Shown in pieces: positions 1 through 64,000 of a stretch of 64,000 nucleotides of DNA. The position numbers and the translations under genes were made by a program. This DNA is from Couchioplanes caeruleus (GTDB taxonomy: Bacteria; Actinomycetota; Actinomycetes; Mycobacteriales; Micromonosporaceae). The notes beneath the pieces were generated by a model. It was given only the letters and a program-made list of their open reading frames with translations. It ran no database searches and was not told where the DNA came from. The stretch covers positions 1,674,001 to 1,738,000 of the forward strand of contig NZ_RJKL01000001.1 of NCBI RefSeq assembly GCF_003751945.1, given 5' to 3'. The stretch's first letter is position 1. Each line of letters starts with the position of its first letter.

Positions 1-175
1 GGGCATGCGGGTCGAGCATGAGGATGGTAGCGGTGTCGGTGCCGAGCAGGTCGCGCACGCGTTCCAGCAGCTCGTCGAGCATGTCGGAGGCGTCGAGCCG
101 GGACAGCGTCGCGTCCGTCACGGCCTCGACGCGGCGCAGCCGCTCGTCGTCGCGCATCGCGCCCGGGGAACTCAC
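1..175 (-). CDS. GAF-domain sensor/phosphatase-type protein, N-terminus only
   Basis: Only the first ~58 codons lie in the window; the gene runs off the left edge. The peptide after the start reads as a helical leader (ERLRRVEAVTDATLSRLD) followed by DMLDELLERVRDLLGTDTA, the usual first helix of an actinobacterial GAF domain that precedes histidine kinase, SpoIIE/PP2C or other signalling domains. The output domain is not visible, so the exact class is unknown. GTG at 175 is preferred because a TAGGCT -10 sits exactly 7 nt upstream, the spacing of a leaderless transcript; ATG at 157 is the alternative. Confidence 0.6.
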   Translation of the reverse strand, partial: MSSPGAMRDDERLRRVEAVTDATLSRLDASDMLDELLERVRDLLGTDTATILMLDPHA

Positions 176-182
176 CGGGGAA

Positions 183-188
183 AGCCTA
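183..188 (-). promoter_or_regulatory. -10 element of a leaderless promoter
   Basis: On the minus strand this reads TAGGCT (TANNNT type), followed after 7 nt by the GTG at 175, so transcription would begin at or next to the start codon. No ribosome binding site is seen upstream of the GTG, which agrees with leaderless translation. Inferred from sequence only. Confidence 0.4.
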
Positions 189-222
189 GCGTGTGTCGCG
201 GCGCGGGAGGCGGTTCCCCGGG

Positions 223-235
223 GTGACAGTGTCAC
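223..235. promoter_or_regulatory. Short perfect palindrome, possible operator
   Basis: GTGACA-G-TGTCAC is a perfect 6+1+6 palindrome in the 269-nt divergent region between the GAF-protein gene and the small CDS at 445. A second inverted repeat, CATTGA-N8-TCAATG, lies at 321-340. Either could bind a dimeric regulator; nothing in the window identifies one. Otherwise this intergenic region shows no gene. Confidence 0.3.
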
Positions 236-444
236 GGGCCCGACGCGACCCGATTGTTGCCGTGTGTCCGGATCGGCCGGGTCGACGGACCATTGCGTCG
301 GCCCTCTGGGCATCGGAGCCCATTGATCGGACGGTCAATGCCGAATTTCGGCGGACATCGGATGACGATCGAATGAATGCCTCGGCGTTACGTCCCTCGT
401 CGGGTTTATTGCCGGGGTTCCACCGGCCGGGTTCAATGAGGACG

Positions 445-702
445 ATGAGCAGCAGTAATGAAGCGGCAGACCCCCCTGTGGACGCCGAAAGAATGGCGGT
501 GGAACAGCTCATCGAAACGCTGCGGCAACATTTTCCCGGATCGGGAGCGACGACCGTCGCGGACTACGTCTACGAGATCTACCGTCGCTATGACGGCGCG
601 CCGATCCGCGACTTCGTGCCCCTGCTCGTCGAACGCGAGGTGCGCAGGGGCCTCACCGCGATCACCGACGGCGGCGGGCCTCATGTGCCCGCTCAGCGCT
701 GA
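445..702 (+). CDS. Small three-helix-bundle dimerisation-type protein
   Basis: An 85-aa acidic-then-helical protein. The core (QLIETLRQHFPG, VYEIYRRYDGAPIRDFVPLLVEREVRR) matches the small actinobacterial family described as three-helix bundle dimerization domain proteins (DUF3562-like), whose function is not established. An AGGA lies close upstream of ATG 445; ATG 436 and ATG 493 are in-frame alternatives. It stands alone between a divergent sensor gene and the urease operon and shows no membrane segment or signal peptide. The assignment rests on the characteristic IYRRY-x(5)-RDFVPLLVE pattern. Confidence 0.6.
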   Translation: MSSSNEAADPPVDAERMAVEQLIETLRQHFPGSGATTVADYVYEIYRRYDGAPIRDFVPLLVEREVRRGLTAITDGGGPHVPAQR

Positions 703-824
703 GCTCCGAAAGGGAACGACTCCCGACCTCCGTCGCTCGCGGCGGCCGCCGGCTTCCATGACGGCGTGGCCGCCCCGCGCGGCGCCCGTACCCGTGCTTT
801 GATCTTCCCATGATCTGACGCTGG

Positions 825-840
825 GTAACACGGCGGAAAC
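825..840 (+). promoter_or_regulatory. GlnR-type binding box upstream of urease
   Basis: GTAAC-N6-GAAAC, exactly the gTnAC-n6-GaAAc arrangement known for the nitrogen regulator GlnR of actinomycetes, located 41 nt before ureA. Urease genes are known GlnR targets in related bacteria, so nitrogen control of this operon is a reasonable inference. Only one such pair is seen. The rest of the 703-881 gap holds no gene. Confidence 0.55.
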
Positions 841-881
841 GTTGGGCTGCGAGCATCGCTTCGCGTTCAGGGGAGGTTCGG

Positions 882-1184
882 TTGTTCCTCAGCCAGCACG
901 AGCAGGAACGCCTGCTCATCCACGTCGCGGCCGATGTCGCCCGACGCCGGCGGGAGCGCGGGCTGCGCCTGAACCATCCGGAGGCGACGGCCGTCATCAC
1001 CGCGTTCCTGCTGGAGGGGGCGCGCGACGGGCGCACGGTGGCCGAGCTGATGGACGCCGGACGGCGGGTGCTCACCCGCGACGACGTCATGGAGGGCGTG
1101 CCCGAGATGCTCGCCGAGGTGCAGGTCGAGGCCACCTTCCCGGACGGCACCAAGCTGGTCACCGTGCACGGGCCGATCTCGTGA
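882..1184 (+). CDS. ureA: Urease gamma subunit
   Basis: A 100-aa protein of normal family length. It carries the conserved gamma-subunit pattern [18 protein letters not shown] near the N-terminus, [10 protein letters not shown] in the middle and [12 protein letters not shown] at the end. With UreB and UreC it forms the cytoplasmic nickel enzyme that splits urea to ammonia and carbamate. The start is a TTG preceded by AGGGGAGG at 5-6 nt spacing; no in-frame ATG or GTG fits. First gene of a tightly packed ureABCFGD operon; its stop overlaps the GTG of ureB (GTGA). Confidence 0.97.
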
Positions 1185-1651
1185 TCCCCGGCGAGATCCT
1201 CGCCGGCGACGGCGACATCACCATCAACCCGGACCGGCCGGTGCGGCATCTCACCGTGCGCAACACCGGCGACCGACCGGTGCAGGTCGGCTCGCACTAC
1301 CACTTCGCCGAGTCCAACGCGGCGCTCGACTTCGACCGCGACGCCGCGTGGGGGCACCGGCTCGCCGTGCCCGCCGGGACGTCGGTGCGCTTCGAGCCCG
1401 GCATGCCGCGCGACGTCACGCTGGTGCCGCTCGCCGGCCGGCGGATCGTGCCCGGCCTGCGCGGCCTGGCCGGCGGCCCGCTGGACCCGTCTCCCCGCGA
1501 CGACATCGAGCCCGCCGGCGCCCTCGACGAGGACCTGCCCGAGAACGGGAACGCCCGTGCCTCCGCACGCACGGAGGAGCACGGGAACGGCCGCCCGGCC
1601 GGACACACGGCCGAGCACGGAAACCTGCCCGAGAACGGCAGCGCCCGGTGA
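1181..1651 (+). CDS. ureB: Urease beta subunit with an extended tail
   Basis: Begins MIPGEIL and contains [10 protein letters not shown] and the [11 protein letters not shown] segment typical of urease beta subunits; the recognisable domain ends around LAGGPLDP (residue ~105). At 156 aa it is longer than the usual 101-125 aa because of a ~45-residue hydrophilic tail rich in E, N, G, H and R. The tail contains two near-identical LPENG-N/S-AR units arising from a ~25-bp direct repeat (about 1532-1555 and 1623-1646), so it probably grew by duplication. The tail may be disordered; no role is known. Start and stop both overlap neighbours by GTGA. Confidence 0.95.
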
Positions 1652-3366
1652 CCGGCCTGGACCGCGGCCGCTATGCCGCCCTGTACGGTCCCACCGCGGG
1701 CGACCGGATCCGGCTCGCCGACACCAACCTGCTGATCGAGGTCGAGCAGGACCGCAGCGCCGGCCCGGCCCCCGGCGACGAGGTGGTGTTCGGCGGCGGC
1801 AAGGTCATCCGCGAGTCGATGGGCCAGTCCCGGGCCACCCGCGCCGAGGGCACCCCGGACACGGTGATCACCGGCGCCGTCGTGCTCGACCACTGGGGCG
1901 TGATCAAGGCCGACGTCGGCATCCGCGACGGCCGGATCGCCGCCCTCGGCAAGGCCGGCAACCCCGACACCATGGACGGCGTGCACCCCGATCTCGTGAT
2001 CGGGCCCGGCACCGAGATCATCGCGGGCAACGGCAAGATTCTCACGGCCGGGGCGATCGACAGCCACGTGCATCTGATCAGCCCCACCGTCCTGGACACC
2101 GCCCTGGCCGCCGGCACCACCACGATCATCGGCGGCGGCACCGGGCCGGCCGAGGGCACCAAGGCCACCACGGTCACGCCGAACGGCTGGCATCTGGCCC
2201 GGATGCTCGAGGCCCTCGACCAGTGGCCGGTCAACGTGCTGCTGCTCGGCAAGGGCAACACGATGAGCGAGGAGTCGCTCTGGGAACAGCTCCGCGGCGG
2301 CGCCGGCGGCTTCAAGCTGCACGAGGACTGGGGCACCACCCCGGCCGTCATCGACGCGGCGCTGCGGGTGGCCGACGCGTCCGGGGTCCAGGTGGCGATC
2401 CACACCGACACGCTCAACGAGGCCGGATTCGTCGAGGAGACCCTGCGGGCCATCGCCGGGCGGTCGATCCACGCGTACCACACCGAGGGGGCGGGCGGCG
2501 GGCACGCGCCGGACATCATCACCGTCGCCGCGCACCCCAACGTGCTGCCGTCGTCGACCAACCCGACCCGCCCGTACACGCGCAACACCCTCAGCGAGCA
2601 CCTCGACATGCTGATGGTCTGCCACCACCTCAACCCGGCGGTGCCCGAGGACCTGGCCTTCGCCGAGAGCCGCATCCGGCCGTCGACGATGGCCGCCGAG
2701 GACCTGCTGCACGACCTCGGCGCGATCTCCATGATCGGTTCCGACTCCCAGGCCATGGGCCGCATCGGCGAGGTCGTTCTGCGGACCTGGCAGACCGCGC
2801 ACGTGATGAAGGCGCGGCGGGGTGCGCTGCGCGGCGACGGCGCCGCGGACAACCTGCGCGCCCGACGCTACGTGGCCAAGTACACGATCAACCCCGCGGT
2901 CACGCACGGCATCGCCGACCAGGTCGGCTCGGTCGAGCCCGGCAAGCTCGCCGACCTCGTGCTCTGGGACCCGGCGTTCTTCGGCGTACGGCCGGCGCTG
3001 GTGATCAAGGGCGGCATGATCGCGTACGCGCAGATGGGCGACGCCAACGCCTCGATACCGACGCCCCAGCCGGTGTTGCCGCGCCCGATGTTCGGCGCGT
3101 ACGGGGTGGTGCCCGCGGTGACCTCGCTGGCCTTCGTCGCCCCGGCCGCGGTCGACGCGCTGCTCGCCGACCGGATCGGCCTCAAGCGGGCCCTCGCGCC
3201 CGTGGCGGACACCCGCTCGGTGGGCAAGGCGGACCTCCCGCTCAACGACGCGACGCCGCGCATCGAGGTGGAACCGGACACGTTCACGGTCCGCATCGAC
3301 GGGGAGGTCGTCGAGCCGGAGCCGGTCACCGAGCTGCCCATGGCCCAGCGCTACCACCTGTTCTGA
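1648..3366 (+). CDS. ureC: Urease alpha (catalytic) subunit
   Basis: A 572-aa protein, full family length. The nickel-site residues are all present: DSHVHL (H140, H142), the lysine to be carbamylated in [10 protein letters not shown] (K223), [22 protein letters not shown], the flap histidine in MVCHHLNP, and [10 protein letters not shown]. The product should therefore be an active urease after assembly with UreFGD. The GTG start overlaps the ureB stop, and the ureF ATG overlaps its own stop, so translation is probably coupled throughout. Confidence 0.98.
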
Positions 3367-4010
3367 TGGGCCTGGCCACCCTCCTCCTGCTCGCGGACGG
3401 GCGGCTGCCCTGCGGCGGGCACGCGCACTCCGGTGGCCTGGAAGCCGCGGTCTCCGCCGGACGGGTGCGCGACGTCGGGGATCTGGACGGTTTCCTGCGA
3501 GGACGCCTGCTCACCTCCGGGCTGGTGGCCGCCGCTTTCGCCGCGGCCGCGTGTGCCCGCCCGTCCCGGTGGGGCGAGCTCGACGACGGGCTGGACGCCC
3601 GCACCCCGTCGCCGGCTCTGCGCCGAGCCTCGCGGGCCCAGGGCCGCGCGTTGCTCCGCGCCGGGCGGGCGATGTGGACGCTGCCGCCGATCGGCCGCGA
3701 GCCGCACCACCCCGTCGCCCTCGGCGTGCTGGCCGCGGCGGCCGGGTCGAGTCCCGCCGAGGTTGCGGCGGCCGCGGCGCACGGCAGCGTCACCGGCCCG
3801 GCGAGTGCGGCGGTCCGGCTGCTCGGGCTCGACCCGTACGCGGTGCACGGCCTGCTCGCCCGCCTGGCGCCCGCCTGCGACCGGATCGCGGCCGACGCGG
3901 CGGCCCGGACCGACGACCCGGCCGCTGCCCTGCCGGCCGCGGGAGCGCCCCTGCTCGACATCGGCGCCGAACTCCACGCCACCTGGGAGGTGCGTCTCTT
4001 TGCATCCTGA
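3366..4010 (+). CDS. ureF: Urease accessory protein UreF
   Basis: A 214-aa, alanine-rich helical protein with the UreF pattern [16 protein letters not shown] at the N-terminus (canonical D-x-x-x-P-x-G-x-x-x-x-x-S-x-G-x-E) and [12 protein letters not shown] in the middle. UreF works with UreD and UreG as the chaperone complex gating nickel delivery to the UreABC apoenzyme. It starts on the ATG that overlaps the ureC stop and overlaps ureG by 11 nt. No ureE nickel metallochaperone is present, as is common in actinomycetes. Confidence 0.9.
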
Positions 4011-4707
4011 CGACCACGCGCACGGTCCTGACGAGGTTGCGCACACGCATCCGGATCCGTCGGTGGACCCGCACACTCCCCTGCGAGGGGGGCCGCGGGC
4101 TCTGCGGATCGGCATCGGAGGCCCGGTCGGCTCCGGCAAGACGGCGCTGGTCGCCGCCCTGTGCCGGGCCCTCGGCGCGCAGCTTCGGCTCGCCGTCGTG
4201 ACCAACGACATCTACACCACCGAGGACGCCGACTTCCTGCTGCGCAACGGCGTCCTGCCGGCCGAGCGGATCCGCGCGGTCGAGACCGGCTGCTGCCCGC
4301 ACACGGCGATCCGCGACGACATCTCCGCCAACCTGGACGCGGTCGAGGACCTCGAAGCCACGCTGGGGCCGCTCGACCTGGTACTGGTGGAGAGCGGCGG
4401 CGACAACCTGACCGCCACCTTCAGCAAGGGCCTGATCGACCGGCAGATCTTCGTGGTGGACGTGGCGGGCGGCGACAAGGTGCCGCGCAAGGGCGGTCCG
4501 GGCGTGACGACGGCGGACCTGCTCGTGATCAACAAGACCGACCTCGCCCCGCTCGTCGGCGCCGACCTGTCGGTGATGGACCGCGACGCGCGGGCCCGGC
4601 GGGGCGACCTGCCGACGGTGTTCCTGTCGCTGACCGGAGACCCCGGGGCCGCGCCGGTGGCGGACTGGATCCGCGCGATGCTCGCGGCGCGCGTCCCGGC
4701 CGCGTGA
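4000..4707 (+). CDS. ureG: Urease accessory GTPase UreG
   Basis: A 235-aa SIMIBI-class GTPase. The P-loop [10 protein letters not shown], the metal-binding CPH motif in [20 protein letters not shown] and the guanine-specificity NKTD are all visible. The first 30 residues are His/Asp/Pro-rich (HPDDHAH, HTHPDP), a metal-binding leader that may compensate for the missing UreE. The start is TTG at 4000 with GGGAGG about 9 nt upstream, inside the end of ureF; there is no better in-frame start before the P-loop. Confidence 0.95.
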
Positions 4708-4711
4708 CGAG

Positions 4712-5449
4712 GTGCGGGCCGAGGCGTCGATCGTCGCGGAGGCGGACGGCAGGGGCGGCACGCGGCTGACGACCCTGCGGGGCGAGTCACCGCTGCTGCC
4801 GCGCCGCACCGGCTCGCGCGCCGGCCCCGGGGCGACCGTCCACCTCGTCGGTGGGGCGGCCGGACCGCTGTGCGGGGACGACCTGCGCCTGACGATCACC
4901 GTCGGTCCCGGTGCGAGCCTGTCGGTACGCAGCGTCGCGGCCCAGCTCGCCCTGCCGGGGCGCGCCGGAACGCCTCCGTCGCGGCTCGTGGTCTCCGCGA
5001 CGGTCGCGGCAGGCGGTGCCCTGCTTTGGGCACCCGAGCCGTTGATCGCCGCGGCCGGTTGTCACCACCTCGCGATCACCGACGTGACGGTCGACGAGGG
5101 TGGCACCCTGGCGTGGCGCGACGACCTGGTGTGCGGCCGCCACGCGGAGGAGTCCGGCGACGTCCGGGCGGACGTGACGGTCCGCTACGCCGGCCGTACG
5201 CTCCACCGGCACGAGCTCGCCGTCGGCCCGTCGGCGCCGGGCTGGTCGGGCGCCGCGGTGCTCGGTGGCGCCCGCGCGGTCGGCACGCTGATCCTGGCCG
5301 GTCCCGGCCTGCCGGCGGTGGCGCTGCTCGGCGGGGACGCGGTGCTGATGCCGATGGCGGGGCCGGGGCGGCTGGCGAGCGCGGTCGGCCGGGACATCCG
5401 CGAGGTGCGCGCGGCCCTCGGTCCACTGACCGTGCTGCCCCGCCCCTGA
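4712..5449 (+). CDS. ureD: Urease accessory protein UreD/UreH
   Basis: A 245-aa beta-rich protein with LLPRRTG near the N-terminus, GGAAGPLCGDDL and the WAPEPLIAAAGCHH segment seen in UreD proteins; also FLxG-like GRHAEESGDVRADV. UreD binds apo-urease and recruits UreF and UreG. It starts with GTG only 4 nt after the ureG stop and is the last gene of the operon. UreD is the least conserved urease protein, so the call leans partly on position. Confidence 0.88.
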   Translation: MRAEASIVAEADGRGGTRLTTLRGESPLLPRRTGSRAGPGATVHLVGGAAGPLCGDDLRLTITVGPGASLSVRSVAAQLALPGRAGTPPSRLVVSATVAAGGALLWAPEPLIAAAGCHHLAITDVTVDEGGTLAWRDDLVCGRHAEESGDVRADVTVRYAGRTLHRHELAVGPSAPGWSGAAVLGGARAVGTLILAGPGLPAVALLGGDAVLMPMAGPGRLASAVGRDIREVRAALGPLTVLPRP

Positions 5450-5469
5450 TCCGGTCCGCACCGGTCGGT

Positions 5470-5496
5470 GGGCATCATGCCTGCGGGAGGATGCCC
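5470..5496 (+). terminator. Possible hairpin terminator after the urease operon
   Basis: GGGCATC and GATGCCC form a 7-bp stem around a 13-nt loop, starting 20 nt after the ureD stop. There is no U-tract, which is usual for high-GC actinomycetes. Confidence 0.4.
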
Positions 5497-5568
5497 GCGC
5501 GCCGCGGAGAGCGGACCCTGCCCTGTGGATGTCCGGCGGGGTTCGCCGGGCGGGAGGGCGGGTGCGCA

Positions 5569-6999
5569 ATGGACGCTCGGGTCGAGGCGGGACGACCGTC
5601 GGGTGAGCTACGCCGGGCACTGATCCCGTTCGCGCTGGCACAGTTCATCTGCAGCTTCGCCGGCTCGAACATGAACGTGATGATCAACGACATGAGCGCC
5701 GATCTCGGTACGACGGTGCAGGGTATACAGATCGCCATCACGATCTTCCTGCTCGTGATGGCGGTGCTGATGATCCCGGGCGGGAAGCTGACCGACCGCT
5801 TCGGCCGCAAGCGGTGTTTCACCGCCGGGTTGGTCATCTACGGCGTGGGCGCCCTGCTGAGCGCGGTGGCGCCGGGCCTCGGCGTACTCATCATCGGCAA
5901 CTCGATCCTCGAGGGCGTCGGCACGGCCCTGCTGATCCCGCCCGTCTACATCCTCACCACCCTGCTCTTCACCGACCTCGCCTCGCGGGCCCGGGCGTTC
6001 GGCGCGATCAGCGCCCTCGGCGGCATCGGCGCGGCGGCGGGGCCGCTGATCGGCGGGTTCATCACCTCGGCGTTCAGTTGGCGCGCCTCCTTCGTCCTGC
6101 AGGCGCTGATCGTCGCGGTGATCGTCGTGCTGAGCCGGCGCTGGGTCCGCGATCCGCTGCCGCCGGATCCGACGCGGCCGTTCGACGTGGGCGGCGCGGT
6201 GCTGTCGGCGGTGGGCTTGCTGTTCATCGTCACGGGCATCCTGGCGGCGGACAACAGCCTGTGGCTCATGAGCGGCCTGCTCCTCGCCGGTGCCCTCGTC
6301 CTGACGTGGTTCTTCGTGTCGATGCGGGCCAAGGAGCGCGCGGGCCGGGAGGCGTTGCTGTCACTGACGCTGTTCGGCAGCCGTACGTCCAACCTGGGCC
6401 TGATCACGCAGAACGTGCAGTGGCTGATGCTGATGGGTACGTCCTTCACCGTGTCGGCGTACCTGCAGGTGGTGCGCGGCTACAACGCCGTCGAGACGGG
6501 CCTGGTCTTCACGGCGACGACGGTCGGCCTGCTGGTGTCCTCGCTGGCCGCGGAGCGGCTCGCCACACGACGTGCCCAGCGGACCATCATCGTGGCGGGC
6601 TTCGTCATCACCATCGGCGGCGTCGTCACCGGGCTGGTCCTGGTGAGCGGTACGAGCCCCGTGTGGACCCTGCTGCCCGGGCTGTGCCTGATCGGGCTGG
6701 GACTGGGCGCGATGCTGACCCCGTCGGTGAACATCGTGCAGTCCAGCTTCGGCGAGGAGATGCAGGGCGAGATCTCCGGCCTCTCCCGCAGTGTCTCCAA
6801 CCTCGGTTCGTCCCTGGGGGCGGCGCTGGCCGGCACGATCCTCGTCGCGGGCCTCACGGTGACGCCGGAGCGGTCGTACGCCCTGGCGATGGTCGCCGTG
6901 GGAGCCGCCGGCATCATCGGCCTGATCGCCGCGCTTCTTCTCCCCCGCCGTCTCGGCAAGCCGGCCCCGGCCCTCGGCGAGCCGGCCCCGGCGGCGTAG
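5569..6999 (+). CDS. MFS drug exporter, EmrB/QacA (DHA2) family
   Basis: A 476-aa polytopic protein with about 14 membrane segments. Motif A is visible as GGKLTDRFGRKR after the second helix, and the helix-5 motif C region reads GGIGAAAGPLIGGF, typical of proton-driven antiporters of the DHA2 family. The family exports cationic dyes, antiseptics and antibiotics; the substrate here cannot be told. ATG 5569 has a GGGAGGG about 10 nt upstream. The end overlaps the convergent gene on the other strand by 86 bp. Confidence 0.88.
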   Translation: MDARVEAGRPSGELRRALIPFALAQFICSFAGSNMNVMINDMSADLGTTVQGIQIAITIFLLVMAVLMIPGGKLTDRFGRKRCFTAGLVIYGVGALLSAVAPGLGVLIIGNSILEGVGTALLIPPVYILTTLLFTDLASRARAFGAISALGGIGAAAGPLIGGFITSAFSWRASFVLQALIVAVIVVLSRRWVRDPLPPDPTRPFDVGGAVLSAVGLLFIVTGILAADNSLWLMSGLLLAGALVLTWFFVSMRAKERAGREALLSLTLFGSRTSNLGLITQNVQWLMLMGTSFTVSAYLQVVRGYNAVETGLVFTATTVGLLVSSLAAERLATRRAQRTIIVAGFVITIGGVVTGLVLVSGTSPVWTLLPGLCLIGLGLGAMLTPSVNIVQSSFGEEMQGEISGLSRSVSNLGSSLGAALAGTILVAGLTVTPERSYALAMVAVGAAGIIGLIAALLLPRRLGKPAPALGEPAPAA

Positions 7000-8014
7000 G
7001 CGGTCCGGCCCCCACGTCCGGCAGCCGGGACCCGACCGGCAGCCGGGACTCGATCCGCTGGCCCGGAAGGCGCTCCTGCTCCCGGGCCAGCAGCGCCAGG
7101 GCGTGGGCGTCCGCCGCGGTGGGCCGGCTCCCGTCGGCGGCACGCGGCCACAGCCGGGCCTCACGCACCGCGGCGATCTCCGCGGCGAGCACCAGGGCGA
7201 CGCTGAGCACGTACAGCATCGTGAACATCCCGGCGACGGTGGCGAACCCGCCGTAGACGGGTCCGGCCCGCCGGACCAGCCGCGGCAGGACCACCGCGCC
7301 CAGCTCCAGCGTGATCGTCACCGCCGCCGCCCCCGCGACGGCGGCCGGCCACAGCGCCCGCACGGGCGCCGGGCGGAGCAGCAGCAGGCGGGCGACGAGC
7401 GTCAGGACCGCGCAGACGATCGCCCACTCCCCCAGGACAGCCACGACTCGTGACAGCCACGGCACGCCCGGATACGCCGCGACGACCACGACGAGGCCAC
7501 CGACGGTGACCGCACCACCCAGGATGAGGACCAGGGCCGCCACCGCCCGCAGCGGCCGGGACACCCACCCGGTCCGCGACCGGTACGGGACCGCGGCGAG
7601 ATGGTTCAGCGTCCGCGCCGCGGTGAGGACCACCCCGGTGCCGGACAGGAGCAGGCCGATGAGTCCGGCCGCGACGGCCACCGGTGAGGCGGGTGCCACG
7701 CTCGCCACGTCCGCGACCGTGGACCGCAGCGACGGCGGCACCATGGCGACGAAAAGCCGGTGCCCCACCTCGGGATGACGGGGCAGGGCCCGGGTGAGGA
7801 CCGTCTCCGCGAGCAGCAGCGCGGGGAAGATGCTGAGAAAGCCGTAGTAGGTGATGAGCGCCGCCTCACGACCGCCGCCGTCGTCGGCATACTTGCGGAT
7901 CACCGCGTACGGGAATCCCAGGACCGCCCGCCGCTGCTGCAGGCGGTCCAGCCGGTGCCGGACGCGGCCGGTGCCGGTCAGCGCCGTTCCAGTGCCAGCA
8001 CGTGGGAACCCCAC
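6914..8014 (-). CDS. YihY/BrkB-family inner-membrane protein
   Basis: About 366 aa with six predicted membrane helices. The N-terminal signature YAVIRKYADDGGGREAALITYYGFLSIFP is the hallmark of the YihY/virulence factor BrkB family (UPF0761), and the GPVYGGFATVAGMFTMLY segment is also typical. Function in the cell is unsettled. The C-terminal ~60 residues are hydrophilic, with repeated R/G/P, and overlap the MFS gene. The start is uncertain: GTG 8014 lies inside the end of the upstream GH13 gene, and no strong ribosome binding site is seen. Confidence 0.8.
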   Translation of the reverse strand: MGFPRAGTGTALTGTGRVRHRLDRLQQRRAVLGFPYAVIRKYADDGGGREAALITYYGFLSIFPALLLAETVLTRALPRHPEVGHRLFVAMVPPSLRSTVADVASVAPASPVAVAAGLIGLLLSGTGVVLTAARTLNHLAAVPYRSRTGWVSRPLRAVAALVLILGGAVTVGGLVVVVAAYPGVPWLSRVVAVLGEWAIVCAVLTLVARLLLLRPAPVRALWPAAVAGAAAVTITLELGAVVLPRLVRRAGPVYGGFATVAGMFTMLYVLSVALVLAAEIAAVREARLWPRAADGSRPTAADAHALALLAREQERLPGQRIESRLPVGSRLPDVGAGPPTPPGPARRGPGPACRDGGGEEARRSGR

Positions 8015-9450
8015 GGCGGCAGGTCCACGTAGAGGCCGGCGCCCGCGAGCTCGGCGCCGTCGCGCTGGTAGACCCGGCCGTCCACGAGGTCGCAGAGTCG
8101 CCAGTCGTGGCCGCGCAGCGCTTCCCACGGCAGGAGCACGCGGCCCTGCGACGCGTGGCCGGACAGGTTGACGACGACCAGATGGTGCGGCAGGCTGCCG
8201 TGCCAGGCCCAGGCCAGCAGGTCGCGATGTGTCGGGTTGTCCGGCCAGCCGGAGACGCCGAGCAGGATCCAGCTTCCGTGCCGCACCTGCGCCGCCGCGA
8301 CGATCAGGCGCCGACAGAAGCGGGCGAGGTCGCCGTCGACCGGCTCGTCCGGACGCCGGCCCAGGAACACCGGAAGCTGCACCCGCCGGCCCTCGAACTG
8401 GCCGTCGTGCCACAGCGTGGCGCCCGGGAGCGTGGCGACGGCCACGGCGGCGGCACGGTCGCGGCCACCGGGGAAGGCGGTGGCCGCGCGGGGCTCGTCG
8501 TGGTTCTCGATGAAGCGGATGAGCCGCCGCTGATAGTCCACGCGGGCACCGAGGTGCATCCGTACGGCGCCCGCGTCCTCGTGGACGAGGCGGTCGTACA
8601 GGCGCTTGTCGTAGCAGAAGTCGAAGCCGTGCTGCTGCAACGTCCACTCCATGTCCCAGTACGCCTCGGCGATCAGGACGGCGCCCGGGTGCCGGCGGCG
8701 CAGCCGGCCGATGACCACGGGCCAGAACTCCTCGAACGGCGCCGGGCCGGCGTGCGCGCCCCAGGTCTTGCCGAACACGTCGTTGGTGAGCAGCATCGCC
8801 ATGTCGCAGCGGACGCCGTCGCACTGGTCGAGGATGTGGCCCAGGACCTCCGCGGTGCGCTGGCGCACCTCGCTCCGGTAGGCGTTGAGCTGCACGACGT
8901 CGGGCCAGGGCGGGAAGTACGGATCGCGGCCGTGCGCCAGCACCCGCCCGCCGAGGTCGAACCACGCGTCGGGTGTCGCCGCCCGCTCGGCGGCGGTCCC
9001 GTGCACGAACCAGTCCGGATGCGCGGTCACGGCGGGGTGGTCGGGGGCGACGTGGTTCGGCACGTAGTCCAGGACGAGACGCAGCCCGCGCCGGGCAAGC
9101 TGCGCACGGGCCACGGCGAGCGCGGCCGGACCACCCAGACGGGCGTCGACGACATACCGGCGTACGCAGTAGGGCGAACCGGCGACGTCCTCCGGAGTCA
9201 GATCAGGCAGAGCCGTACGGAAGGCCCGCTGCAGTTCGGCGTCGCCGCCCGCCACCTCCAGGCCCGCCGGACTGCGCTCCCACACTCCCATCAACCACAC
9301 CGCGTTGGTGCCCGCCGGTGCCAGCTCGTCCCAGACCCGCGCCGGCAGGTCGGCCAGCGTCGCCGAGGAACCCAGGCACCGCCTCAGCTCGGTCAGCCAC
9401 GGCAGCGTGTCCACCTCGAACACCACGGGATACGACGGCCATCCGGTCAT
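7978..9450 (-). CDS. Alpha-amylase-family (GH13) glycoside hydrolase
   Basis: A 490-aa cytoplasmic GH13 enzyme. Conserved regions are in order: LDYVPNH (region I), GVRCDM with the nucleophile Asp near 215, LIAEAYWD with the acid/base Glu near 263, and FIENHDE near 315. A C-terminal beta domain (PWEALRGHDW to the end) follows. It may act on alpha-glucans or trehalose-type sugars; substrate not deducible. Its ATG overlaps the stop of the upstream glycosidase (ATGA), so the two are probably translated together. Confidence 0.88.
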   Translation of the reverse strand: MTGWPSYPVVFEVDTLPWLTELRRCLGSSATLADLPARVWDELAPAGTNAVWLMGVWERSPAGLEVAGGDAELQRAFRTALPDLTPEDVAGSPYCVRRYVVDARLGGPAALAVARAQLARRGLRLVLDYVPNHVAPDHPAVTAHPDWFVHGTAAERAATPDAWFDLGGRVLAHGRDPYFPPWPDVVQLNAYRSEVRQRTAEVLGHILDQCDGVRCDMAMLLTNDVFGKTWGAHAGPAPFEEFWPVVIGRLRRRHPGAVLIAEAYWDMEWTLQQHGFDFCYDKRLYDRLVHEDAGAVRMHLGARVDYQRRLIRFIENHDEPRAATAFPGGRDRAAAVAVATLPGATLWHDGQFEGRRVQLPVFLGRRPDEPVDGDLARFCRRLIVAAAQVRHGSWILLGVSGWPDNPTHRDLLAWAWHGSLPHHLVVVNLSGHASQGRVLLPWEALRGHDWRLCDLVDGRVYQRDGAELAGAGLYVDLPPWGSHVLALERR

Positions 9451-12185
9451 TGCGTGTCCCTCCCGGACCGCTCGCGCCGGGCGCCGATCAGGCCGCGTTC
9501 GAGCAGGTCCTCGCCCGTCAGGCCGGCGAACATGTGGGGCAGCACCGCGACGAGCCCGGTCCAGCCGGTCTGATGGCTCGCGCCCAGACCGGCCCCGTTG
9601 TCGCCGTGGAAGTACTCGGAGAACGTCACCAGCTCACGCCAGTGCTCGTCCTCGGCGAAGATCGTCTGGCCGCCGTAGCAGGGGCGGCGCCCGTCGGCGT
9701 CCGGCAGGAAGATCCGCATCAGCCGGTCGGAGATCTCCCGGGCCACCTCGAACAGCGTCATCCGCGTCCCCGAGCCGGTGGGGCACTCGACGGTGAACTC
9801 GTCGCCGTAGCAGACGTAGAGGTTGAGCAGCGCCCGGATCATCAGCGCGTTCATCGGGAACCAGATCGGGCCGCGCCAGTTGGAGTTGCCGCCGAACATG
9901 CCGCTGTGCGACTCCGCCGGCAGGTACGACACCTCGTACCGGCGGCCGTCCACCTCGAGCTCGTACGGCCGATCGGCATGGTGGCGCGAGAGGGAGCGCA
10001 GCCCGTACGGGCTGAGGAACTCGTCCTCGTCGAGCAGCCGGGTCAGGATGCGGCGCAGTCGTGGCTCGTCGAAGAGCGCCAGCAGGCGGTTGCCCCGGGT
10101 GCCGCCGGTCCGGCCCTGCGACAGCACCGACGAGACGCTCGGGTGGCGGTCGAGGAAGTCCCGCGCGGCGTCGAGCAGCTCCGGATACCTCTCCGTCACC
10201 TGAGGGCCGAGCACGGTCGCCGCGGCCAGTGGGAGGAGCCCGACCATCGAGCGCACCCGCAGCCGCGTGGCGCCGCCGCCGGGCAGGCGCAGCAGGTCGT
10301 AGAAGAAGCCGTCCTCCTCATCCCACATGGTCTCGGTCTTGCCGGCCGTCCGGTTGACGGCGACCGCGATCCAGGCGAAGTGCTCGAAGAAGGTCTGCGC
10401 CTGTTCGAGGTAGACGGGGTCCTCCTCGGCCAGCTCGACGGCTATCTGCAGCATGTTCTGGCAGTACAGGGCCATCCATGCGGTGCCGTCCGCCTGGTCG
10501 AGGTGCCCACCGGTGGGCAGCGGGGCGCTGCGGTCGAAGACGCCGATGTTGTCCAGGCCGAGGAAGCCGCCCTGGAAGACGTTGCGCCCGTCGACGTCCT
10601 TGCGGTTCAGCCACCAGGTGAAGTTCTTGGCGAGCTTGTGGAAGGCGTTCTCCAGCCAGGCGCGGTCACCGTGGCCGGTCCCCGACTTCTCGAGCTGGTA
10701 CAGCAGGTAGGTGGCCCAGGCGTGCACCGGCGGGTTGACGTCGCCGAAGTTCCACTCGTACGCCGGCACCTGGCCGTTGGGGTGCAGGTAGCGCCGGCTC
10801 AGCAGCAGGTCGAGCTGTCCCTTGGCGAAGGCGAGGTCGACCATGCCGAGGGTGACCGCGTGGAAGGCCGAGTCCCAGGCGGCGAACCAGGGGTATTCCC
10901 AGGTGTCGGGCATCGAGACGATGTCGTGGGCGAGCAGGTGGAACCAGTCGCCGTTGCGGGTCCCCCGGGCGTCGAGCGGGTCCAGGCCGTGTTCGGTGAG
11001 CCACTGCTCCACGTCGTACCCGAAGTACTGCTTGCTCCACAGCATGCCGGCGAGCGCCTGCCGGGTCACCTTCCGTTCCGCGTCGCCGAGCTGCGGCGCG
11101 AGCACGCCGGCGTAGAACTCGTCGGCCTCGGCCCGGCGCTGCCGCACGATGTCGTCGAAGCGCTCGGCCGCGGTGCGGTCGTCCTCGGCTCCGGCGACGA
11201 CGGCCTCGTCGGTGAGCCGCAGCCGGATCGTCGCCGAGCCGCCCGCCGGCAGCGTCAGCGGGATGTCGACCGCGACCTTGGTCCCGGTCGCGGCGGGGTT
11301 CACCGCGGTGGTGTCGCCGCCGGCGACGAACCGGTCGATGCCGTCCTTGACGTACGGCGACGGGTTGGGCGTACTGAACAGCCGCTCGGTGTTGGTGTCG
11401 TTGTTCGTGAACAGCAGGCGGTGCGCGCCCTGGCAGAGCAGCCAGCGGTCGCCCAGCTCGGCGTGGCGCGCCGCGACGACCGTGGCCCGCGGCACGCCAG
11501 GCACCTCGCGCAGCGACGGCCGGGCGCCGCCCGAGCCCCAGGACCAGGTGTTGCGGAACCACAGGGTCGGCAGCAGGCGCAGCTCGGCCGGCTCCGGCCC
11601 GCGGTTGTGCACGGTCACCCGCAGCAGCACGTCCTCCGGTGTGGCCTTGGCATACTCCGCGACGACGTCGAAGTAGCGGCTGTCGGCGAACACACCGGTG
11701 TCGAGCAACTCGTACTCGAACTCGTCGCGGCCGCGGGACCTGCTGGTCGCGACCAGGTCGCCGTACGGATATTCGCGGTGCGGGTATTTGTAGAGCATCC
11801 GCTGGTAGGAGTGCGTGGGTGTGGCGTCCAGATAGAAGTAGTACTCCTTGACGTCCTCGCCGTGGTTGCCCTCGGCGTTCGTCACCCCGAAGAACCGCTC
11901 CTTGAGGATGGGATCGCGCCCGTTCCACATCGCGAGCGCCAGGCACAGCCGCTGCTGGTCGTCGCTGAAGCCGGCGATGCCGTCCTCGCCCCAGCGGTAC
12001 GCGCGGCTGCGCGCCTGGTCGTGCGTGAGATACCCCCAGGCGTCACCGCCGGCGCTGTAGTCCTCGCGGACCGTGCCCCATTGCCGCTCGCTCAGGTAGG
12101 GACCCCACCGGCGCCAGCCGGCGCCCGTCGTGCCGGCCTCGCGCAGCCGTCGCTGCTCGGGCCCGGAGGAATCTGCGGTCGTCAT
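9447..12185 (-). CDS. Large MGH1/GH63-like glycoside hydrolase
   Basis: A 912-aa protein whose C-terminal half has the (alpha/alpha)6-barrel signatures of GH63/MGH1-like glucosidases: PWFAAWDSAFHAVTLG, GQVPAYEWNFGDVNPP, GGFLGLDNIG, and HSGMFGGNSNWRGPIW. The N-terminal half (YLTHDQARSRAYRWGEDG, KERFFGVTNAEGNHGEDVKEYYFYLD) is a beta-sandwich as in related enzymes. No signal peptide, so cytoplasmic. The family includes mannosyl- and glucosylglycerate hydrolases, suggesting compatible-solute or glycogen turnover; that is inference. A GGATGAG-type palindrome lies 33 nt before the start codon. Confidence 0.85.
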   Translation of the reverse strand: MTTADSSGPEQRRLREAGTTGAGWRRWGPYLSERQWGTVREDYSAGGDAWGYLTHDQARSRAYRWGEDGIAGFSDDQQRLCLALAMWNGRDPILKERFFGVTNAEGNHGEDVKEYYFYLDATPTHSYQRMLYKYPHREYPYGDLVATSRSRGRDEFEYELLDTGVFADSRYFDVVAEYAKATPEDVLLRVTVHNRGPEPAELRLLPTLWFRNTWSWGSGGARPSLREVPGVPRATVVAARHAELGDRWLLCQGAHRLLFTNNDTNTERLFSTPNPSPYVKDGIDRFVAGGDTTAVNPAATGTKVAVDIPLTLPAGGSATIRLRLTDEAVVAGAEDDRTAAERFDDIVRQRRAEADEFYAGVLAPQLGDAERKVTRQALAGMLWSKQYFGYDVEQWLTEHGLDPLDARGTRNGDWFHLLAHDIVSMPDTWEYPWFAAWDSAFHAVTLGMVDLAFAKGQLDLLLSRRYLHPNGQVPAYEWNFGDVNPPVHAWATYLLYQLEKSGTGHGDRAWLENAFHKLAKNFTWWLNRKDVDGRNVFQGGFLGLDNIGVFDRSAPLPTGGHLDQADGTAWMALYCQNMLQIAVELAEEDPVYLEQAQTFFEHFAWIAVAVNRTAGKTETMWDEEDGFFYDLLRLPGGGATRLRVRSMVGLLPLAAATVLGPQVTERYPELLDAARDFLDRHPSVSSVLSQGRTGGTRGNRLLALFDEPRLRRILTRLLDEDEFLSPYGLRSLSRHHADRPYELEVDGRRYEVSYLPAESHSGMFGGNSNWRGPIWFPMNALMIRALLNLYVCYGDEFTVECPTGSGTRMTLFEVAREISDRLMRIFLPDADGRRPCYGGQTIFAEDEHWRELVTFSEYFHGDNGAGLGASHQTGWTGLVAVLPHMFAGLTGEDLLERGLIGARRERSGRDTQ

Positions 12186-12218
12186 GCCGTCATGGTCGCC
12201 ACGCACGGCGGCGCACAC

Positions 12219-12237
12219 GTCACCCCGCGAGGATGAG
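12219..12237. promoter_or_regulatory. MalT-box-like palindrome, site 1
   Basis: GTCACCC-N5-GGATGAG, 33 nt upstream of the GH63-like gene start and directly beyond the end of the SulP gene, so it can serve only the glycosidase genes. One of twelve such sites. Confidence 0.6.
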
Positions 12238-12241
12238 CACC

Positions 12242-13999
12242 TCACTCGCCGGAGTCGTCCCGCCCCGGCGACGGCACGGGGGCCGCCCAGTCGGCGCCGG
12301 TCCGGGTCCGGTAGGCCGCCACCGCGTCGTCCAGCGTGGGGAAGAAGTGCGCCGGATCGAGGGGGCCGGTCAGGCCGTAACGATCGATCTTGCGCCGTAC
12401 GGGGTCCTTCAGCTCCGCCAGCACCAGCGACACCCCGCGGGCGTCGAGCTCGCGGTCGAGCGCTTCGAGCATGTCCGCGGCCGTGGTATCGACGTCCGTG
12501 ACCGGCTCCGCGGCCAGCACGATCCAGCGCGGCGCGGGTTCCGTGCGGGCCAGGCGCCGGATCTGGTCGCGGAACACCCGGGCGTTGGCGAAGATGAGCG
12601 GCGCGTCGAAGCGGTACATCACCAGCCCCGGCAGGCGTTCGGCGTCCGGGTACGAGTGCACGTCGTGGTAACCCGGCACTCCCCGTGCCCGCCCCAGCAC
12701 CGTCTGGTACGGCCACCACACCCGGCGGAAGACGTTGAGCACCGACAGCCCGACGGCGATGCCGATGCCGGGCAGGACGCCGAACACCGCCACGCCCAGG
12801 AACGCCGCGATCGACACGGAGAACTCGGTGTGGCGCCGGCGCCACAGCCCGAGGGTGCCGGGGACGTCGGCCAGCGACAGTGACGCGGCGATCACCACGG
12901 CGCCGAGCGCGGGCTGCGGCAGATCCCGCAACAGCCCCGGCGTCAGGACGAGCATCACCAGGATGACGGCCGCTCCCATCACCCCGGTCACCTGCGTACG
13001 GGCGCCGGACTGCTCGGCGACGGCGGTGCGGGACCCGCTGGTGCTGACCGGGAAGCCCTGGAAGAAGGAGGCCGCGATATTGGCCGCGCCGACGCCCTTC
13101 ATCTCCTGGTCGGCCCGGACCTCCTGGCCGGTGCGGGCGGCGAAGGAGGACGCGGTCGAGACGGTGTCGGTCAGGGACACGACCGTGATGCCGACCGCGC
13201 CGACCAGCAGCAGCGCGAGCTGCGACCAGGTCGCGTGGGGCAGGGTGAACGGCGGAAGGCCCTCCGGCAGCGGCCCGACGAGCTTCACGCCCCGCTCGCC
13301 GAGGTCCAGCAGCCAGGTGGCGGCGATCGCACCGACGACCGCGACCAGCACCGCCGGGACCTTGGGCAGCCAGCGTTGCAGGGCCACGATGACGGCCAGG
13401 GTGAACAGGCCCACCCCGAGGGCGGCCGGCACGACGTCGCCCGCGGCCAGCCCACCGAGGAAGCCGGACAGCTCGTCGATCAGGCCGGTGCCGTCGACGG
13501 AGAACCCGCACAGCTTCGGGAGCTGTCCCACCAGAATGGTCAGCGCGAGGCCGTTCATGTAGCCGATCTGCGTCGGCTTGGAGAGCAGGTCCGCGACGAA
13601 GCCCAGTTTCGCGATCCCGGCCACGGTCATGGTGAGGCCGACCAGCAGCGCGAGCATCGACGCGAGTCCCATGGCCACGACCGGGTCGCCGCCGGAGCCG
13701 ACGATCGGGATGAGCACCGCGGCGATCATCGGGCCGAGCGAGGAGTCGGGCCCGACCACGAGGATCCGCGAGGCGCCGAACAGGGCGTAGCCGAGCAGGC
13801 CGAGCACCGTGGTGTAGAGGCCGGTGATCGGCGGGAGACCGGCGAGTTCGGCGTACGCCATGCCCTGCGGCACCAGCAGGGTCGACAGGACCAGGCCGGC
13901 GACGAGGTCCTTGGGCAGCCAGCCCCGGCGGTAGGTCGACACGACCTGCACGCCGGGAACCCAGCGGCCCAGCGCGCCGGTGGCGCCGGGCACGGTCAT
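12242..13999 (-). CDS. SulP-family anion permease with STAS domain
   Basis: A 585-aa protein with roughly 11-12 membrane helices followed by a cytoplasmic STAS domain (about residues 440-560, ending with ELKDPVRRKIDRYGL). The SulP signature LVPQGMAYAELAGLPPITGLYT is present early, and the DQEMKGVGAANIAASFFQGFP and SGSRTAVAEQSGA segments line the transport core. The family moves sulfate, bicarbonate or other anions. The ATG overlaps the stop of the upstream Rv1733c-like gene (ATGA). Confidence 0.92.
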   Translation of the reverse strand: MTVPGATGALGRWVPGVQVVSTYRRGWLPKDLVAGLVLSTLLVPQGMAYAELAGLPPITGLYTTVLGLLGYALFGASRILVVGPDSSLGPMIAAVLIPIVGSGGDPVVAMGLASMLALLVGLTMTVAGIAKLGFVADLLSKPTQIGYMNGLALTILVGQLPKLCGFSVDGTGLIDELSGFLGGLAAGDVVPAALGVGLFTLAVIVALQRWLPKVPAVLVAVVGAIAATWLLDLGERGVKLVGPLPEGLPPFTLPHATWSQLALLLVGAVGITVVSLTDTVSTASSFAARTGQEVRADQEMKGVGAANIAASFFQGFPVSTSGSRTAVAEQSGARTQVTGVMGAAVILVMLVLTPGLLRDLPQPALGAVVIAASLSLADVPGTLGLWRRRHTEFSVSIAAFLGVAVFGVLPGIGIAVGLSVLNVFRRVWWPYQTVLGRARGVPGYHDVHSYPDAERLPGLVMYRFDAPLIFANARVFRDQIRRLARTEPAPRWIVLAAEPVTDVDTTAADMLEALDRELDARGVSLVLAELKDPVRRKIDRYGLTGPLDPAHFFPTLDDAVAAYRTRTGADWAAPVPSPGRDDSGE

Positions 14000-14562
14000 C
14001 GCCGGGTCCACTGCGGGCCGACGACCAGCCACTCCGCCTCCCACGAGCGCAGCCGGCGGCGGTCGAGGCGCCAGATGACGATGCGGCGCACGCCGCCGAG
14101 GCCGGTGACCACTGCGCCACCGGCCAGCACCGCGGCCAGCGTGGCGTCCGCCACGGCACTGCGCGGCGCGGGCTGGGGAACGACCTGGCCGTGGTCGTCG
14201 AGCCAGATCGGCACCGTGCTGCCGGCACGGGCGCCGGCCGGGGCCGAGACCTCCCCCGAGCCGATCGTGCCGTCGGGCCCGGTCCACCGGGACCGCACCG
14301 GGACGGTTCCCGTCGCGGACCACCCGTGGCCGTCCTGAACGGAGGCGTCCTCCACGAGAGTGGCCGTCGCCGGGAGGCGGTGCTGCCGCTCCCACGCGAC
14401 CGCCCGCTCGACGTCGCGATAGGTCGTGCGCGCCGCCCACCAGGCCGTCCAGGGTGCGGCGAAGAGCATCGTCATGACCAGGACCAGCGTCAGCCAGGCC
14501 TGCACCCGGTCCGTGCCGCGGCGCAGCGGGACCCGGGCCCATGGCATCCGCTTGCGCCACAT
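13996..14562 (-). CDS. Rv1733c-like two-helix membrane protein
   Basis: A 188-aa protein with a basic N-terminus, one membrane helix around residues 25-48 (LTLVLVMTMLFAAPW), an extracytoplasmic beta-rich domain, and a second helix near residue 140. The pattern RRGTDRVQAWLTL and VPIWLDDHGQVV matches actinobacterial relatives of M. tuberculosis Rv1733c, a DosR-regulon dormancy antigen whose function is unknown. A GGGGAGG sits 6 nt before ATG 14562. Stop overlaps the SulP start. Confidence 0.75.
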   Translation of the reverse strand: MWRKRMPWARVPLRRGTDRVQAWLTLVLVMTMLFAAPWTAWWAARTTYRDVERAVAWERQHRLPATATLVEDASVQDGHGWSATGTVPVRSRWTGPDGTIGSGEVSAPAGARAGSTVPIWLDDHGQVVPQPAPRSAVADATLAAVLAGGAVVTGLGGVRRIVIWRLDRRRLRSWEAEWLVVGPQWTRR

Positions 14563-14576
14563 GCCGGCCTCCCCTG

Positions 14577-15029
14577 TCACGAACGGCCGTACGCGCCGGC
14601 GACCTCGGCCCCGTGCGCGGCCACCGCGTAGATGACGATGACGGTCATGGTGATGGCCGTGACGGCCCACACCGGGTAGATGGCCAGGAAGGCGAAGTTC
14701 ACCAGCGCGGCGGCGCCCGCCAGCAGGATCGCGGTGACGCGCGCCCAGCGAAGCCCGCGCACCAGCCCCACGCCCGCCGTCACGGCGACGGCACCGATCA
14801 CCAAGTGGCACCAGGCCAGCGCCGTCAACCCCACGGGCAGCAACAGGTCCGCGCGACCGCCGGCCAGCACCTCGGGGCGCAGCAGGGCGACGAGGCCGGT
14901 GCCGGCGTGCACCGCGCCGAGCAGGACGAGCATGACCCCGCCGAGCAGCACCGCCGCGACCCATCCCGACGCCTCGCTGTGCTCCACCCCGGCGTACGGC
15001 GCATCCGCCGTCGGACCCTGCGTTGACAT
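14577..15029 (-). CDS. DUF7144-family membrane protein, copy 1
   Basis: A 150-aa four-helix membrane protein. Helix 1 begins SGWVAAVLLGGVMLVLLG, the second pair carries LTALAWCHLVIGAVAVTAG, and it ends IYPVWAVTAITMTVIVIYAVAAHG. The W-x-HL and YPVW-x(5)-I motifs are shared with two further copies in this window (28296 and 35212). AGGAGGATGCG precedes the ATG. Function unknown; co-directional with the DUF1269 gene upstream and the Rv1733c-like gene downstream. Confidence 0.85.
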   Translation of the reverse strand: MSTQGPTADAPYAGVEHSEASGWVAAVLLGGVMLVLLGAVHAGTGLVALLRPEVLAGGRADLLLPVGLTALAWCHLVIGAVAVTAGVGLVRGLRWARVTAILLAGAAALVNFAFLAIYPVWAVTAITMTVIVIYAVAAHGAEVAGAYGRS

Positions 15030-15072
15030 CGCATCCTCCTGACTCGTGCGGCGGGCGAACCCCCGGCCGGAT

Positions 15073-15100
15073 GATGCCCGGCCGTCGCCGGCCGGGCATC
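15073..15100 (-). terminator. Hairpin terminator after the DUF1269 gene
   Basis: An 11-bp perfect stem (GATGCCCGGCC paired with GGCCGGGCATC) around a 6-nt loop, 12 nt beyond the DUF1269 stop. It could terminate or attenuate read-through into the DUF7144 gene. Confidence 0.6.
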
Positions 15101-15111
15101 TGGTGCGACGG

Positions 15112-15618
15112 CTACTGGGCGGACGCGGTGGCCTCCTCGCCGTGCAGCGCCTTCTGCAGCTCGGCCTCGGTCTCCTTGGGCAGCGAAGACTTGAGCACCG
15201 TGCCGCCGAAGCGGGCCAGTCCCTCCACGGCCTTGTCGGGCGTGACGTGCTCGACCACGAGGAACAACGCCGACGTGCCGGGTTGCAGCATGTCGCGTAC
15301 CTGGGACTGGAACTCCTTGTTGATCGCACCCTTGGTCATCTTGCCCATCAGGGCACCCAGGCCGGCGCCGACGGCCATGCCGAGGAACGGGATGAAGAAC
15401 AGGATGCCGAACAGGAGGCCCCAGAACATTCCCCAGGTGGCGCCGCCCTTCACCGCATGATGATTGGTGGTGACGTGGAACTTGCCCTCGCTGTCGCGGA
15501 TGATCGCCGCGATGGCGTCGGGCTGGATGATGAGGTCGTTGGCGAGCCGCTGTGCCTCGAGTGACGCGGCCGTCGCGGTGGTCTCGTCCGGGTAGCCGAT
15601 GGCGACGAGTGTTGCCAT
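15112..15618 (-). CDS. DUF1269-family membrane stress protein, copy 1
   Basis: A 168-aa protein of the DUF1269 type: a soluble N-terminal region (VAIGYPDETTATAASLEA), a glycine-rich hydrophobic hairpin (GMFWGLLFGILFFIPFLGMAVGAGLGALMGKM, residues ~62-93), then a soluble region including PGTSALFLVVEH. The Gly-zipper hairpin may insert in or touch the membrane. Function unknown; such genes are often stress-induced. The palindrome at 15687-15705 lies 68 nt upstream. A second copy is at 34014. Confidence 0.85.
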   Translation of the reverse strand: MATLVAIGYPDETTATAASLEAQRLANDLIIQPDAIAAIIRDSEGKFHVTTNHHAVKGGATWGMFWGLLFGILFFIPFLGMAVGAGLGALMGKMTKGAINKEFQSQVRDMLQPGTSALFLVVEHVTPDKAVEGLARFGGTVLKSSLPKETEAELQKALHGEEATASAQ

Positions 15619-15686
15619 GATTCGTACACATCCCTTCGCTGAACTGCACCGGGCACCCAGTCAGCCATGCGACGCGGGCGGCGGGC

Positions 15687-15705
15687 CTCATTCCGCACGA
15701 ATGAA
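15687..15705. promoter_or_regulatory. MalT-box-like palindrome, site 2
   Basis: CTCATTC-N5-GAATGAA, a perfect inverted repeat apart from the end bases, in the divergent region between the DUF1269 gene (68 nt) and the plus-strand gene at 15739 (33 nt). Confidence 0.6.
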
Positions 15706-15738
15706 GCACCGGCGGACGCGCACGGGCAGTGTGTCGCC

Positions 15739-16596
15739 ATGGGCGTGCGATACGAGATCTGTGTGGAGGGTTTCCTCGGCCCGGTGCTGCGTTCCGCGTT
15801 CGCCGGAGTCCGTTGCCAGGCCGTCGCCCGACAGTCGACGATCCACGCCCGCCTGTCCGCCGAGGGACTACGGCGACTGCTGGCCGATCTGGACCGCTCG
15901 GGCGTCGAGCTGATCCACGTGCGGTGCCAGGACGCCGACCCCGCGCAAGGCCGGTCACCCTCGATGGATGAGGCGGCGCCGCGCGGGGCACCGGACGATC
16001 GGCCGAGGGGTGGTTCTCGCCCTGCTGTCCGGTCGGGAAGGGAGTTGCAGCAGATGTCCATCGGTCCGGTCCAGATGATCGTCCTGGGTTTTTCCCATCC
16101 GAACTTCCACGGTGAGGTCATCGCGGAGCTCGAGAAGCTGCGCAAGAGCGACACCGTACGCGTCATCGACGCGCTCGCCGTCTACAAGGACGCCCGCGGC
16201 GACCTGGAGGTCGAGCACCTGAGCAACCTGTCCACCGAGGAGGCGGTGGAGCTGGGCAGCAAGATCGGCGCGCTGGTCGGGCTCGGCATCGACGGCGAGG
16301 CCGGCATGGAGGCCGGTGCCGCGGAGGGCGCCGAGACCGCCGCGACGACAGGCCTGCACGCGTTCACCGACGCGGACGCGTGGGACATCATCGCGGAGAT
16401 CCCCGACGACAGCGCCGCGGCACTGCTGCTGATCGAACACCACTGGGCCGTACCGCTGCGCGACGCCATCGCGCGGGCCGGCGGCTACCGGATCGGCGAC
16501 GGCTTCATCAGCCCCCTCGACCTCGTCGAGATCGGCCTGGCGACCGCGCAGGAGGCCAAGGAGCTGCACGACCTCGAGACCGCGGCGGCCCGCTGA
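15739..16596 (+). CDS. Small YxVRVxG protein reading in frame into a DUF6325 protein
   Basis: From ATG 15739 one open frame of 285 codons continues with no stop to 16596. Residues 1-65 ([47 protein letters not shown]) form a small beta-alpha-beta-like domain homologous to the free-standing 80-aa protein at 26096. Residues ~66-105 are a low-complexity linker, and residue 106 onward is the DUF6325 protein annotated separately at 16054. A ribosome binding site and a palindromic regulatory site inside the linker argue that this was originally two genes whose intervening stop was lost. Whether the fused product is made cannot be told. Confidence 0.55.
15954..15972. promoter_or_regulatory. MalT-box-like palindrome, site 3
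   Basis: GTCACCC-N5-GGATGAG, located inside the in-frame linker between the small domain and DUF6325, 81 nt before ATG 16054. Its position suggests an independent promoter for the DUF6325 part. Confidence 0.55.
16054..16596 (+). CDS. DUF6325-family protein
   Basis: A 180-aa protein beginning [28 protein letters not shown], with a central acidic glycine-rich hydrophobic stretch ([21 protein letters not shown]) and a C-terminal [22 protein letters not shown] segment. This layout resembles DUF1269 proteins but with a less hydrophobic hairpin, and fits the DUF6325 family of actinomycetes; function unknown. ATG 16054 has AAGGGAG about 9 nt upstream. Likely co-transcribed with the Arg-rich peptide gene that follows. 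Confidence 0.75.
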
Positions 16597-16628
16597 CGGC
16601 CGTCGCCGACGAAGAAGGAGGTACAGAC

Positions 16629-16703
16629 GTGTTCGGATCCCGCCGGGTGGCCCGGCGCACGGCCCGCCGCACGGCGCGGCGCGTGTCCCGTCGTCGCCGC
16701 TGA
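16629..16703 (+). CDS. 24-residue arginine-rich peptide
   Basis: GTG 16629 is preceded by a strong AAGGAGGT at 6-nt spacing. The predicted 24-aa peptide has 12 or more arginines arranged as RRVARR-TARR repeats and ends just before a strong terminator. Very short basic peptides of this composition are often found next to DUF6325/SHOCT genes in actinomycetes, so I consider it real. It might bind nucleic acid or polyphosphate; that is speculation. It is too short for most gene callers. Confidence 0.55.
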   Translation: MFGSRRVARRTARRTARRVSRRRR

Positions 16704-16715
16704 CAGCGCACCACC

Positions 16716-16745
16716 GATGCAGCCGGACCCGGGTCCGGCTGCATC
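16716..16745 (+). terminator. Strong hairpin terminator
   Basis: A 30-nt fully self-complementary sequence, 13-bp stem GATGCAGCCGGAC with a CCGG loop, starting 13 nt after the Arg-rich peptide stop. It ends the DUF6325 transcript. Confidence 0.8.
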
Positions 16746-16750
16746 CGTGT

Positions 16751-16769
16751 TTCATCCGTGACGGGTGGC
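16751..16769. promoter_or_regulatory. MalT-box-like palindrome, site 4
   Basis: TTCATCC-N5-GGGTGGC, between the terminator and the gene at 16804, 34 nt before its ATG. Confidence 0.5.
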
Positions 16770-16803
16770 GCGATCCGCCGGTGCGAAGCGGGATCGTCGT
16801 GGC

Positions 16804-17310
16804 ATGACGACCACGGACCCGGCGGCGCAGCGCACGATCTCCCGGTGGGGCGACACGGCAGTGGGCGCGGCGTTCGAGGCGGAGGCGGCCGCGACCCGCC
16901 TGATCCGCGACCTCCGCCGGGTCACCGAGCAACGGCGGCGGCAGCTGGCCGAGCTGGCCGCACGGGGTGCGGCCGAGCGGGCCCGCTACCGGCGGCGGAC
17001 CGCGGAAGCGGCCGAAGCGGCGGTCACGGCCGTCGCGACGTCCCCGCTGGTCGACCACATCGTGGACAACCAGCTCCAGCGCGTACTGCGCCCAGTCGTG
17101 CATGCGGTGCTCGACGACGTCCTGCTGCTGCTGGAGAAGGAGCCCGACCGGATCCGGACGCTCATCCGCGGGCAGCGCGAGAGCATGGTGGACGAGCTGG
17201 TCGGCCGGCTGCGGACCGGCGCGGAAGCCGGCGACACCGCGGTGGACAGGCTGACCTTCCGCATGTTCCACCACCCCGGCCCGAAGCCGGAACCGCCGGT
17301 CGACCTGTGA
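16804..17310 (+). CDS. Helical protein of unknown function
   Basis: A 168-aa soluble, strongly helical and highly charged protein. Residues 25-75 are rich in A, E and R (RDLRRVTEQRRRQLAELAARGAAERARYRRR) and could form a coiled coil; the C-terminal half includes LDDVLLLLEKEPDRIRTLI and a proline-rich end. Related proteins occur next to RDD-family genes in actinomycetes, and here the RDD gene begins 7 nt later, so the pair probably acts together at the membrane. No enzyme motif recognised. Confidence 0.7.
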   Translation: MTTTDPAAQRTISRWGDTAVGAAFEAEAAATRLIRDLRRVTEQRRRQLAELAARGAAERARYRRRTAEAAEAAVTAVATSPLVDHIVDNQLQRVLRPVVHAVLDDVLLLLEKEPDRIRTLIRGQRESMVDELVGRLRTGAEAGDTAVDRLTFRMFHHPGPKPEPPVDL

Positions 17311-17317
17311 GCCCCGG

Positions 17318-17734
17318 GTGTCGCGGGAGTATGCCGGGCCGGTCAGCCGGACCATCGCGTACGTGCTGGACGCCGTCATCGTCGCCGTCCTGTTCACCGG
17401 CGCCATCGCCGTGGCCGGCGTGATCGCGACGGTCCTGGGCGTCCAGGAGCTGACCCGGGCCGTCGCCTCCGGCTATCTGCTGGTGTTGCCCACCCTGCTG
17501 GCGTGCTATCACGCCCTTTTCTGGGCGCTGGCCGGCCGGACCCCCGCCATGGCCCTGCTCGGCCTGCGGGTCGTCGCCGTCCGCTCCGCCCATCTGTCCT
17601 GGCCGTCGGCCGTCGTCCGCGCCGTGGTGCTGACGTGCTTTCCGATCGGCGCGGTGTGGGCCCTCGTGGACCGTCGGCGGCAGGCGGTCCACGACAAACT
17701 GGCCCGCACCGTCATGATCCGGGTGGTCCGCTGA
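17318..17734 (+). CDS. RDD-family membrane protein
   Basis: A 138-aa protein with three membrane helices and the RDD layout: R-x-x-A-Y-x-L-D at the start of helix 1 (RTIAYVLDAVIVAV), YHALFWALAGRTPAMALLGLRVV in the centre, and a final RRRQAVHDKLARTVM. RDD proteins are proposed ion exchangers or permeases in some bacteria; the role here is unknown. GTG 17318 follows closely on the preceding gene. Converges on the metallophosphoesterase gene with 1 nt between stops. Confidence 0.85.
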   Translation: MSREYAGPVSRTIAYVLDAVIVAVLFTGAIAVAGVIATVLGVQELTRAVASGYLLVLPTLLACYHALFWALAGRTPAMALLGLRVVAVRSAHLSWPSAVVRAVVLTCFPIGAVWALVDRRRQAVHDKLARTVMIRVVR

Positions 17735-17735
17735 C

Positions 17736-18524
17736 TCAAGGCCGCCGCGGCCAGCATTGCGTATGACCGGAGAGCCAGCCGGAGGCCGCCTGATGGCGCT
17801 CCTCGACGACGACCGCCTGCTCGTCCACGCGGATCACGGTCCACGACCGGCCGACTCCCCGGGTACGCCGGCTGACCGCGGTGCCCGCCACCACCTCGAC
17901 CAGCCGGTGCGCGGTCCCCGGCACCCGCACGAGGGCCGCCGCGGGCAGATGGGTGTGCCCGGCCAGCAGCAGATCCACCCGTGCGGCCGCGAGGGCCCGG
18001 AACAGCCGGCCCCGACCGGCGAGCCGGGCCGGGCCGGTTGCCCGGGGCGGATGATGCAGCGCCAGCATCCGGACCGCCTCCGGGGTTGCGGCGCCGAGGA
18101 CGGCAACGACGGCGTCGCTCTGGCGCCGCGAGACCCGGCCGCTCTTCCAGCGCCAGGCCGGCGCGGTGTGGAGCCCGAGCGCGGTCAGGCCGGGCAGCCG
18201 CACCACCGGGTCGAGGTCGGACCGGACCAGCCGACGATACCGCCGGTACGGCGCCACCAGCCGCGCGGCGCTGACCAGGGGCACGTCGTGGTTGCCGAGC
18301 ACCACGAGCAGGGGCCCGGGCAGCCGGTCGAGCAGCTCCCGCGCCTGGCGGAACTGGTGGACGCGGGCGCGCATGGTGCAGTCGCCCGTGACCACGGTGA
18401 GCGCCGGGCGTACGGCCGCGACGTCGGCGACCACCGACTCCACGGCATCCGGATCGTGGGCGCCCAGGTGCAGGTCCGACAGATGCGCGACGACGAGTGG
18501 GGCCCTGCGGCCCGGTGCGGTCAC
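17736..18524 (-). CDS. Calcineurin-like metallophosphoesterase
   Basis: A 262-aa protein with the metal-binding blocks in order: HLSDLHLGAHD, VVTGDCTMRA (D replaces the usual second position of GD-x-x), VLGNHDVPL, LALHHPP and AGHTHLP. These define the class-III calcineurin-like phosphoesterases. Substrate could be a nucleotide, lipid or protein phosphate. Its GTG overlaps the stop of the lipid-kinase-like gene upstream, so the two form a unit; a lipid kinase paired with a phosphatase would be logical. Confidence 0.88.
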   Translation of the reverse strand: MTAPGRRAPLVVAHLSDLHLGAHDPDAVESVVADVAAVRPALTVVTGDCTMRARVHQFRQARELLDRLPGPLLVVLGNHDVPLVSAARLVAPYRRYRRLVRSDLDPVVRLPGLTALGLHTAPAWRWKSGRVSRRQSDAVVAVLGAATPEAVRMLALHHPPRATGPARLAGRGRLFRALAAARVDLLLAGHTHLPAAALVRVPGTAHRLVEVVAGTAVSRRTRGVGRSWTVIRVDEQAVVVEERHQAASGWLSGHTQCWPRRP

Positions 18525-19861
18525 GCCCGGCCGGCGGGCAGGGCCAGCCGGCGCAGCCGGACCCAGTCCAGCTCGGGCCGGGGCGAGCCGGCGCCGGGGC
18601 GCCTGCGCGGCACCCGGACCCGCAGGACGCCGGGCCGGATCGTGCACCGCACCGGCGTGGGCATGGTCACGGCCTCGCCGTCGATGCCCACGGACACCGA
18701 CGGCGCATCGGCGTCGATCACCGCCTCGTCGGCGGTGACGACGGTCAGCGACCCCGACCGCCGCCGTCCGCGCACCAGCCCGGCCGCGTCGAACGCGCCG
18801 CGTACCCTGACGGCCAGGACCCCGAGCACACCGCCGTCGAGCCGGAGCCGGTGACCGAGGCCGGCGATGTCGCCGGTGGCGTAGGGGTTGTTGCTGACCA
18901 GGACGGCCTGCGGACCCGCCACGACCGTGTCGCCCGCCGACAGCCGCAGCCCGGGCCCCCGCTGACCGGTGAGCAGGCCGGGCAGCAGGTCGAGGGTCGT
19001 CCGGGTCTTGTCGTCGCGGTAGGCGGGGCTCTGCACGACGGCCGCGTACGCGCCGAACGACGCGTTGTTGACGAACGTCCGCGATCCCACCATGCCCAGG
19101 TCCACGCGCAGCTCGACGCCGTCGGTGAGGGCGTCGAGGCAACTGGCGGGGTCCTCCCGGTCGAGGCCCAGGTCGAGGGCGAAGTGGTTGCGGGTGCCCG
19201 CCGAGACGACCATGAAGGGCAGCCCGTGCTCCGCGGCGATGCCGGCCACCAAGGCCTGGGTGCCGTCGCCGCCGGCGACACCCAGCAGGTCGGCCCCGTC
19301 GTGGACCGCCTGCCGGGCCAGCCCGGCCACGTCCGTGCCGGCGCCGTCGAGCAGCACGACCTCGGCGCCGAGCGCCCTGGCCCGCTGCACCAGGCCGAAG
19401 CGGCCGACCTTGCCGCCGCCGGAGCGGGGATTCATGATCAGGTACGGGCGCCGCGGCGGTGGCGTGTCGTGTTCGCGGGGCCGGGCCGCGGATGCCGACA
19501 GGGCCTGCCGTCCCGCGGCCAGGGCCGCCGACCAGAGCAGCGCGAACACCACGACGACCCAGACCAGCCGGGCGCGTGCGTACAGCACGGCGACGGCCAG
19601 CGGCGCGAGGATCACGACCGCGGCGGCCAGCCAGCGCAGCAGTCCCCGATGGGTGAGGAACCACCACACCCCGGCGAGGGCGGTCGCCATGCCCGCCACC
19701 GCGACGACCAGCAGGGCGATCCCGCCGCGCAGACCCGCCACGGCGAGCACGAGGACCGTCGCTGCGGCGGCGGCGAGGAAGGCGAAGCGCGCCAGCCACC
19801 GCTGCGCGGGCCGCGAGGCCGCCGGCAGCGCGGACGCGCTGCGGGCTCCGGAGTCGACCAT
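18521..19861 (-). CDS. Diacylglycerol/lipid-kinase-family protein with N-terminal membrane domain
   Basis: About 446 aa. Residues 1-130 hold four or more membrane helices; the C-terminal part is a DAGK catalytic domain with YLIMNPRSGGGKV, GVAGGDGTQALVAG and AGTRNHFALDLGL, the classic nucleotide-binding signatures. It likely phosphorylates a lipid or sphingoid/isoprenoid substrate at the membrane. ATG 19861 has GCGAGG about 9 nt upstream; ATGs at 19870 and 19900 are alternatives. Two palindromic regulatory sites lie upstream, the nearer one 34 nt away. Confidence 0.87.
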   Translation of the reverse strand: MVDSGARSASALPAASRPAQRWLARFAFLAAAAATVLVLAVAGLRGGIALLVVAVAGMATALAGVWWFLTHRGLLRWLAAAVVILAPLAVAVLYARARLVWVVVVFALLWSAALAAGRQALSASAARPREHDTPPPRRPYLIMNPRSGGGKVGRFGLVQRARALGAEVVLLDGAGTDVAGLARQAVHDGADLLGVAGGDGTQALVAGIAAEHGLPFMVVSAGTRNHFALDLGLDREDPASCLDALTDGVELRVDLGMVGSRTFVNNASFGAYAAVVQSPAYRDDKTRTTLDLLPGLLTGQRGPGLRLSAGDTVVAGPQAVLVSNNPYATGDIAGLGHRLRLDGGVLGVLAVRVRGAFDAAGLVRGRRRSGSLTVVTADEAVIDADAPSVSVGIDGEAVTMPTPVRCTIRPGVLRVRVPRRRPGAGSPRPELDWVRLRRLALPAGRA

Positions 19862-19895
19862 GACCGCCATCCTCGCGTCCGGCCGGGAACCGCAC

Positions 19896-19914
19896 CTCAT
19901 CTCCGCAGGGTGAG
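19896..19914. promoter_or_regulatory. MalT-box-like palindrome, site 5
   Basis: CTCATCT-N5-GGGTGAG in the divergent region between the lipid-kinase-like gene (34 nt to its start) and the M48 protease gene. Confidence 0.6.
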
Positions 19915-19933
19915 CCGGCGGGTACGCACCAGT

Positions 19934-19952
19934 CCTATCCAGCCAGGATGAG
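19934..19952. promoter_or_regulatory. MalT-box-like palindrome, site 6
   Basis: CCTATCC-N5-GGATGAG, 63 nt before the M48 protease start. It lies 38 bp centre-to-centre from site 5, so each divergent gene appears to have its own site. Confidence 0.6.
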
Positions 19953-20015
19953 GCGGCCGCCGAGCCCGCGGCGGACGCTGTGCCCGACCACCGGTCCCCG
20001 AAGGAGGAGGGCACT

Positions 20016-20882
20016 GTGTCGACGTCGACGCGCCAGCACACCACCGGCGGCAGCCCGCTGCGGCACCCGGCCGAGCTGCCGTTCTACGCCTTCATGGCGA
20101 TACTCAACGTGCTCATCATCGTCGCGATCGTGCAAGCCGCCGTGATGCTGCCGTACCTGCCGGAGCGCCTCGCCGACTCCGGGTGGGCGACGGCGGTGCG
20201 CTCCGCGCTGATCGCCCTGCTGCTCCTCGTCCCCGCACTCATCGTGATCCGCGAGACGCAGCGCGCGTCGGTACGCGGCACCGCCGTGGAGCTGTCGCCA
20301 CGCCAGTACGGCGACCTGTACCGCACGGCGGACGACTTCGCGCGCCGCCTCGAGCTCCGCCGCCGCCCGCAGATCTACCTCAGCAACGGCAACGGCGCCC
20401 TGAACGCCTTCGCGGCGCAGGCGACCGGCCACGACTACGTGGTGCTGTCCAACGAGCTGTTCGTGAATCTGTACCACCACAACCAGGACGGCCTGCGGTT
20501 CATCCTGGGACACGAGCTCGGCCACATCCGGCTGCACCACGTCTCGTTGTGGTACCAGCTCTCGGTGGCGTACTCCGAACGGATCCCCCTGCTGGGACCG
20601 GCCCTGTCCCGGCTGCGGGAATACTCCTGCGACCGGCACGGCGCCCATCTGTCGCCCCGGGGAATGACCGGCCTGGTGCTGCTCGCCTCGGGCCGGCACA
20701 CCGAGAACGTCGTCGACGTGGACGAGCTGGTCCGCCAGGGCCGGGAGCTCCGTGGCTTCTGGGTCGGGCTGTCGCAGCTTCCGCGCTCGCACCCGTTCAC
20801 CGTGCGCCGGCTGGAGCGCCTCTACCGCCTCGGCCTCTTCCACGCCCGCCTCCACAAGACCACAGCGGACACCGCACCCTAG
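20016..20882 (+). CDS. M48-family membrane zinc metalloprotease
   Basis: A 288-aa protein with two N-terminal membrane helices (about 24-50 and 68-88) and the zinc motif HELGH at residues 166-170; a third ligand Glu is in REYSCDRHG downstream. This is the HtpX/M48 peptidase layout, with the active site on the cytoplasmic face, linked in other bacteria to membrane-protein quality control. GTG 20016 is preceded by AAGGAGGAGGG. The last bases converge on the DUF2252 gene. Confidence 0.88.
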   Translation: MSTSTRQHTTGGSPLRHPAELPFYAFMAILNVLIIVAIVQAAVMLPYLPERLADSGWATAVRSALIALLLLVPALIVIRETQRASVRGTAVELSPRQYGDLYRTADDFARRLELRRRPQIYLSNGNGALNAFAAQATGHDYVVLSNELFVNLYHHNQDGLRFILGHELGHIRLHHVSLWYQLSVAYSERIPLLGPALSRLREYSCDRHGAHLSPRGMTGLVLLASGRHTENVVDVDELVRQGRELRGFWVGLSQLPRSHPFTVRRLERLYRLGLFHARLHKTTADTAP

Positions 20883-20913
20883 ACGCCTTCGAGCGGAGAT
20901 CTAGACGCCTTCG
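20879..20913. repeat. Short tandem duplication between two convergent stops
   Basis: CTAGACGCCTTCG occurs at 20879-20891 and again at 20901-20913, each followed by GCGGAGAT a few bases on. The first copy holds the M48 stop, the second the DUF2252 stop, so the end of one gene looks duplicated onto the other. Confidence 0.5.
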
Positions 20914-22334
20914 CGGGCGGAGATGCGGCCCGTGCGGGCCGCGGCGACCAGGCGCTGGTAGGCGCTCTCGTTGCGGTCCGCGTAGGCCTCCGCGAATTCC
21001 ACCAGGGCCTGGTCGAAGGCGTCGCCGTCGCCGAGGTAGGCGGACATGGCGATCCGGTCGCCGGTGCGGGCGTGGGCGCGGGCGAGGGTCCAGCCGCAGA
21101 CCGCGCCGTATGTCCGCATCGCCTCGGGGTCCATGGTCGCGATGAGAGCCGAGCCCTTCCAGTCGCGCAGTTGCCGTACCGAGAAGTCGCGGGTGCGGCC
21201 GTCGATGCCCGCGAAGGTCTGCCAGCCGAGGAAGATGTCGCCGGTGGCCTGCATCAGCCGCTGGCCGGACACGACCCGCTCCCCCTCGCTGCGCCACGCG
21301 GCCGGGGGGCAGGGCTCCACATGAGGTGCCAGAACCGAGGGCATCGCCTCTTTCACCTGCAACAGCAGCGGGTCGTCCTGGTCACGGCCGCTCAGGAGCA
21401 CGATCCAGCAGCGGGTGCCGACGCTGCCGACACCGACGACCTTGCGGGCCATGTCCACGAAGCGGAATGCGCGGAACAGATGCCGCCGATCTCCGGCCAG
21501 GGTCTCGGCGTACCCGGCCAGCAGGTCGCGCATCTGTGTCTCCAGATCCGCGCGATCGGTGTCGGGCAGCAGGTCGGTCAGCGGCACGATCAGCGGCGGG
21601 TCGGCCACGATGCGGCGGTGCCCGTCCACCAGCGTCGTCAGCTTGCGGAACGCCTGCATGCTGTCGCGGGTACGCGCCTTGGCCTGGGCGGCCGCGATGC
21701 GCTTGCGGCCGGCCTTGCTGAGCTGGTTCCGCAGCAGGGCGGTCACCTCCTCGAGGTCGGCGCGCGCGTACCAGACGTCCAGCTCCCGCTGCGAGGCGAA
21801 CCGGTGCATGGCCTGCCGGTACCGGCCCACGGTCTCACGGACGACGGCCGCGCGTACCTTCCGGCGGAAGCCGTTGTCCCGGGCCGCGACGACCACGCTC
21901 GCCGCCAGGCGCTTGACGTCCCACTCCCAGAAGCCGGGATGGGTCTCGTCGAAGTCGTTGATGTCGAACACCAGCCGGCGCTCCGCCGAGGCGAACAGCC
22001 CGAAGTTGCTCAGGTGGGCGTCACCGCAGAGCTGGCACCTCAGTCCGGAGACCGGGGTACGGGACAGGTCGGCCGACATGACGACGGCGGCGCCGCGGAA
22101 GAAAGCGAACGGGGAGGCGAGCATCCGGCCGTATCGGATCGGCACGAGTTCGGGCACCCGGGTCGCGTCCTGGGCCGTCAGCAGCTCGACCGGATCCGGG
22201 CCGTCCTCGTCGTGCGGCAGGGCCGCGTGCGAGTCGATCGTCGTCCGGAGCCGGGCCGACCGTCCCGCCGCCATCCGGGCGTCGGGGGTCGGATAGTCCG
22301 CCGCCGCTGTCGCGACTGCCGTCCGCTCTGTCAT
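20901..22334 (-). CDS. DUF2252-family protein (kinase-like fold)
   Basis: A 477-aa protein with the DUF2252 landmarks: RYGRMLASPFAFFRGAA near residue 65, CGDAHLSNFGLFAS, LVFDINDFDETHPGFWEWDVKRLAAS, FVDMARKVVGVGSVGTRCW, and QRLMQATGDIFLGWQ. The HLSNF and DINDFD segments resemble a kinase-type active site, so a phosphotransferase role is suspected for the family but not established. ATG 22334 has GGAGGTG at about 5 nt. Divergent from the MalT-like regulator at 22516 with a palindromic site between them. Confidence 0.87.
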   Translation of the reverse strand: MTERTAVATAAADYPTPDARMAAGRSARLRTTIDSHAALPHDEDGPDPVELLTAQDATRVPELVPIRYGRMLASPFAFFRGAAVVMSADLSRTPVSGLRCQLCGDAHLSNFGLFASAERRLVFDINDFDETHPGFWEWDVKRLAASVVVAARDNGFRRKVRAAVVRETVGRYRQAMHRFASQRELDVWYARADLEEVTALLRNQLSKAGRKRIAAAQAKARTRDSMQAFRKLTTLVDGHRRIVADPPLIVPLTDLLPDTDRADLETQMRDLLAGYAETLAGDRRHLFRAFRFVDMARKVVGVGSVGTRCWIVLLSGRDQDDPLLLQVKEAMPSVLAPHVEPCPPAAWRSEGERVVSGQRLMQATGDIFLGWQTFAGIDGRTRDFSVRQLRDWKGSALIATMDPEAMRTYGAVCGWTLARAHARTGDRIAMSAYLGDGDAFDQALVEFAEAYADRNESAYQRLVAAARTGRISAREGV

Positions 22335-22400
22335 GACGCACCTCCATGGAACGGCGATCCGGTCCGCTGAGCAGCAGACATTCCGCACGCCGCGGGACGC

Positions 22401-22419
22401 ACCATCCTCCGGGGAGGAG
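22401..22419. promoter_or_regulatory. MalT-box-like palindrome, site 7
   Basis: ACCATCC-N5-GGAGGAG, 66 nt from the DUF2252 start and 96 nt from the regulator start at 22516. GGAGGA is also an allowed MalT half-site. The central CCTCC/GGAGG could alternatively be a simple hairpin, so this is a weaker member. The 181-nt region holds no other feature. Confidence 0.45.
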
Positions 22420-22515
22420 TACCGCGAAATTATCCGATTCGGACGATGTGGAGGGTGAGTCCGGCGACAAGGCTGGAGGCGAAGCTCCGTGTTCACCGCA
22501 CAGGAGGGAGGGCAC

Positions 22516-25224
22516 GTGCGCGCTGATCTCGTTGTCACCACGCCTGTGATCGGTCCGGAGACGGACGGCGATCCGCTGCTGGAGTCCAAGTTCGAGATTC
22601 CCGAACGACCGCGTTTCATGGTGGCACGGCCCCGCCTGCTCGACACGCTCATCGCCCGCAGAGACGCCCCGGTCACGCTGGTGGTCGGTCCGGCGGGCAG
22701 CGGCAAGACCCAACTGGCGGCCTCCTGGGTCCGCGGGGAGGCCGCGCACGCCGCCGTCGCCTGGATCACCCTCGAGGACGAGGACGACCAGGCGTCGGGT
22801 TTCTGGACGTACGTGGTGGCGGCGCTACGCCGCGCCGGGGTCGCCATCTCCCCGGCGTTGACGGCCCTGCCCTCGCGGTCGGGCGTGGACAGATCGTTCC
22901 TGGTACGGCTGGCAGCGGAGCTGTCGGAACACGAGATGCCCCTGCTGCTCGTCCTCGACGGCGCGTCCAGCCTCGCCGGCGAACAGTGGGCCGCGGACCT
23001 GGAGTTCGTCCTGCGGCACACGAGCCCGGTGCTGCGGCTGGCGTTGATCGGCCGCTGGGACCCGCCCCTGCCGCTGCACCGGTACCGGCTCGCCGGACGA
23101 CTGACCGAGATCCGCAGCGAGAATCTCGCCTTCACCACCGAGGAGGCGGCCGAGCTCCTCGCGCTGCACGGCGTCGAGCTGAGCCCGCCGAGGCTGGCGT
23201 CGCTGCTGGAGCACACCGAGGGCTGGGCGGCCGGCCTGCGGTTGTTCGCCATGGCCCTGCAGGATCACCGCGACGCCGAACATCTCGTCGACACCATCAC
23301 CGGCAATGAGGCCACCATCGCGGAGTACTTCGTCGACGAGGTGTTGCGGGTCCAGCCACCGCATGTCCGGGCATTTCTCCTGGAAGCCAGCATCCTGGAC
23401 ACGTTCACTCCCGAGCTGGCCGAGGCCGTCACCGGGCGGGCCGACGCCCGGCGGCTGCTCGCGGAGCTCGAGCGGCGCAACGCTTTCGTCCAGCCGGCGG
23501 CCGAGTACTCGGCGACGTACCGGTTCCACCGCCTGTTCGCCGAGCTGCTGCGTGCCCAGCTCATGTGCGAGGCCCCGGAACGGACGGCGAATCTCCACGG
23601 TCACGCCGCGGTCTGGCTGGCGGCGCACGGCCAGACCGTCGAGGCGGTCAGCCACGCCGTCAAGGCGCGGGACTGGCACGCGGCCGCCACGATCGCCATC
23701 GACCACTACATGATCGGCCGGCTGGTGCTCGAGGGCCGTAGCTGCCGGCTGGGTGCCCTGCTGGGGCAGCTTCCGGACGACTGCGAGGACGCCGAGGCCG
23801 CCGTCGTGGCCGCCGCGCTGGCCCTGGCCGACGGCTCCGTCGACCGCTGTGCCCGGCATCTTGCCCGAGCCGAGGACCTGGTCATCCGCCGCGGGTGGGA
23901 GTACACCGAGGCCCTCGCCCTGGCCGACTCGGTCCTCGGCGTCCTGCTCGCGGCGGCGCGCGACGATCATCCCCAGGTGCTGCAGTTCAGCCCGGCCATC
24001 GAGCAGGCACTCGGCCGGGTGCCGGCCGCGGTGCTGACGAACCGTCCCGAGCTGCGGCTGCTGACCACGGCCGCCCAAGGTTCGGCCCACAGCCACCTCG
24101 GCGCCGTCGACGCGGCCGCGACGTGCCTGACGCAGGTCGCGACCTCCACGGCGGCCGGTTGCCGGGGCCTGGCGATCGACTCCCTCGCCCATCTGTCGCT
24201 CGTCGAGGCCTACCGGGGGCGGCTCGACCGGGCCGGCAAGCTGGCCACCGAGGCCCTCGAGGCCGCCGACCAGTGCGGGCTGGAACCTGCCCGCAGACCC
24301 GTGCTCGCCCATCTGACCCTGGCCTGGGTGGCGATGGAGCGGTACCAGGTCGACGCGGCCGGACGTCATCTGCGGGCCTCGGACCCGAGGCATCACCCGC
24401 GGACCGACGGTGTCGCAGCGGCCGCCTACGGCCTGGTGAAGTCGCGCCGGTTGCAGGCGCGTGGCGAGCTGCGAGGTGCCATGGGACTGCTCGAGGAGGC
24501 TCTGACGGCGCCCGGTCCCCCGCCTCCGGAGTGGCTCGCGCGGGAGCTGACCGTGTCGCACGGCCACCTGCTGATCGTCACCGGTCGGCCCGGCGAGGCG
24601 GTCGAGACCGTCGGCCGGTTCGCCACGCCGCATCCGGCGGAGGTGGTCGTGCTCCATGCCGCGGCCCTCGCCGCCGGCGGGGCACCGGAGCAGGCGGCCG
24701 AGACCCTCGTGCCGGTGCTGGCCTCGACCGCGCTGACCCCACCGACCTGTGTGGAGGCCTGGCTCGTCATGGCCACGATCGCCGAGCAGCTCGGCGAGGT
24801 CGAGCGGGCACGCAACTCCCTGCGGCACGCGTTGCGCGCCGCCGGACCGGAGTTCCAGCGCCGCGCCGTCCAGCAGGTCTGGGCACGGCTACGCCGGGTG
24901 CTGCGCGACGACGACGAGCTCGCCCAGCAGTACCGGCTCCTGCAGGGCGAGACGCCCGCGGTTCCACGCCCGGGCGTACGCGCGACGGATGCCGGCGGCG
25001 TGGTGATCGTCGAGACGCTGAGCCGGCGCGAGATGGAGGTGCTGCACGGCATGGCGGCCATGCTGCCGACCGAGGAGATCGCCGCCACGTTGTACGTCTC
25101 GGTCAACACGGTCAAGACCCACGTCCGCAGCATCCTGCGGAAACTCTCCGCCTCGCGACGCAACGAGGCGGTGCGCCGGGCCCGCTCGCTGGGCCTGATC
25201 GGCGACGTCACTCGCCCGGGATGA
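22516..25224 (+). CDS. MalT-type LuxR-family (LAL) transcriptional regulator 1
   Basis: A 902-aa regulator in the MalT/LAL layout: N-terminal STAND ATPase with Walker A (GPAGSGKTQ, residues ~58-66) and a Walker B-like LLLVLDGAS, winged-helix region, a long helical TPR-like sensor (about 350-800), and a C-terminal LuxR HTH (LSRREMEVL, EEIAATLYVSVNTVKTHVRSILRKL, ~832-890). Such proteins oligomerise with ATP and an effector, then activate promoters carrying GGAKGA boxes in the E. coli case. GTG 22516 is chosen for the AGGAGGGAGGG 5 nt before it; GTG 22489 is in frame. Confidence 0.9.
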   Translation: MRADLVVTTPVIGPETDGDPLLESKFEIPERPRFMVARPRLLDTLIARRDAPVTLVVGPAGSGKTQLAASWVRGEAAHAAVAWITLEDEDDQASGFWTYVVAALRRAGVAISPALTALPSRSGVDRSFLVRLAAELSEHEMPLLLVLDGASSLAGEQWAADLEFVLRHTSPVLRLALIGRWDPPLPLHRYRLAGRLTEIRSENLAFTTEEAAELLALHGVELSPPRLASLLEHTEGWAAGLRLFAMALQDHRDAEHLVDTITGNEATIAEYFVDEVLRVQPPHVRAFLLEASILDTFTPELAEAVTGRADARRLLAELERRNAFVQPAAEYSATYRFHRLFAELLRAQLMCEAPERTANLHGHAAVWLAAHGQTVEAVSHAVKARDWHAAATIAIDHYMIGRLVLEGRSCRLGALLGQLPDDCEDAEAAVVAAALALADGSVDRCARHLARAEDLVIRRGWEYTEALALADSVLGVLLAAARDDHPQVLQFSPAIEQALGRVPAAVLTNRPELRLLTTAAQGSAHSHLGAVDAAATCLTQVATSTAAGCRGLAIDSLAHLSLVEAYRGRLDRAGKLATEALEAADQCGLEPARRPVLAHLTLAWVAMERYQVDAAGRHLRASDPRHHPRTDGVAAAAYGLVKSRRLQARGELRGAMGLLEEALTAPGPPPPEWLARELTVSHGHLLIVTGRPGEAVETVGRFATPHPAEVVVLHAAALAAGGAPEQAAETLVPVLASTALTPPTCVEAWLVMATIAEQLGEVERARNSLRHALRAAGPEFQRRAVQQVWARLRRVLRDDDELAQQYRLLQGETPAVPRPGVRATDAGGVVIVETLSRREMEVLHGMAAMLPTEEIAATLYVSVNTVKTHVRSILRKLSASRRNEAVRRARSLGLIGDVTRPG

Positions 25225-25225
25225 C
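25207..25225. promoter_or_regulatory. MalT-box-like palindrome, site 8
   Basis: GTCACTC-N5-GGATGAC, overlapping the stop codon of regulator 1 and 56 nt upstream of the first PPK2 gene. Confidence 0.5.
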
Positions 25226-25281
25226 GTACCACGACGAGGGTCGGCCCAGGCTGAGTGCCGGCCGGCCGAAGGAGGACGACG

Positions 25282-26061
25282 ATGCCCGCGAAGGCGGATC
25301 ACTGTCTGCGTCCGTGGCAGGTCGAGCTGCTCAAGCTGCAGCGCCACCTGGAGGCCGAGGATCTGCGGATGATCGTGCTGTTCGAGGGCCGGGACGCCGC
25401 GGGCAAGGGCGGGGCGATCCGGCGGGTCACCCGCTACATGAACGAGAAGCGCTACCGCGTGGTCGCGCTCGGGCGGCCCACCGAGGACCAGCGGTCCCAG
25501 TGGTACTTCCAGCGCTACGTCGCCCAGTTCCCGACCGGCGGGGAGATCGTGCTGTTCGATCGGAGCTGGTACAACCGCGCGATGGTGGAACGGGTCTTCG
25601 GGTTCTGCAGCCAGAGGGAGTACCAGCACTTCCTGCGGGGCGTCACCGGCTTCGAGAAGGACCTCGTCCGTCAGGGCACCGTCCTCGTCAAGCTGTACTT
25701 CAGCGTCACCAAGGAGGAGCAGGCCCGCCGCTTCGAGCGGCGCCTGACGGATCCGCTGCGCCGGTGGAAGCTCAGCGAGATCGACCTGCAGGCCCAGGAC
25801 CGATGGGACGACTTCACCAACCACAAGTACGAGATGCTGGTGCGCACAGACATCAAGGCTGCTCCCTGGCTGATCGTCCGCTCCAACGACAAGCGACGGG
25901 CACGACTGAACACCATCAAGGTCATCCTCAACGCGGTCGACTACAAGGAGCGGGCGACGGATCTCGACTTCCGCCCGGACCCGCTGATCGTCGTCCCGGG
26001 CGCGGACGAGGTCGCCCTGATGCAAGCCCAGCGCAGGCGCAGCGGCAGGTTCACGGGATGA
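25282..26061 (+). CDS. Polyphosphate kinase 2, copy 1
   Basis: A 259-aa class I PPK2. Walker A is FEGRDAAGKGG (about residues 35-45), the lid region contains YRVVALGRPTEDQRSQWYFQRY, and Walker B is VLFDRSWYNRA. The family uses polyphosphate to convert NDP to NTP, or the reverse, in the cytoplasm. AAGGAGG precedes ATG 25282 by about 7 nt. A second copy at 33277 is clearly diverged (RDTAGKGG, different N-terminus), so the two may differ in nucleotide preference. Confidence 0.93.
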   Translation: MPAKADHCLRPWQVELLKLQRHLEAEDLRMIVLFEGRDAAGKGGAIRRVTRYMNEKRYRVVALGRPTEDQRSQWYFQRYVAQFPTGGEIVLFDRSWYNRAMVERVFGFCSQREYQHFLRGVTGFEKDLVRQGTVLVKLYFSVTKEEQARRFERRLTDPLRRWKLSEIDLQAQDRWDDFTNHKYEMLVRTDIKAAPWLIVRSNDKRRARLNTIKVILNAVDYKERATDLDFRPDPLIVVPGADEVALMQAQRRRSGRFTG

Positions 26062-26095
26062 CGGATCGGCGCACCCGACGACGGAGGGAAGGCTC

Positions 26096-26338
26096 ATGTC
26101 CGAGGCGTCATACCAGGTCAGGGTCTCCGGGGTGATCCCGGCCGAACTGCTGTCGGAACTACACGACCTGACCGTCAGCGTCGAACCGCCGGAAACCGTG
26201 CTGCACGGCTGCCTGCCGGACCAGTCCGCGGTCGTCGGCCTGATCTCCCGCCTGCACGGTCTCGGGCTGCGCCTGGTCGAGGTACGGCGGCTCCCCGCGG
26301 ACGAGGACCCGGTGCCGCCGCCCGGCATCGCACGCTGA
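26096..26338 (+). CDS. Small YxVRVxG-family protein
   Basis: An 80-aa protein: YQVRVSGVIPAELLSEL, then PPETVLHGCLPDQSAVVGLISRLHGLGLRLVEVRRLP. The alternating strand-helix-strand-helix-strand pattern suggests a small ferredoxin-like fold. It is homologous to residues 1-65 of the open frame at 15739. Function unknown. GGAGGGAAGG precedes ATG 26096. Follows PPK2 by 34 nt and is likely co-transcribed with it. Confidence 0.7.
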   Translation: MSEASYQVRVSGVIPAELLSELHDLTVSVEPPETVLHGCLPDQSAVVGLISRLHGLGLRLVEVRRLPADEDPVPPPGIAR

Positions 26339-26352
26339 TCCGCGCGCCACGG

Positions 26353-27642
26353 TCACGGCCCCGTCGTGGCCGCCGGCGACCGCCGCAAACGCTCGGTGGC
26401 GGCCGGCTCCCGGGTTCCCGGCTCTCCGGTGGCCGGCTCCCCGGGTGCCGGCTCCCCGCGCGGCGCGACCCGGGCGCCGAACCGGGTCGCCCACGGATCG
26501 GCGGTCAGCCCGTGTGCCACGACGCTGAGCAGCACGGTCACGACGATGACAGCGACCGCGGGCGCGGCGCGCCCGCCGAGATGCTCCACGGCGAGCAGCG
26601 CGAAGACGACGGAGGCGAGCCCGCGAGGGCCGAACCAGCCGACGAACAGGACGGCGCGAGCCCCGAAACCGGCACCGGCGAGGCTCAGGGCCACCGGGAC
26701 CATCCGCATCAGCGTCAGGCTCAGCACGGCATAGAGGACCGTCATAGTGTCGATTCGTCCGTACAGCAGGGGTACGGCGATCGCACCGAAGAGCAGCCAG
26801 ACCAGCAGCGACGCCAGGCCGGCCGTCTGCTCGACGTAGGACACCGCGCGCGGGCGGCCGCGCCCGGCGACGTGCCCGAACGCGATGCCCCCGGCGAAGG
26901 CGGCGACGAACCCGTTGCCCTGACCGACAAGGGCTCCGGCGTACGCCACCAGAGCGAGCGCGAGGACCGCGGGGCCCGCGTAGCTCTCGTCCGTCCAGCC
27001 CCGCCGGCTCGCCACCCGTACGATCCATCCCCCCGAGGCTCCGATCACCGCGCCGATCACCGCGCCCGCCACGAGCTGCAGCACGGCCGCGAATGCGTTC
27101 GCGTCGGCATGCCCGGGAGCCGAGGCCGCCCCGGCGAGCGCCACCATCACGATCGGCGTGACGAAGCCGTCGTTCAGGCCACTCTCGACGTTCAGGATGC
27201 GCCGGATCCGGACCGGCACCGCGGGATGGGTGATCACGACGGCGCCGAGCGCGGCGTCCGTCGGGGCGAGCGCGGCACCGATCAGCAGCGCGATCCACGG
27301 CGACCCGATGCCGGGCAACGCCCAGGCGACGGCGGCGCCCACCACCACGGTGAGCGGCAGGGCCAGGCCGAGGAGCCGGCCGTACACGCCGGCGTCCGAG
27401 CGCAGCTCCCGGACGCCGACCCGGGCCGCGTCGGAGAACAGCACCCAGGCGAGCGTCACCTCGGTGAGCACCGCGACGCCGGCCGCGCCGGCGTCCGCAT
27501 CGACGTCCGAGAGCGCCGCCAGCAAGACTCCGAGGCCGACGAAGGCGATCGGCGCGGTCAGATCGGCGCGCTCCAGCCTGGCCGAGAAGGCACCCCAGGC
27601 GAACACGGCGACCGCGATCAGTGCGAGGGCGCTCGAGGTCAC
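26353..27642 (-). CDS. CPA1-family Na+(K+)/H+ antiporter
   Basis: A 429-aa protein with about 12 membrane helices. ALAPTDAALGAVV and NVESGLNDGFVTP are the paired ion-binding motifs of NhaP-type cation:proton antiporters, and WFGPRGLASVVFALL is the conserved C-terminal helix. The hydrophilic tail has imperfect GEPAxGEP repeats of unknown use. GTG 27642 is the only suitable start before helix 1. The palindrome at 27705 is 62 nt upstream. Likely role in pH or sodium homeostasis. Confidence 0.9.
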   Translation of the reverse strand: MTSSALALIAVAVFAWGAFSARLERADLTAPIAFVGLGVLLAALSDVDADAGAAGVAVLTEVTLAWVLFSDAARVGVRELRSDAGVYGRLLGLALPLTVVVGAAVAWALPGIGSPWIALLIGAALAPTDAALGAVVITHPAVPVRIRRILNVESGLNDGFVTPIVMVALAGAASAPGHADANAFAAVLQLVAGAVIGAVIGASGGWIVRVASRRGWTDESYAGPAVLALALVAYAGALVGQGNGFVAAFAGGIAFGHVAGRGRPRAVSYVEQTAGLASLLVWLLFGAIAVPLLYGRIDTMTVLYAVLSLTLMRMVPVALSLAGAGFGARAVLFVGWFGPRGLASVVFALLAVEHLGGRAAPAVAVIVVTVLLSVVAHGLTADPWATRFGARVAPRGEPAPGEPATGEPGTREPAATERLRRSPAATTGP

Positions 27643-27704
27643 GACCCATCTCAGCGCGGGACGCCGGCGGGTGGATCGTCCGCCGCGAATGGTGGCGTCC
27701 GCAT

Positions 27705-27723
27705 CTCACTCGCGGCGGATGGC
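27705..27723. promoter_or_regulatory. MalT-box-like palindrome, site 9
   Basis: CTCACTC-N5-GGATGGC, centred between the divergent antiporter gene (62 nt) and the gene at 27780 (56 nt), placed so that it could serve both. Confidence 0.55.
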
Positions 27724-27779
27724 GCGGCGGAATTCACCGCCGGGCGAGCATACGGCGACAGCCGAGCGGAGGAGGTCCC

Positions 27780-28241
27780 GTGCTGATCTCACTGGTGATC
27801 GTGGCCCTTCTCGCCGCCGCCATCGGCGCGGACATCGCCGCGTGGCGCAGCCGGCGGCGCTTCGTCGACTCCGGAGAGGCCTTCCGGTGCCGGATCCGTA
27901 CCTGCGGGTACCCGTCGTCGACCTGGCCCCGGCTCGGCCGGCGGTGGTCCCGGCGGATGTGGGCGACCTGGATCGACGACGTGTTGACGGTCCGTCGTGG
28001 ACCGGTGTTCGGCCGGGTCATCTCGCTGCGGGCGCGGGTGTCGGCCGGCGTCTACACCCTCGCCACCGGCGATGCGAGGCGGTGCGGGCCGCACCCGATC
28101 GCCGTCTGCCTGCTGATTCCGGACGGCTGCCGGATGGAGATCGCCACGGACGGCGAGGCGCGCCTGGCGCTCGTCGGGCCGTACGTGGCGGCGGCGGTCA
28201 ACGACCTGCCCCGGGCGCCGATCCGCCGGCGTCAGACCTGA
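27780..28241 (+). CDS. DUF2550-like membrane-anchored protein
   Basis: A 153-aa protein with one N-terminal membrane helix (LISLVIVALLAAAIGADIAAW) followed by a basic soluble domain with WIDDVLTVRRGPVFGRVISLRAR and LLIPDGCRMEIATDGEARLAL. The layout resembles DUF2550 proteins of actinomycetes, whose function is unknown. GTG 27780 has GGAGGAGG about 5 nt upstream. It begins a run of membrane-protein genes extending to 30400. Confidence 0.65.
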   Translation: MLISLVIVALLAAAIGADIAAWRSRRRFVDSGEAFRCRIRTCGYPSSTWPRLGRRWSRRMWATWIDDVLTVRRGPVFGRVISLRARVSAGVYTLATGDARRCGPHPIAVCLLIPDGCRMEIATDGEARLALVGPYVAAAVNDLPRAPIRRRQT

Positions 28242-28263
28242 CGTCCGGCCGCACGGCCGGACG
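28242..28263 (+). terminator. Perfect hairpin after the DUF2550-like gene
   Basis: A 9-bp perfect stem (CGTCCGGCC / GGCCGGACG) with a GCAC loop, beginning directly after the stop codon. With no U-tract and genes continuing in the same direction 33 nt later, it may attenuate rather than end transcription. Confidence 0.5.
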
Positions 28264-28295
28264 ACCGGACCGAGGAGAGGAAAGGTGACATCACC

Positions 28296-28751
28296 ATGTC
28301 GGACACGCAGCAGAGGCCGCCCGGCTACACCCCCGACGAGCCGTACGAGGTGCCGAGTGGCCGCCAAGCCACCGCCTGGGTGGGCTTTGTGTTCTTCGGC
28401 GCCATCATGCTGTTGATGATGGGCAGCTTCCAGGCCATCGAGGGCTTCGTCGCGCTCTTCAAGGACGGCTACTACCTGGTGGCCGAGGACGGCCTCGTTC
28501 TCACCATCGACTACACGGCGTGGGGCTGGACCCATCTGTTCCTCGGGCTCGTCGCCGTCGCCGTCGGACTCGGCATCCTGCTCGGCCAGATGTGGGCGCG
28601 CGTGCTCGGCATCGTGATCGCCGTCCTGAGCGCGCTGGCCAACATCGCGTTCCTGCCGGCGTACCCGGTCTGGTGCACGATCGTCATCGCGATGGACATC
28701 CTGATCATCTACGCCCTGGCGGTGCACGGCCGCGAGGTCAGGTCCCGCTGA
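28296..28751 (+). CDS. DUF7144-family membrane protein, copy 2
   Basis: A 151-aa four-helix membrane protein: TAWVGFVFFGAIMLLMMGSFQAIEG, YTAWGWTHLFLGLVAVAVG, MWARVLGIVIAVLSALANIAF and YPVWCTIVIAMDILIIYALAVHG. It is closer to the 35212 copy (both have an F-x-DG-x-Y loop and a YxxWGW motif) than to the copy at 14577. GAGGAGAGGAAAGG precedes the ATG. Function unknown. Confidence 0.87.
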   Translation: MSDTQQRPPGYTPDEPYEVPSGRQATAWVGFVFFGAIMLLMMGSFQAIEGFVALFKDGYYLVAEDGLVLTIDYTAWGWTHLFLGLVAVAVGLGILLGQMWARVLGIVIAVLSALANIAFLPAYPVWCTIVIAMDILIIYALAVHGREVRSR

Positions 28752-28757
28752 GGATGC

Positions 28758-29876
28758 ATGGTGAATCGCACTACGGCGCCACACCATCACCTGCCCGGCA
28801 CCACGGAGAGCGGCGTGCCGGTCATGCCGCGCGGGGTGGTCGTGCTGCTCGGCCTGGCGTGCGTCGTGGTCACGGTGGCCGGCCTGCGGTCGGTCTCCGA
28901 CCTCCTCGCCCCGGTCGCCCTGGCCCTGATGCTCACCGTCACGGCGAGCCCGCTGACCACCTGGTTGCGCAGGCTCGGCGCGCCGGCCTGGGTGGCCGGT
29001 GCGGCCCTCGTCGCGACGGTGTACCTGGTGTTGTTCGGGCTGGGTGGCGCCGTGGTGCTCGCGGTCGCCCGCCTGATCGACCTCATGCCGGCCTACCAGA
29101 GCCAGCTCGCGGAGTTGCGGGCCGACGTGACCGGCGCGCTCGGCGCCCTGGGCGTCGACGCGGAACGCCTGCGGAACGTGGCGGAGATGATCGATCCGAG
29201 CGGTGTCGCCGATCTCGTGCAGGCCGCGCTCGGCGGCGTGCTCGGGGTGCTGTCCAACGGCGTCTTCCTGGTCGCGGTCCTGCTGTTCCTGTGCCTCGAC
29301 GCCGTCCGGTTCCCGGCCCGGCTCGAGGTCGCCGCGGCCGAGCGGCCGGAGGTCGTCGGCGCGCTGCGCTCCTTCGCCCGGGGGACCCGTCGCTACCTGA
29401 TGGTGTCGACGGTCTTCGGACTGATCGTCGCCGTCATCGACACCCTGGCCCTCTGGGCGCTGGACATCCCGCTGCCGCTGTTGTGGGGGCTGCTCTCCTT
29501 CATCACGAACTACATCCCCAACATCGGCTTCGTGGTGGGTCTGGTGCCACCGGCGCTGCTCGCACTGCTGGAGGGCGGTCCACAGCAGATGATGATGGTA
29601 ATCGTGCTGTACTGCGTGATCAATTTCGTGATCCAGTCGGTGATCCAGCCGAAGATCGTCGGAGCTGCGGTCGGCCTCTCGGCCACCATGTCCTTCCTGT
29701 CCCTGGTGTTCTGGAGCTGGGTGATGGGGCCTCTCGGTGCCCTGCTGGCGATCCCGCTGAGCCTGCTCGCCAAGGGCCTGCTGGTGGACATCGACCCGGC
29801 GACGCGCTGGATCGGCTCGCTGATCTCCGCGGGAAACCCCTCGAGGGAGGAAGATCCATGCATCGCGAAACCTTGA
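28758..29876 (+). CDS. AI-2E family transporter/permease
   Basis: A 372-aa protein with about seven membrane helices and the AI-2E (TqsA/PerM) pattern: LLAPVALALMLTVTASPL, then a soluble central helix pair, LLWGLLSFITNYIPNIGFVVGLVPPALLALL and the C-terminal MGPLGALLAIPLSLLAK. Members export autoinducer-2 or act as sodium/proton antiporters; the substrate here is unknown. Start follows the DUF7144 stop by 6 nt and its end overlaps the HdeD gene by 19 nt. Confidence 0.9.
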   Translation: MVNRTTAPHHHLPGTTESGVPVMPRGVVVLLGLACVVVTVAGLRSVSDLLAPVALALMLTVTASPLTTWLRRLGAPAWVAGAALVATVYLVLFGLGGAVVLAVARLIDLMPAYQSQLAELRADVTGALGALGVDAERLRNVAEMIDPSGVADLVQAALGGVLGVLSNGVFLVAVLLFLCLDAVRFPARLEVAAAERPEVVGALRSFARGTRRYLMVSTVFGLIVAVIDTLALWALDIPLPLLWGLLSFITNYIPNIGFVVGLVPPALLALLEGGPQQMMMVIVLYCVINFVIQSVIQPKIVGAAVGLSATMSFLSLVFWSWVMGPLGALLAIPLSLLAKGLLVDIDPATRWIGSLISAGNPSREEDPCIAKP

Positions 29877-30400
29877 GACTGATCCTCGGCCTGTTCGCCA
29901 TCGCCGTCGGTGCCGCCGCCTTCGCCTGGCCCTCCGCCACCGTCCAGGTCGTCGGCTTCCTCTTCGGACTGAATCTGGTGGTGACGGGCTTCATCCGGGC
30001 CGCGCTGCTGTTCTTCGTCCCGGACTACCCGCTGATCTACCGCGTCGTCGGCATCGTCTTCGGCGTCCTCACCGGGATCGTCGGGATCCTGTGCCTGCGC
30101 AACGTCGCGGGTTCGGTGATCCTGCTGCTGGTCGTGATCGCCATCGGCTGGCTGCTGGACGGCCTGGTGGAGCTCTTCACGGCCATCGGCACCCCGGCCG
30201 CCCACGGCTCGGGCTGGCGGATCGGCAGCGGCCTGCTGATGATCCTCGGCGCGATCGCCGTCCTGGTGTGGCCGAGGCTCGGCCTCGCCACGTTCGTCGC
30301 CGTCGGGGCCACGGTCCTGGTCTTCGTCGGCATCGTCCAGGTGCTCGGCGCGATCGCCGGGCTGCGGGCGGCCCGCAGGGAAACCATCCCCGCCGGGTGA
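29858..30400 (+). CDS. HdeD-like (DUF308) membrane protein
   Basis: A 180-aa protein with six short membrane helices arranged as a duplicated three-helix unit, as in HdeD: LRLILGLFAIAVGAAAFAWPSATV in the first half, GWRIGSGLLMILGAIAVLVWPRLG in the second. E. coli HdeD contributes to acid resistance; the role in actinomycetes is unproven. GAGGGAGGAAG precedes ATG 29858, inside the end of the AI-2E gene. A palindromic site overlaps its stop codon. Confidence 0.88.
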   Translation: MHRETLRLILGLFAIAVGAAAFAWPSATVQVVGFLFGLNLVVTGFIRAALLFFVPDYPLIYRVVGIVFGVLTGIVGILCLRNVAGSVILLLVVIAIGWLLDGLVELFTAIGTPAAHGSGWRIGSGLLMILGAIAVLVWPRLGLATFVAVGATVLVFVGIVQVLGAIAGLRAARRETIPAG

Positions 30401-30401
30401 G
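30383..30401. promoter_or_regulatory. MalT-box-like palindrome, site 10
   Basis: ACCATCC-N5-GGGTGAG, overlapping the HdeD stop and 74 nt before the P-type ATPase start. Because the arms fall in codons, chance is a bigger concern here than for the intergenic sites. Confidence 0.45.
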
Positions 30402-30475
30402 GGATCGCCTCCGGACGGCCACGAAGGTGGAGCCCGGCCGGGCGGTTCCCGGCCGGCATCGGCAGGGGGCACGCC

Positions 30476-33280
30476 ATGAGCGACGGCACCAGCACGATCG
30501 ACCACCCGCGCGCCGACCCCGCGGACGGACGCCAGCCCTGGTTCGCCCGGGCGGCGAACGCCGCGGTCGCGGCGTTGCGCAGCGACGCCGACCGGGGGCT
30601 GGGCCGTGGTGAGGCGGCGAACCGGTTGCGCCGGTACGGTCCCAACCGCATCGCCGCCGAGAAGCCACCCTCGGCGTGGGCCACCGCGCTGCGGCAGATG
30701 CGGGATCCGATGAACATCATGCTGGTGGCCGTCGTCGTCGCCGGCGTCCTGATCGGCGAGATCTCCACCTCGATCATCGTGGGACTGCTCCTGATGCTCA
30801 ATGTGGTGCTGGGGTCCCGGCAGGAGCTCAAGGCACGGGCCAGCGTGGACGCCCTGTCCCGGATGCAGGTGCCCGAGGCCGGGGTGTTCCGCGACGGCGA
30901 GCTCACGCTGGTGCCCGCGGTCGACGTCGTTCCCGGCGACATCGTCCGCCTGGAGGCCGGCGATCTGGTTCCCGCCGACGGGCGCATCCTGCGCTCCGCG
31001 ACGCTGGAGACGCAGGAGGCGGCGCTCACCGGGGAGAGCGCGCCGGTCGCCAAGGACGCCCGTACCCTGCCCGGCGAGGACGTCGCGCTCGGCGACCGGA
31101 CGAGCATGCTGTTCCAGGGCACCTCGGTGACCCGGGGTACGGCGACCATGGTCGTCACGGCGACCGGCATGCGCACCGAGATGGGCCGGATCGCGACGAT
31201 GCTGAGCACCGTGCACCGGACCCGGTCGCCGCTGCAGCGCGAGCTCGACTCGCTGACCAAGGTCCTCGGCATCGTCGCCTGGAGCGCGGTCGCCTTCATC
31301 GTGATCGTGGGCTGGTGGCGCGGCATGCCGTTCGACCAGCTCCTGCTGCTGGGCACCGCCATGGCCATCTCGGCGATCCCCACCGGCCTGCCGGCCTTCG
31401 TGGCCGGTCTGCTCTCGTACGGCGCCAAGAGCCTCGCGGAGGCGAAGGCCATCGTCAAGAACCTCACCGACGTCGAGACGCTCGGCGCCACCAGCGCCAT
31501 CAACACCGACAAGACCGGCACGCTGACGATGAACGAGATGATGGTCTCGGTCCTCTATGCGCACGACGCCTGGTACACCGTCAGTGGCGAGGGCTACCGC
31601 AAGTCCGGCACCATCACGTCGGCGGCGGGGGCTCCGGTACCCGACTTCACCAGGCTGGCCCTGGGGCTCACCCTGGACAGCGACGCGACCGTCGGCGACG
31701 ACGGCGCCGTGGTGGGCGATCCGACCGAGGCCGCGCTGGTGGTGCTGGCCGCCAAGCTCGGCGTGAACGCCGCGGAGACGCGGCGCAGCTATCCGCGGCT
31801 GGCCGAGGTGCCGTTCGACTCGGACTACAAGTTCATGGCCACGTTCCACCGGTACACGGTGGCCGGCACCGAGCGGGTCGTCGCCCTGGTCAAGGGTGCC
31901 CCGGACGTGGTGCTGGCGCGCTGCGCCACGGCCGGTGGCCCGTTGAGCGGTTCGCCGGTGCCGATCGAGGCGGCCCGCGCCGACATCGCCGCCGCGAATC
32001 GGCGCATGGGCGAGAAGGGGCTGCGGGTGCTCGCCTTCGCGGCCCGTCTCATCGGCCCCGACGAGGTTCCGGCGCTCACCACGGACCCGATGTCGCTCAT
32101 ACGGAACCTGAGTTTCGTCGCCATGGCGGGGATGATCGACCCGCTGCGCGCGGAGGCCGGGGACGCCGTACGCACCGCGCTGGCGGCCGGCATCGACGTC
32201 CGGATGATCACCGGCGACCACGCCGTCACGGCCCAGGCCATCGGTGCGAACCTCGGACTGGGACCGGGCGCGATCAGCGGCAGCGAGCTACGAGAGCTGT
32301 CCGACGACGAGTTGGCCCGGCGGCTGCCGGAGCTCCACGTCTTCGGCCGGGTCTCGCCCGAGGACAAGCTGCGCCTCGCCCGGTCGATGCAGGAGCAGGG
32401 CCTGATCGTCGCGATGACCGGGGACGCGGTCAACGACGCCGCGGCGCTGAAGCAGGCCGACATCGGCGTGGCGATGGGCAGCGGCAGCGAGGTCACGAAG
32501 CAGGCCGCGCGGATGATCCTCACCGACGACAACTTCGGCACGCTGGTCCGCGCCGTCGAGATCGGCCGCCGCGTCTACGAGAAGATCGTCGCGTACGTGC
32601 GCTACCAGATGACTCAACTCCTGGGTCTGGTGATGCTGTTCGTGGCGGCCACCGCCTTCAACGTCAACCAAGGTGTGGCGCTGACCCCGTCGATGGTGCT
32701 CTACCTGTTCTTCTGCGCCACCGCCGTCGGTGTCGTCATCATCGCCGTCGATCCGGGCGACCCCGAGGTCATGCACCGGCCGCCTCGGAACCCCGCGGTC
32801 CCGATCACCAATCGCGCCGCCGTCCTGTTCTGGATCCTCTATGCGGCCGTGCTCTTCCTCGCGGCGTTCGCGCCCCTGGTGGCCGGCCCGGACCGGCCGC
32901 GCCCCGACGCGCCGAGCGCCGCCATGACCATGACCTTCGTGGTCATGGGCCTGAGCACCGTCGGCAACGCCCTCGTCAACCGCCGCGATCCCGCCGGTGG
33001 GCTGCTGCCGCCGGTGCTCAAGGCCGCGGCGATCGCACTGATCCCGATCGGCCTGGTCGTGCTGGCGACACGCGTCGACTTCCTGCAAGAGAGCCTGCTG
33101 ACCCAGGCGCTGACCGGACGGCAGTGGCTGGCCTGCCTCCTGCTCGCCCTGGCGCTGCCGCTGACCGTCGAGGTCGCGAAGGGGATCCGGCGCGTCCACG
33201 CACCGCGGGTGGGCCTCGACGCCGGACGCGCGATCGCACCCGCGAGAGCCCGGACCGGCGCGATGAGGAGAAGCTCATGA
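30476..33280 (+). CDS. P-type cation-transporting ATPase (P2-like)
   Basis: A 934-aa ATPase with ten-helix P2 layout: actuator loop TGESAPV, phosphorylated Asp in NTDKTGTLT (D345), KGAPD in the nucleotide domain, MITGDHAVTA, and the hinge TGDAVNDAAALKQADIG. Two deviations stand out: helix 4 reads AIPTGLPAF where Ca2+-type pumps have PEGLPA (ion-binding Glu replaced by Thr), and the hinge has GDAVNDAA rather than GDGVNDAP. The transported ion is therefore uncertain. It resembles CtpF-like pumps in size. The stop overlaps the second PPK2 gene (ATGA), so pump and polyphosphate kinase are made together. Confidence 0.9.
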   Translation: MSDGTSTIDHPRADPADGRQPWFARAANAAVAALRSDADRGLGRGEAANRLRRYGPNRIAAEKPPSAWATALRQMRDPMNIMLVAVVVAGVLIGEISTSIIVGLLLMLNVVLGSRQELKARASVDALSRMQVPEAGVFRDGELTLVPAVDVVPGDIVRLEAGDLVPADGRILRSATLETQEAALTGESAPVAKDARTLPGEDVALGDRTSMLFQGTSVTRGTATMVVTATGMRTEMGRIATMLSTVHRTRSPLQRELDSLTKVLGIVAWSAVAFIVIVGWWRGMPFDQLLLLGTAMAISAIPTGLPAFVAGLLSYGAKSLAEAKAIVKNLTDVETLGATSAINTDKTGTLTMNEMMVSVLYAHDAWYTVSGEGYRKSGTITSAAGAPVPDFTRLALGLTLDSDATVGDDGAVVGDPTEAALVVLAAKLGVNAAETRRSYPRLAEVPFDSDYKFMATFHRYTVAGTERVVALVKGAPDVVLARCATAGGPLSGSPVPIEAARADIAAANRRMGEKGLRVLAFAARLIGPDEVPALTTDPMSLIRNLSFVAMAGMIDPLRAEAGDAVRTALAAGIDVRMITGDHAVTAQAIGANLGLGPGAISGSELRELSDDELARRLPELHVFGRVSPEDKLRLARSMQEQGLIVAMTGDAVNDAAALKQADIGVAMGSGSEVTKQAARMILTDDNFGTLVRAVEIGRRVYEKIVAYVRYQMTQLLGLVMLFVAATAFNVNQGVALTPSMVLYLFFCATAVGVVIIAVDPGDPEVMHRPPRNPAVPITNRAAVLFWILYAAVLFLAAFAPLVAGPDRPRPDAPSAAMTMTFVVMGLSTVGNALVNRRDPAGGLLPPVLKAAAIALIPIGLVVLATRVDFLQESLLTQALTGRQWLACLLLALALPLTVEVAKGIRRVHAPRVGLDAGRAIAPARARTGAMRRSS

Positions 33281-34062
33281 CCAGGCAGGAACGGATGAAG
33301 AACAAGCCGTACCAGCGGGAACTGCGCCGCCTGCACGGAGAGCTGGTCGCCATGCAGGAGTGGGTGAAGGCCTCCGGTGCCAAGATCTGCATCCTCTTCG
33401 AGGGTCGCGACACCGCCGGCAAGGGCGGCACGATCAAGGCGATCACGGAGCGGGTCAGCCCTCGGGTCTTCCGCGTCGTCGCGCTGCCGGCGCCGACCGA
33501 ACGGGAGCGGTCCCAGATGTACCTTCAGCGGTACGTGCCACATCTTCCGGGCGCCGGCGACGTGGTGATCTTCGATCGGAGCTGGTACAACCGCGCCGGG
33601 GTGGAACGGGTCATGGACTTCTGCACCGAGCAGCAGACCCACGACTTCCTCCAGGCCGCGCCGGGCGTGGAGCGGGCCATCGTGGACTCCGGCGTCATCC
33701 TGCTCAAGTACTGGCTGGAAGTCAGCCGGGAGGAGCAGACGCGGCGCCTGGAGAGCCGCATCAACGACCCCCGCAAGGTCTGGAAGCTGTCCGATCTCGA
33801 CCTTCGCTCGTACGCTCGGTGGTACGACTACTCCCGGGCGCGCGACGCCATGTTCCGCGCCACGGACACCGCCTGGGCACCGTGGTACGTGGCGGACACC
33901 GACGACAAGAAGCGCGGCCGTCTGAACATCATCAGTCATCTGCTCAGCCGCGTTCCCTACCTGCCGCTGCCGCCGAGCGACGTGACCCTGCCGAAGGGGC
34001 AGAAGGCCGGCGGCTACCGCGAGCCCGACGTGTCGGTACGGCGCGTTCCCACGCCCTTCTGA
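33277..34062 (+). CDS. Polyphosphate kinase 2, copy 2
   Basis: A 261-aa PPK2. Starts MTRQERMKNKPYQREL, then Walker A FEGRDTAGKGG, lid RVVALPAPTERERSQMYLQRYV and Walker B VIFDRSWYNRAGVERV. Translationally coupled to the P-type ATPase (ATGA overlap), suggesting ATP regeneration for the pump or a shared stress response. The last 49 nt overlap the convergent DUF1269 gene. Confidence 0.93.
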   Translation: MTRQERMKNKPYQRELRRLHGELVAMQEWVKASGAKICILFEGRDTAGKGGTIKAITERVSPRVFRVVALPAPTERERSQMYLQRYVPHLPGAGDVVIFDRSWYNRAGVERVMDFCTEQQTHDFLQAAPGVERAIVDSGVILLKYWLEVSREEQTRRLESRINDPRKVWKLSDLDLRSYARWYDYSRARDAMFRATDTAWAPWYVADTDDKKRGRLNIISHLLSRVPYLPLPPSDVTLPKGQKAGGYREPDVSVRRVPTPF

Positions 34063-34544
34063 CCGCCGAACGTCTCGAACAGGACGTCGCGCTCGGCGTC
34101 GGTGAGGTTGGTGGCGATCAGGGTGCTCCGCATGCCTCGGAACCGCTCCCCCAGCCGGTCGAGGTCGCCCTGCTCCGTGACGGCGAACAGCGCCGACGTC
34201 CCGGCGGTCACCTCGGAGCGGATCTTCTCGAGCTGGTCCTTGGTGATGCCGGCATCCTCGATCACGCTGCCGAGGGCGCCGAGCGCGGCCCCGGCCAGGC
34301 CACCGACGAGCGGCACGAAGAACAGGGTGCCGATCAGCAGACCGAACACCGCGCCCCAGCCCGCCCCCTGCCACATACCCTGGCGCCCGTGGGCGGTCGT
34401 GGGGTGGTCCGCGTCCGACGGCCACCGGACGATCGCATAGTCCTCCACTTTGACCAGACCGTCCAGTTCCGCGCTCCGCAGGATGTGCTCGGCGCGGTCC
34501 GCGCCGTCCGCGTCGTCGAACTTCCACACGGTGAACGTTGTCAT
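34014..34544 (-). CDS. DUF1269-family membrane stress protein, copy 2
   Basis: A 176-aa protein: soluble N-terminus (TVWKFDDADGADRAEHIL, VEDYAIVRWP), a Gly/Ala-rich hydrophobic hairpin (GAGWGAVFGLLIGTLFFVPLVGGLAGAALGAL), then VTAGTSALFAVTEQGDLDRL, the same layout as the gene at 15112. ATG 34544 has GGGAGCC upstream. Its palindromic site is 84 nt upstream and shared with the divergent DUF6069 gene. Overlaps PPK2 copy 2 tail-to-tail by 49 bp. Confidence 0.85.
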   Translation of the reverse strand: MTTFTVWKFDDADGADRAEHILRSAELDGLVKVEDYAIVRWPSDADHPTTAHGRQGMWQGAGWGAVFGLLIGTLFFVPLVGGLAGAALGALGSVIEDAGITKDQLEKIRSEVTAGTSALFAVTEQGDLDRLGERFRGMRSTLIATNLTDAERDVLFETFGGQKGVGTRRTDTSGSR

Positions 34545-34628
34545 CGCCGGCTCCCGGTCTCGGTGTGCCCCGCGCCGTACCGCCCGGGACCTGCCGATCC
34601 CATCGTGGCCGGTGACCCGCCGGCCACC

Positions 34629-34647
34629 CTCATCCCCACCGGATGAG
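34629..34647. promoter_or_regulatory. MalT-box-like palindrome, site 11 (best match)
   Basis: CTCATCC-N5-GGATGAG, with 8-bp perfect arms if one more base on each side is counted (34628-34648). It lies in the divergent gap between DUF1269 copy 2 (84 nt) and the DUF6069 gene (74 nt). A second element, GGGAC-N4-GACCC-like at about 34668-34681, resembles a weak DosR box and was not given its own entry. Confidence 0.65.
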
Positions 34648-34721
34648 GCACGTCCGGCGCCCGCCCGGGACCGTCGACCCACGGGCGGCCGTAGGCGCCG
34701 CCATGGGCGAGGAGGGACACC

Positions 34722-35195
34722 ATGACGGCGATGCACCAGTCCGCGAGCCCCCAGCCGCGCGCCATGGTCAGTGCCGGCCGGCTCTGGGCCGGTGGCGGGG
34801 CGACCGCCGTCGTGGCGGCACTCATCGCGATCGTCGGGATCCTGGTCGGTCGCGGCCTGTTCGGCGTCGAGGTCCTCGCCCCGAAGGGCGCGGGCATCTG
34901 GGGCGACGCCAGCACCTTCTGGTACGCCTTCGGCGCGGCGATGCTCAGCCTCGTGGCGACCGGTCTCATGCACCTGCTGCTGCTGTTCACCCCGCGGCCG
35001 ATGCTGTTCTTCGGCTGGGTGATGACGCTGGCGACGGTGGTGGCGATGCTGGCGCCGTTCGTCACCGACAACGACCTGGGTTCCCGGATGTTCACCGCGG
35101 GCCTCAACTTCATCCTCGGCGTCGCCATCGGCTCGCTGGTGGCGGGCTCCGCGCACACGGCCGTCCGCACCGTGCCCGCGCCGCGCCGGTACTGA
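34722..35195 (+). CDS. DUF6069-family membrane protein
   Basis: A 157-aa protein with four membrane helices: AGRLWAGGGATAVVAALIAIVGILVGRGLFGVEVLAP, WYAFGAAMLSLVATGLMHLLL, MLFFGWVMTLATVVAMLAPF and the terminal LNFILGVAIGSLVAG. The RGLFGVxVLAP and AGLNFxLGVAIGSL patterns are those of the DUF6069 family of actinomycetes; function unknown. GAGGAGGGAC precedes the ATG. First gene of a plus-strand run to 37541. Confidence 0.8.
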   Translation: MTAMHQSASPQPRAMVSAGRLWAGGGATAVVAALIAIVGILVGRGLFGVEVLAPKGAGIWGDASTFWYAFGAAMLSLVATGLMHLLLLFTPRPMLFFGWVMTLATVVAMLAPFVTDNDLGSRMFTAGLNFILGVAIGSLVAGSAHTAVRTVPAPRRY

Positions 35196-35211
35196 CAGGA
35201 ACGGACGCGTC

Positions 35212-35652
35212 ATGACACACAGTCAACGACTCCAGGCTGAGGAACCTGAGGTGACGACGGCGTGGCTCGGTTGGGTGGTCTTCATCGGCATCCTCCTGTG
35301 CGCCGCGGGCCTGATCAACGCCGTCCAGGGTCTCGTCGCGGTGTTCGACGACGGCTTCTACCGGGCGTCGACGTCGGCCCTGGTGGTCGACGTCGACTAC
35401 GTGGTGTGGGGATGGGCGTTGCTGATCTTCGGTATCACGCTCCTGTTCGCCGGCGCGGGAGTCGTGCTGGGCTACCGGTGGGCCCGGGTCGTCGGGGTGG
35501 TGGTGGCGTCCATCAACGCCCTGGTGAATCTGGGGTTCGCGACCGCGTACCCGACCTGGACGATCCTCGCGGTGTGCTTCGACGTGTCGGCGATCTATGC
35601 CCTGATCGTCCACGGTGGTGCGGCCAGGGCGCTGCGGGTCGGTCGAAAATGA
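35212..35652 (+). CDS. DUF7144-family membrane protein, copy 3
   Basis: A 146-aa four-helix membrane protein: TAWLGWVVFIGILLCAAGLINAVQG, FDDGFYRAST loop, YVVWGWALLIFGITLLFAG, and YPTWTILAVCFDVSAIYALIVHG. Third paralogue of the family in this window. Its stop overlaps the start of the next gene (ATGA). Function unknown. Confidence 0.87.
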   Translation: MTHSQRLQAEEPEVTTAWLGWVVFIGILLCAAGLINAVQGLVAVFDDGFYRASTSALVVDVDYVVWGWALLIFGITLLFAGAGVVLGYRWARVVGVVVASINALVNLGFATAYPTWTILAVCFDVSAIYALIVHGGAARALRVGRK

Positions 35653-37052
35653 CGGACATGTACGAGCATCCCGCCGCCTCCGACGAGCTCTCGCGGCTGC
35701 GCGCCGAGATCTCCACACTGCACGCCCGGCTCGACACCCGGCAGCGGCGCGCGGCCGCCGTCAGCGCACTGCGCCGGGTCACCGCCGCCGTCCTCGTCGC
35801 TCTCACGGCCTTCGCCCTGGTCGCGAGCGTGGTGGGGGTCTGGGCGGCCACCACCGTGCTCGACACCGACCGCTGGGTCGCGACGGTGGCGCCGCTGCCC
35901 CGGGATCCCCAGATCTCCGCGGCCGTCGCGGAGTACACCACGACCACGATGTTCGAGGCCGTCGACGTGGAGCAGCGGGTCCGTGCGGTCCTCCCCGAGC
36001 AGGCGGCGTTCCTCGCGGCGCCGGCCACGGGCCAGCTTCGCGGCACCGTACGCTCGACCGTCGACGACATCCTCCAAAGCGAGCGCTTCGCCGGCATCTG
36101 GACCGAGCTGAACCGCCGGGCGCACCAGCGCGCCCTCGCCGTCATCGAGGGGACCAGCACCGTCGTGGTCGGCCGGACGGACCGGGTCGAGATCGACCTG
36201 TTACCCCTGATCAACCAGGTGCTCCGGCAACTGAGCGCCCAGTTGCCGGAGCTGTTCGGCAAGCAGCTCTCGCTCCCGGACCTCACCAGCGGTGAGATCC
36301 CCGAGAATCTGCGGGTCCGGGTGCAGGAGGCGCTCGGGGTGACGCTGCCGCAGAACTTCGCGCAGTTCACCGTCTACGACTCCGGGCAGCTCTGGGCCGC
36401 CCAGCAGGCGGTGGCGACGGCCAAACGCGATCTGCTCCTCGGCGTGATCGGCACGGTCGTCCTGCTGGCCCTCGCGCTCCTGGTATCGCCGCACCGCCGG
36501 CGTACGCTGCTGCAACTCGGTCTCTGGCTGGTCGTCGCCGCCGTGGCGGTGACCGCGGCGCTGCGCGTCGTCCGCGCCGAACTGCTCGACAGGGTCCCGG
36601 CCGGCGTCTATCGCGACGGTGTCGCGGCGACCTTCACGAGTGTCTTCGGGCCGCTGCGCACCCGGGGTGTGCAGGTCATCGTGCTGGGCGCCGTGCTGGC
36701 CCTGGTGATGTACCTGATCGGTCCGGGCCGATGGCCGAGGTGGCTGCGCGGTCACGCCGCCGCCGGGCTGCGCGCCGCCTGGCGGGCGACCCGCGCCGGC
36801 GGTCGCGCCCTGGTCACGCGTGGCCCCGGCTGGATTGCCGCCCACCGGGACGCGTTGCGCGTCGGCGGTGTCGTCACGGCCGCCGTGCTCGCATTGCTGA
36901 TGTCCTCCTGGACCTCCCTGCTCGTGGTCGCGCTGGTGCTGGCGGTGTACGAGGTGGGCGTCACGGTGGTCGCCCGGCCGGGCCGGACCGCGACGAGCGC
37001 GGCCGTCCCTGTGGCCGCCCGGCCGGGCGGCGCCGCCACGAGCGCGGGCTGA
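35649..37052 (+). CDS. Multi-pass membrane protein of unknown function
   Basis: A 467-aa protein. Residues 10-35 form a short coiled coil (DELSRLRAEISTLHARLDTRQRR), followed by helix 1 (residues ~45-75), a ~190-residue extracytoplasmic domain with TTTMFEAVDVEQRVRAVLPEQ and LPLINQVLRQLSAQLPELFG, then about four more helices and an Ala/Pro/Arg-rich tail. This topology recurs in actinobacterial integral membrane proteins of unknown role. ATG 35649 overlaps the DUF7144 stop, so the two are translationally coupled and may form a complex. Confidence 0.75.
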   Translation: MTDMYEHPAASDELSRLRAEISTLHARLDTRQRRAAAVSALRRVTAAVLVALTAFALVASVVGVWAATTVLDTDRWVATVAPLPRDPQISAAVAEYTTTTMFEAVDVEQRVRAVLPEQAAFLAAPATGQLRGTVRSTVDDILQSERFAGIWTELNRRAHQRALAVIEGTSTVVVGRTDRVEIDLLPLINQVLRQLSAQLPELFGKQLSLPDLTSGEIPENLRVRVQEALGVTLPQNFAQFTVYDSGQLWAAQQAVATAKRDLLLGVIGTVVLLALALLVSPHRRRTLLQLGLWLVVAAVAVTAALRVVRAELLDRVPAGVYRDGVAATFTSVFGPLRTRGVQVIVLGAVLALVMYLIGPGRWPRWLRGHAAAGLRAAWRATRAGGRALVTRGPGWIAAHRDALRVGGVVTAAVLALLMSSWTSLLVVALVLAVYEVGVTVVARPGRTATSAAVPVAARPGGAATSAG

Positions 37053-37064
37053 GCGGGCGCCGCG

Positions 37065-37541
37065 GTGAGGCCGGCGCACGACGTCGAGGAGGCCACCGCG
37101 GCGGGACTCTACGGGATCATCGTGAGCGCCGCCGTCATGGCCGCCTCGCACGCGCCGACGGCCGGGGCCACCGTGGTGACGGTGGTCGTCACCCTGACGG
37201 TCTACTGGGCCGCCGAGCGTTACGCCCGGATCCTCGCCGAGCGCATCCACGCGGGTCACCGCCCCCGCTGGGACACCATCCGCAGGCAGATGACGACCGG
37301 ATGGGAGATGATCACCGCCTCGCTCCTGCCGCTCGGCGTCCTCGTCGTGGTGTGGCTGACGCGGCGTGACCTGCGCACGGCGGTGGTGTCGGCGCTGGTG
37401 TGCAGCACCGTCCTGCTCTGCCTGGCGGGCTGGCGTATCGGCCGGCAGGGCCGGCTCTCCACGCGGGAACAGCTCGTCTGCACCGTGGTGGCGGGGCTGT
37501 TCGGCGTGGCGATGATCGTCCTGAAGGCGCTGCTCCACTGA
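37065..37541 (+). CDS. Four-helix membrane protein of unknown function
   Basis: A 158-aa protein starting with GTG: AGLYGIIVSAAVMAASH (helix 1), ATVVTVVVTLTVYWAAERYARI (helix 2), a short basic loop HRPRWDTIRRQMTTGWEMI, and two C-terminal helices. The H-x-PRW-x-x-I loop and YWxAERYA motif recur in uncharacterised actinobacterial membrane proteins. Follows the preceding gene by 12 nt; converges on regulator 2 with a 21-nt gap. Confidence 0.75.
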   Translation: MRPAHDVEEATAAGLYGIIVSAAVMAASHAPTAGATVVTVVVTLTVYWAAERYARILAERIHAGHRPRWDTIRRQMTTGWEMITASLLPLGVLVVVWLTRRDLRTAVVSALVCSTVLLCLAGWRIGRQGRLSTREQLVCTVVAGLFGVAMIVLKALLH

Positions 37542-37562
37542 CCCGGCCGTGCCGTCCGCCGC

Positions 37563-40277
37563 TCAGATCAGCCCGTGCTCCCGGGCGTGGGTCACCGCCT
37601 CGCGGCGCCGGGCCACGTTCAGCTTGCGGTAGATCGACCTGAGATGCGCCTTGACGGTGTTGATCGACACGCCGAGCTCTGCGGCGATGTCGCCGGCCGT
37701 CAGCATGGTCGGCAGGTAACTCAGCACCTCCCGCTCCCGCTCGCTGAGTTCTCCGGCCTGGACGGCGGCGTTCTCGCCGGCGCCGGTCGCCGTCATCGCC
37801 TTCAGGACGTCCGACACGAACGCCGTGTTCCGGTACGTCAGCAGACTCTGCCGCCGGACGAGCCTCTCCAGGCGACCGCCCGCCATGGCGACGAACGGTG
37901 CGATCAGGCCCTCGTGCTCGGCCAGGGCGAAGGCACCGGCGAGCGCGGCGGCGGCGCGGAGGCCCTGCCTCCGGGCGTCGGCGATCAGGGCGGTCAGCAC
38001 ATGCGCCTCGACGGTGGTGACCGTCTCGGACAGCGGGGCGGGCGACCCGGCGAGCAACACCTCCGCGCGGGACAGCTCACCCACCGCGAAAGCAGCCCGG
38101 GCCTGGCACACCCGCTCGGCGAAGGTCGGTACGCCGACCCGCGCGTACCGCTCCTCGACCGCCTCGTACGCGCCCGTCCGCAGGTCCACCCGGGACTCGA
38201 TCAGCAGGAGCCACCGGTCGAGGGCGGGTGCCCTGATCCGTGAGCCCTGCTGCCGGCGCGCCTGCGCGAGCACGGCCCGTGCCACACTCGGCTCGCCCCG
38301 CGCCAGCGCCAGTTCGGCCTGACAGCCCAGCCAGGCCAACTGCTGCGCGGCTTCCGGCTCCTGGCAGAGCGCTCGCCGGCCCTGCTGGAGGGCACCCTCC
38401 GCCTGCGCCAGATCCCGGCGCCCGACGTGCACCAGCGTCATGGCCAGATGCGCGGCCACGGTCTGCCACGCGGACCTCCAGCCGCCCCGTTCCGCCAGGT
38501 CGAGGGCGGCCGTGGCGAGGCGGGTGGCTTCCTGGACCGATCCGTACATGATCTCGAGCAGGGCCCGGTGTCCCACCGCGTTGATCTCGACCAGCTCGGT
38601 GCCGGCGGCTCGCGCGGCGGTCGACGCGTTCCACAGGAACCGCTCCGCGAGATCCGTCTGTCCCAGCCAGAACAGCCCGACGCCTTTGAAGGTCAGCGCG
38701 ATCGCCCGATACTGCGCGGCGGCAGGTATCTCGGCGGTGCCGAACCTGCTGAGGGCGGTCAGCAGCCGCGTCGTTTCCGCGACGACCGCCGGCATGTCCC
38801 CGATCGCGCCGTGGACGCCCAGTTCGAGCGCGCGGATCGCCGTCTCGACCGGCGTCCGTTCCTCCTCGGGCCGCCCCTGCAGAAGTCCGCGCGCCGCCAC
38901 CAGACGTTCCGGGATCGCGTCCCAGTCCCCCGCGTCGAACAGCAGCAGTGCCGCGCACACCGTCAACTCCGCCGTCGTCGCCGACTCCGCGGCGGGTATG
39001 CCCCGCAGGGCCCGGACGAGCGCCGCCCCGTCGGACGACAGGATCAGCGGGACGGCCTGCGCGACCACCACACGGCCGACCAGAGGCCAGTCGCCGCCGG
39101 CGGACGCGTGACCGAGTGCCTGGTGGATCGAGCCATGGGCGAGATGCCAGCGTGCCGCCCGGCCGTGCAACTCCGGCACGCGGGGGGCGCATTCCAGGGC
39201 AAGATGATGCCGCAGCACGTCGCGGAGAAGCCGGTGGTAGCGGAACCACAGCGGCCGTGCACCGAGCCGGACGACGAAGTCGCCGGCCAGCTCGAGCTCC
39301 TCGAGGATCCGCCGGCCGTCGTCGTCCAGGGTGATCGCGTCTGCCAGGTCGCCGCAGAGCTGCTCAGAGATGCTCGTGCACAGCAGGAAGCGCAGCGTCC
39401 GCGGCGGTAGCTCGGCGAGGACCTCGTTCGTCAGATACTCGTCGACCGGCCGCACGTCGCCGGCGAATTCGGAGATCCGGTGCGGCCCACCCGGCGCGGT
39501 CAGGAAGTCGGCCGCCATCTGCAGGCCGGCCGGCCATCCTTGGGTGCGCTCGAGAAGCGCGACCACGTCGTTGCCGTCCAGGCGGAGGTCGAGGCGGGTG
39601 AACAACAGCGCTGCCTCCTCGGCGGTGAAGGCGAGATCGACGACCCGGATCTCCCTCAGGCCTCCCGCAAGACGCAGCCGGTACAACGGGAGCGCGGGCT
39701 CTGATCGGCTGATCAGGATGAGATGCAGATTCGGCCACGGACGGTCGATCAGCGTGCCCAATTCGCGAAGAACCTCACCATTTTCGAATTCCTGAAGGTC
39801 GTCGATCACCATGACCGTCGGCGTCGGCAACCGCAGGACGCCGCCGGCCAGGGCGCGAACCCGGGCGGCCGAGCGGACACCGTGCCACTCCTCCGGCGGA
39901 TCACCGTGCGGCACCGCCCCCGCCGCCCGCAACGCCGTCACCACGCCGGACCAGAAGGACTGCACGTCATCGTCGGCGCGATCCGCGGTGAGCCAGGCTA
40001 CCGGGAAGGGCCGGTCGTCCAACCAGGTCGAGACCAGCACGGTCTTTCCCCAGCCGGCGCCGCCACAGACGAGCGTCACGGGAACGTGCAGCGCCGCGTC
40101 GAGCACGCGGCTCAGCCGCGGACGAGGGACGTGCGCCCTGAACATCTGCGGCCGGGTCACCTTCGCCCCATCACCCGGGGTGGGCGCCGAAGGCCCGTGG
40201 CACCGGCGCGGTCGCCGGGTCGGCCGCCCCTGGGTCAGCGAGCCGGTCGCCCGTCCGGCCTTGTCGAAGACTTCCAC
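37563..40277 (-). CDS. MalT-type LuxR-family (LAL) transcriptional regulator 2
   Basis: A 904-aa regulator with the same layout as the one at 22516: Walker A GGAGWGKT (~72-79), Walker B VMVIDDLQEF, long helical sensor region, and C-terminal LuxR HTH (LSEREREVL, GDIAAELGVSINTVKAHLRSIYRKL, to GLI). The final helix region RKLNVARRREAVTHA is close to that of E. coli MalT (QKLGVAHRQDAVQHA). GTG 40277 has GGGGAGGG about 5 nt upstream. A 9-bp inverted repeat lies 28 nt before the start. Confidence 0.9.
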   Translation of the reverse strand: MEVFDKAGRATGSLTQGRPTRRPRRCHGPSAPTPGDGAKVTRPQMFRAHVPRPRLSRVLDAALHVPVTLVCGGAGWGKTVLVSTWLDDRPFPVAWLTADRADDDVQSFWSGVVTALRAAGAVPHGDPPEEWHGVRSAARVRALAGGVLRLPTPTVMVIDDLQEFENGEVLRELGTLIDRPWPNLHLILISRSEPALPLYRLRLAGGLREIRVVDLAFTAEEAALLFTRLDLRLDGNDVVALLERTQGWPAGLQMAADFLTAPGGPHRISEFAGDVRPVDEYLTNEVLAELPPRTLRFLLCTSISEQLCGDLADAITLDDDGRRILEELELAGDFVVRLGARPLWFRYHRLLRDVLRHHLALECAPRVPELHGRAARWHLAHGSIHQALGHASAGGDWPLVGRVVVAQAVPLILSSDGAALVRALRGIPAAESATTAELTVCAALLLFDAGDWDAIPERLVAARGLLQGRPEEERTPVETAIRALELGVHGAIGDMPAVVAETTRLLTALSRFGTAEIPAAAQYRAIALTFKGVGLFWLGQTDLAERFLWNASTAARAAGTELVEINAVGHRALLEIMYGSVQEATRLATAALDLAERGGWRSAWQTVAAHLAMTLVHVGRRDLAQAEGALQQGRRALCQEPEAAQQLAWLGCQAELALARGEPSVARAVLAQARRQQGSRIRAPALDRWLLLIESRVDLRTGAYEAVEERYARVGVPTFAERVCQARAAFAVGELSRAEVLLAGSPAPLSETVTTVEAHVLTALIADARRQGLRAAAALAGAFALAEHEGLIAPFVAMAGGRLERLVRRQSLLTYRNTAFVSDVLKAMTATGAGENAAVQAGELSEREREVLSYLPTMLTAGDIAAELGVSINTVKAHLRSIYRKLNVARRREAVTHAREHGLI

Positions 40278-40305
40278 GCCACCCTCCCCTTCGACAGCAG
40301 CCGGA

Positions 40306-40329
40306 TTCCATCGAAGACCGTCGATGGAA
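40306..40329. promoter_or_regulatory. Perfect 9-bp inverted repeat upstream of regulator 2
   Basis: TTCCATCGA-N6-TCGATGGAA, 28 nt before the GTG of regulator 2. It differs from the GGATGA palindromes (6-nt spacer, GATGGAA arms) but shares the GATGG core. It may be an autoregulatory operator or a promoter-region hairpin. Confidence 0.45.
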
Positions 40330-40469
40330 ACTCATGCTTCAGGGTGCTCCTGGGCTGGTTGCGATCCGCGTCGGCAGAGAACAGCACCGTCCTCGAGAGC
40401 GTGAGGGCCTTCCAGCGAATCACGCCTCCAGCCACGGATCAACGCTGCCACACCGGCGCCGCCGCGCAT

Positions 40470-40488
40470 CTCATCCGCGAAGGAGGAG
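40470..40488. promoter_or_regulatory. MalT-box-like palindrome, site 12
   Basis: CTCATCC-N5-GGAGGAG, 62 nt before the glutamate-cysteine ligase gene and 192 nt from regulator 2. The 273-nt gap 40278-40550 otherwise holds only the inverted repeat at 40306. Confidence 0.55.
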
Positions 40489-40550
40489 GTGTGGTCAACC
40501 GCATCGCACGAGGGTGTTAAGCATCCTCGCCGGGCGCGAAAGGCGGACCG

Positions 40551-41633
40551 ATGTTGACCGTGGGCGTCGAAGAGGAATTCCTGCTGCTGGACCGGACCGG
40601 CGCCGTGGCATCCGCGGCGTCCAAGGTGGCGCGACACGCCGGCTTCGACGGCCGGATCACCCCCGAGTACATGAGCTACCAGCTCGAGACGATGAGCCGC
40701 GTGTGCCGGGGGCTGGACGAGCTGCGCAGCGACCTGGTGGCGCTCCGGCGACGGGCGGCCGCCGGTGCCCGGCAGGCCGGGGTGTGGCTGATCGCGAGCG
40801 GGACACCGCCGTTCCGGGCCGGTCCGCTCGACGCGCTGAGCGACCACGCCCGGTACCGGGCGCTGGCCCGCCAGTTCCCCTCGGCCACCGCCGCGGGCGG
40901 CACCTGCGCCTGCCACGTCCATGTCGGCGTGCCCGATCGCGATCTCGCTGTCGCCGCCACGGTCCGCCTGCGCCCCTGGCTGCCGGCACTGTTGGCCCTC
41001 ACCGTCAACTCGCCCTACACCGCCGACACGGACACCGGCTGGGCCAGCTACCGCTACGTGGCGCAGCGACGCTGGCCGACCTTCCGAGCGCCGGAGTTCT
41101 GGCCGAACGCCCGCCGGTACGACGAGGTCGTGCACTCCCTGGTGACCTGCCGCGCGGCGCTGGACGAGGCGAGTGTGTACTTCCTGGCCCGGCCCTCCGC
41201 GCGGTACCCGACGGTGGAGGTCCGCGTCGCGGACACCTGCCTGACCAGCGAGGACGCCGTCATGTACGCGGGCCTGGTGCGCGCCCTGGTCGCCACGGTG
41301 ATCGAGGACGAGCGGCAGCGTCGGCCCCAGCATCCGGCGCCGCGGATCTCGGTCGACGCCGCCCTGCTCATGGCCGCCCAGCGCGGGACGCGGACCACGT
41401 CCCCGCGCCCTCCGCAGGCGTCGGCGGGCCTCGTCGCCCGACTGCTATCCAAGGTCACGCCCGCTCTGGCCGCCGCCGGAGACCTCCACGAGGTCCGCGC
41501 CTGGGTCTTCCGCCAGCTCCGGGAGGGCACCGGGGCGGATCGGCAACGAAGCCTGTGGTCGCGCGCCGAGTGTCCCGCCGCGTTCGTCATAGCACTCGCC
41601 GGAACCACGGTCCCCTCCGCCCTGTCGGTCTGA
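40551..41633 (+). CDS. YbdK-type carboxylate-amine (glutamate-cysteine) ligase
   Basis: A 360-aa GCS2-family enzyme: GVEEEFLLLD at residues 4-13, SYQLETMSRVC, HVHVGVPD, NSPYTADTDTGWASYR and VEVRVADTCLT. These are the ATP-grasp-like active-site blocks of glutamate-cysteine ligase 2 proteins. Members make gamma-glutamylcysteine slowly or ligate other carboxylates and amines. Since actinomycetes use mycothiol, the substrate may not be cysteine. Followed 6 nt later by a membrane protein gene. Confidence 0.88.
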   Translation: MLTVGVEEEFLLLDRTGAVASAASKVARHAGFDGRITPEYMSYQLETMSRVCRGLDELRSDLVALRRRAAAGARQAGVWLIASGTPPFRAGPLDALSDHARYRALARQFPSATAAGGTCACHVHVGVPDRDLAVAATVRLRPWLPALLALTVNSPYTADTDTGWASYRYVAQRRWPTFRAPEFWPNARRYDEVVHSLVTCRAALDEASVYFLARPSARYPTVEVRVADTCLTSEDAVMYAGLVRALVATVIEDERQRRPQHPAPRISVDAALLMAAQRGTRTTSPRPPQASAGLVARLLSKVTPALAAAGDLHEVRAWVFRQLREGTGADRQRSLWSRAECPAAFVIALAGTTVPSALSV

Positions 41634-41639
41634 ACCGTC

Positions 41640-42068
41640 ATGCCGAGCCTGCTCACCGTCCGCGGCAACGCCGTACAGCCCCTGCTGCTGATGTTCCCCT
41701 TCGGCCTGCTCGCCGTGGCGGTCATCCTGGACGTCTTCCGCGCCCTCGGCGCACCGCATCTGGTCGGCACGCTGGCGTACTGCACCATCGCCGCGGGACT
41801 CGTGGGAGGCGCGATGACGGCGGGTGCCCTGTGGATCGACGCCCTGGCCACCCGTGACCGTACGGCCGGCCCGCAGCGCTTCCTGCTCGACCTCGCCGTA
41901 CTCGTCGTCTTCGCCGTGGTCCTGCTGCTGCGCATGCGTACGCCGGACCGCACGGCACCGACCGGCGTCCTGGTGGTCGAGCTGCTGGGACTGACCATCG
42001 CCGCGGCCGGCGCCTGGTACGGCGCCGGCGCCGTGCGGCCGCGAGCCGAGAGAGGAATGAGCCGATGA
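41640..42068 (+). CDS. DUF2231-like four-helix membrane protein
   Basis: A 142-aa protein with four membrane helices. NAVQPLLLMFPFGLLAVAVILDVFRALG at the N-terminus, AYCTIAAGLVGGAMTAGALWIDALAT in the middle, and VVELLGLTIAAAGAWYGA near the end match the DUF2231 family of membrane proteins of unknown function. It follows the ligase gene by 6 nt and overlaps a tiny gene by 4 nt. Confidence 0.75.
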   Translation: MPSLLTVRGNAVQPLLLMFPFGLLAVAVILDVFRALGAPHLVGTLAYCTIAAGLVGGAMTAGALWIDALATRDRTAGPQRFLLDLAVLVVFAVVLLLRMRTPDRTAPTGVLVVELLGLTIAAAGAWYGAGAVRPRAERGMSR

Positions 42069-42226
42069 CGTACCGTCTCGCTACCGCATGGGGTGTGCTC
42101 CGTGGCCGCTCGTCCAGGCCGGACTACGGGATGCTTCTCGTCCTGCCGTTCCTCGCCGCGGCCGGCGGGGCGCTGCTCGCGCTCGCCGTCGAATCCGCCG
42201 TCGGAGCTCGCCGGACGAGAGAGTAG
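42065..42226 (+). CDS. 53-residue single-helix membrane protein
   Basis: ATG 42065 overlaps the stop of the DUF2231-like gene (ATGA), and AGAGAGGA lies just upstream. The product has a basic N-terminus, a short RPDYGMLLVLPFLAAAGGALLALAV membrane helix and an Arg-rich end. The coupling and reading frame make it a likely real small protein. Its stop codon abuts the 3' end of the tRNA-Asn gene on the other strand. Confidence 0.55.
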   Translation: MTYRLATAWGVLRGRSSRPDYGMLLVLPFLAAAGGALLALAVESAVGARRTRE

Positions 42227-42302
42227 TGGCTCCGGCGGGTGGACTCGAACCACCACCGTACGGATTAACAATCCGCTGCCCTGCCGATTGGGCGACGCCG
42301 GA
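42227..42302 (-). tRNA. tRNA-Asn (GTT)
   Basis: Seven-bp acceptor stem TCCGGCG/CGCCGGA, anticodon loop TTGTTAA with GTT, T-arm GTTCGAGTC, discriminator G and an encoded CCA end. It is the last and only CCA-encoding member of a four-tRNA array read on the minus strand. Confidence 0.9.
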
Positions 42303-42317
42303 TCGGTATTGCGTGCG

Positions 42318-42390
42318 TGTTCCGGCCTGGACTCGAACCAGGGTCCTCCGTCTTGTCGAGGCGGCGCTCTACCAACTGAGCCACCGGAAC
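42318..42390 (-). tRNA. tRNA-like gene, apparent anticodon GAC (Val), degenerate
   Basis: A complete cloverleaf can be drawn: acceptor GTTCCGG/CCGGAAC, D-arm GCTC/GAGC, T-arm CCTGG-TTCGAGT-CCAGG. The anticodon arm has a C-A mismatch and the loop reads TCGACAA, so position 33 is C rather than the near-universal T. By position the anticodon is GAC, but identity is doubtful and it may be non-functional. No encoded CCA. Confidence 0.6.
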
Positions 42391-42393
42391 GCG

Positions 42394-42469
42394 AGCGGGG
42401 ACGGGATTTGAACCACGTGATCTCCGGCTTATGAAACCGGCGAGGACGACCGAACTCCTCTACCCCGCA
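42394..42469 (-). tRNA. tRNA-like gene with CAT anticodon (Met or Ile2), degenerate
   Basis: Anticodon loop TTCATAA with CAT and T33; D-stem GAGG/CCTC intact; anticodon stem CCGGT/GCCGG. The acceptor pairs over only six bases, with a T-T mismatch at 1:72, and the T-stem has a mismatch with an eight-base loop. It does not match initiator features in the anticodon stem. Possibly an elongator tRNA-Met or tRNA-Ile2 relic. Confidence 0.6.
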
Positions 42470-42470
42470 G

Positions 42471-42543
42471 TGCGCCGTGCAGGGCTCGAACCTGCGACAT
42501 GCCGCTTAAGAGGCGGCTGCTCTACCCGCTGAGCTAACGGCGC
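42471..42543 (-). tRNA. tRNA-Lys (CTT)
   Basis: Perfect acceptor GCGCCGT/ACGGCGC, D-arm GCTC/GAGC, anticodon stem GCCGC/GCGGC with loop CTCTTAA (CTT), T-arm GCAGG-TTCGAGC-CCTGC, discriminator A, no encoded CCA. First gene of the array; only 1 nt separates it from the next. The 167-nt gap upstream (42544-42710), which is comparatively AT-rich, shows no gene. Confidence 0.88.
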
Positions 42544-42710
42544 GGGTGGACAAAAAGCATTTCGACCTTTCTCCGGGAACATTCGGCGACGTCGGCGTCG
42601 ACGCAAAGTCTGCATGCGGCTCGCGGGCGACGCCAGCCAATTAACGCCGAGGCATTTCGGTGGCCGTTATTCGGTTGGCGCCACAGCGGTTGCGGCAATA
42701 GCCTGCGGCC

Positions 42711-43340
42711 GTGCCCATGCATGATGACGAGGTCCGGGCCACCGCTGGGCAGGTGCGTCGATTGGTGGCGGCCCAGTGCCCGCAGTGGACCGGCCTTTCG
42801 GTGACGCCTCTGCCCGACGAGGTGGAGGGCACCGACCACGTCCTCTTCCGGATCGGCGGCGAGCTCGTCGCCCGGATGCCGAAGATCGGCTGGGCGGTCG
42901 GCCAGGCCGAGTCCGACGCGCGGTGGCTGCCCGTGCTGGCGTCCCACCTCCCGGCGCGGATCCCGGTTCCGCTCCATCTGGGCCGGCCCGGCGCGGGATA
43001 TCCATGGCGATGGACCGTGGTGCCGTGGATCGGTGGAAGCACGCCTCCCCGGCAGGGCTCCGCCGACATTGCGCTGGCCCGCGATCTGGCGGCCTTCGCC
43101 CGTGCCCTGCACGCGGTGGACCCGTCCGGGGGCCGGTCACAGGCCCGGGAAACATATCGGGAGGCGATGGGGTACGACGGGGCTACCTGGCGGCGCGCGT
43201 GCGGCTGGGCCCTGGCGCCGGCGCTGACCGGGCTCGACTACTACCGGCACACCTTCCCGCGCATGGCCGAAGGTTGCCGTCGGATGATCCGCGCGGTCAT
43301 CGCCGAACTGGCGGTGAACCCGGCGGGCAGACGGCGGTGA
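42711..43340 (+). pseudogene. Aminoglycoside phosphotransferase-like gene with internal deletion
   Basis: A 209-aa frame. Residues 1-140 match the N-lobe and linker of APH-family kinases (VEGTDHVLFRIGGELVARMPK, WTVVPWIGGSTPP, DLAAFARALHAVDPSGG). Residues 142-195 match the far C-terminal helices (YREAMGYDGATWRRACGWAL, LDYYRHTFP). The part normally between them, about 85 residues with the catalytic H-x-D loop and the DFG-like metal motif, is missing, with the frame kept. Without those residues it cannot be an active kinase. Ends overlap the convergent TOPRIM gene by 44 bp. Confidence 0.65.
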
Positions 43341-43950
43341 GCAGGCCGTCGAGCGGGTGCGGCAGGACATCACGGGCGACGGCCGCCTCGACCAGCAGCC
43401 GGGCGTAGCGCAGCTTGCGGCGCGAGCCGCTGCCCAGGAACCGCCGCATCTGCGCCTTGGGCTCCCGGCCTCGCCAGGCGGGCTGGGCCTGCAGGGAGCG
43501 GAACGACCCGAGGTCGCCCTGCGAGTCGAAGAGGGCCTCGACCTCGGCGGCGCCGACGGCACGGATCAGTTCGTCCTCCAGGTCGTCGACGCAGACGAAG
43601 ACGTCCGCGGCCGCCAGTCCGCGCCGGAAGATCTCCGCCTCGCGCAGGTCGCAGAGGCCCGCGAGCCGCACCCCGGCGCGCAGCGGTCCCGCCTCGGCCA
43701 GGAAACGGCCGATCGCGTGGGCACCGCCGATCGGCACGACCACGACCCGCTCGGCCTCGAGGTCCCGGCCACGGCAGGTCGCGGCCGTCTCCACGGCGAT
43801 CTGGTCGCTGATGCCCTCGACCAGCGCCACCGTCCCGGCGTGGCCGATCCTGGCCAGGGCGCGGGCCGTCGCCTCCCGAGGAGCGGCGGGGCCACTCACG
43901 TAACCATCGAGCGCCCGGCGGGCGAGCTTGCGGCGATCGGTGGCATCCAT
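43297..43950 (-). CDS. Stand-alone TOPRIM-domain protein (OLD-like)
   Basis: A 217-aa protein: TVALVEGISDQIAVETAA carries the TOPRIM Glu, VVVPIGGAHAIGRFL follows, then GLCDLREAEIFRRGL and VFVCVDDLEDELIRAVG hold the acidic metal ligands. The C-terminal QMRRFLGSGSRRKLRYARLLVEA is typical of OLD-like TOPRIM proteins lacking an ATPase domain. Family members may cut or bind nucleic acid; the target is unknown and no ABC-ATPase partner is adjacent. Confidence 0.82.
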   Translation of the reverse strand: MDATDRRKLARRALDGYVSGPAAPREATARALARIGHAGTVALVEGISDQIAVETAATCRGRDLEAERVVVVPIGGAHAIGRFLAEAGPLRAGVRLAGLCDLREAEIFRRGLAAADVFVCVDDLEDELIRAVGAAEVEALFDSQGDLGSFRSLQAQPAWRGREPKAQMRRFLGSGSRRKLRYARLLVEAAVARDVLPHPLDGLLTAVCPPGSPPVRR

Positions 43951-44019
43951 AGGCGCCTTCCGTCCGGTGGCTGCCCATCCTGGGCGGCAGGCGGGACCCC
44001 GGGCAAACGAATATCGCCG

Positions 44020-44664
44020 TTACGCGGCCGCCGCCGGGGTGCGGTCGGTCGCCAGCTTCACCGCGATCAGGCCGAGGGCCGTGCCGGTCACGTGCCGCTG
44101 CACGCGCAGCCAGCCCGGATGCTTCGCCAGGAAGACCGCGATGCCGCCGGCTGCCAGCACCAGGAGGCCGTTGACCAGCAGGCTTACGACGATCTGCGTG
44201 CCGCCGAGAAGGAAGCCCTGCATGACCAGGTGCCCCGCCCGTACGTCGATGAACTGGGGAATGAGCGAGGCGTACATGATGGCGGCCTTCGGGTTGAGCA
44301 GATTGGTCATCAGGCCCATGACGAAGAGCCGCCGGTCGGAGTCGGGCGGTAGGTCGACCGGCGCGAAGACCGACGTGCCGCCCGGCCGGACCGCCTTCCA
44401 GGCCAGCCAGCCCAGGTAGGCGGCGCCGGCGAACTTGACCGCCGTGTAGAGCTCGGGCACGGCCGTGAACACGACCGAGAGCCCGAACGCCGTGGCGGCG
44501 ACGTAGCAGAGGAAGCCGACGCCGACGCCGACGAGCGAGACCAATCCGGCCCGGCGACCCTGCGTGATGCTGCGCGAGACGACGTACATCATGTTGGGCC
44601 CGGGGGTCAGGACCATTCCGAGCGCGACCATGGCGACCCCGAGTACCGCTCCAACCGTGATCAT
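44020..44664 (-). CDS. LysE/RhtB-family amino-acid exporter
   Basis: A 214-aa protein with six membrane helices. The signature MVLTPGPNMMYVVSRSITQGRRAGLVSLVGVGVG near residues 17-50 and NLLNPKAAIMYASLIPQFID in the middle identify the LysE/RhtB family, which exports amino acids or related small molecules. Substrate unknown. It stands alone, divergent from the cyclase-family gene. Confidence 0.92.
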   Translation of the reverse strand: MITVGAVLGVAMVALGMVLTPGPNMMYVVSRSITQGRRAGLVSLVGVGVGFLCYVAATAFGLSVVFTAVPELYTAVKFAGAAYLGWLAWKAVRPGGTSVFAPVDLPPDSDRRLFVMGLMTNLLNPKAAIMYASLIPQFIDVRAGHLVMQGFLLGGTQIVVSLLVNGLLVLAAGGIAVFLAKHPGWLRVQRHVTGTALGLIAVKLATDRTPAAAA

Positions 44665-44768
44665 GAGCCGACACTGTCACGCCGGGCCGCCGGCGGTCCA
44701 CGGCCAATCGTCGTCCCGTGGCCCCGCGATCACTTCTCCCGTCGGCCGAGTTAGTGGATCATGGACGC

Positions 44769-45677
44769 ATGACCGAGTATCGCGCGGTGTTCGACGCCGA
44801 GGTGAGTTTCCTCAACGGTGGTGGCCTGCAGACGCAGGGATTCCGGCTCGACCTTCCTCATGCCGCCGTCACCGACGACGAGCTCGGCGAGCTGCTGATC
44901 CGCCATCTCGGCCTGTTGATGGTCGACCGGGTGCGGATCGTGCGCTCCGAAGTGGTGGCTGAGCCGCACAAGGGTTCGCGCGGTGTCCCGCCGGCCGGCA
45001 TCTCGGCCGCGCCCCGCCGGCTGGTGGAGCTCAACCACGTGATCACCGCGGGCATGACGACCTATCCGGGGCTGCCGGGGCCCGAGATCACTCCCCACCT
45101 GACGCGCGAGGCCTCCCGCGCCCACTATGCGCCGGGCGTCGAGTTCACCATCGATCGCCTCAGCATGGTCGGCAACACGGGCACCTACGTGGACAGCCCG
45201 TTTCACCGCTATGCCGACGGCGCCGACCTCGCCGCCCTGCCCCTGGAATCCGTCGCGGACCTGCCCGCGGTGGTTGTCAGGCTTACCGACAGCCAGGAAC
45301 GCGGCGTGGAACCGCGGGCGCTGGCGGGTCTCGAGCTGGCGGGCACCGCAGTGCTGCTGCACACCGGCTGGGACCGGCACTGGGGCACCGAGGCGTACGG
45401 GGACCCCGCGCCGTTCCTCACCGAGCAGGCCGCCGAGTTCCTGGTCGAGGCCGGCGCCCGCCTCGTCGGCATCGACAGCGTCAACATCGACGACACCCAC
45501 GGCGGCGGTGGGCGCCCGGCCCACTCGATCCTGCTCGGGGCCGGAATCCCGGTGCTGGAACACCTCACCGGGCTGGCCGGCCTGCCGGTCACCGGCTCCC
45601 GCCTGCACGCGGCGCCGCCCCGGGTCCGTGACTTCGGCACGTTGCCGGTCCGGGCCTACGCCGTCGTGACGCCATGA
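44769..45677 (+). CDS. Cyclase-family protein with an N-terminal extra domain
   Basis: A 302-aa two-part protein. Residues 1-72 (YRAVFDAEVSFLNGGGLQTQG, HLGLLMVDRVRIVRSEVV, PHKGSRG) correspond to a small protein usually found alone in actinomycetes. Residues ~80-302 are a cyclase/kynurenine formamidase-like domain (VELNHVITAGMTTYPGLPGPE, VDSPFHRY). In the metal motif HxGTHxDxPxH the first two His are replaced (NTGTYVDSPFH), so the metal site differs from the best-known enzymes. Substrate unknown. Confidence 0.82.
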   Translation: MTEYRAVFDAEVSFLNGGGLQTQGFRLDLPHAAVTDDELGELLIRHLGLLMVDRVRIVRSEVVAEPHKGSRGVPPAGISAAPRRLVELNHVITAGMTTYPGLPGPEITPHLTREASRAHYAPGVEFTIDRLSMVGNTGTYVDSPFHRYADGADLAALPLESVADLPAVVVRLTDSQERGVEPRALAGLELAGTAVLLHTGWDRHWGTEAYGDPAPFLTEQAAEFLVEAGARLVGIDSVNIDDTHGGGGRPAHSILLGAGIPVLEHLTGLAGLPVTGSRLHAAPPRVRDFGTLPVRAYAVVTP

Positions 45678-45693
45678 GGCGTGGATGACGAAG

Positions 45694-45722
45694 CGGCCGG
45701 CGAAGCGTCGCCTCGCCGGCCG
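45694..45722. terminator. Bidirectional hairpin terminator
   Basis: A 10-bp perfect stem CGGCCGGCGA/TCGCCGGCCG with a 9-nt loop, placed between the convergent cyclase and katG stops. It can serve both strands. Confidence 0.75.
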
Positions 45723-45736
45723 TCTCGCCGATCGGA

Positions 45737-48022
<2,286 letters not shown>

Positions 48023-48460
48023 CTACTCGGGTCTCTGGGGCGTGCGGTCGGTCGCGCAGCCGGGGCAGGTGCCCCAGTAGACGACCTCTGCCTCGTCGAC
48101 CACGAAGCCGTGGTCGTTCGAGGCGGTGAGACAGGGAGCGTGGCCGACGGCGCAGTCGACGTCGGCGATCGCGCCGCAGGAGCGGCACACGACGTGGTGG
48201 TGGTTGTCCGCCACCCGGGACTCGTAGCGCGCGGTCGCGCCGGCGGGCTGGATGCGCCGGATCAGACCGGCGTCGGTGAGCGCCCGCAGCACGTCGTACA
48301 CGGCCTGGTGGGAGACCGTGGGATGATCGGCGCGGACCAGCGCGATCACCGTGTCGGTGTCGACGTGCGGGTGGTCGTGCAGCGCGGCGAGCACCGCCAG
48401 CCGGGGCCGGGTCACGCGCAACGAGACCGCCCGAAGCTGCGCCTCGAAGTCGGACGTCAC
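48023..48460 (-). CDS. furA: Fur-family peroxide-responsive repressor FurA
   Basis: A 145-aa regulator: N-terminal winged helix (RVTRPRLAVLAALHDHPHVDTDTV, SHQAVYDVLRALTDAGLIRR), the metal-binding HHHVVCRSCGAIADVDC, and a C-terminal CPGC pair for structural zinc. In relatives FurA represses katG and itself and is released by peroxide oxidation. GTG 48460 is the natural start, 17 nt after a FurA-box-like sequence. Co-transcribed with katG. Confidence 0.93.
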   Translation of the reverse strand: MTSDFEAQLRAVSLRVTRPRLAVLAALHDHPHVDTDTVIALVRADHPTVSHQAVYDVLRALTDAGLIRRIQPAGATARYESRVADNHHHVVCRSCGAIADVDCAVGHAPCLTASNDHGFVVDEAEVVYWGTCPGCATDRTPQRPE

Positions 48461-48477
48461 CCGACGACCATAGGCCC

Positions 48478-48501
48478 CTAGTCTGGAATAAATCAAGTTT
48501 A
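48478..48501 (-). promoter_or_regulatory. FurA-box-like operator
   Basis: On the minus strand the AT-rich stretch AAACTTGATTTATTCCAGA is close to the CTTGACTnATTCCAGA box of mycobacterial furA promoters. It stands out from surrounding high-GC DNA. It overlaps the last codons of the HxlR gene, so the furA promoter lies partly in coding sequence. Confidence 0.65.
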
Positions 48502-48897
48502 CTGCTCCGCGTCGTACCGCTCCCGGGCGGCTTGGACCTGGGAGATGTGGGTCTCCGCCCACTCCTTGATGGCACGCTGCAGCGGCAGCAGCGCCTCGCC
48601 GAGCGGGGTCAGCGCGTAGTCCACCCGGGCCGGTACCGTCGCCGTGACGGTACGGCTGACGAGGCCGTCGCGCTCGAGTTTGCGCAGGGTCTGGCTCAGC
48701 ATCTTCTGGCTGGCTCCCGCGAGCGTCCGGGCGAGGTCGGCGTGCCGCAGCGACCCGTCGGCCAGCGCGCTCACCACCAGCGTGAGCCACTTGTCGCTCA
48801 ACGCGGACAACAACTCGTGGCCCGGGCACTCGGCAAGGTTGGCGTTGTACGCCCGGCGCGCCCGCTCGCGGCGCTCGGCGGCGGAAACGGTGGCCAT
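48499..48897 (-). CDS. HxlR-family transcriptional regulator
   Basis: A 132-aa winged-helix regulator: ECPGHELLSALSDKWLTLVVSALADGSLRHADLARTLAGASQKMLSQTLRKLERDGLVSRTV is the full HxlR HTH, with a Cys (residue 24) in the position used as a thiol switch in quinone- or aldehyde-sensing members. CCGGAGGTAACGC precedes the ATG. Divergent from a zinc-less quinone-reductase-like gene, the usual regulator/target pair for HxlR proteins. Confidence 0.9.
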   Translation of the reverse strand: MATVSAAERRERARRAYNANLAECPGHELLSALSDKWLTLVVSALADGSLRHADLARTLAGASQKMLSQTLRKLERDGLVSRTVTATVPARVDYALTPLGEALLPLQRAIKEWAETHISQVQAARERYDAEQ

Positions 48898-48909
48898 GCG
48901 TTACCTCCG

Positions 48910-48935
48910 GGTGCCCCAGGCACTTCGAGGTGCCT
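48910..48935. promoter_or_regulatory. Overlapping inverted repeats, likely HxlR operator
   Basis: GTGCC-N3-GGCAC (48911-48923) is followed by AGGCAC-N6-GTGCCT (48918-48935), so three alternating half-sites share the middle one. They sit between the HxlR gene and its divergent partner, 14 nt and 38 nt from the two starts. Confidence 0.6.
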
Positions 48936-48960
48936 CCTTACCGATTCACCCTAGTCTTTC

Positions 48961-48966
48961 TAGCGT
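48961..48966 (+). promoter_or_regulatory. -10 element of a leaderless promoter
   Basis: TAGCGT lies exactly 7 nt before ATG 48974, so transcription should start at the ATG. There is no ribosome binding site in between. Inferred from spacing. Confidence 0.5.
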
Positions 48967-48973
48967 CGACGGC

Positions 48974-49906
48974 ATGCAGGCAGTCATCGTCCGCCGTTTC
49001 GGCGGCCCCGAAGTTCTGGAAATCGTCGACGTCCCCGCGCCCCGGCCCGGTCCGGGGCAGGTGCTGGTCCGGGTGGCCGCCGCCGCGGTCAACCGCATAG
49101 ACCTCTCCACCCGGGCGGGCCGGATCACCGAGGCCGGGCTGATCGCCCCGGCACCCACCGTCGCCCTCGGCTGGGATGTGGCGGGAGAGGTGACCGCGAC
49201 CGGGCCGGGCGTGACCCGATTCGCCGCCGGCGACCGCGTGATCGGGCTGCGTGACCTGCTCTCCGCCGCCGGTACCCAGGCCGAGCAGGTGGTGCTGGAC
49301 GAGGGCGCGGTCGCTCCCGCCCCGGCGGGTGTGGGTGACGCCGAGGCCTCCACCCTGCCGCTGGCCGGGCTGACGGCGGACCGGTCGCTGGAGCTGACCG
49401 GGCTGCGCCGCGGGCAGACCCTGCTGGTCACCGGGGCCGCCGGCGTCGTGGGCGGCATCGTGCTGCAGCTCGCCGCGCTCCGTGGCATCCGGACCGTGGC
49501 GGCCGCCGACGCCACGGACGAGCCGTTGCTGCGGCGCCTGGGCGCCGAGCACGTGGTGCCGCGTACGGACCGGCTCGGTGCCGCGGTCCGGGACCTGGTG
49601 CCGGGTGGCGTCGATGCGGTCATCGACGCCGCCGTCGTGGGGATCGGGGCCCACGAGGCGCTGCGCGGCGGCGGCGTCTTCGTCGCGCTGGTCGCCCCGT
49701 TCGCGCCGCCGCCGCTGCGCGGCACCCGCGTAGTGGTGCAGGAGGTGTACGCCGACGGCGCCCGGCTGGCGGAGCTCGCAGCCCTGGCCGAGGCCGGTCA
49801 CCTCACCCTCCGGGTCGCGCAGACGCTGCCGTTGGCGCAAGTTGCCGAGGCCCACGAGCGGATCGCCGCCGGTGGTGTGCGCGGAAGGCTCGTACTCCTG
49901 CCCTGA
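48974..49906 (+). CDS. NADPH:quinone reductase-like MDR oxidoreductase
   Basis: A 310-aa medium-chain dehydrogenase/reductase without the zinc ligands: VNRIDLSTRAGR, LGWDVAGEVTATGPGV, and the NADPH-binding VTGAAGVVGGIVLQLA (Rossmann GxxxVGG). This is the quinone oxidoreductase (QOR) type, reducing quinones or enals. With the divergent HxlR regulator it forms a probable electrophile-detoxification module at the edge of the enediyne region; whether it belongs to that cluster is open. Confidence 0.88.
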   Translation: MQAVIVRRFGGPEVLEIVDVPAPRPGPGQVLVRVAAAAVNRIDLSTRAGRITEAGLIAPAPTVALGWDVAGEVTATGPGVTRFAAGDRVIGLRDLLSAAGTQAEQVVLDEGAVAPAPAGVGDAEASTLPLAGLTADRSLELTGLRRGQTLLVTGAAGVVGGIVLQLAALRGIRTVAAADATDEPLLRRLGAEHVVPRTDRLGAAVRDLVPGGVDAVIDAAVVGIGAHEALRGGGVFVALVAPFAPPPLRGTRVVVQEVYADGARLAELAALAEAGHLTLRVAQTLPLAQVAEAHERIAAGGVRGRLVLLP

Positions 49907-49924
49907 GCCGGGGGCGCCGCGAGA

Positions 49925-49968
49925 GAGCAAGCGAGGAGAAAGCTTCGCCCGACTCGTCTGCATACGAT
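49925..49968 (+). promoter_or_regulatory. Enediyne-region promoter A with shared upstream element
   Basis: GAGCAAGCGAGGAGAA at 49925-49940, then a TACGAT -10 at 49963-49968, 33 nt before the methyltransferase ATG. The same upstream element recurs at 54496 and 55538 at nearly the same distance from a TANNNT hexamer. Confidence 0.55.
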
Positions 49969-50001
49969 CGCGGCACCCGGCGATCAGGGGGAGCCGTCAC
50001 G

Positions 50002-51027
50002 ATGACCAGCCCGTCGGCACCGACGACGTCCGCCGCCCAGACTCTCGCCCGGCTGCTCGTCGGGAACCAGCTCCAGCAGGCCGTCCACGTGGCGGCGAGG
50101 CTGGGCCTCGCGGACCAGTTGCGCGACGGTCCCCGGATGAGCGCCGAGCTCGCTAAGGTCGTCGGCGCCCATCCCGATGCGCTGCACCGGCTGCTGCGCG
50201 CGCTCGCCGGTCACGGCATCGTCGCCGCGGACGACGAGCAACGGTTCTCCCTGACCCCGCTCGGCGAACTGTTGCGTTCCGACGATCCGCGGTCGGTGCT
50301 GCCGTTCGCGCTCTGGTCCGGCGGCGTCAGCTACCAGGCGTTCGGTGCCCTGGAGCACAGCGTGCGCACCGGCGAGCCCGCGTTCGAGCACCTTTTCGGC
50401 CAGGAGTTCTTCGGATACCTCGCCGAGCATCCCGAGTCCGGTGCGGTGTTCGACGAGATGATGTCGCGGCACACCGCACCGGTCGCGGGCGCGATCGCCG
50501 GGCACGACCTCGCCGGCGTCGAGGTGGTCGTCGACGTCGGCGGCGGCCACGGCGAGTTGCTCGCCGCGATTCTGCACGCCCGGCCCGGAGTCCGGGGCGT
50601 GCTGGTGGAACAGCCGCGGGTGCTCGACGAGGCCCGCCGGGTGTTCGCCCGGGCCGGCGTCGCCGACCGCTGCGAGGCGGTGGCCGGCGACATCCACCGG
50701 CCACTCCCGCCGGGCGACGTGTACGTCCTCAAGAGCGTGCTGCACGGCCTGAGCGACGAGGAAGCGGCCGAGGTCCTGGCGAACTGCCGCCGCACTCTGC
50801 GTCCGGGCGGGCGCCTGCTCGTCGTGGAATTCGTGCTGCCGCCCGACAATGCACCAAGCCCGGGCCTGCTGATGGACCTGTTGATGCTCGTCGGCTGTCA
50901 CGGCCGCGAGCGCACGGCGGCGGACTTCGCGGACCTCTTCCGTACGGCGGGTCTGCGGCTGGCCGGGATCACGTCGACCAAGCACGGTTACAGCCTCATC
51001 GAGGGTCGGGAGCCGGAACGATGCTAA
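50002..51027 (+). CDS. SAM-dependent O-methyltransferase (acetylserotonin-type)
   Basis: A 341-aa methyltransferase: N-terminal dimerisation winged helix (ARLLVGNQLQQAVHVAARLGLADQL, GAHPDALHRLLRALAGHGIV), then the SAM-binding VVDVGGGHGELLAAIL (about residues 174-189), LEQPRV-like VLVEQPRVLDEA, and the LKSVLHGLSDEEAAEVLANCRR motif with the catalytic-base His. This family methylates phenolic or polyketide hydroxyls in antibiotic pathways. First gene behind promoter A; its end overlaps the next gene by 7 nt. Confidence 0.9.
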   Translation: MTSPSAPTTSAAQTLARLLVGNQLQQAVHVAARLGLADQLRDGPRMSAELAKVVGAHPDALHRLLRALAGHGIVAADDEQRFSLTPLGELLRSDDPRSVLPFALWSGGVSYQAFGALEHSVRTGEPAFEHLFGQEFFGYLAEHPESGAVFDEMMSRHTAPVAGAIAGHDLAGVEVVVDVGGGHGELLAAILHARPGVRGVLVEQPRVLDEARRVFARAGVADRCEAVAGDIHRPLPPGDVYVLKSVLHGLSDEEAAEVLANCRRTLRPGGRLLVVEFVLPPDNAPSPGLLMDLLMLVGCHGRERTAADFADLFRTAGLRLAGITSTKHGYSLIEGREPERC

Positions 51028-51920
51028 CCAGATCGCGCCTGATGTACGTCACCCTCCACGTCCGCGACCTCGCGGAGTCGCGGCGGTTCTACGAGGACGT
51101 CCTGGGCCTGCGCGCCCTCGACCCGGATGACACGTCGGTGAGCTATCCGGTCGGCCACGTCATCCTGAGCCTGCAGAGCGCGCCGGACTCCGCCGTGCCT
51201 CTCGGCGACCCGGACCGGTCCCTGACTTTGGCGTTGCTCGTCGACGACGTGCAGAAGACACGGGCCACGATGGAGGAGCGCGGCGGCCGGCTGCAGCCCA
51301 CCCAGACGTCCCGGGCCGGCACGATGGCGGAGTTCTACGACCCGGACGGGCACTGGCTGTCGCTCTACGCGGTGTCCGAAGGAGCGATGGGCTGGCCGAG
51401 CGGCCGCAAGGTCGAGGCGCTGCGCGAGGCGTCCGCCGGGCACCGCAAGCCCGGCGACGACCACCAGGAGCTGCTCTACGTCTTCCTGTACGTCCGGGAC
51501 CTGCACGCGACGGAGGAGTTCTACCAGCGCATGCTCGGCCTCGTACCGATGGAGACGAACACCTGTCACCGCGGCGTGACGAGCGTCGCCGACGGCGTCG
51601 TGAAGTACGACGGCGGTGGTGTCCTCCTGACCACCCATCACGTCGGCGAGGGTGAGCACGCGGCGCTGCACAAGGTGGCCACCGAAGGGTCGAAGAGTGT
51701 CGCGTTCGGCTTCCACACCGCCGATCTGAAAGCCTCCGCCGCCGAGCTGTCCGCGCGCGGGCTCACCTTCGGCGGGGAGCCGGTGGTGTCCCGGATCGGG
51801 GCGACGGCGAGCTTCGAGGATCCGGGCGGATACCGCTACTACCTGTGCGAACCGTCCGAAGAGACCATGGCGGGACCCGGCGGCGCGGAGATCCGACGCA
51901 TCCTCGGCGCGGACCTCTGA
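51021..51920 (+). CDS. Tandem VOC (glyoxalase-fold) protein, first of three
   Basis: A 299-aa protein with two VOC modules: residues ~8-120 (YVTLHVRDLAESRRFYEDVLGLRAL, DPDGHWLSLY) and ~150-290 (VFLYVRDLHATEEFYQRMLGLVPM, DPGGYRYYLCEP). VOC proteins include dioxygenases, glyoxalases and drug-sequestering resistance proteins. Small VOC proteins (TnmS type) are known to sequester anthraquinone-fused enediynes, so self-protection is a reasonable guess beside this PKSE. Overlaps the methyltransferase stop by 7 nt. Confidence 0.85.
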   Translation: MLTRSRLMYVTLHVRDLAESRRFYEDVLGLRALDPDDTSVSYPVGHVILSLQSAPDSAVPLGDPDRSLTLALLVDDVQKTRATMEERGGRLQPTQTSRAGTMAEFYDPDGHWLSLYAVSEGAMGWPSGRKVEALREASAGHRKPGDDHQELLYVFLYVRDLHATEEFYQRMLGLVPMETNTCHRGVTSVADGVVKYDGGGVLLTTHHVGEGEHAALHKVATEGSKSVAFGFHTADLKASAAELSARGLTFGGEPVVSRIGATASFEDPGGYRYYLCEPSEETMAGPGGAEIRRILGADL

Positions 51921-51939
51921 CGCCGGGGAGGAGGACACC

Positions 51940-53535
51940 ATGGACTTCAAAGACCTCCGCGCCGCGCTCGCCGCCCTCGCCGGGAACGAGGCCGGGGACG
52001 GCGGCCGGGCCGAGCCCCGCAAGGCGGTCAAGGATCTCCAACTGGCCGCTTACGCGGCCCTCGCCGGTGACGAGGCCCACGAGGAGTTCTGCAAGGCGTT
52101 CGTCACGAAGGACGACGACGAGATCGCCGAGGTGATCCGGCATCTCACCGGTACGGCGGCCCCGCCGGCGGTGGCTGTCGTGCTGTCCCTGCTCCGCGAC
52201 GCGGTGGGCGACGACCGTTACGCTGCCGCGCTGCGGTCGGCGGGCCTGGGCAACTATCTGGACATCCCGTACACGAGCACGGGAGCGGATCTGACCGGCG
52301 AGGCGGAGGAGCGCTACGTTCTCGAAGCCCTGCGGAGCAAGCGGCTCTGGCGATACGAGATCCCGGCCGCCCGCTCGTTCGTCGGGCGCTTCGAGGAGGC
52401 CGCGGAATCGCTGCTCGGTGTCGCACACGTGCACGCCACGGTTTCCGGCTCCGCGGCGCTCACCGCGGCGCTCCTGGGCATCGGCGTCGGTCCCGGCGAC
52501 GAGGTCATCGTTCCGGCCGTGACCTGGGTGGGATGCGCCGACGCCGTGATCCTGTGCGGCGCCGTACCGGTCATCGCCCAGGTGGACGAGACGCTCGGCC
52601 TCTCCGTCGCCGATGTGGAACGCAACATCACCGAGCGCACCCGGGCCGTCATGGCGGTCAGCCTCTTCGGCGCGGCCTGCGACCTGGGTGCCCTGCGCGC
52701 GCTCGCCGACCGGCACGGCGTCGCCCTGCTCGAGGACAACGCCCAGGCGGTGGGCGTGAGCTATCGCGGGCGCCGGGTGGGCAGCATCGGCGACGCGTCC
52801 GCCTTCAGCACGAAGTTCATGAAGTTCCTGGCCGCGGGAGACGGCGGGTTCTTCGCGACGAACTCGGACGAGCTCTACCAGTTCGCGGTCCTCTACACGG
52901 GAGGCCGGACCCTCCCGGCGCGCAAGCGGAACATCGGGATCGGCGACCGGATCATGCCCGCCACCGGCCTGCGGATGAACGAGCTGACCGGGGCGGTGGC
53001 GCTGGCGCAGCTCGAGCGCCTCGACGAGCTGCTCGGCCGCCTCCGGGTGGCGCGGGACCTCATCTTCGACGCGACCGGGCCGGCACGGACGTACCGGCGG
53101 GTGCCCGGGAACGACCCGGCGGGCGACTCCGGCTGGATGACCCCGCTCATCTTCGACGACGAGCGGGCCTGCCAGGCCTTCGTCCGCGCCGTCCGGGCCC
53201 GCGGGATCCGGCATGTCACGACCTCGCGCGAGCTGTTCGCCGGCGGCGAGATCGAGCACTGCTACGCGGCCATGAGCACGGACCGCTATCTCCCGAACAC
53301 CGGCGCGCACTGGGCGACGAACTTCCGCGCGATGGTCGCCCGCGTCGGCATCGATCCGCGCCACGACCCCTGGGCCGGCTCGGATCGCGAGTATCCACCG
53401 GGGTTCATGGACGAGAGCCTCGGCCTGCTCCAGCGGATCGCCTTCGTGCAGACCAACCCGCGGCTGGAGCCCGAGCACTGCGCGACCATCGCCCGGGCGC
53501 TCTCCGAAGCCGACGCCGAGTGCGCAGGCCGGTAG
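51940..53535 (+). CDS. DegT/DnrJ/EryC1-family aminotransferase with N-terminal extension
   Basis: A 531-aa PLP enzyme. Residues ~125-500 are the sugar-aminotransferase-like domain: VSGSAALTAAL, GDEVIVPAVTWVG, LLEDNAQAVGVSYRG with the PLP-binding Asp, and STKFMKFLAAGDGG with the Schiff-base Lys in KFLAAGDGG. Residues 1-110 are an extra helical region with a duplicated AALAG(N/D)EA unit, not part of typical members. The enzyme likely transaminates a keto-sugar or another carbonyl intermediate. GGGAGGAGGAC precedes ATG 51940. Confidence 0.88.
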   Translation: MDFKDLRAALAALAGNEAGDGGRAEPRKAVKDLQLAAYAALAGDEAHEEFCKAFVTKDDDEIAEVIRHLTGTAAPPAVAVVLSLLRDAVGDDRYAAALRSAGLGNYLDIPYTSTGADLTGEAEERYVLEALRSKRLWRYEIPAARSFVGRFEEAAESLLGVAHVHATVSGSAALTAALLGIGVGPGDEVIVPAVTWVGCADAVILCGAVPVIAQVDETLGLSVADVERNITERTRAVMAVSLFGAACDLGALRALADRHGVALLEDNAQAVGVSYRGRRVGSIGDASAFSTKFMKFLAAGDGGFFATNSDELYQFAVLYTGGRTLPARKRNIGIGDRIMPATGLRMNELTGAVALAQLERLDELLGRLRVARDLIFDATGPARTYRRVPGNDPAGDSGWMTPLIFDDERACQAFVRAVRARGIRHVTTSRELFAGGEIEHCYAAMSTDRYLPNTGAHWATNFRAMVARVGIDPRHDPWAGSDREYPPGFMDESLGLLQRIAFVQTNPRLEPEHCATIARALSEADAECAGR

Positions 53536-53543
53536 GGACCGAG

Positions 53544-54497
53544 ATGGACCTGGGAATAGACCTGCTGACCTCGGGGCCGCATGCCTGCGTGGAGGCGATC
53601 GTCCGGATGGCCCGGGAGGCCGAGGTCCTGGGCTACGCCGCGGTGTGGACCCACGAACGGGTCCTCTATCCGGCGGGCGACGTCGACCAGCCGCCGGGCC
53701 CGCCACGGCCCCTGCCGATGTACTACCGGAAGACCTACGAACCCCTCGACACGCTGTCCTTCGTCGCCGCCCGCTCGACCGGCCTCAGGCTCGGCACGAG
53801 CGTACTGACCGCGCCGCTGCACCATCCGATCCTGCTGGCGCGCCGGCTGGCCACGCTCGACCAGTTCAGCGGCGGACGTGTGGTGGTCGGGCTCGGCCAG
53901 GGATGGATGCGGCAGGAGTACGAGGTCGCCGGCGTGCCGTTCGAGCAGCGCGGCGCCCGGCTGGAGGACTTCGTCGCGGCGCTGCGCGCGGCGTGGTCGC
54001 CGGACCCGGTGTCCTACGACGGTCCCTACTACCGGATTCCGCCGTCCCACATCGACCCCAAGCCGCATCGGCGCGGCGGCCCGCGGATCCTGGTGGGCGC
54101 CGCCGCCCCCGCCGCCATCGACCGGGCCGCCCGGATCGCCGACGGGTTCAATCCGACGTCGATGTCGCTCGAGCGGCTGAGCGCGGCGATCGAGCGGTTC
54201 CGGACGTCCGCCGCACGCGCCGGGCGCGACCCCGGCCGGCTGTCGATCGTGGTGCGGGCCGCGACCCCGCTCACCCCGTCCGCCATGGGGCTCGGCCGGC
54301 CGTTCCTCGGCGGCTCGCCGGACCAGGTCGTCGAGGATCTCCGGCAGCTCGCCGCGCTCGCCGTCGACCATGTGCTGTTCACCAACGTACGGCAGCCCCC
54401 GCTCGACGAGCAGCTCGACCTGCTGGAGCGCATCAAGGTGGCGGCGGACAGGGCCGACCTGGTCCCTCAGGTCCTTGATGAACAAACAATCAACTGA
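53544..54497 (+). CDS. F420/flavin-dependent LLM-class oxidoreductase
   Basis: A 317-aa luciferase-like monooxygenase-family protein: AREAEVLGYAAVWTHERVLYP, GLRLGTSVLTAPLHHPILLARRLATLDQFSGGRVVVGLGQGWMRQEY and GGPRILVGAAAPAAIDRAARIADGF are the family blocks. Such enzymes in actinomycetes usually use coenzyme F420 or FMN for hydride transfer or oxygenation. Start follows the aminotransferase stop by 8 nt. Its stop overlaps promoter element B. Confidence 0.9.
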   Translation: MDLGIDLLTSGPHACVEAIVRMAREAEVLGYAAVWTHERVLYPAGDVDQPPGPPRPLPMYYRKTYEPLDTLSFVAARSTGLRLGTSVLTAPLHHPILLARRLATLDQFSGGRVVVGLGQGWMRQEYEVAGVPFEQRGARLEDFVAALRAAWSPDPVSYDGPYYRIPPSHIDPKPHRRGGPRILVGAAAPAAIDRAARIADGFNPTSMSLERLSAAIERFRTSAARAGRDPGRLSIVVRAATPLTPSAMGLGRPFLGGSPDQVVEDLRQLAALAVDHVLFTNVRQPPLDEQLDLLERIKVAADRADLVPQVLDEQTIN

Positions 54498-54542
54498 GCA
54501 AGCAAGGTGGGAGAAGCCTTTTTCCCTTGTCATGCCTAGGCT
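54496..54542 (+). promoter_or_regulatory. Enediyne-region promoter B with shared upstream element
   Basis: GAGCAAGCAAGGTGGGAGAAG from 54496, then TAGGCT -10 at 54537-54542; 32 nt follow before the SnoaL-like gene start. The GGAGAA-to-hexamer distance is 27 nt, identical to promoter C. Confidence 0.55.
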
Positions 54543-54574
54543 CCGCGATATCGGCACGTCCAGGAGGTAGGGAG

Positions 54575-54994
54575 ATGACACAGGTAGACAGGCAGAAGAA
54601 TCACGAACGCGCGATCCGGCGGATGACCGAGGCATTCAACTCCGGCGAAGTCGACATCGTCGACGAGCTGGTGGAAGACACCGACGATGTCGAGAAGACG
54701 CCGATGCCCGGGACTTCCCGCGACAGGCTGGGCCTGAAGCTGAAGATCCAGCACCTACGCTCGGCGTTCCCCGACGGCAAGTTCAGCATCGAGGAGATCA
54801 CGTCCGACGGCGACACGGTCACGTTCCGCTGGAAGCTGGAAGGCACCCAGCGGGGAAGGTTCCTCGGCAAGCAGGCGTCGAACCGCAAGGTCAGCTTCAC
54901 CGGGCAGGACGTGGTGACTTTCCGCGACGGCAAGATGGTCGAGCACCGGTCGCTCGACAACAAGGGCGGCATGCTCCGGAGCAGGTTCGACTAG
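54575..54994 (+). CDS. SnoaL-like/ester-cyclase-fold protein
   Basis: A 139-aa alpha+beta-barrel protein: RAIRRMTEAFNSGEVDIVDELV, LKIQHLRSAFPDGKFSIEEITSDGDTVTFRWKLEGTQ and VSFTGQDVVTFRDGKMVEHRS match the NTF2-like SnoaL/ester-cyclase superfamily used for polyketide cyclisation or as binding proteins. AGGAGGTAGGGAG precedes ATG 54575. Its own promoter (B) suggests separate control. Confidence 0.88.
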   Translation: MTQVDRQKNHERAIRRMTEAFNSGEVDIVDELVEDTDDVEKTPMPGTSRDRLGLKLKIQHLRSAFPDGKFSIEEITSDGDTVTFRWKLEGTQRGRFLGKQASNRKVSFTGQDVVTFRDGKMVEHRSLDNKGGMLRSRFD

Positions 54995-55000
54995 CCGTCC

Positions 55001-55026
55001 GGCGCCCCATTGTGGATGCGGGCGCC
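55001..55026. terminator. Hairpin between convergent genes
   Basis: GGCGCCC and GGGCGCC pair over 7 bp around a 12-nt loop, 6 nt beyond the SnoaL-like stop and before the convergent VOC gene end. Confidence 0.5.
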
Positions 55027-55092
55027 CGGAACCCACGCCGCATGCGACGCGCTCCGGTGCGCCCGCTTGTCTTCCGGTCCCGCCGTCACACC

Positions 55093-55458
55093 TCAGCCGT
55101 GTGCCGACGGATGACGCGGCTCGTACATGCCGATCCGGCCGCCGCTGGGCAGGGGAATCGACGTGAGCAGTCCCCAGCCCTTGTCGTCGACGTCGCCGGA
55201 CATGTCGACACCCTTCTCGCGCAGTTCGGCGATCGTCGCCTTGACGTCGTCGCACAGCAGGTAGAACTCGCTGAGATCGCCCGACTCCCCCCGCGGCACG
55301 TTCTCGGCCGGGTGCAGGGCCGCGTCGGCCGGGGGAAGCGCGAAGATGAGCCAGCCGCCTCCGCCGTCGGTCGCGGCGAGCCCCAGCTTGTCACGGAGGA
55401 AGGCGCGGTCCGCGTCCGCGTCGGCGCTGTACAGGACCACATGGGATCCGGTGATCAT
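55093..55458 (-). CDS. Single-domain VOC protein
   Basis: A 121-aa VOC (glyoxalase-fold) protein: SHVVLYSADADADRAFLRDKLGL, GWLIFALPPADAALHP, EFYLLCDDVKATIAELREKGVDM and GGRIGMYEP. Metal ligands are incomplete (only GMYEP-type Glu is clear), which would fit a binding rather than catalytic role. Similar small VOC proteins act as bleomycin- and enediyne-sequestering resistance proteins. It is the only minus-strand gene in the 50-64 kb region and has a 7-bp inverted repeat (CTCTGGT...ACCAGAG, 55468-55497) just upstream. Confidence 0.85.
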   Translation of the reverse strand: MITGSHVVLYSADADADRAFLRDKLGLAATDGGGGWLIFALPPADAALHPAENVPRGESGDLSEFYLLCDDVKATIAELREKGVDMSGDVDDKGWGLLTSIPLPSGGRIGMYEPRHPSAHG

Positions 55459-55537
55459 GGGTGCTCCCTCTGGTGAGTACGTCCGTCCTGACCAGAGTGG
55501 CACTAGATGGGCGGTCCGGGTACCCGCAAACCCGAAC

Positions 55538-55581
55538 GAAGCAAGCGCGGAGAAGCCGCCGGGGCGTCCCCTGCCTACGCT
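55538..55581 (+). promoter_or_regulatory. Enediyne-region promoter C with shared upstream element
   Basis: GAAGCAAGCGCGGAGAAGCC at 55538-55557, then TACGCT -10 at 55576-55581, 30 nt before GTG 55612. GGAGAA to hexamer is 27 nt, as in promoter B. Confidence 0.55.
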
Positions 55582-55611
55582 CTGCGCAGGTACGGACAGC
55601 GAGGAGTTCCG

Positions 55612-56313
55612 GTGACTTTTCGAGATCTGGCACTGCTGTACGTCTTCCTCGAGGCACATGACCTGGCTGCTCAGCGGTCGTTCCTGGAACACCGGCTGGG
55701 TCTCGCCGTCATCGAGACCGACGAGGACCCCCACCACCGCCACGGCGTCGTCAAGTACGACGCCGGTTCCCTGATCCTGTCGCTCAACCTCTCCCCCGCA
55801 TCCCGATTCGGCACGTCCGGCTCGGACGGACTGACCATCGTGTGCACCGGTGGGACGACGCTGACGACCGACCCGCACGGCCATCACTTCGAGGTCGGCG
55901 ATCGGCCTGCGACGGTCGCCGAGCTGCGCCTGCGGGTCGCGGACGTGGCCGCGTCGGTCGCCTTCTACCGCGATGTCCTCGGGTTGCGGCAACCCGATCC
56001 GGCGGCGCCGGCCTTCGCCACCGGCTCGGTGCCCATCGTGCTGCAACCGGCACCGCTCGCCGCGGACGGCCGCGACATCCGATACGACACGTACCTGCTC
56101 GTCTTCCACACTTCGGACATCGACCGCAGCACGGCCGAGCTGGCCGCCGCCGGGCTGACCTTCACCGGCCGCGGGGTGGGCTCGAAGGACATCGGCCGCA
56201 CCATCCGCTTCACCGACCCGTCCGGGCACCGGTTCTGCCTCTACGAGCCGTCGGACGACGCGCTCGCCGACGGCAGCGGCCCCACGCTGCGCAAGATCCT
56301 GGCCGGCCGCTGA
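55612..56313 (+). CDS. Tandem VOC protein, third of three
   Basis: A 233-aa protein with two VOC half-modules: ALLYVFLEAHDLAAQRSFLEHRLGLAVIE and a weaker first domain, then AELRLRVADVAASVAFYRDVLGLRQP and IRFTDPSGHRFCLYEPSDD. GTG 55612 is preceded by GCGAGGAG. Its C-terminus (GPTLRKILAGR) matches the end of the VOC protein at 51021 (AEIRRILGADL), so the two are related. Probably binds an aromatic or enediyne-type ligand; that is inference from context. Confidence 0.85.
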   Translation: MTFRDLALLYVFLEAHDLAAQRSFLEHRLGLAVIETDEDPHHRHGVVKYDAGSLILSLNLSPASRFGTSGSDGLTIVCTGGTTLTTDPHGHHFEVGDRPATVAELRLRVADVAASVAFYRDVLGLRQPDPAAPAFATGSVPIVLQPAPLAADGRDIRYDTYLLVFHTSDIDRSTAELAAAGLTFTGRGVGSKDIGRTIRFTDPSGHRFCLYEPSDDALADGSGPTLRKILAGR

Positions 56314-57842
56314 TGCGCCCCGGCGACATCGACCGGTGGCTCACCGGTGAGCGCATCCTGCTCGCCGCCGGGGACGCAGCCGGTTGGACGACCGCACTCA
56401 CCCGGCCCGGCCGGACGATCAGCGTCTGGCCACCGGAAGCCGAGGCACCGCAATCCGACGCCGCCGTCTGCGCCGACTGGCGCTGGCGGGGGGACGAGGC
56501 GGCACACCGCCGGTTCCTGGCCGAGATCCGCCGCCGGCTGCGGCCGAGCGGAATGCTCGTCATCGAGCAGGCCGGCGCCACCGCCGGCTTCGACCCGCTG
56601 ACCGGACGCGCCGGCCCGGTGCGCTTCTACCATCCGACGGAGCTGGCCACCCTCGTCGGCGGCGCGGGCTTCCGGGTAGCACACGTGGAGCTGACCTCGA
56701 CTGCGGAAGGGCCGGCACCGCCCGGCGTGCTGATCGTGGCCCGGGCGCTGGTCGCGCCGCCCGATTCCCTGGCCGTCACCGGCTGGGGCGAGGAGTCAGC
56801 GGACACCCGGCTGGACCTGCGGTACGCGGACGACGAAGCGGAACTGCTGGACCCCCCGCCGGCCGCGGTCTGGGCCGGGCTCGCCGCCTCGGCGGACGAG
56901 GTCGCCGGTCACTATCCGGTCGACGACCCCTTCGGCAGCCTGCGCGGCGCGCCGGTGGTCAGCCGGTACCTCGGTCGTACCGTGGCTCCCGCTCAGTTGT
57001 ACTTCGGCGCCGGGGTGACCTCTCTGCTGCGGGACCTGGCCGGCCTCGCCGACGGCGGCCCGGTCCTCGCGCCCGCGCACACCCACCCGGACCTGCAGGC
57101 CTGGGCCGCGTTCCGCGGCGCCGAGATCGAGATCGCCGCCGGACCGGCCACGGTCGCCGGGCTGACGGCGGAGATCCGGCGCGTGCGGCCCGCCCTGGTC
57201 CATCTCGACCGGCCCGCGTTCGACGCGAGCATCCTCGGCCTCGCCGACCTGGTGCGACTCGCCGGGACCGCGGCGGAGGCGGGGGCGGCCGTCGTCGTGG
57301 ACGAGAGCGCGGCGGCGTACCTCGGCCCGGCCGGCAGTGCCGCCACGGTGGTCGGTGAGGCCGGCAACCTGATCGTGTTGCGCGGCTTCACCAAGGCGTA
57401 CTCGTGGGGCGGGCTGCGGGCCGGCTTCGCGGTCTGCTCGCCGGCGATCGCCGTCCGGGTCCGCGAACTGGTGACCCCGATGCTGATCGGCGAACTGGCG
57501 CTGCTGGCGGCGCTAAGGGTCCTGGCCGCCGGCGATCCCCTGGCCGCGCTGCGCCGGCGCGTCCGCACGGTGAAGCCGCGGTTCGTCGAGCGGCTCACCA
57601 CGGCCGGACTCGCGGTCGAGCCGGGTCATCCCGACATCCCCTGGGTGGTGGTCGCCGACGCGGACGGCGCCGCCGGTCGGACGCTGGCGGGACGCGGCAT
57701 CCGCGGACTGCTCCCCGCCCCCGCCCCGGTCCCGTCACCGCCCGCGCCCGGGCGGCTGCACCTCACCGTGCCGCTGTCCGCACGGCGCATCGAGCTCTTC
57801 GACACCCTTTTCGACACGGTACGAGAGGACGTTTCGCCATGA
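56313..57842 (+). CDS. Methyltransferase-like/PLP-aminotransferase fusion
   Basis: A 509-aa protein. Residues 1-155 resemble a type 11 methyltransferase lacking the glycine-rich SAM loop (ADWRWRGDEAAHRRFLAEIRRRLRPSGMLVIEQ, YHPTELATLVGGAGFRV). Residues ~175-505 are a class I/II aminotransferase (HisC/CobD-like): FGAGVTSLLRDLA, VLAPAHTHPDLQAWAA, VVVDESAAAYLGP and the PLP Lys in LRGFTKAYSWGGLRAGF. The N-terminal part is probably a degenerate, non-catalytic domain. Role in the pathway unknown. Starts on the base shared with the VOC stop; stop overlaps the next ATG. Confidence 0.8.
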   Translation: MRPGDIDRWLTGERILLAAGDAAGWTTALTRPGRTISVWPPEAEAPQSDAAVCADWRWRGDEAAHRRFLAEIRRRLRPSGMLVIEQAGATAGFDPLTGRAGPVRFYHPTELATLVGGAGFRVAHVELTSTAEGPAPPGVLIVARALVAPPDSLAVTGWGEESADTRLDLRYADDEAELLDPPPAAVWAGLAASADEVAGHYPVDDPFGSLRGAPVVSRYLGRTVAPAQLYFGAGVTSLLRDLAGLADGGPVLAPAHTHPDLQAWAAFRGAEIEIAAGPATVAGLTAEIRRVRPALVHLDRPAFDASILGLADLVRLAGTAAEAGAAVVVDESAAAYLGPAGSAATVVGEAGNLIVLRGFTKAYSWGGLRAGFAVCSPAIAVRVRELVTPMLIGELALLAALRVLAAGDPLAALRRRVRTVKPRFVERLTTAGLAVEPGHPDIPWVVVADADGAAGRTLAGRGIRGLLPAPAPVPSPPAPGRLHLTVPLSARRIELFDTLFDTVREDVSP

Positions 57843-58765
57843 GCCTGTCCGAGCGGCCGGTGCAGACCCCGGACGTCACCGAGCCCCGCCGTCCGCCGAG
57901 CCTCGTACCGGTCACCGTCGGCATCCTGCTCGGGGTGATCCTCGCCCTGGTCTGGTCGTACAGGTTCGTCGACGGGGTCATCGGCGACAACACCGCCGAC
58001 ACGCTGCTCGGCTACGACGCCAAGGAGACCGCGATCAGCGGGGCGGCGGCCGGCATCGTGTTCGCGTTCGTCTCCGGCCTCGCCGGCACCTTCACGGCCT
58101 GCAACATCGCCGTCTTCGGTGCGCTGCCGCAGCTCGCCGGGAACACCACCAGCCGCACGCGCGCGGCGATGACCGGGCTCGGCTGGCTGACCGCCGGCAT
58201 GGTCGCGGTCTCCGCCGGGTACGGCTTCCTCGCCGTCCTGCTCGGCGACCGGCTCCCACAGCTCTCCGACCGCGTGCTGGCCAACGGGGTGCCGGAGCGC
58301 CTGGTCCAGTCGTTCGTCGTGTTCGGGCTGATCGGCCTGGCGTTCATCTATCTGGGGCTGTGCACCCTCGGCGCGGTCCCCGACCCGTTCGCCCGCCGGC
58401 CCCGGGCACGGTTGATGACGCTCGGCGCGCTCATCGGCGGCTTCCTCATCGGACGCCCCTACCCGCTGTTCGACAAGCTGCTCGAATACGCGGCGGAGAC
58501 CCGCAACCCGCTGTACGGCGCCCTGGCTTTCATCCTGCAGTCGCTCGGCAACGTGCTCATCGTCGCCGTGCTCGTCGGCCTCATCGCGCTGGTCGCCCGC
58601 GCCACCGCGTCCCGCCGCGCCGGACGTCCGCGGCGACCCGAGCGCGCCCTGCAGATCGCCGGCGTCGCGCTGGTCGCGCTGGGCACGTTCCTCGTCGTGT
58701 ACTGGGACGTCCGGGTGCCCTCGATGTTCGGGTTCGGGGCGTTCCCCACCATGCCCTGGAACTGA
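57839..58765 (+). CDS. Eight-helix membrane protein, remotely CcdA/DsbD-like
   Basis: A 308-aa polytopic protein with about 7-8 membrane helices. ISGAAAGIVFAFVSGLAGTFTACNIAVFGALPQLAG has the Gly-rich, Cys-containing helix seen in CcdA/DsbD electron-transfer proteins, but only one such Cys is evident. GGFLIGRPYPLFDKLLEYAAETRNPLYGA is a conserved-looking loop. Translationally coupled to the aminotransferase fusion (ATGA) and closed by a strong terminator. Role unknown; electron transfer or transport are both possible. Confidence 0.7.
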   Translation: MSLSERPVQTPDVTEPRRPPSLVPVTVGILLGVILALVWSYRFVDGVIGDNTADTLLGYDAKETAISGAAAGIVFAFVSGLAGTFTACNIAVFGALPQLAGNTTSRTRAAMTGLGWLTAGMVAVSAGYGFLAVLLGDRLPQLSDRVLANGVPERLVQSFVVFGLIGLAFIYLGLCTLGAVPDPFARRPRARLMTLGALIGGFLIGRPYPLFDKLLEYAAETRNPLYGALAFILQSLGNVLIVAVLVGLIALVARATASRRAGRPRRPERALQIAGVALVALGTFLVVYWDVRVPSMFGFGAFPTMPWN

Positions 58766-58779
58766 GCTCGTACCCACCC

Positions 58780-58825
58780 GCACGGGAGCACGGCTCCGCC
58801 CCTGGGTGGAGCCGTGCTCCCGTGC
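58780..58825 (+). terminator. Very strong hairpin terminator
   Basis: An 18-bp perfect stem (58780-58797 with 58808-58825) around a 10-nt loop, 15 nt after the membrane-protein stop. It separates the upstream genes from the UnbLVU-PKSE transcript. Confidence 0.88.
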
Positions 58826-58828
58826 TCT

Positions 58829-58864
58829 TCCAGCGGCTGTCCAGTGCGGTCCAGGACGATCCAG
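58829..58864 (+). repeat. Four phased TCCAG direct repeats before unbL
   Basis: TCCAG occurs at 58829, 58840, 58850 and 58860, a spacing of 11, 10 and 10 bp, so all four face the same side of the helix. Direct repeats in helical phase are the binding mode of SARP-type activators of antibiotic clusters. They lie 58-93 nt upstream of ATG 58922; a CATGTT at 58881 might be the -10. Confidence 0.5.
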
Positions 58865-58921
58865 AAGCGTTCAACCCGGTCATGTTTGGCTTCGGGCCGA
58901 GTGTTCCCGGGAGGGGCGGAC

Positions 58922-59908
58922 ATGACCGGACCGAAGACCTCGTCGCGCCGACTCGGCTGGCGGCGACCGTTGGTGCTCAAACACTCCCTCGTCGACTTCC
59001 AGGCGCGCGGCTTCGCAGGAGGACCGGCCGGGACCCGGGCCACGCTGGAGGCGGCGGCCACGTCCTTCCTGGACGGTTTCAACGCCGAGCTGGCCACCGC
59101 CCCGGACGACGCACCCGACCTCTCCGGCGTGCTCCCGCACCACCGCGGCCTGGCCGCCGAGGGCGCCGCCATGGCCGCCACCCTGCTGGACGCCGGCCGG
59201 ATCACCGGGACGCGGCGCACCGCCGCGCTCCATGCGGCCTACGGCGAGAGGTACGCCTATCTGCTGCACGTCGGCAGCGGCTGGGCCCTGGCCAAGCTGC
59301 GGCGCCGGCGCCTCGGCCGGATCGGTGCCGAGGCCCCGCTGCTGCGCTGGCTGGCCTACGACGGCAAGGGGTTCTGCGAGGCGTTCTTCGCCACGCCGCG
59401 CGCGCTCGACCGCTGGCGTACGCACGCCCGCCGCTGTTCGGCGGTCTGCGAGATCGAATACCAGGGTCTGGGCCGCTCCCTCTGGTTCCGCGCCTGCGGC
59501 GATCCGGACCGGCTGGCCGCCCTGGTCGCCACGATGCCCGTCCACCACCACGCGGACGTGTGGAGCGGGATCGCCCTCGCCTCCGTCTATGCCGGCGGCG
59601 TCGGGGCGGACACGTATCAACTGCTGGCCGAGCGGGCGGCGGACCATCGCGCGGCGGCCGCCCAGGGCGCCGCGTTCGGCGCCGAGGCGTGGCGGCTGAG
59701 CGGCTTCACCCCGGACCACGCCGCCACGGCGGTGCCCATCCTGACCGGGGTCACACCCGCCGTGGCCGCGCAATGGACCTGGACCGCCCGGCAGGGGCTG
59801 ACCGGCCCGGACCACACGGCGGACGACTATCGCGAGTGGCGGCTGCGCGTCCAGCGGTCGGCGACCGCGACCGCGGTCGGCCCGGCGGGTGCGGAGGACG
59901 TGGCATGA
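58922..59908 (+). CDS. unbL: Enediyne biosynthesis protein UnbL (DUF1702)
   Basis: A 328-aa protein of the DUF1702 family, which is encoded by unbL genes of enediyne clusters. Visible features: FQARGFAGGPAGTRATLEAAATSFLDGFN, GRGLAxEGAAMA-like HHRGLAAEGAAMAATLLD, YLLHVGSGWALAKLRRRRL, RWLAYDGKGFCEAFF and HHHADVWSGIALASVYAGG. Biochemical role unknown; required in the few clusters tested. GGGAGGGG precedes ATG 58922. Stop overlaps the unbV ATG. Confidence 0.88.
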   Translation: MTGPKTSSRRLGWRRPLVLKHSLVDFQARGFAGGPAGTRATLEAAATSFLDGFNAELATAPDDAPDLSGVLPHHRGLAAEGAAMAATLLDAGRITGTRRTAALHAAYGERYAYLLHVGSGWALAKLRRRRLGRIGAEAPLLRWLAYDGKGFCEAFFATPRALDRWRTHARRCSAVCEIEYQGLGRSLWFRACGDPDRLAALVATMPVHHHADVWSGIALASVYAGGVGADTYQLLAERAADHRAAAAQGAAFGAEAWRLSGFTPDHAATAVPILTGVTPAVAAQWTWTARQGLTGPDHTADDYREWRLRVQRSATATAVGPAGAEDVA

Positions 59909-61797
59909 AGGCACGACGGAGCGGACGGGCGGCGCTGGTGGCCGTGCTGGCCGCGGGACTGTGCGTGGCAGCCGGCTGGTTCACCCGGGTGCCGGCCGCC
60001 CCGGCCGCCGACACCACGGCGCTGGCGCAGCGGTTCACCTTCGCGATCGAGGACGTCAACCGGGATCCGGTGGGCGGGCGTACCGACCGCGTGGTCCAGC
60101 CGGCGCTGAGAAAGATCCAGGCCTGGATCTCCGCGGTCGGCGCCGCCGCCGGCCTGGACGACCTGGACGGCGACGGACTGCCCGGCGAGGCGTGCCTGGT
60201 CGATCCGCGCGACAACTCGGTCACCATCCGGCCCGTGCCCGAACGCGCCGGCCGCTTCGCGGTCTTCCCGCTCGCCCCGACCGGCGTGGCCTACGACGCG
60301 GCGACCACCGCGCCGATGGGCTGCGTGACCGCCGACCTCAACGAGGACGGCTGGACCGACGTGCTCGTGCACTTCTGGGGACGGACGCCGATCGCCTACC
60401 TGCGCCGGCCCGGCGCGCCGCTGGCACCGGGCGCCTTCCGCGCCACCGACATCACGCCGCATCCCACCGAGATCTGGAACAGCACCACGGCCAACGTGGT
60501 GGATCTGGACGGCGACGGCCACCTCGACCTGTTCATCGGCAACTACTTCCCGGACGGTGCCCGGGTGCTGGACGGCGCCGCGAGCGACGACCCGCTGATG
60601 CGCATGCAGGACTCGATGTCCGGGGCGGCCAACGCCGGGACCAACCGCATCCTGCGGCTCGAGCGGGTGGACCTGGTCGACGGTGTGGGGGTGCCCCGCT
60701 ACGCCGACGCCTCTGCCGCCCTGACCCCCACCCAGTCGCGCTCCTGGACGCTGGCCACCGGCGCCCAGGACCTGGACGGCGACGCGCTGCCCGAGCTGTA
60801 CGTCGCCAACGACTTCGGACCGGACCAGCTTCTGCACAACCGGTCGACGCCGGGCCGGGTGGCGTTCCGCGAACTCGGCGGCACCCGGGCGGTCGACACC
60901 CCCAAGTCCAAGACGCTGGGCGACGACTCGTTCAAGAGCATGGGCGTCGCGTTCACCGACCTGAACACCGACGGCCGGCAGGACATCGTGATCAGCAACA
61001 TCACCGTGCAGCGCGGCCTCGAGGAGAGCAACTTCGCGTTCGTCAGCACCGGAACCGGCCCGTTCCGCGACCTCGAAGCCCCCTACCGCGACGACAGCGA
61101 AGCACTCGGGCTCTCCCGCAGCGGCTGGGGCTGGGACGTCAAGGCCGCCGACTTCGACGGCGACGGCACCGACGAACTGGTCCAGGCGGTCGGCTTCGTC
61201 CGCGGCCGGGTGAACCGCTGGGCCAACCTGCAGGAACTCGCCATGGCCAACGACGACGTGCTGCGGTTCCCGGCGGCGTGGCCGAACTTCGAGGCGGGCA
61301 CGGACATCTCCGGCCGGGAACGGGACCCGTTCTTCGTGCGCGACACCGACGGCCGGTATGTCGACATCGCCCGGCAGCTCGGCATCGCGAACCACGGTCC
61401 CACCCGGGGCATCGCGGTCGCCGACGTCGACCACGACGGACGCCCGGACGTGCTGCTCGCCAACCAGTTCGCGCGCTCGCAGTTCCTGCACAACACCGGT
61501 GCGCCGCGCGCGTACCTGGGCCTGCGGTTGCTGCTGCCGGCCACCGGCCCGGACGCCCGTCCCCGGCCGGCCATCGGCGCCTCGGTCGCCGTCACCCGTG
61601 CCGACGGCACGGTGCTGCGCTCCCAGCTCTATCCGGCCAATGGGCACACCGGAGTGAACGCGCCCGAGCTGTTGTTCGGCCTCGGGGCGGCGAGCGGCCC
61701 GGTGTCCGTCACGGTCACCTGGCGCGATGCCGCCGGCCCGCACACGACCACCCGCACGCTGGCACCCGGCTGGCACGACCTGACCCTCGGCCCCTGA
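59905..61797 (+). CDS. unbV: Enediyne biosynthesis protein UnbV (FG-GAP/ASPIC)
   Basis: A 630-aa protein with an N-terminal membrane anchor or signal (ALVAVLAAGLCVAAGWF) and a beta-propeller of FG-GAP repeats bearing Ca-binding D-x-D-x-DG loops: DLDGDG, DLNEDGW, DLDGDGH, DLDGDAL, DLNTDGR, DFDGDGT, DVDHDGR. The C-terminal ~90 residues (IGASVAVTRADGTVLRSQLY, GHTGVNAPELLFGLG) are the ASPIC/UnbV domain named after this family. Probably outside the membrane. Coupled to unbL by ATGA. Conserved in enediyne clusters; role unknown. Confidence 0.9.
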   Translation: MKARRSGRAALVAVLAAGLCVAAGWFTRVPAAPAADTTALAQRFTFAIEDVNRDPVGGRTDRVVQPALRKIQAWISAVGAAAGLDDLDGDGLPGEACLVDPRDNSVTIRPVPERAGRFAVFPLAPTGVAYDAATTAPMGCVTADLNEDGWTDVLVHFWGRTPIAYLRRPGAPLAPGAFRATDITPHPTEIWNSTTANVVDLDGDGHLDLFIGNYFPDGARVLDGAASDDPLMRMQDSMSGAANAGTNRILRLERVDLVDGVGVPRYADASAALTPTQSRSWTLATGAQDLDGDALPELYVANDFGPDQLLHNRSTPGRVAFRELGGTRAVDTPKSKTLGDDSFKSMGVAFTDLNTDGRQDIVISNITVQRGLEESNFAFVSTGTGPFRDLEAPYRDDSEALGLSRSGWGWDVKAADFDGDGTDELVQAVGFVRGRVNRWANLQELAMANDDVLRFPAAWPNFEAGTDISGRERDPFFVRDTDGRYVDIARQLGIANHGPTRGIAVADVDHDGRPDVLLANQFARSQFLHNTGAPRAYLGLRLLLPATGPDARPRPAIGASVAVTRADGTVLRSQLYPANGHTGVNAPELLFGLGAASGPVSVTVTWRDAAGPHTTTRTLAPGWHDLTLGP

Positions 61798-61833
61798 CGC
61801 GGCCGGCCCCCGACGCCGCAGGAGGACTCCGCG

Positions 61834-62787
61834 ATGACCACGACTTCCGTGCCCACCCGATCCGCCAAGGGACTGACCGCACTGCGCCGGTTCGCCGTGT
61901 CCATCACCGTGTTCACCGTCGTCGGCCACTGGTTCCTGGGCTTCGAGCAGGCCTACCTGACGCCGATCGTGGCGATGCTGGTGTCCTACTCCCTGAGCCT
62001 GTTGCTGGAGACCGTGGACGCCTGGGCGCAGCACCGGCCGGCCCGCTACCGCGGCGGCGCCGTCAACATGATCAATTTCCTGCTGCCCGCGCACATCGCC
62101 GCGCTCGCCTGCGCCATGCTGCTGTACGGCAACCAGCGGCTCATGCCCACCGTCTTCGCGGTGACCCTGGCCATCGCGAGCAAGTACCTGCTGCGGATCC
62201 GGATCGGCGGCGTGCCCAAGCACTTCCTCAACCCGAGCAACTTCGGGATCAGCGCCACGTTGGTGCTGTTCAGCTGGGTGGCGATCGCACCGCCGTACCA
62301 GTTCACCGAGAACGTCGGGTCCGTGATCGACTGGGCGCTCCCGGGCGCGATCATGATCGCGGGCACCATGATAAACGCCAAGCTCACCGGACGGATGCCG
62401 CTGATCCTCGGCTGGGTCGGCGGATTCGCCCTCCAGGCGCTGATCCGGGCAGCGATCGGCCCCGACTCGCTGGCCTCCGGTCTGCTGGTGATGACCGGCG
62501 TCGCGTTCATCCTCTTCACCAACTACATGATCACCGATCCGCAGACCTCACCCTCCCGCCCGCGCGACCAGGTCCTGTTCGGCGCGGCCGCGGCCGGCGT
62601 GTACGGCGTCCTGGTCGCCGTCCACATCACCTTCGGGCTGTTCTACGCGCTGACCGCCGTGTGCGCCGGACGGTTCCTGTTCACCGTGGTCCGCCGGGCC
62701 CGCCGCGGGCCGGACGAGAGCCCGGCGCCGTCGCCGCAGCCACCCGTGGCGGCCCCGGCGCCGGAAGCGGCCCACGTCGCCGGCTAG
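61834..62787 (+). CDS. unbU: Enediyne biosynthesis protein UnbU (RnfD/NqrB-like membrane protein)
   Basis: A 317-aa protein with about eight membrane helices: ISVFTVVGHWFLGFEQAY-like start, INFLLPAHIAALACAMLLYGNQRLMPTVFAVTLAI, VPKHFLNPSNFGISATLVLFSWV, and FILFTNYMITDPQTSPS, the last being the flavin-attachment-region motif of RnfD/NqrB relatives. UnbU proteins are conserved beside enediyne PKS genes; a redox or transport role has been suggested, unproven. GCAGGAGGAC precedes the ATG. The tail is Pro/Ala-rich. Confidence 0.88.
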   Translation: MTTTSVPTRSAKGLTALRRFAVSITVFTVVGHWFLGFEQAYLTPIVAMLVSYSLSLLLETVDAWAQHRPARYRGGAVNMINFLLPAHIAALACAMLLYGNQRLMPTVFAVTLAIASKYLLRIRIGGVPKHFLNPSNFGISATLVLFSWVAIAPPYQFTENVGSVIDWALPGAIMIAGTMINAKLTGRMPLILGWVGGFALQALIRAAIGPDSLASGLLVMTGVAFILFTNYMITDPQTSPSRPRDQVLFGAAAAGVYGVLVAVHITFGLFYALTAVCAGRFLFTVVRRARRGPDESPAPSPQPPVAAPAPEAAHVAG

Positions 62788-62797
62788 GAGGACCAGC

Positions 62798-64000
62798 ATG
62801 GCCGAGAGAATCGCCGTCATCGGTATGGCATGCCGCTACCCGGAAGCCGACTCCCCGCACCGGCTGTGGCAGAACGTCATGGCACGGCGGCGATCCTTCC
62901 GCCCGCTGCCGCCCGGGCGGCTGCCGCTGGCCGAGTACGGCGGCGACGGCGCGGACCAGACGTACGTCACCCACGCCGGGCTGATCAGCGACTGGACGTT
63001 CGACCGGCCGCGCTTCGGCGTGGCCGGCCCGACGTTCCGGGCCGTGGACACCACGCACTGGCTCGCCCTCGACGTGAGCGCGGCCGCGCTCGCCGACGCC
63101 GGGTTCCCGGACGGCGACGGGCTGGACCGCACCCGCGCCGGCGTGGTGCTGGGCAACTCGCTCACCGGCGAGTTCTCCCGGGCGGCCACGCTGCGGACCC
63201 GCTGGCCGTACGTCCGCAGGTCGGTGCTGGCGGCGCTCGCCGGCTCCGCCGTGCCGGCCGACGAGCAGGCCGGCCTGATCGCGGCGATCGAGCGTGCATA
63301 CAAGGCACCGTTTCCGGAGCCGTCCGACGAGACCCTCTCCGGCGCGCTGGCCAACACGATCGCCGGCCGGGTGTGCAACCACTTCGACTTCCACGGCTTC
63401 GGATACACGGTGGACGGTGCCTGCGCCTCGTCGCTGCTGGCGGTCTCCACGGCCGCCACGGCGCTGGCCGACGGCCGGCTGGAGGTGGCGCTGGCCGGCG
63501 GCGTCGACCTCAGCCTGGACCCGTTCGAGCTGGTCGGTTTCGCCCGGGTGGGCGCGCTGGCGCGCGGCGGGATGCGGGTGTACGACCGGCGCCCCACCGG
63601 CTTCCTGCCCGGCGAGGGCTGCGGCGTGCTGGTGCTGTGCCGGGAGTCGTTCGCGCGCGACCGCGGGCTGCGCACGTACGGCCACCTGCTGGGCTGGGGG
63701 ATGTCGTCGGACGGCAGCGGCGGCCTGACCCGCCCGGAGTCGGCCGGCCAGGGCCTGGCGTTGCGCCGGGCGTACGAGCACGCCCGGCTGGACTGCGCGA
63801 CGGTGAGCCTGATCGAGGGGCACGGCACCGGCACCGCCGTCGGTGACCAGGCCGAGCTGGAGGCGCTGCGGGAGCTGCGCCGCGGCGCCGGCCGAGCGGC
63901 GGCGCTGGGCAGCATCAAGGCCAACATCGGACACACCAAGGCGGCCGCCGGGGTGGCCGGCCTGCTCAAGGCGGTGCTGGCGGTCCACCACGGCGTGCTG
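62798..64000 (+). CDS. pksE: Enediyne iterative type I polyketide synthase (PKSE), ketosynthase start
   Basis: The first 401 codons lie in the window; the frame stays open at the right edge. It begins AERIAVIGMACRYPEADSPHRLWQNVMARRRSFRPLPP, the start characteristic of enediyne PKSs. The ketosynthase triad is present: Cys209 in VDGACASS, His342 in HGTGTAVGD and His379 in NIGHTKAAAG. PKSEs make the polyene precursor of enediyne cores; the KS-AT-ACP-KR-DH-PPTase order would continue beyond the window. GGAGGACC precedes ATG 62798. Fourth gene of unbL-unbV-unbU-pksE. Confidence 0.92.
   Translation, partial: MAERIAVIGMACRYPEADSPHRLWQNVMARRRSFRPLPPGRLPLAEYGGDGADQTYVTHAGLISDWTFDRPRFGVAGPTFRAVDTTHWLALDVSAAALADAGFPDGDGLDRTRAGVVLGNSLTGEFSRAATLRTRWPYVRRSVLAALAGSAVPADEQAGLIAAIERAYKAPFPEPSDETLSGALANTIAGRVCNHFDFHGFGYTVDGACASSLLAVSTAATALADGRLEVALAGGVDLSLDPFELVGFARVGALARGGMRVYDRRPTGFLPGEGCGVLVLCRESFARDRGLRTYGHLLGWGMSSDGSGGLTRPESAGQGLALRRAYEHARLDCATVSLIEGHGTGTAVGDQAELEALRELRRGAGRAAALGSIKANIGHTKAAAGVAGLLKAVLAVHHGVL

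Follow-up and report, generated by a model that had tools for sequence, protein, structure and literature searches.

Palindromes of a Couchioplanes caeruleus gene island as predicted binding sites of island-encoded MalT-like regulators

A window of 64,000 nucleotides from Couchioplanes caeruleus (NZ_RJKL01000001.1, positions 1,674,001 to 1,738,000) contains an island of genes preceded by inverted repeats of the form TCAYYC-N5-GRRTGA (dyads). They are very probably bound by the MalT-like activators of the ATPase-LuxR type whose genes lie in the same island, mainly by the one designated LAL1, and the island exemplifies the MalT regulon already published for Micromonosporaceae. This assignment draws on site statistics, promoter geometry, conservation and co-occurrence with LAL1, all observed here, and, by analogy, on activation by a MalT homologue and the start-site distance demonstrated in the relative Actinoplanes (PMC7567727). 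In Actinoplanes sp. SE50/110, Droste et al (2020; PMC7567727) described TCATCC-5nt-GGATGA in 17 promoters of a 51-gene region, at a distance of 34.4 ± 1.0 nt from the mapped transcription starts, and showed motif-bearing related regions for four Micromonosporaceae, C. caeruleus among them. Palindrome, activator and region are all covered in the accessible portions of that paper; therefore, the regulon is not new, and the belief of the earlier note that no actinobacterial regulon with this palindrome had been described was mistaken. Two other Actinoplanes papers turned up; as far as their accessible text goes, one merely cites the maltose-regulated region (PMC11205506) and the other was found by the region's name (PMC6828939). 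The window thus adds a further case of this regulon and checks its promoter geometry independently. Beyond the published account are the dyads beside MalT-like regulators in other families, the two-sided −10 elements and the 5-bp spacer as compared with that of BldM; the accessible portions of PMC7567727 treat neither leaderless or two-sided use nor families beyond Micromonosporaceae, both of which are considered here.

Regulators and dyads in the window

The two regulators and the DUF7144 genes of the island are located as follows.

22546..25224, + strand: LAL1, MalT-like ATPase-LuxR regulator (GerE HTH; match to MalT, 8bob)
37563..40277, − strand: LAL2, second MalT-like ATPase-LuxR regulator (GerE HTH; match to MalT, 8bob)
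14577-15029, − strand: DUF7144 gene (Pfam)
28296..28751, + strand: DUF7144 gene (Pfam)
35251-35652, + strand: DUF7144 gene (Pfam)

For LAL1, a GTG further upstream (22489) is a possible start. Both proteins have the make-up of the LAL family (about 900 residues, an ATPase domain and a C-terminal LuxR HTH). GerE scored above its cut-off in both, AAA_16 and AAA_22 below theirs, and LAL2 additionally matched TPR_MalT below the curated cut-off; the ATPase domains aligned with that of the solved MalT (8bob) at E values of 1e-39 and 3e-36. The architecture is shared with E. coli MalT, as are a related half-site (the E. coli box is GGGGA(T/G)GAGG, as cited in the accessible portions of PMC7567727) and the position of the box at the −35 region. 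In contrast to E. coli MalT, the site considered here consists of inverted half-sites spaced 5 bp apart, and the scores of LAL1 (292.3 bits) and LAL2 (277.8 bits) lie below the equivalog cut-off of 537 bits for MalT (NCBIfam NF003420). Conservation of LAL1 is highest at its HTH end (mean identity 0.89, vs 0.41-0.67 elsewhere in the protein), and in the genus the recognition helix reads NTVK, or NTIK in some LAL2 proteins. The nearest named relative of LAL1 found, from the sole named locus in the scan, was that of Couchioplanes caeruleus subsp. azureus (91% identical).

The island furthermore encodes PPK2, a P-type ATPase, an exchanger, an M48 protease, DUF7144 and DUF1269 proteins, and others. 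Such a gene content might reflect a response concerned with energy or the envelope; the label "stress island" used in the earlier note was a guess from gene names. Among the annotated window proteins, no maltose genes were found. Compared with the region of SE50/110 (accessible portions of PMC7567727), gene set and order differ, and PPK2, present here, is absent there; alike are the palindrome, its distance from the start site and the presence, in a gene-rich island, of two MalT-like genes, one of them encoding an activator.

All twelve site coordinates given previously (12219 to 40470) proved correct. The consensus proposed with them, YTCAYYC-N5-GRRTGAR, captured a real palindrome in too strict a wording: 2 of the 12 sites match it exactly, and the other ten deviate by one to three mismatches (three at 22401). 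The trimmed pattern TCAYYC-N5-GRRTGA has five exact sites in the window, all within 22 kb, and 11 sites when one mismatch is allowed, compared with a mean of 1.29 and a maximum of 6 in 100 shuffles. The stretch from 12220 to 40487 contains all 11 of them and likewise all 14 matches to the 19-mer when two mismatches are tolerated, so the urease, katG and enediyne parts are, as previously stated, devoid of dyads. Ten of the 11 correspond to sites of the original list, with those at 19934 and 22401 falling outside; the eleventh (23882), absent from that list, is located inside the LAL1 gene and has no −10 element. A scan of the whole genome (8.43 Mb), as had been suggested, yielded 11 exact sites vs none for a reversed-pattern control, and 135 vs 22 with up to one mismatch. 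The exact sites outside the window are three at 992-1012 kb and three scattered ones, and 5 of these 6 have a −10 element. The palindromes are thus real. The twelve dyads are listed below with the −10 elements described in a later section (offset, distance from the dyad in nt).

12220..12236: dyad 1, exact; −10 at 12192-12197 (− strand, offset 23), ATG at offset 34
9447-12218 as called, − strand: glycoside hydrolase gene facing dyad 1, leaderless start probably 12185
15688..15704: dyad 2, exact; −10 at 15727-15732 (+ strand, offset 23), ATG 15739 of a putatively leaderless small gene
15112-15618: DUF1269 gene on the other side of dyad 2
15955..15971: dyad 3, exact; −10 at 15994-15999 (+ strand), gene at 16054
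16752..16768: dyad 4, one mismatch; −10 at 16792-16797 (+ strand), putatively leaderless gene at 16804
19897..19913: dyad 5, one mismatch; −10 at 19869-19874 (− strand), putatively leaderless diacylglycerol-kinase-like gene 18521-19861
19935..19951: dyad 6, two mismatches in the 19-mer; −10 at 19974-19979 (+ strand), M48 peptidase gene at 20016
22402..22418: dyad 7, weak, three mismatches in the 19-mer; −10 at 22442-22447 (+ strand, offset 24), LAL1 downstream
25208..25224: dyad 8, exact, overlapping the end of LAL1; −10 at 25247-25252 (+ strand), PPK2 gene at 25282
27706..27722: dyad 9, one mismatch; −10 at 27746-27751 (+ strand), gene at 27780
26353-27642: exchanger gene on the other side of dyad 9
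30384..30400: dyad 10, one mismatch, at the end of a DUF308 gene; −10 at 30423-30428 (+ strand), P-type ATPase gene at 30476
34630..34646: dyad 11, exact; −10 at 34669-34674 (+ strand), DUF6069 gene at 34722
40471..40487: dyad 12, one mismatch; −10 at 40510-40515 (+ strand), GCS2 gene at 40551

Dyad 11 has a further, left-facing ANNNT on a side for which no − strand gene was called; at dyad 12, a second ANNNT (40442-40447) faces LAL2 on the − strand.

Co-occurrence of dyads and LAL1 within the genus

Sixty genomes of the genus were sampled, among them the one from which the window comes; LAL1 was present in 42 (E ≤ 1e-80) and absent from 18; LAL2 was present in 38. Genomes with LAL1 contained 7-38 exact dyads and those without it 0-8 (Mann-Whitney p = 7e-10, uncorrected for relatedness); that genomes without LAL1 still reach 8 dyads counts against the model. 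DUF7144 was found in 41 of the 60 genomes and in none of the 18 lacking LAL1. From the LAL1-positive genomes, 38 islands (1.49 Mb) were selected by means of LAL1, with G002, G011, G027 and G031 left out. LAL2-type genes are present in 34 of these islands, which together hold 282 of the 719 exact dyads in their genomes; 235 of the 282 lie between called genes, although approximately 12% of the island sequence is intergenic. As in Actinoplanes, many palindromes are thus found upstream of island genes, and a MalT-like regulator is encoded in the region. The annotated conserved island families (Pfam; annotation of 30 window proteins and ten others, covering the conserved families in part) included no other DNA-binding protein. 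Site counts and the MalT-like LAL1 and LAL2 inside the island therefore support the proposal of the earlier note that a MalT-type palindromic regulon encodes its own regulators. Direct repeats of the half-site, considered separately, showed a peak at spacer 21 in the islands (37 cases); this candidate was dropped because a dyad arm was involved in 2 of the 37 and no gene start lay within 150 nt in 35 of the 37.

Which protein reads the dyads is suggested by the work on SE50/110, for which the following statements refer to the accessible portions of PMC7567727. On maltose, deletion of the MalT homologue ACSP50_3915 lowered the expression of 32 of the 51 genes by microarray and of 42 of the 51 by RT-qPCR, and its overexpression raised that of 39 genes. 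Maltose genes were unaffected, the condition compared was maltose vs glucose, and the role of the region was called unclear. A second MalT-like gene, ACSP50_3917, is located nearby, and its deletion had slight effects (unpublished data quoted there). Direct binding by the MalT homologue is not reported in these portions. LAL1 probably corresponds to ACSP50_3915, since LAL1 is found in more genomes of the genus than LAL2 and ACSP50_3915 was called more conserved than ACSP50_3917. Of the earlier assumption that both regulators use the sites, the part concerning LAL1 is thus backed by the ACSP50_3915 deletion, which lowers most of the region, and the part concerning LAL2 is weakened by the slight effects of the ACSP50_3917 deletion.

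It is very improbable that LAL2 is the main activator, or that LAL1 and LAL2 share the dyads and work jointly. The recognition helices of the two are alike (SVNTVKTHVRSILRKL and S(V/I)NT(V/I)KAHMRSIYRKL types), 14 of 34 LAL2 genes have a dyad in the 350 nt before them, and at some distant loci the LAL adjoining the dyads falls outside the LAL1 clade. Of 39 LAL1 genes as called, no more than 6 have a dyad at that distance, the one before the window's LAL1 being the weakest, which counts against the model. However, LAL2 is missing from more genomes than LAL1, genome G046 has 7 dyads without a LAL2 match, and the deletion of the second regulator in Actinoplanes speaks against it as well. Co-occurrence alone would also fit a binder whose gene lies at another place in the genome, with LAL1 merely co-inherited with the island, and several dyads do lie far from the island. 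This is very improbable, given that the Actinoplanes region responds as to an activator when its LAL1-type gene is deleted or overexpressed, and that dyads adjoin LALs in other families, too. Other LAL regulators have been described (PMC3282765 and PMC9628970); the binding sites in the accessible part of PMC9628970 are unlike the dyad, and its authors state that no consensus is predictable.

Position of the dyads relative to −10 elements and start codons

At all twelve sites of the window, including the weak one at 22401, an ANNNT lies 23 or 24 nt away from the 17-bp dyad, to one side or to both; this feature played no part in selecting them, and neither of two decoys (23881 and 22492) has it. 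Of 408 distinct dyads in the 38 islands, 357 have ANNNT at one of these two offsets, on one flank or both, compared with an average of 29.2 and a maximum of 54 for other offset pairs at the same dyads. The canonical TANNNT, the first candidate for a −10 element, was not found at the dyads; the element is xANNNT. A count by flank covered 417 intergenic dyads with no more than one mismatch, which have 704 flanks facing a gene; 103 dyads within coding sequence and a few close to the ends of stretches were left out. In these flanks, xANNNT occurred at offsets 22-24 from the dyad edge in 61.5% and at other offsets in 6.4% on average (maximum, 10.1%). No fewer than 291 of the 417 dyads lie between divergent genes. 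On both sides, ANNNT at 23/24 was seen in 88 of the 408 dyads, and in a similar count in 94 of 412, vs 122 expected if the sides were independent; two-sided elements being rarer than expected, many if not most sites seem tuned to one side.

It is almost inconceivable that the dyads are chance palindromes or hairpins devoid of a regulatory role. Nothing speaks in favor of this other than the looseness of the first consensus. The spacer is free in sequence and restricted to a single length, the distance from dyad to −10 element is fixed, and the islands contain 525 dyads with one mismatch allowed, vs 3 in the reversed control.

In 107 flanks, the start codon (approximate, as genes were called with a simple codon model) is located 33-36 nt from the dyad; the A of the −10 element is at offset 23 in 67 of these and at offset 24 in 34, so that the element covers positions −12 to −7 relative to the start codon. 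Words resembling a Shine-Dalgarno sequence precede 4 of 106 genes starting 34-36 nt from the dyad vs 171 of 314 genes starting at 45-115 nt. Judged from sequence, genes starting 33-36 nt from a dyad should thus be leaderless, in which case the dyad would span approximately −51 to −35. The four sites described previously as adjoining a start codon (12219, 15687, 16751 and 19896) do so, at 33-35 nt, with the starts at 12185 and 15739 re-read in this analysis, and the four genes look leaderless. The distance of ∼34 nt between dyad and transcription start in Actinoplanes is also what the −10 elements and putative leaderless starts would give here. This geometry was derived before the paper was known, and it agrees with the start sites in its accessible portions.

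With the −10 element at 23/24 nt, the near arm of the dyad would end at about −35 and the dyad would be centred near −43, which is class-II activator geometry. We infer that LAL1 binds the dyad directly in this position after having been switched on by ATP and a signal, which is linked to maltose in Actinoplanes. LAL1 would then bring RNA polymerase to the weak xANNNT −10 element, which starts 22-23 bp past the dyad, and thereby replace a −35 box. Being symmetric, a dyad between divergent genes could serve one or both sides, and genes beginning at the transcription start would be leaderless.

Dyads and LAL regulators elsewhere in the phylum

At least one exact dyad was found in 267 of 396 genomes sampled across the phylum. 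The highest counts were 16 and 19 (two genomes of family f20), followed by 10 and 12 (two of f2/g4), up to 11 in g8 (probable Streptomyces) and 8-10 (four of f16). Relatives of LAL1 (E ≤ 1e-40), sought in 32 genomes, were detected in 13 of 16 dyad-rich and 4 of 16 dyad-poor ones. Among the exceptions, G082 has a LAL and one exact dyad, and G156, G230 and G411 have 9, 7 and 5 exact dyads, respectively, with no LAL match at this cut-off, which counts against the model. The composite pattern of dyad, 23 bases and ANNNT occurred up to 16 times per genome (G087), that of the control never more than twice.

Ten of 15 LAL loci outside the genus have dyads (39, of which 38 are non-coding) and five have none. 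With the one coding dyad left out, 36 of the 38 have a −10 element at 23/24 on at least one side, vs 9% at other offsets. Named examples of the arrangement are a mobilizable plasmid of Streptomyces anulatus (NZ_CP109519; four dyads, three with a −10 element), Nonomuraea gerenzanensis (four dyads, one of them coding by the gene calls, all with a −10 element) and Embleya sp. NBC_00896 (one dyad with a −10 element). Embleya sp. NBC_00888, with one dyad and a −10 element, is a candidate, its LAL helix having escaped the gene calls. The arms at distant loci are mostly TCACCC, whereas the genus prefers TCATCC. At the five loci without dyads (56 kb), the LAL helices read NTMR, NTLR, DTVK or ATVK, and NTVK at the others. 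With 15 loci, the link between the NTVK helix and dyads is a lead and not a rule; the loci were sorted into two groups once dyad presence was known. In a phylogenetic tree, the four g8 LALs joined LAL1 with full support, and those of f16 and f2/g4 formed another clade.

The half-site found at distant loci, TCACCC/GGGTGA, is identical to that of BldM, a response regulator whose homodimer, with an HTH of the LuxR type as well, binds TCACcCgnncGgGTGA in Streptomyces, i.e., the same arms with a 4-bp spacer (PMC4125116, accessible portions). A BldM-like response regulator is nevertheless extremely unlikely to be what binds the dyads. Exact dyads with a 5-bp and a 4-bp spacer number 282 vs 0 in the 38 islands, so these are not BldM sites, 5 vs 0 in the window and 27 vs 0 in 17 stretches with distant LALs, and dyad number tracks the presence of LAL1. 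BldM was therefore rejected as the binder. One spacer base appears to separate two networks with a common half-site, one read by a response regulator and the other by a large ATPase.

LALs of the NT(V/I)K type beside TCACCC-N5-GGGTGA dyads, which sit 22-23 bp before a −10 element, are thus found in probable Streptomyces, in another family of the same order and in deeper families of the phylum; the literature searched, which left most subscription papers beyond its coverage, contained no description of the module outside Micromonosporaceae. Rather than being peculiar to Micromonosporaceae, the combination of a MalT-like LAL and the N5 dyad is probably an ancient promoter module of the actinobacterial phylum. 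If this wider pattern is confirmed, many unannotated actinobacterial promoters would receive a predicted regulator from sequence alone; DUF7144, DUF1269, DUF6325 and other genes of unknown role would become testable as one response; and two LuxR-type regulators held apart by a single spacer base would constitute a clean case.

Gene starts and reading frames in the window

The glycoside hydrolase gene called at 9447-12218 probably begins instead with the ATG at position 12185, which lies 34 nt from the dyad and would make the gene leaderless. At 15739-16596 in the window genome, the frame of a small gene continues without a stop into the following gene (16054-16596), and despite this shared frame, a dyad with its own -10 element lies between the two. 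In relatives, the counterpart of the small gene at 15739 is a separate gene of 66-81 aa.

A second dyad cluster in the same genome

Outside the window, locus L012 (G000:C1 991276-995123) carries a small second cluster of two exact and two one-mismatch dyads, three of the four with a -10 element. They surround a gene for a small membrane protein and the following gene:

992962-994809 (as called), GH15-like gene, within the L012 dyad cluster

Both genes are probably additional members of the regulon.

Dyads and LAL regulators in other genomes

Two genomes of the phylum sample, G156 and G230, are rich in dyads, yet neither yielded a LAL match at E <= 1e-40. Several of the matches in G230 have identical flanking sequence; these may be part of a repeated element or gene rather than promoters.

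The Streptomyces anulatus plasmid NZ_CP109519 (locus L222), typed as mobilizable, carries dyads and a LAL gene accompanied by genes for a class II glutamine amidotransferase, MFS, DUF308 and SHOCT proteins and an acylglycerol kinase; the module is therefore able to travel.
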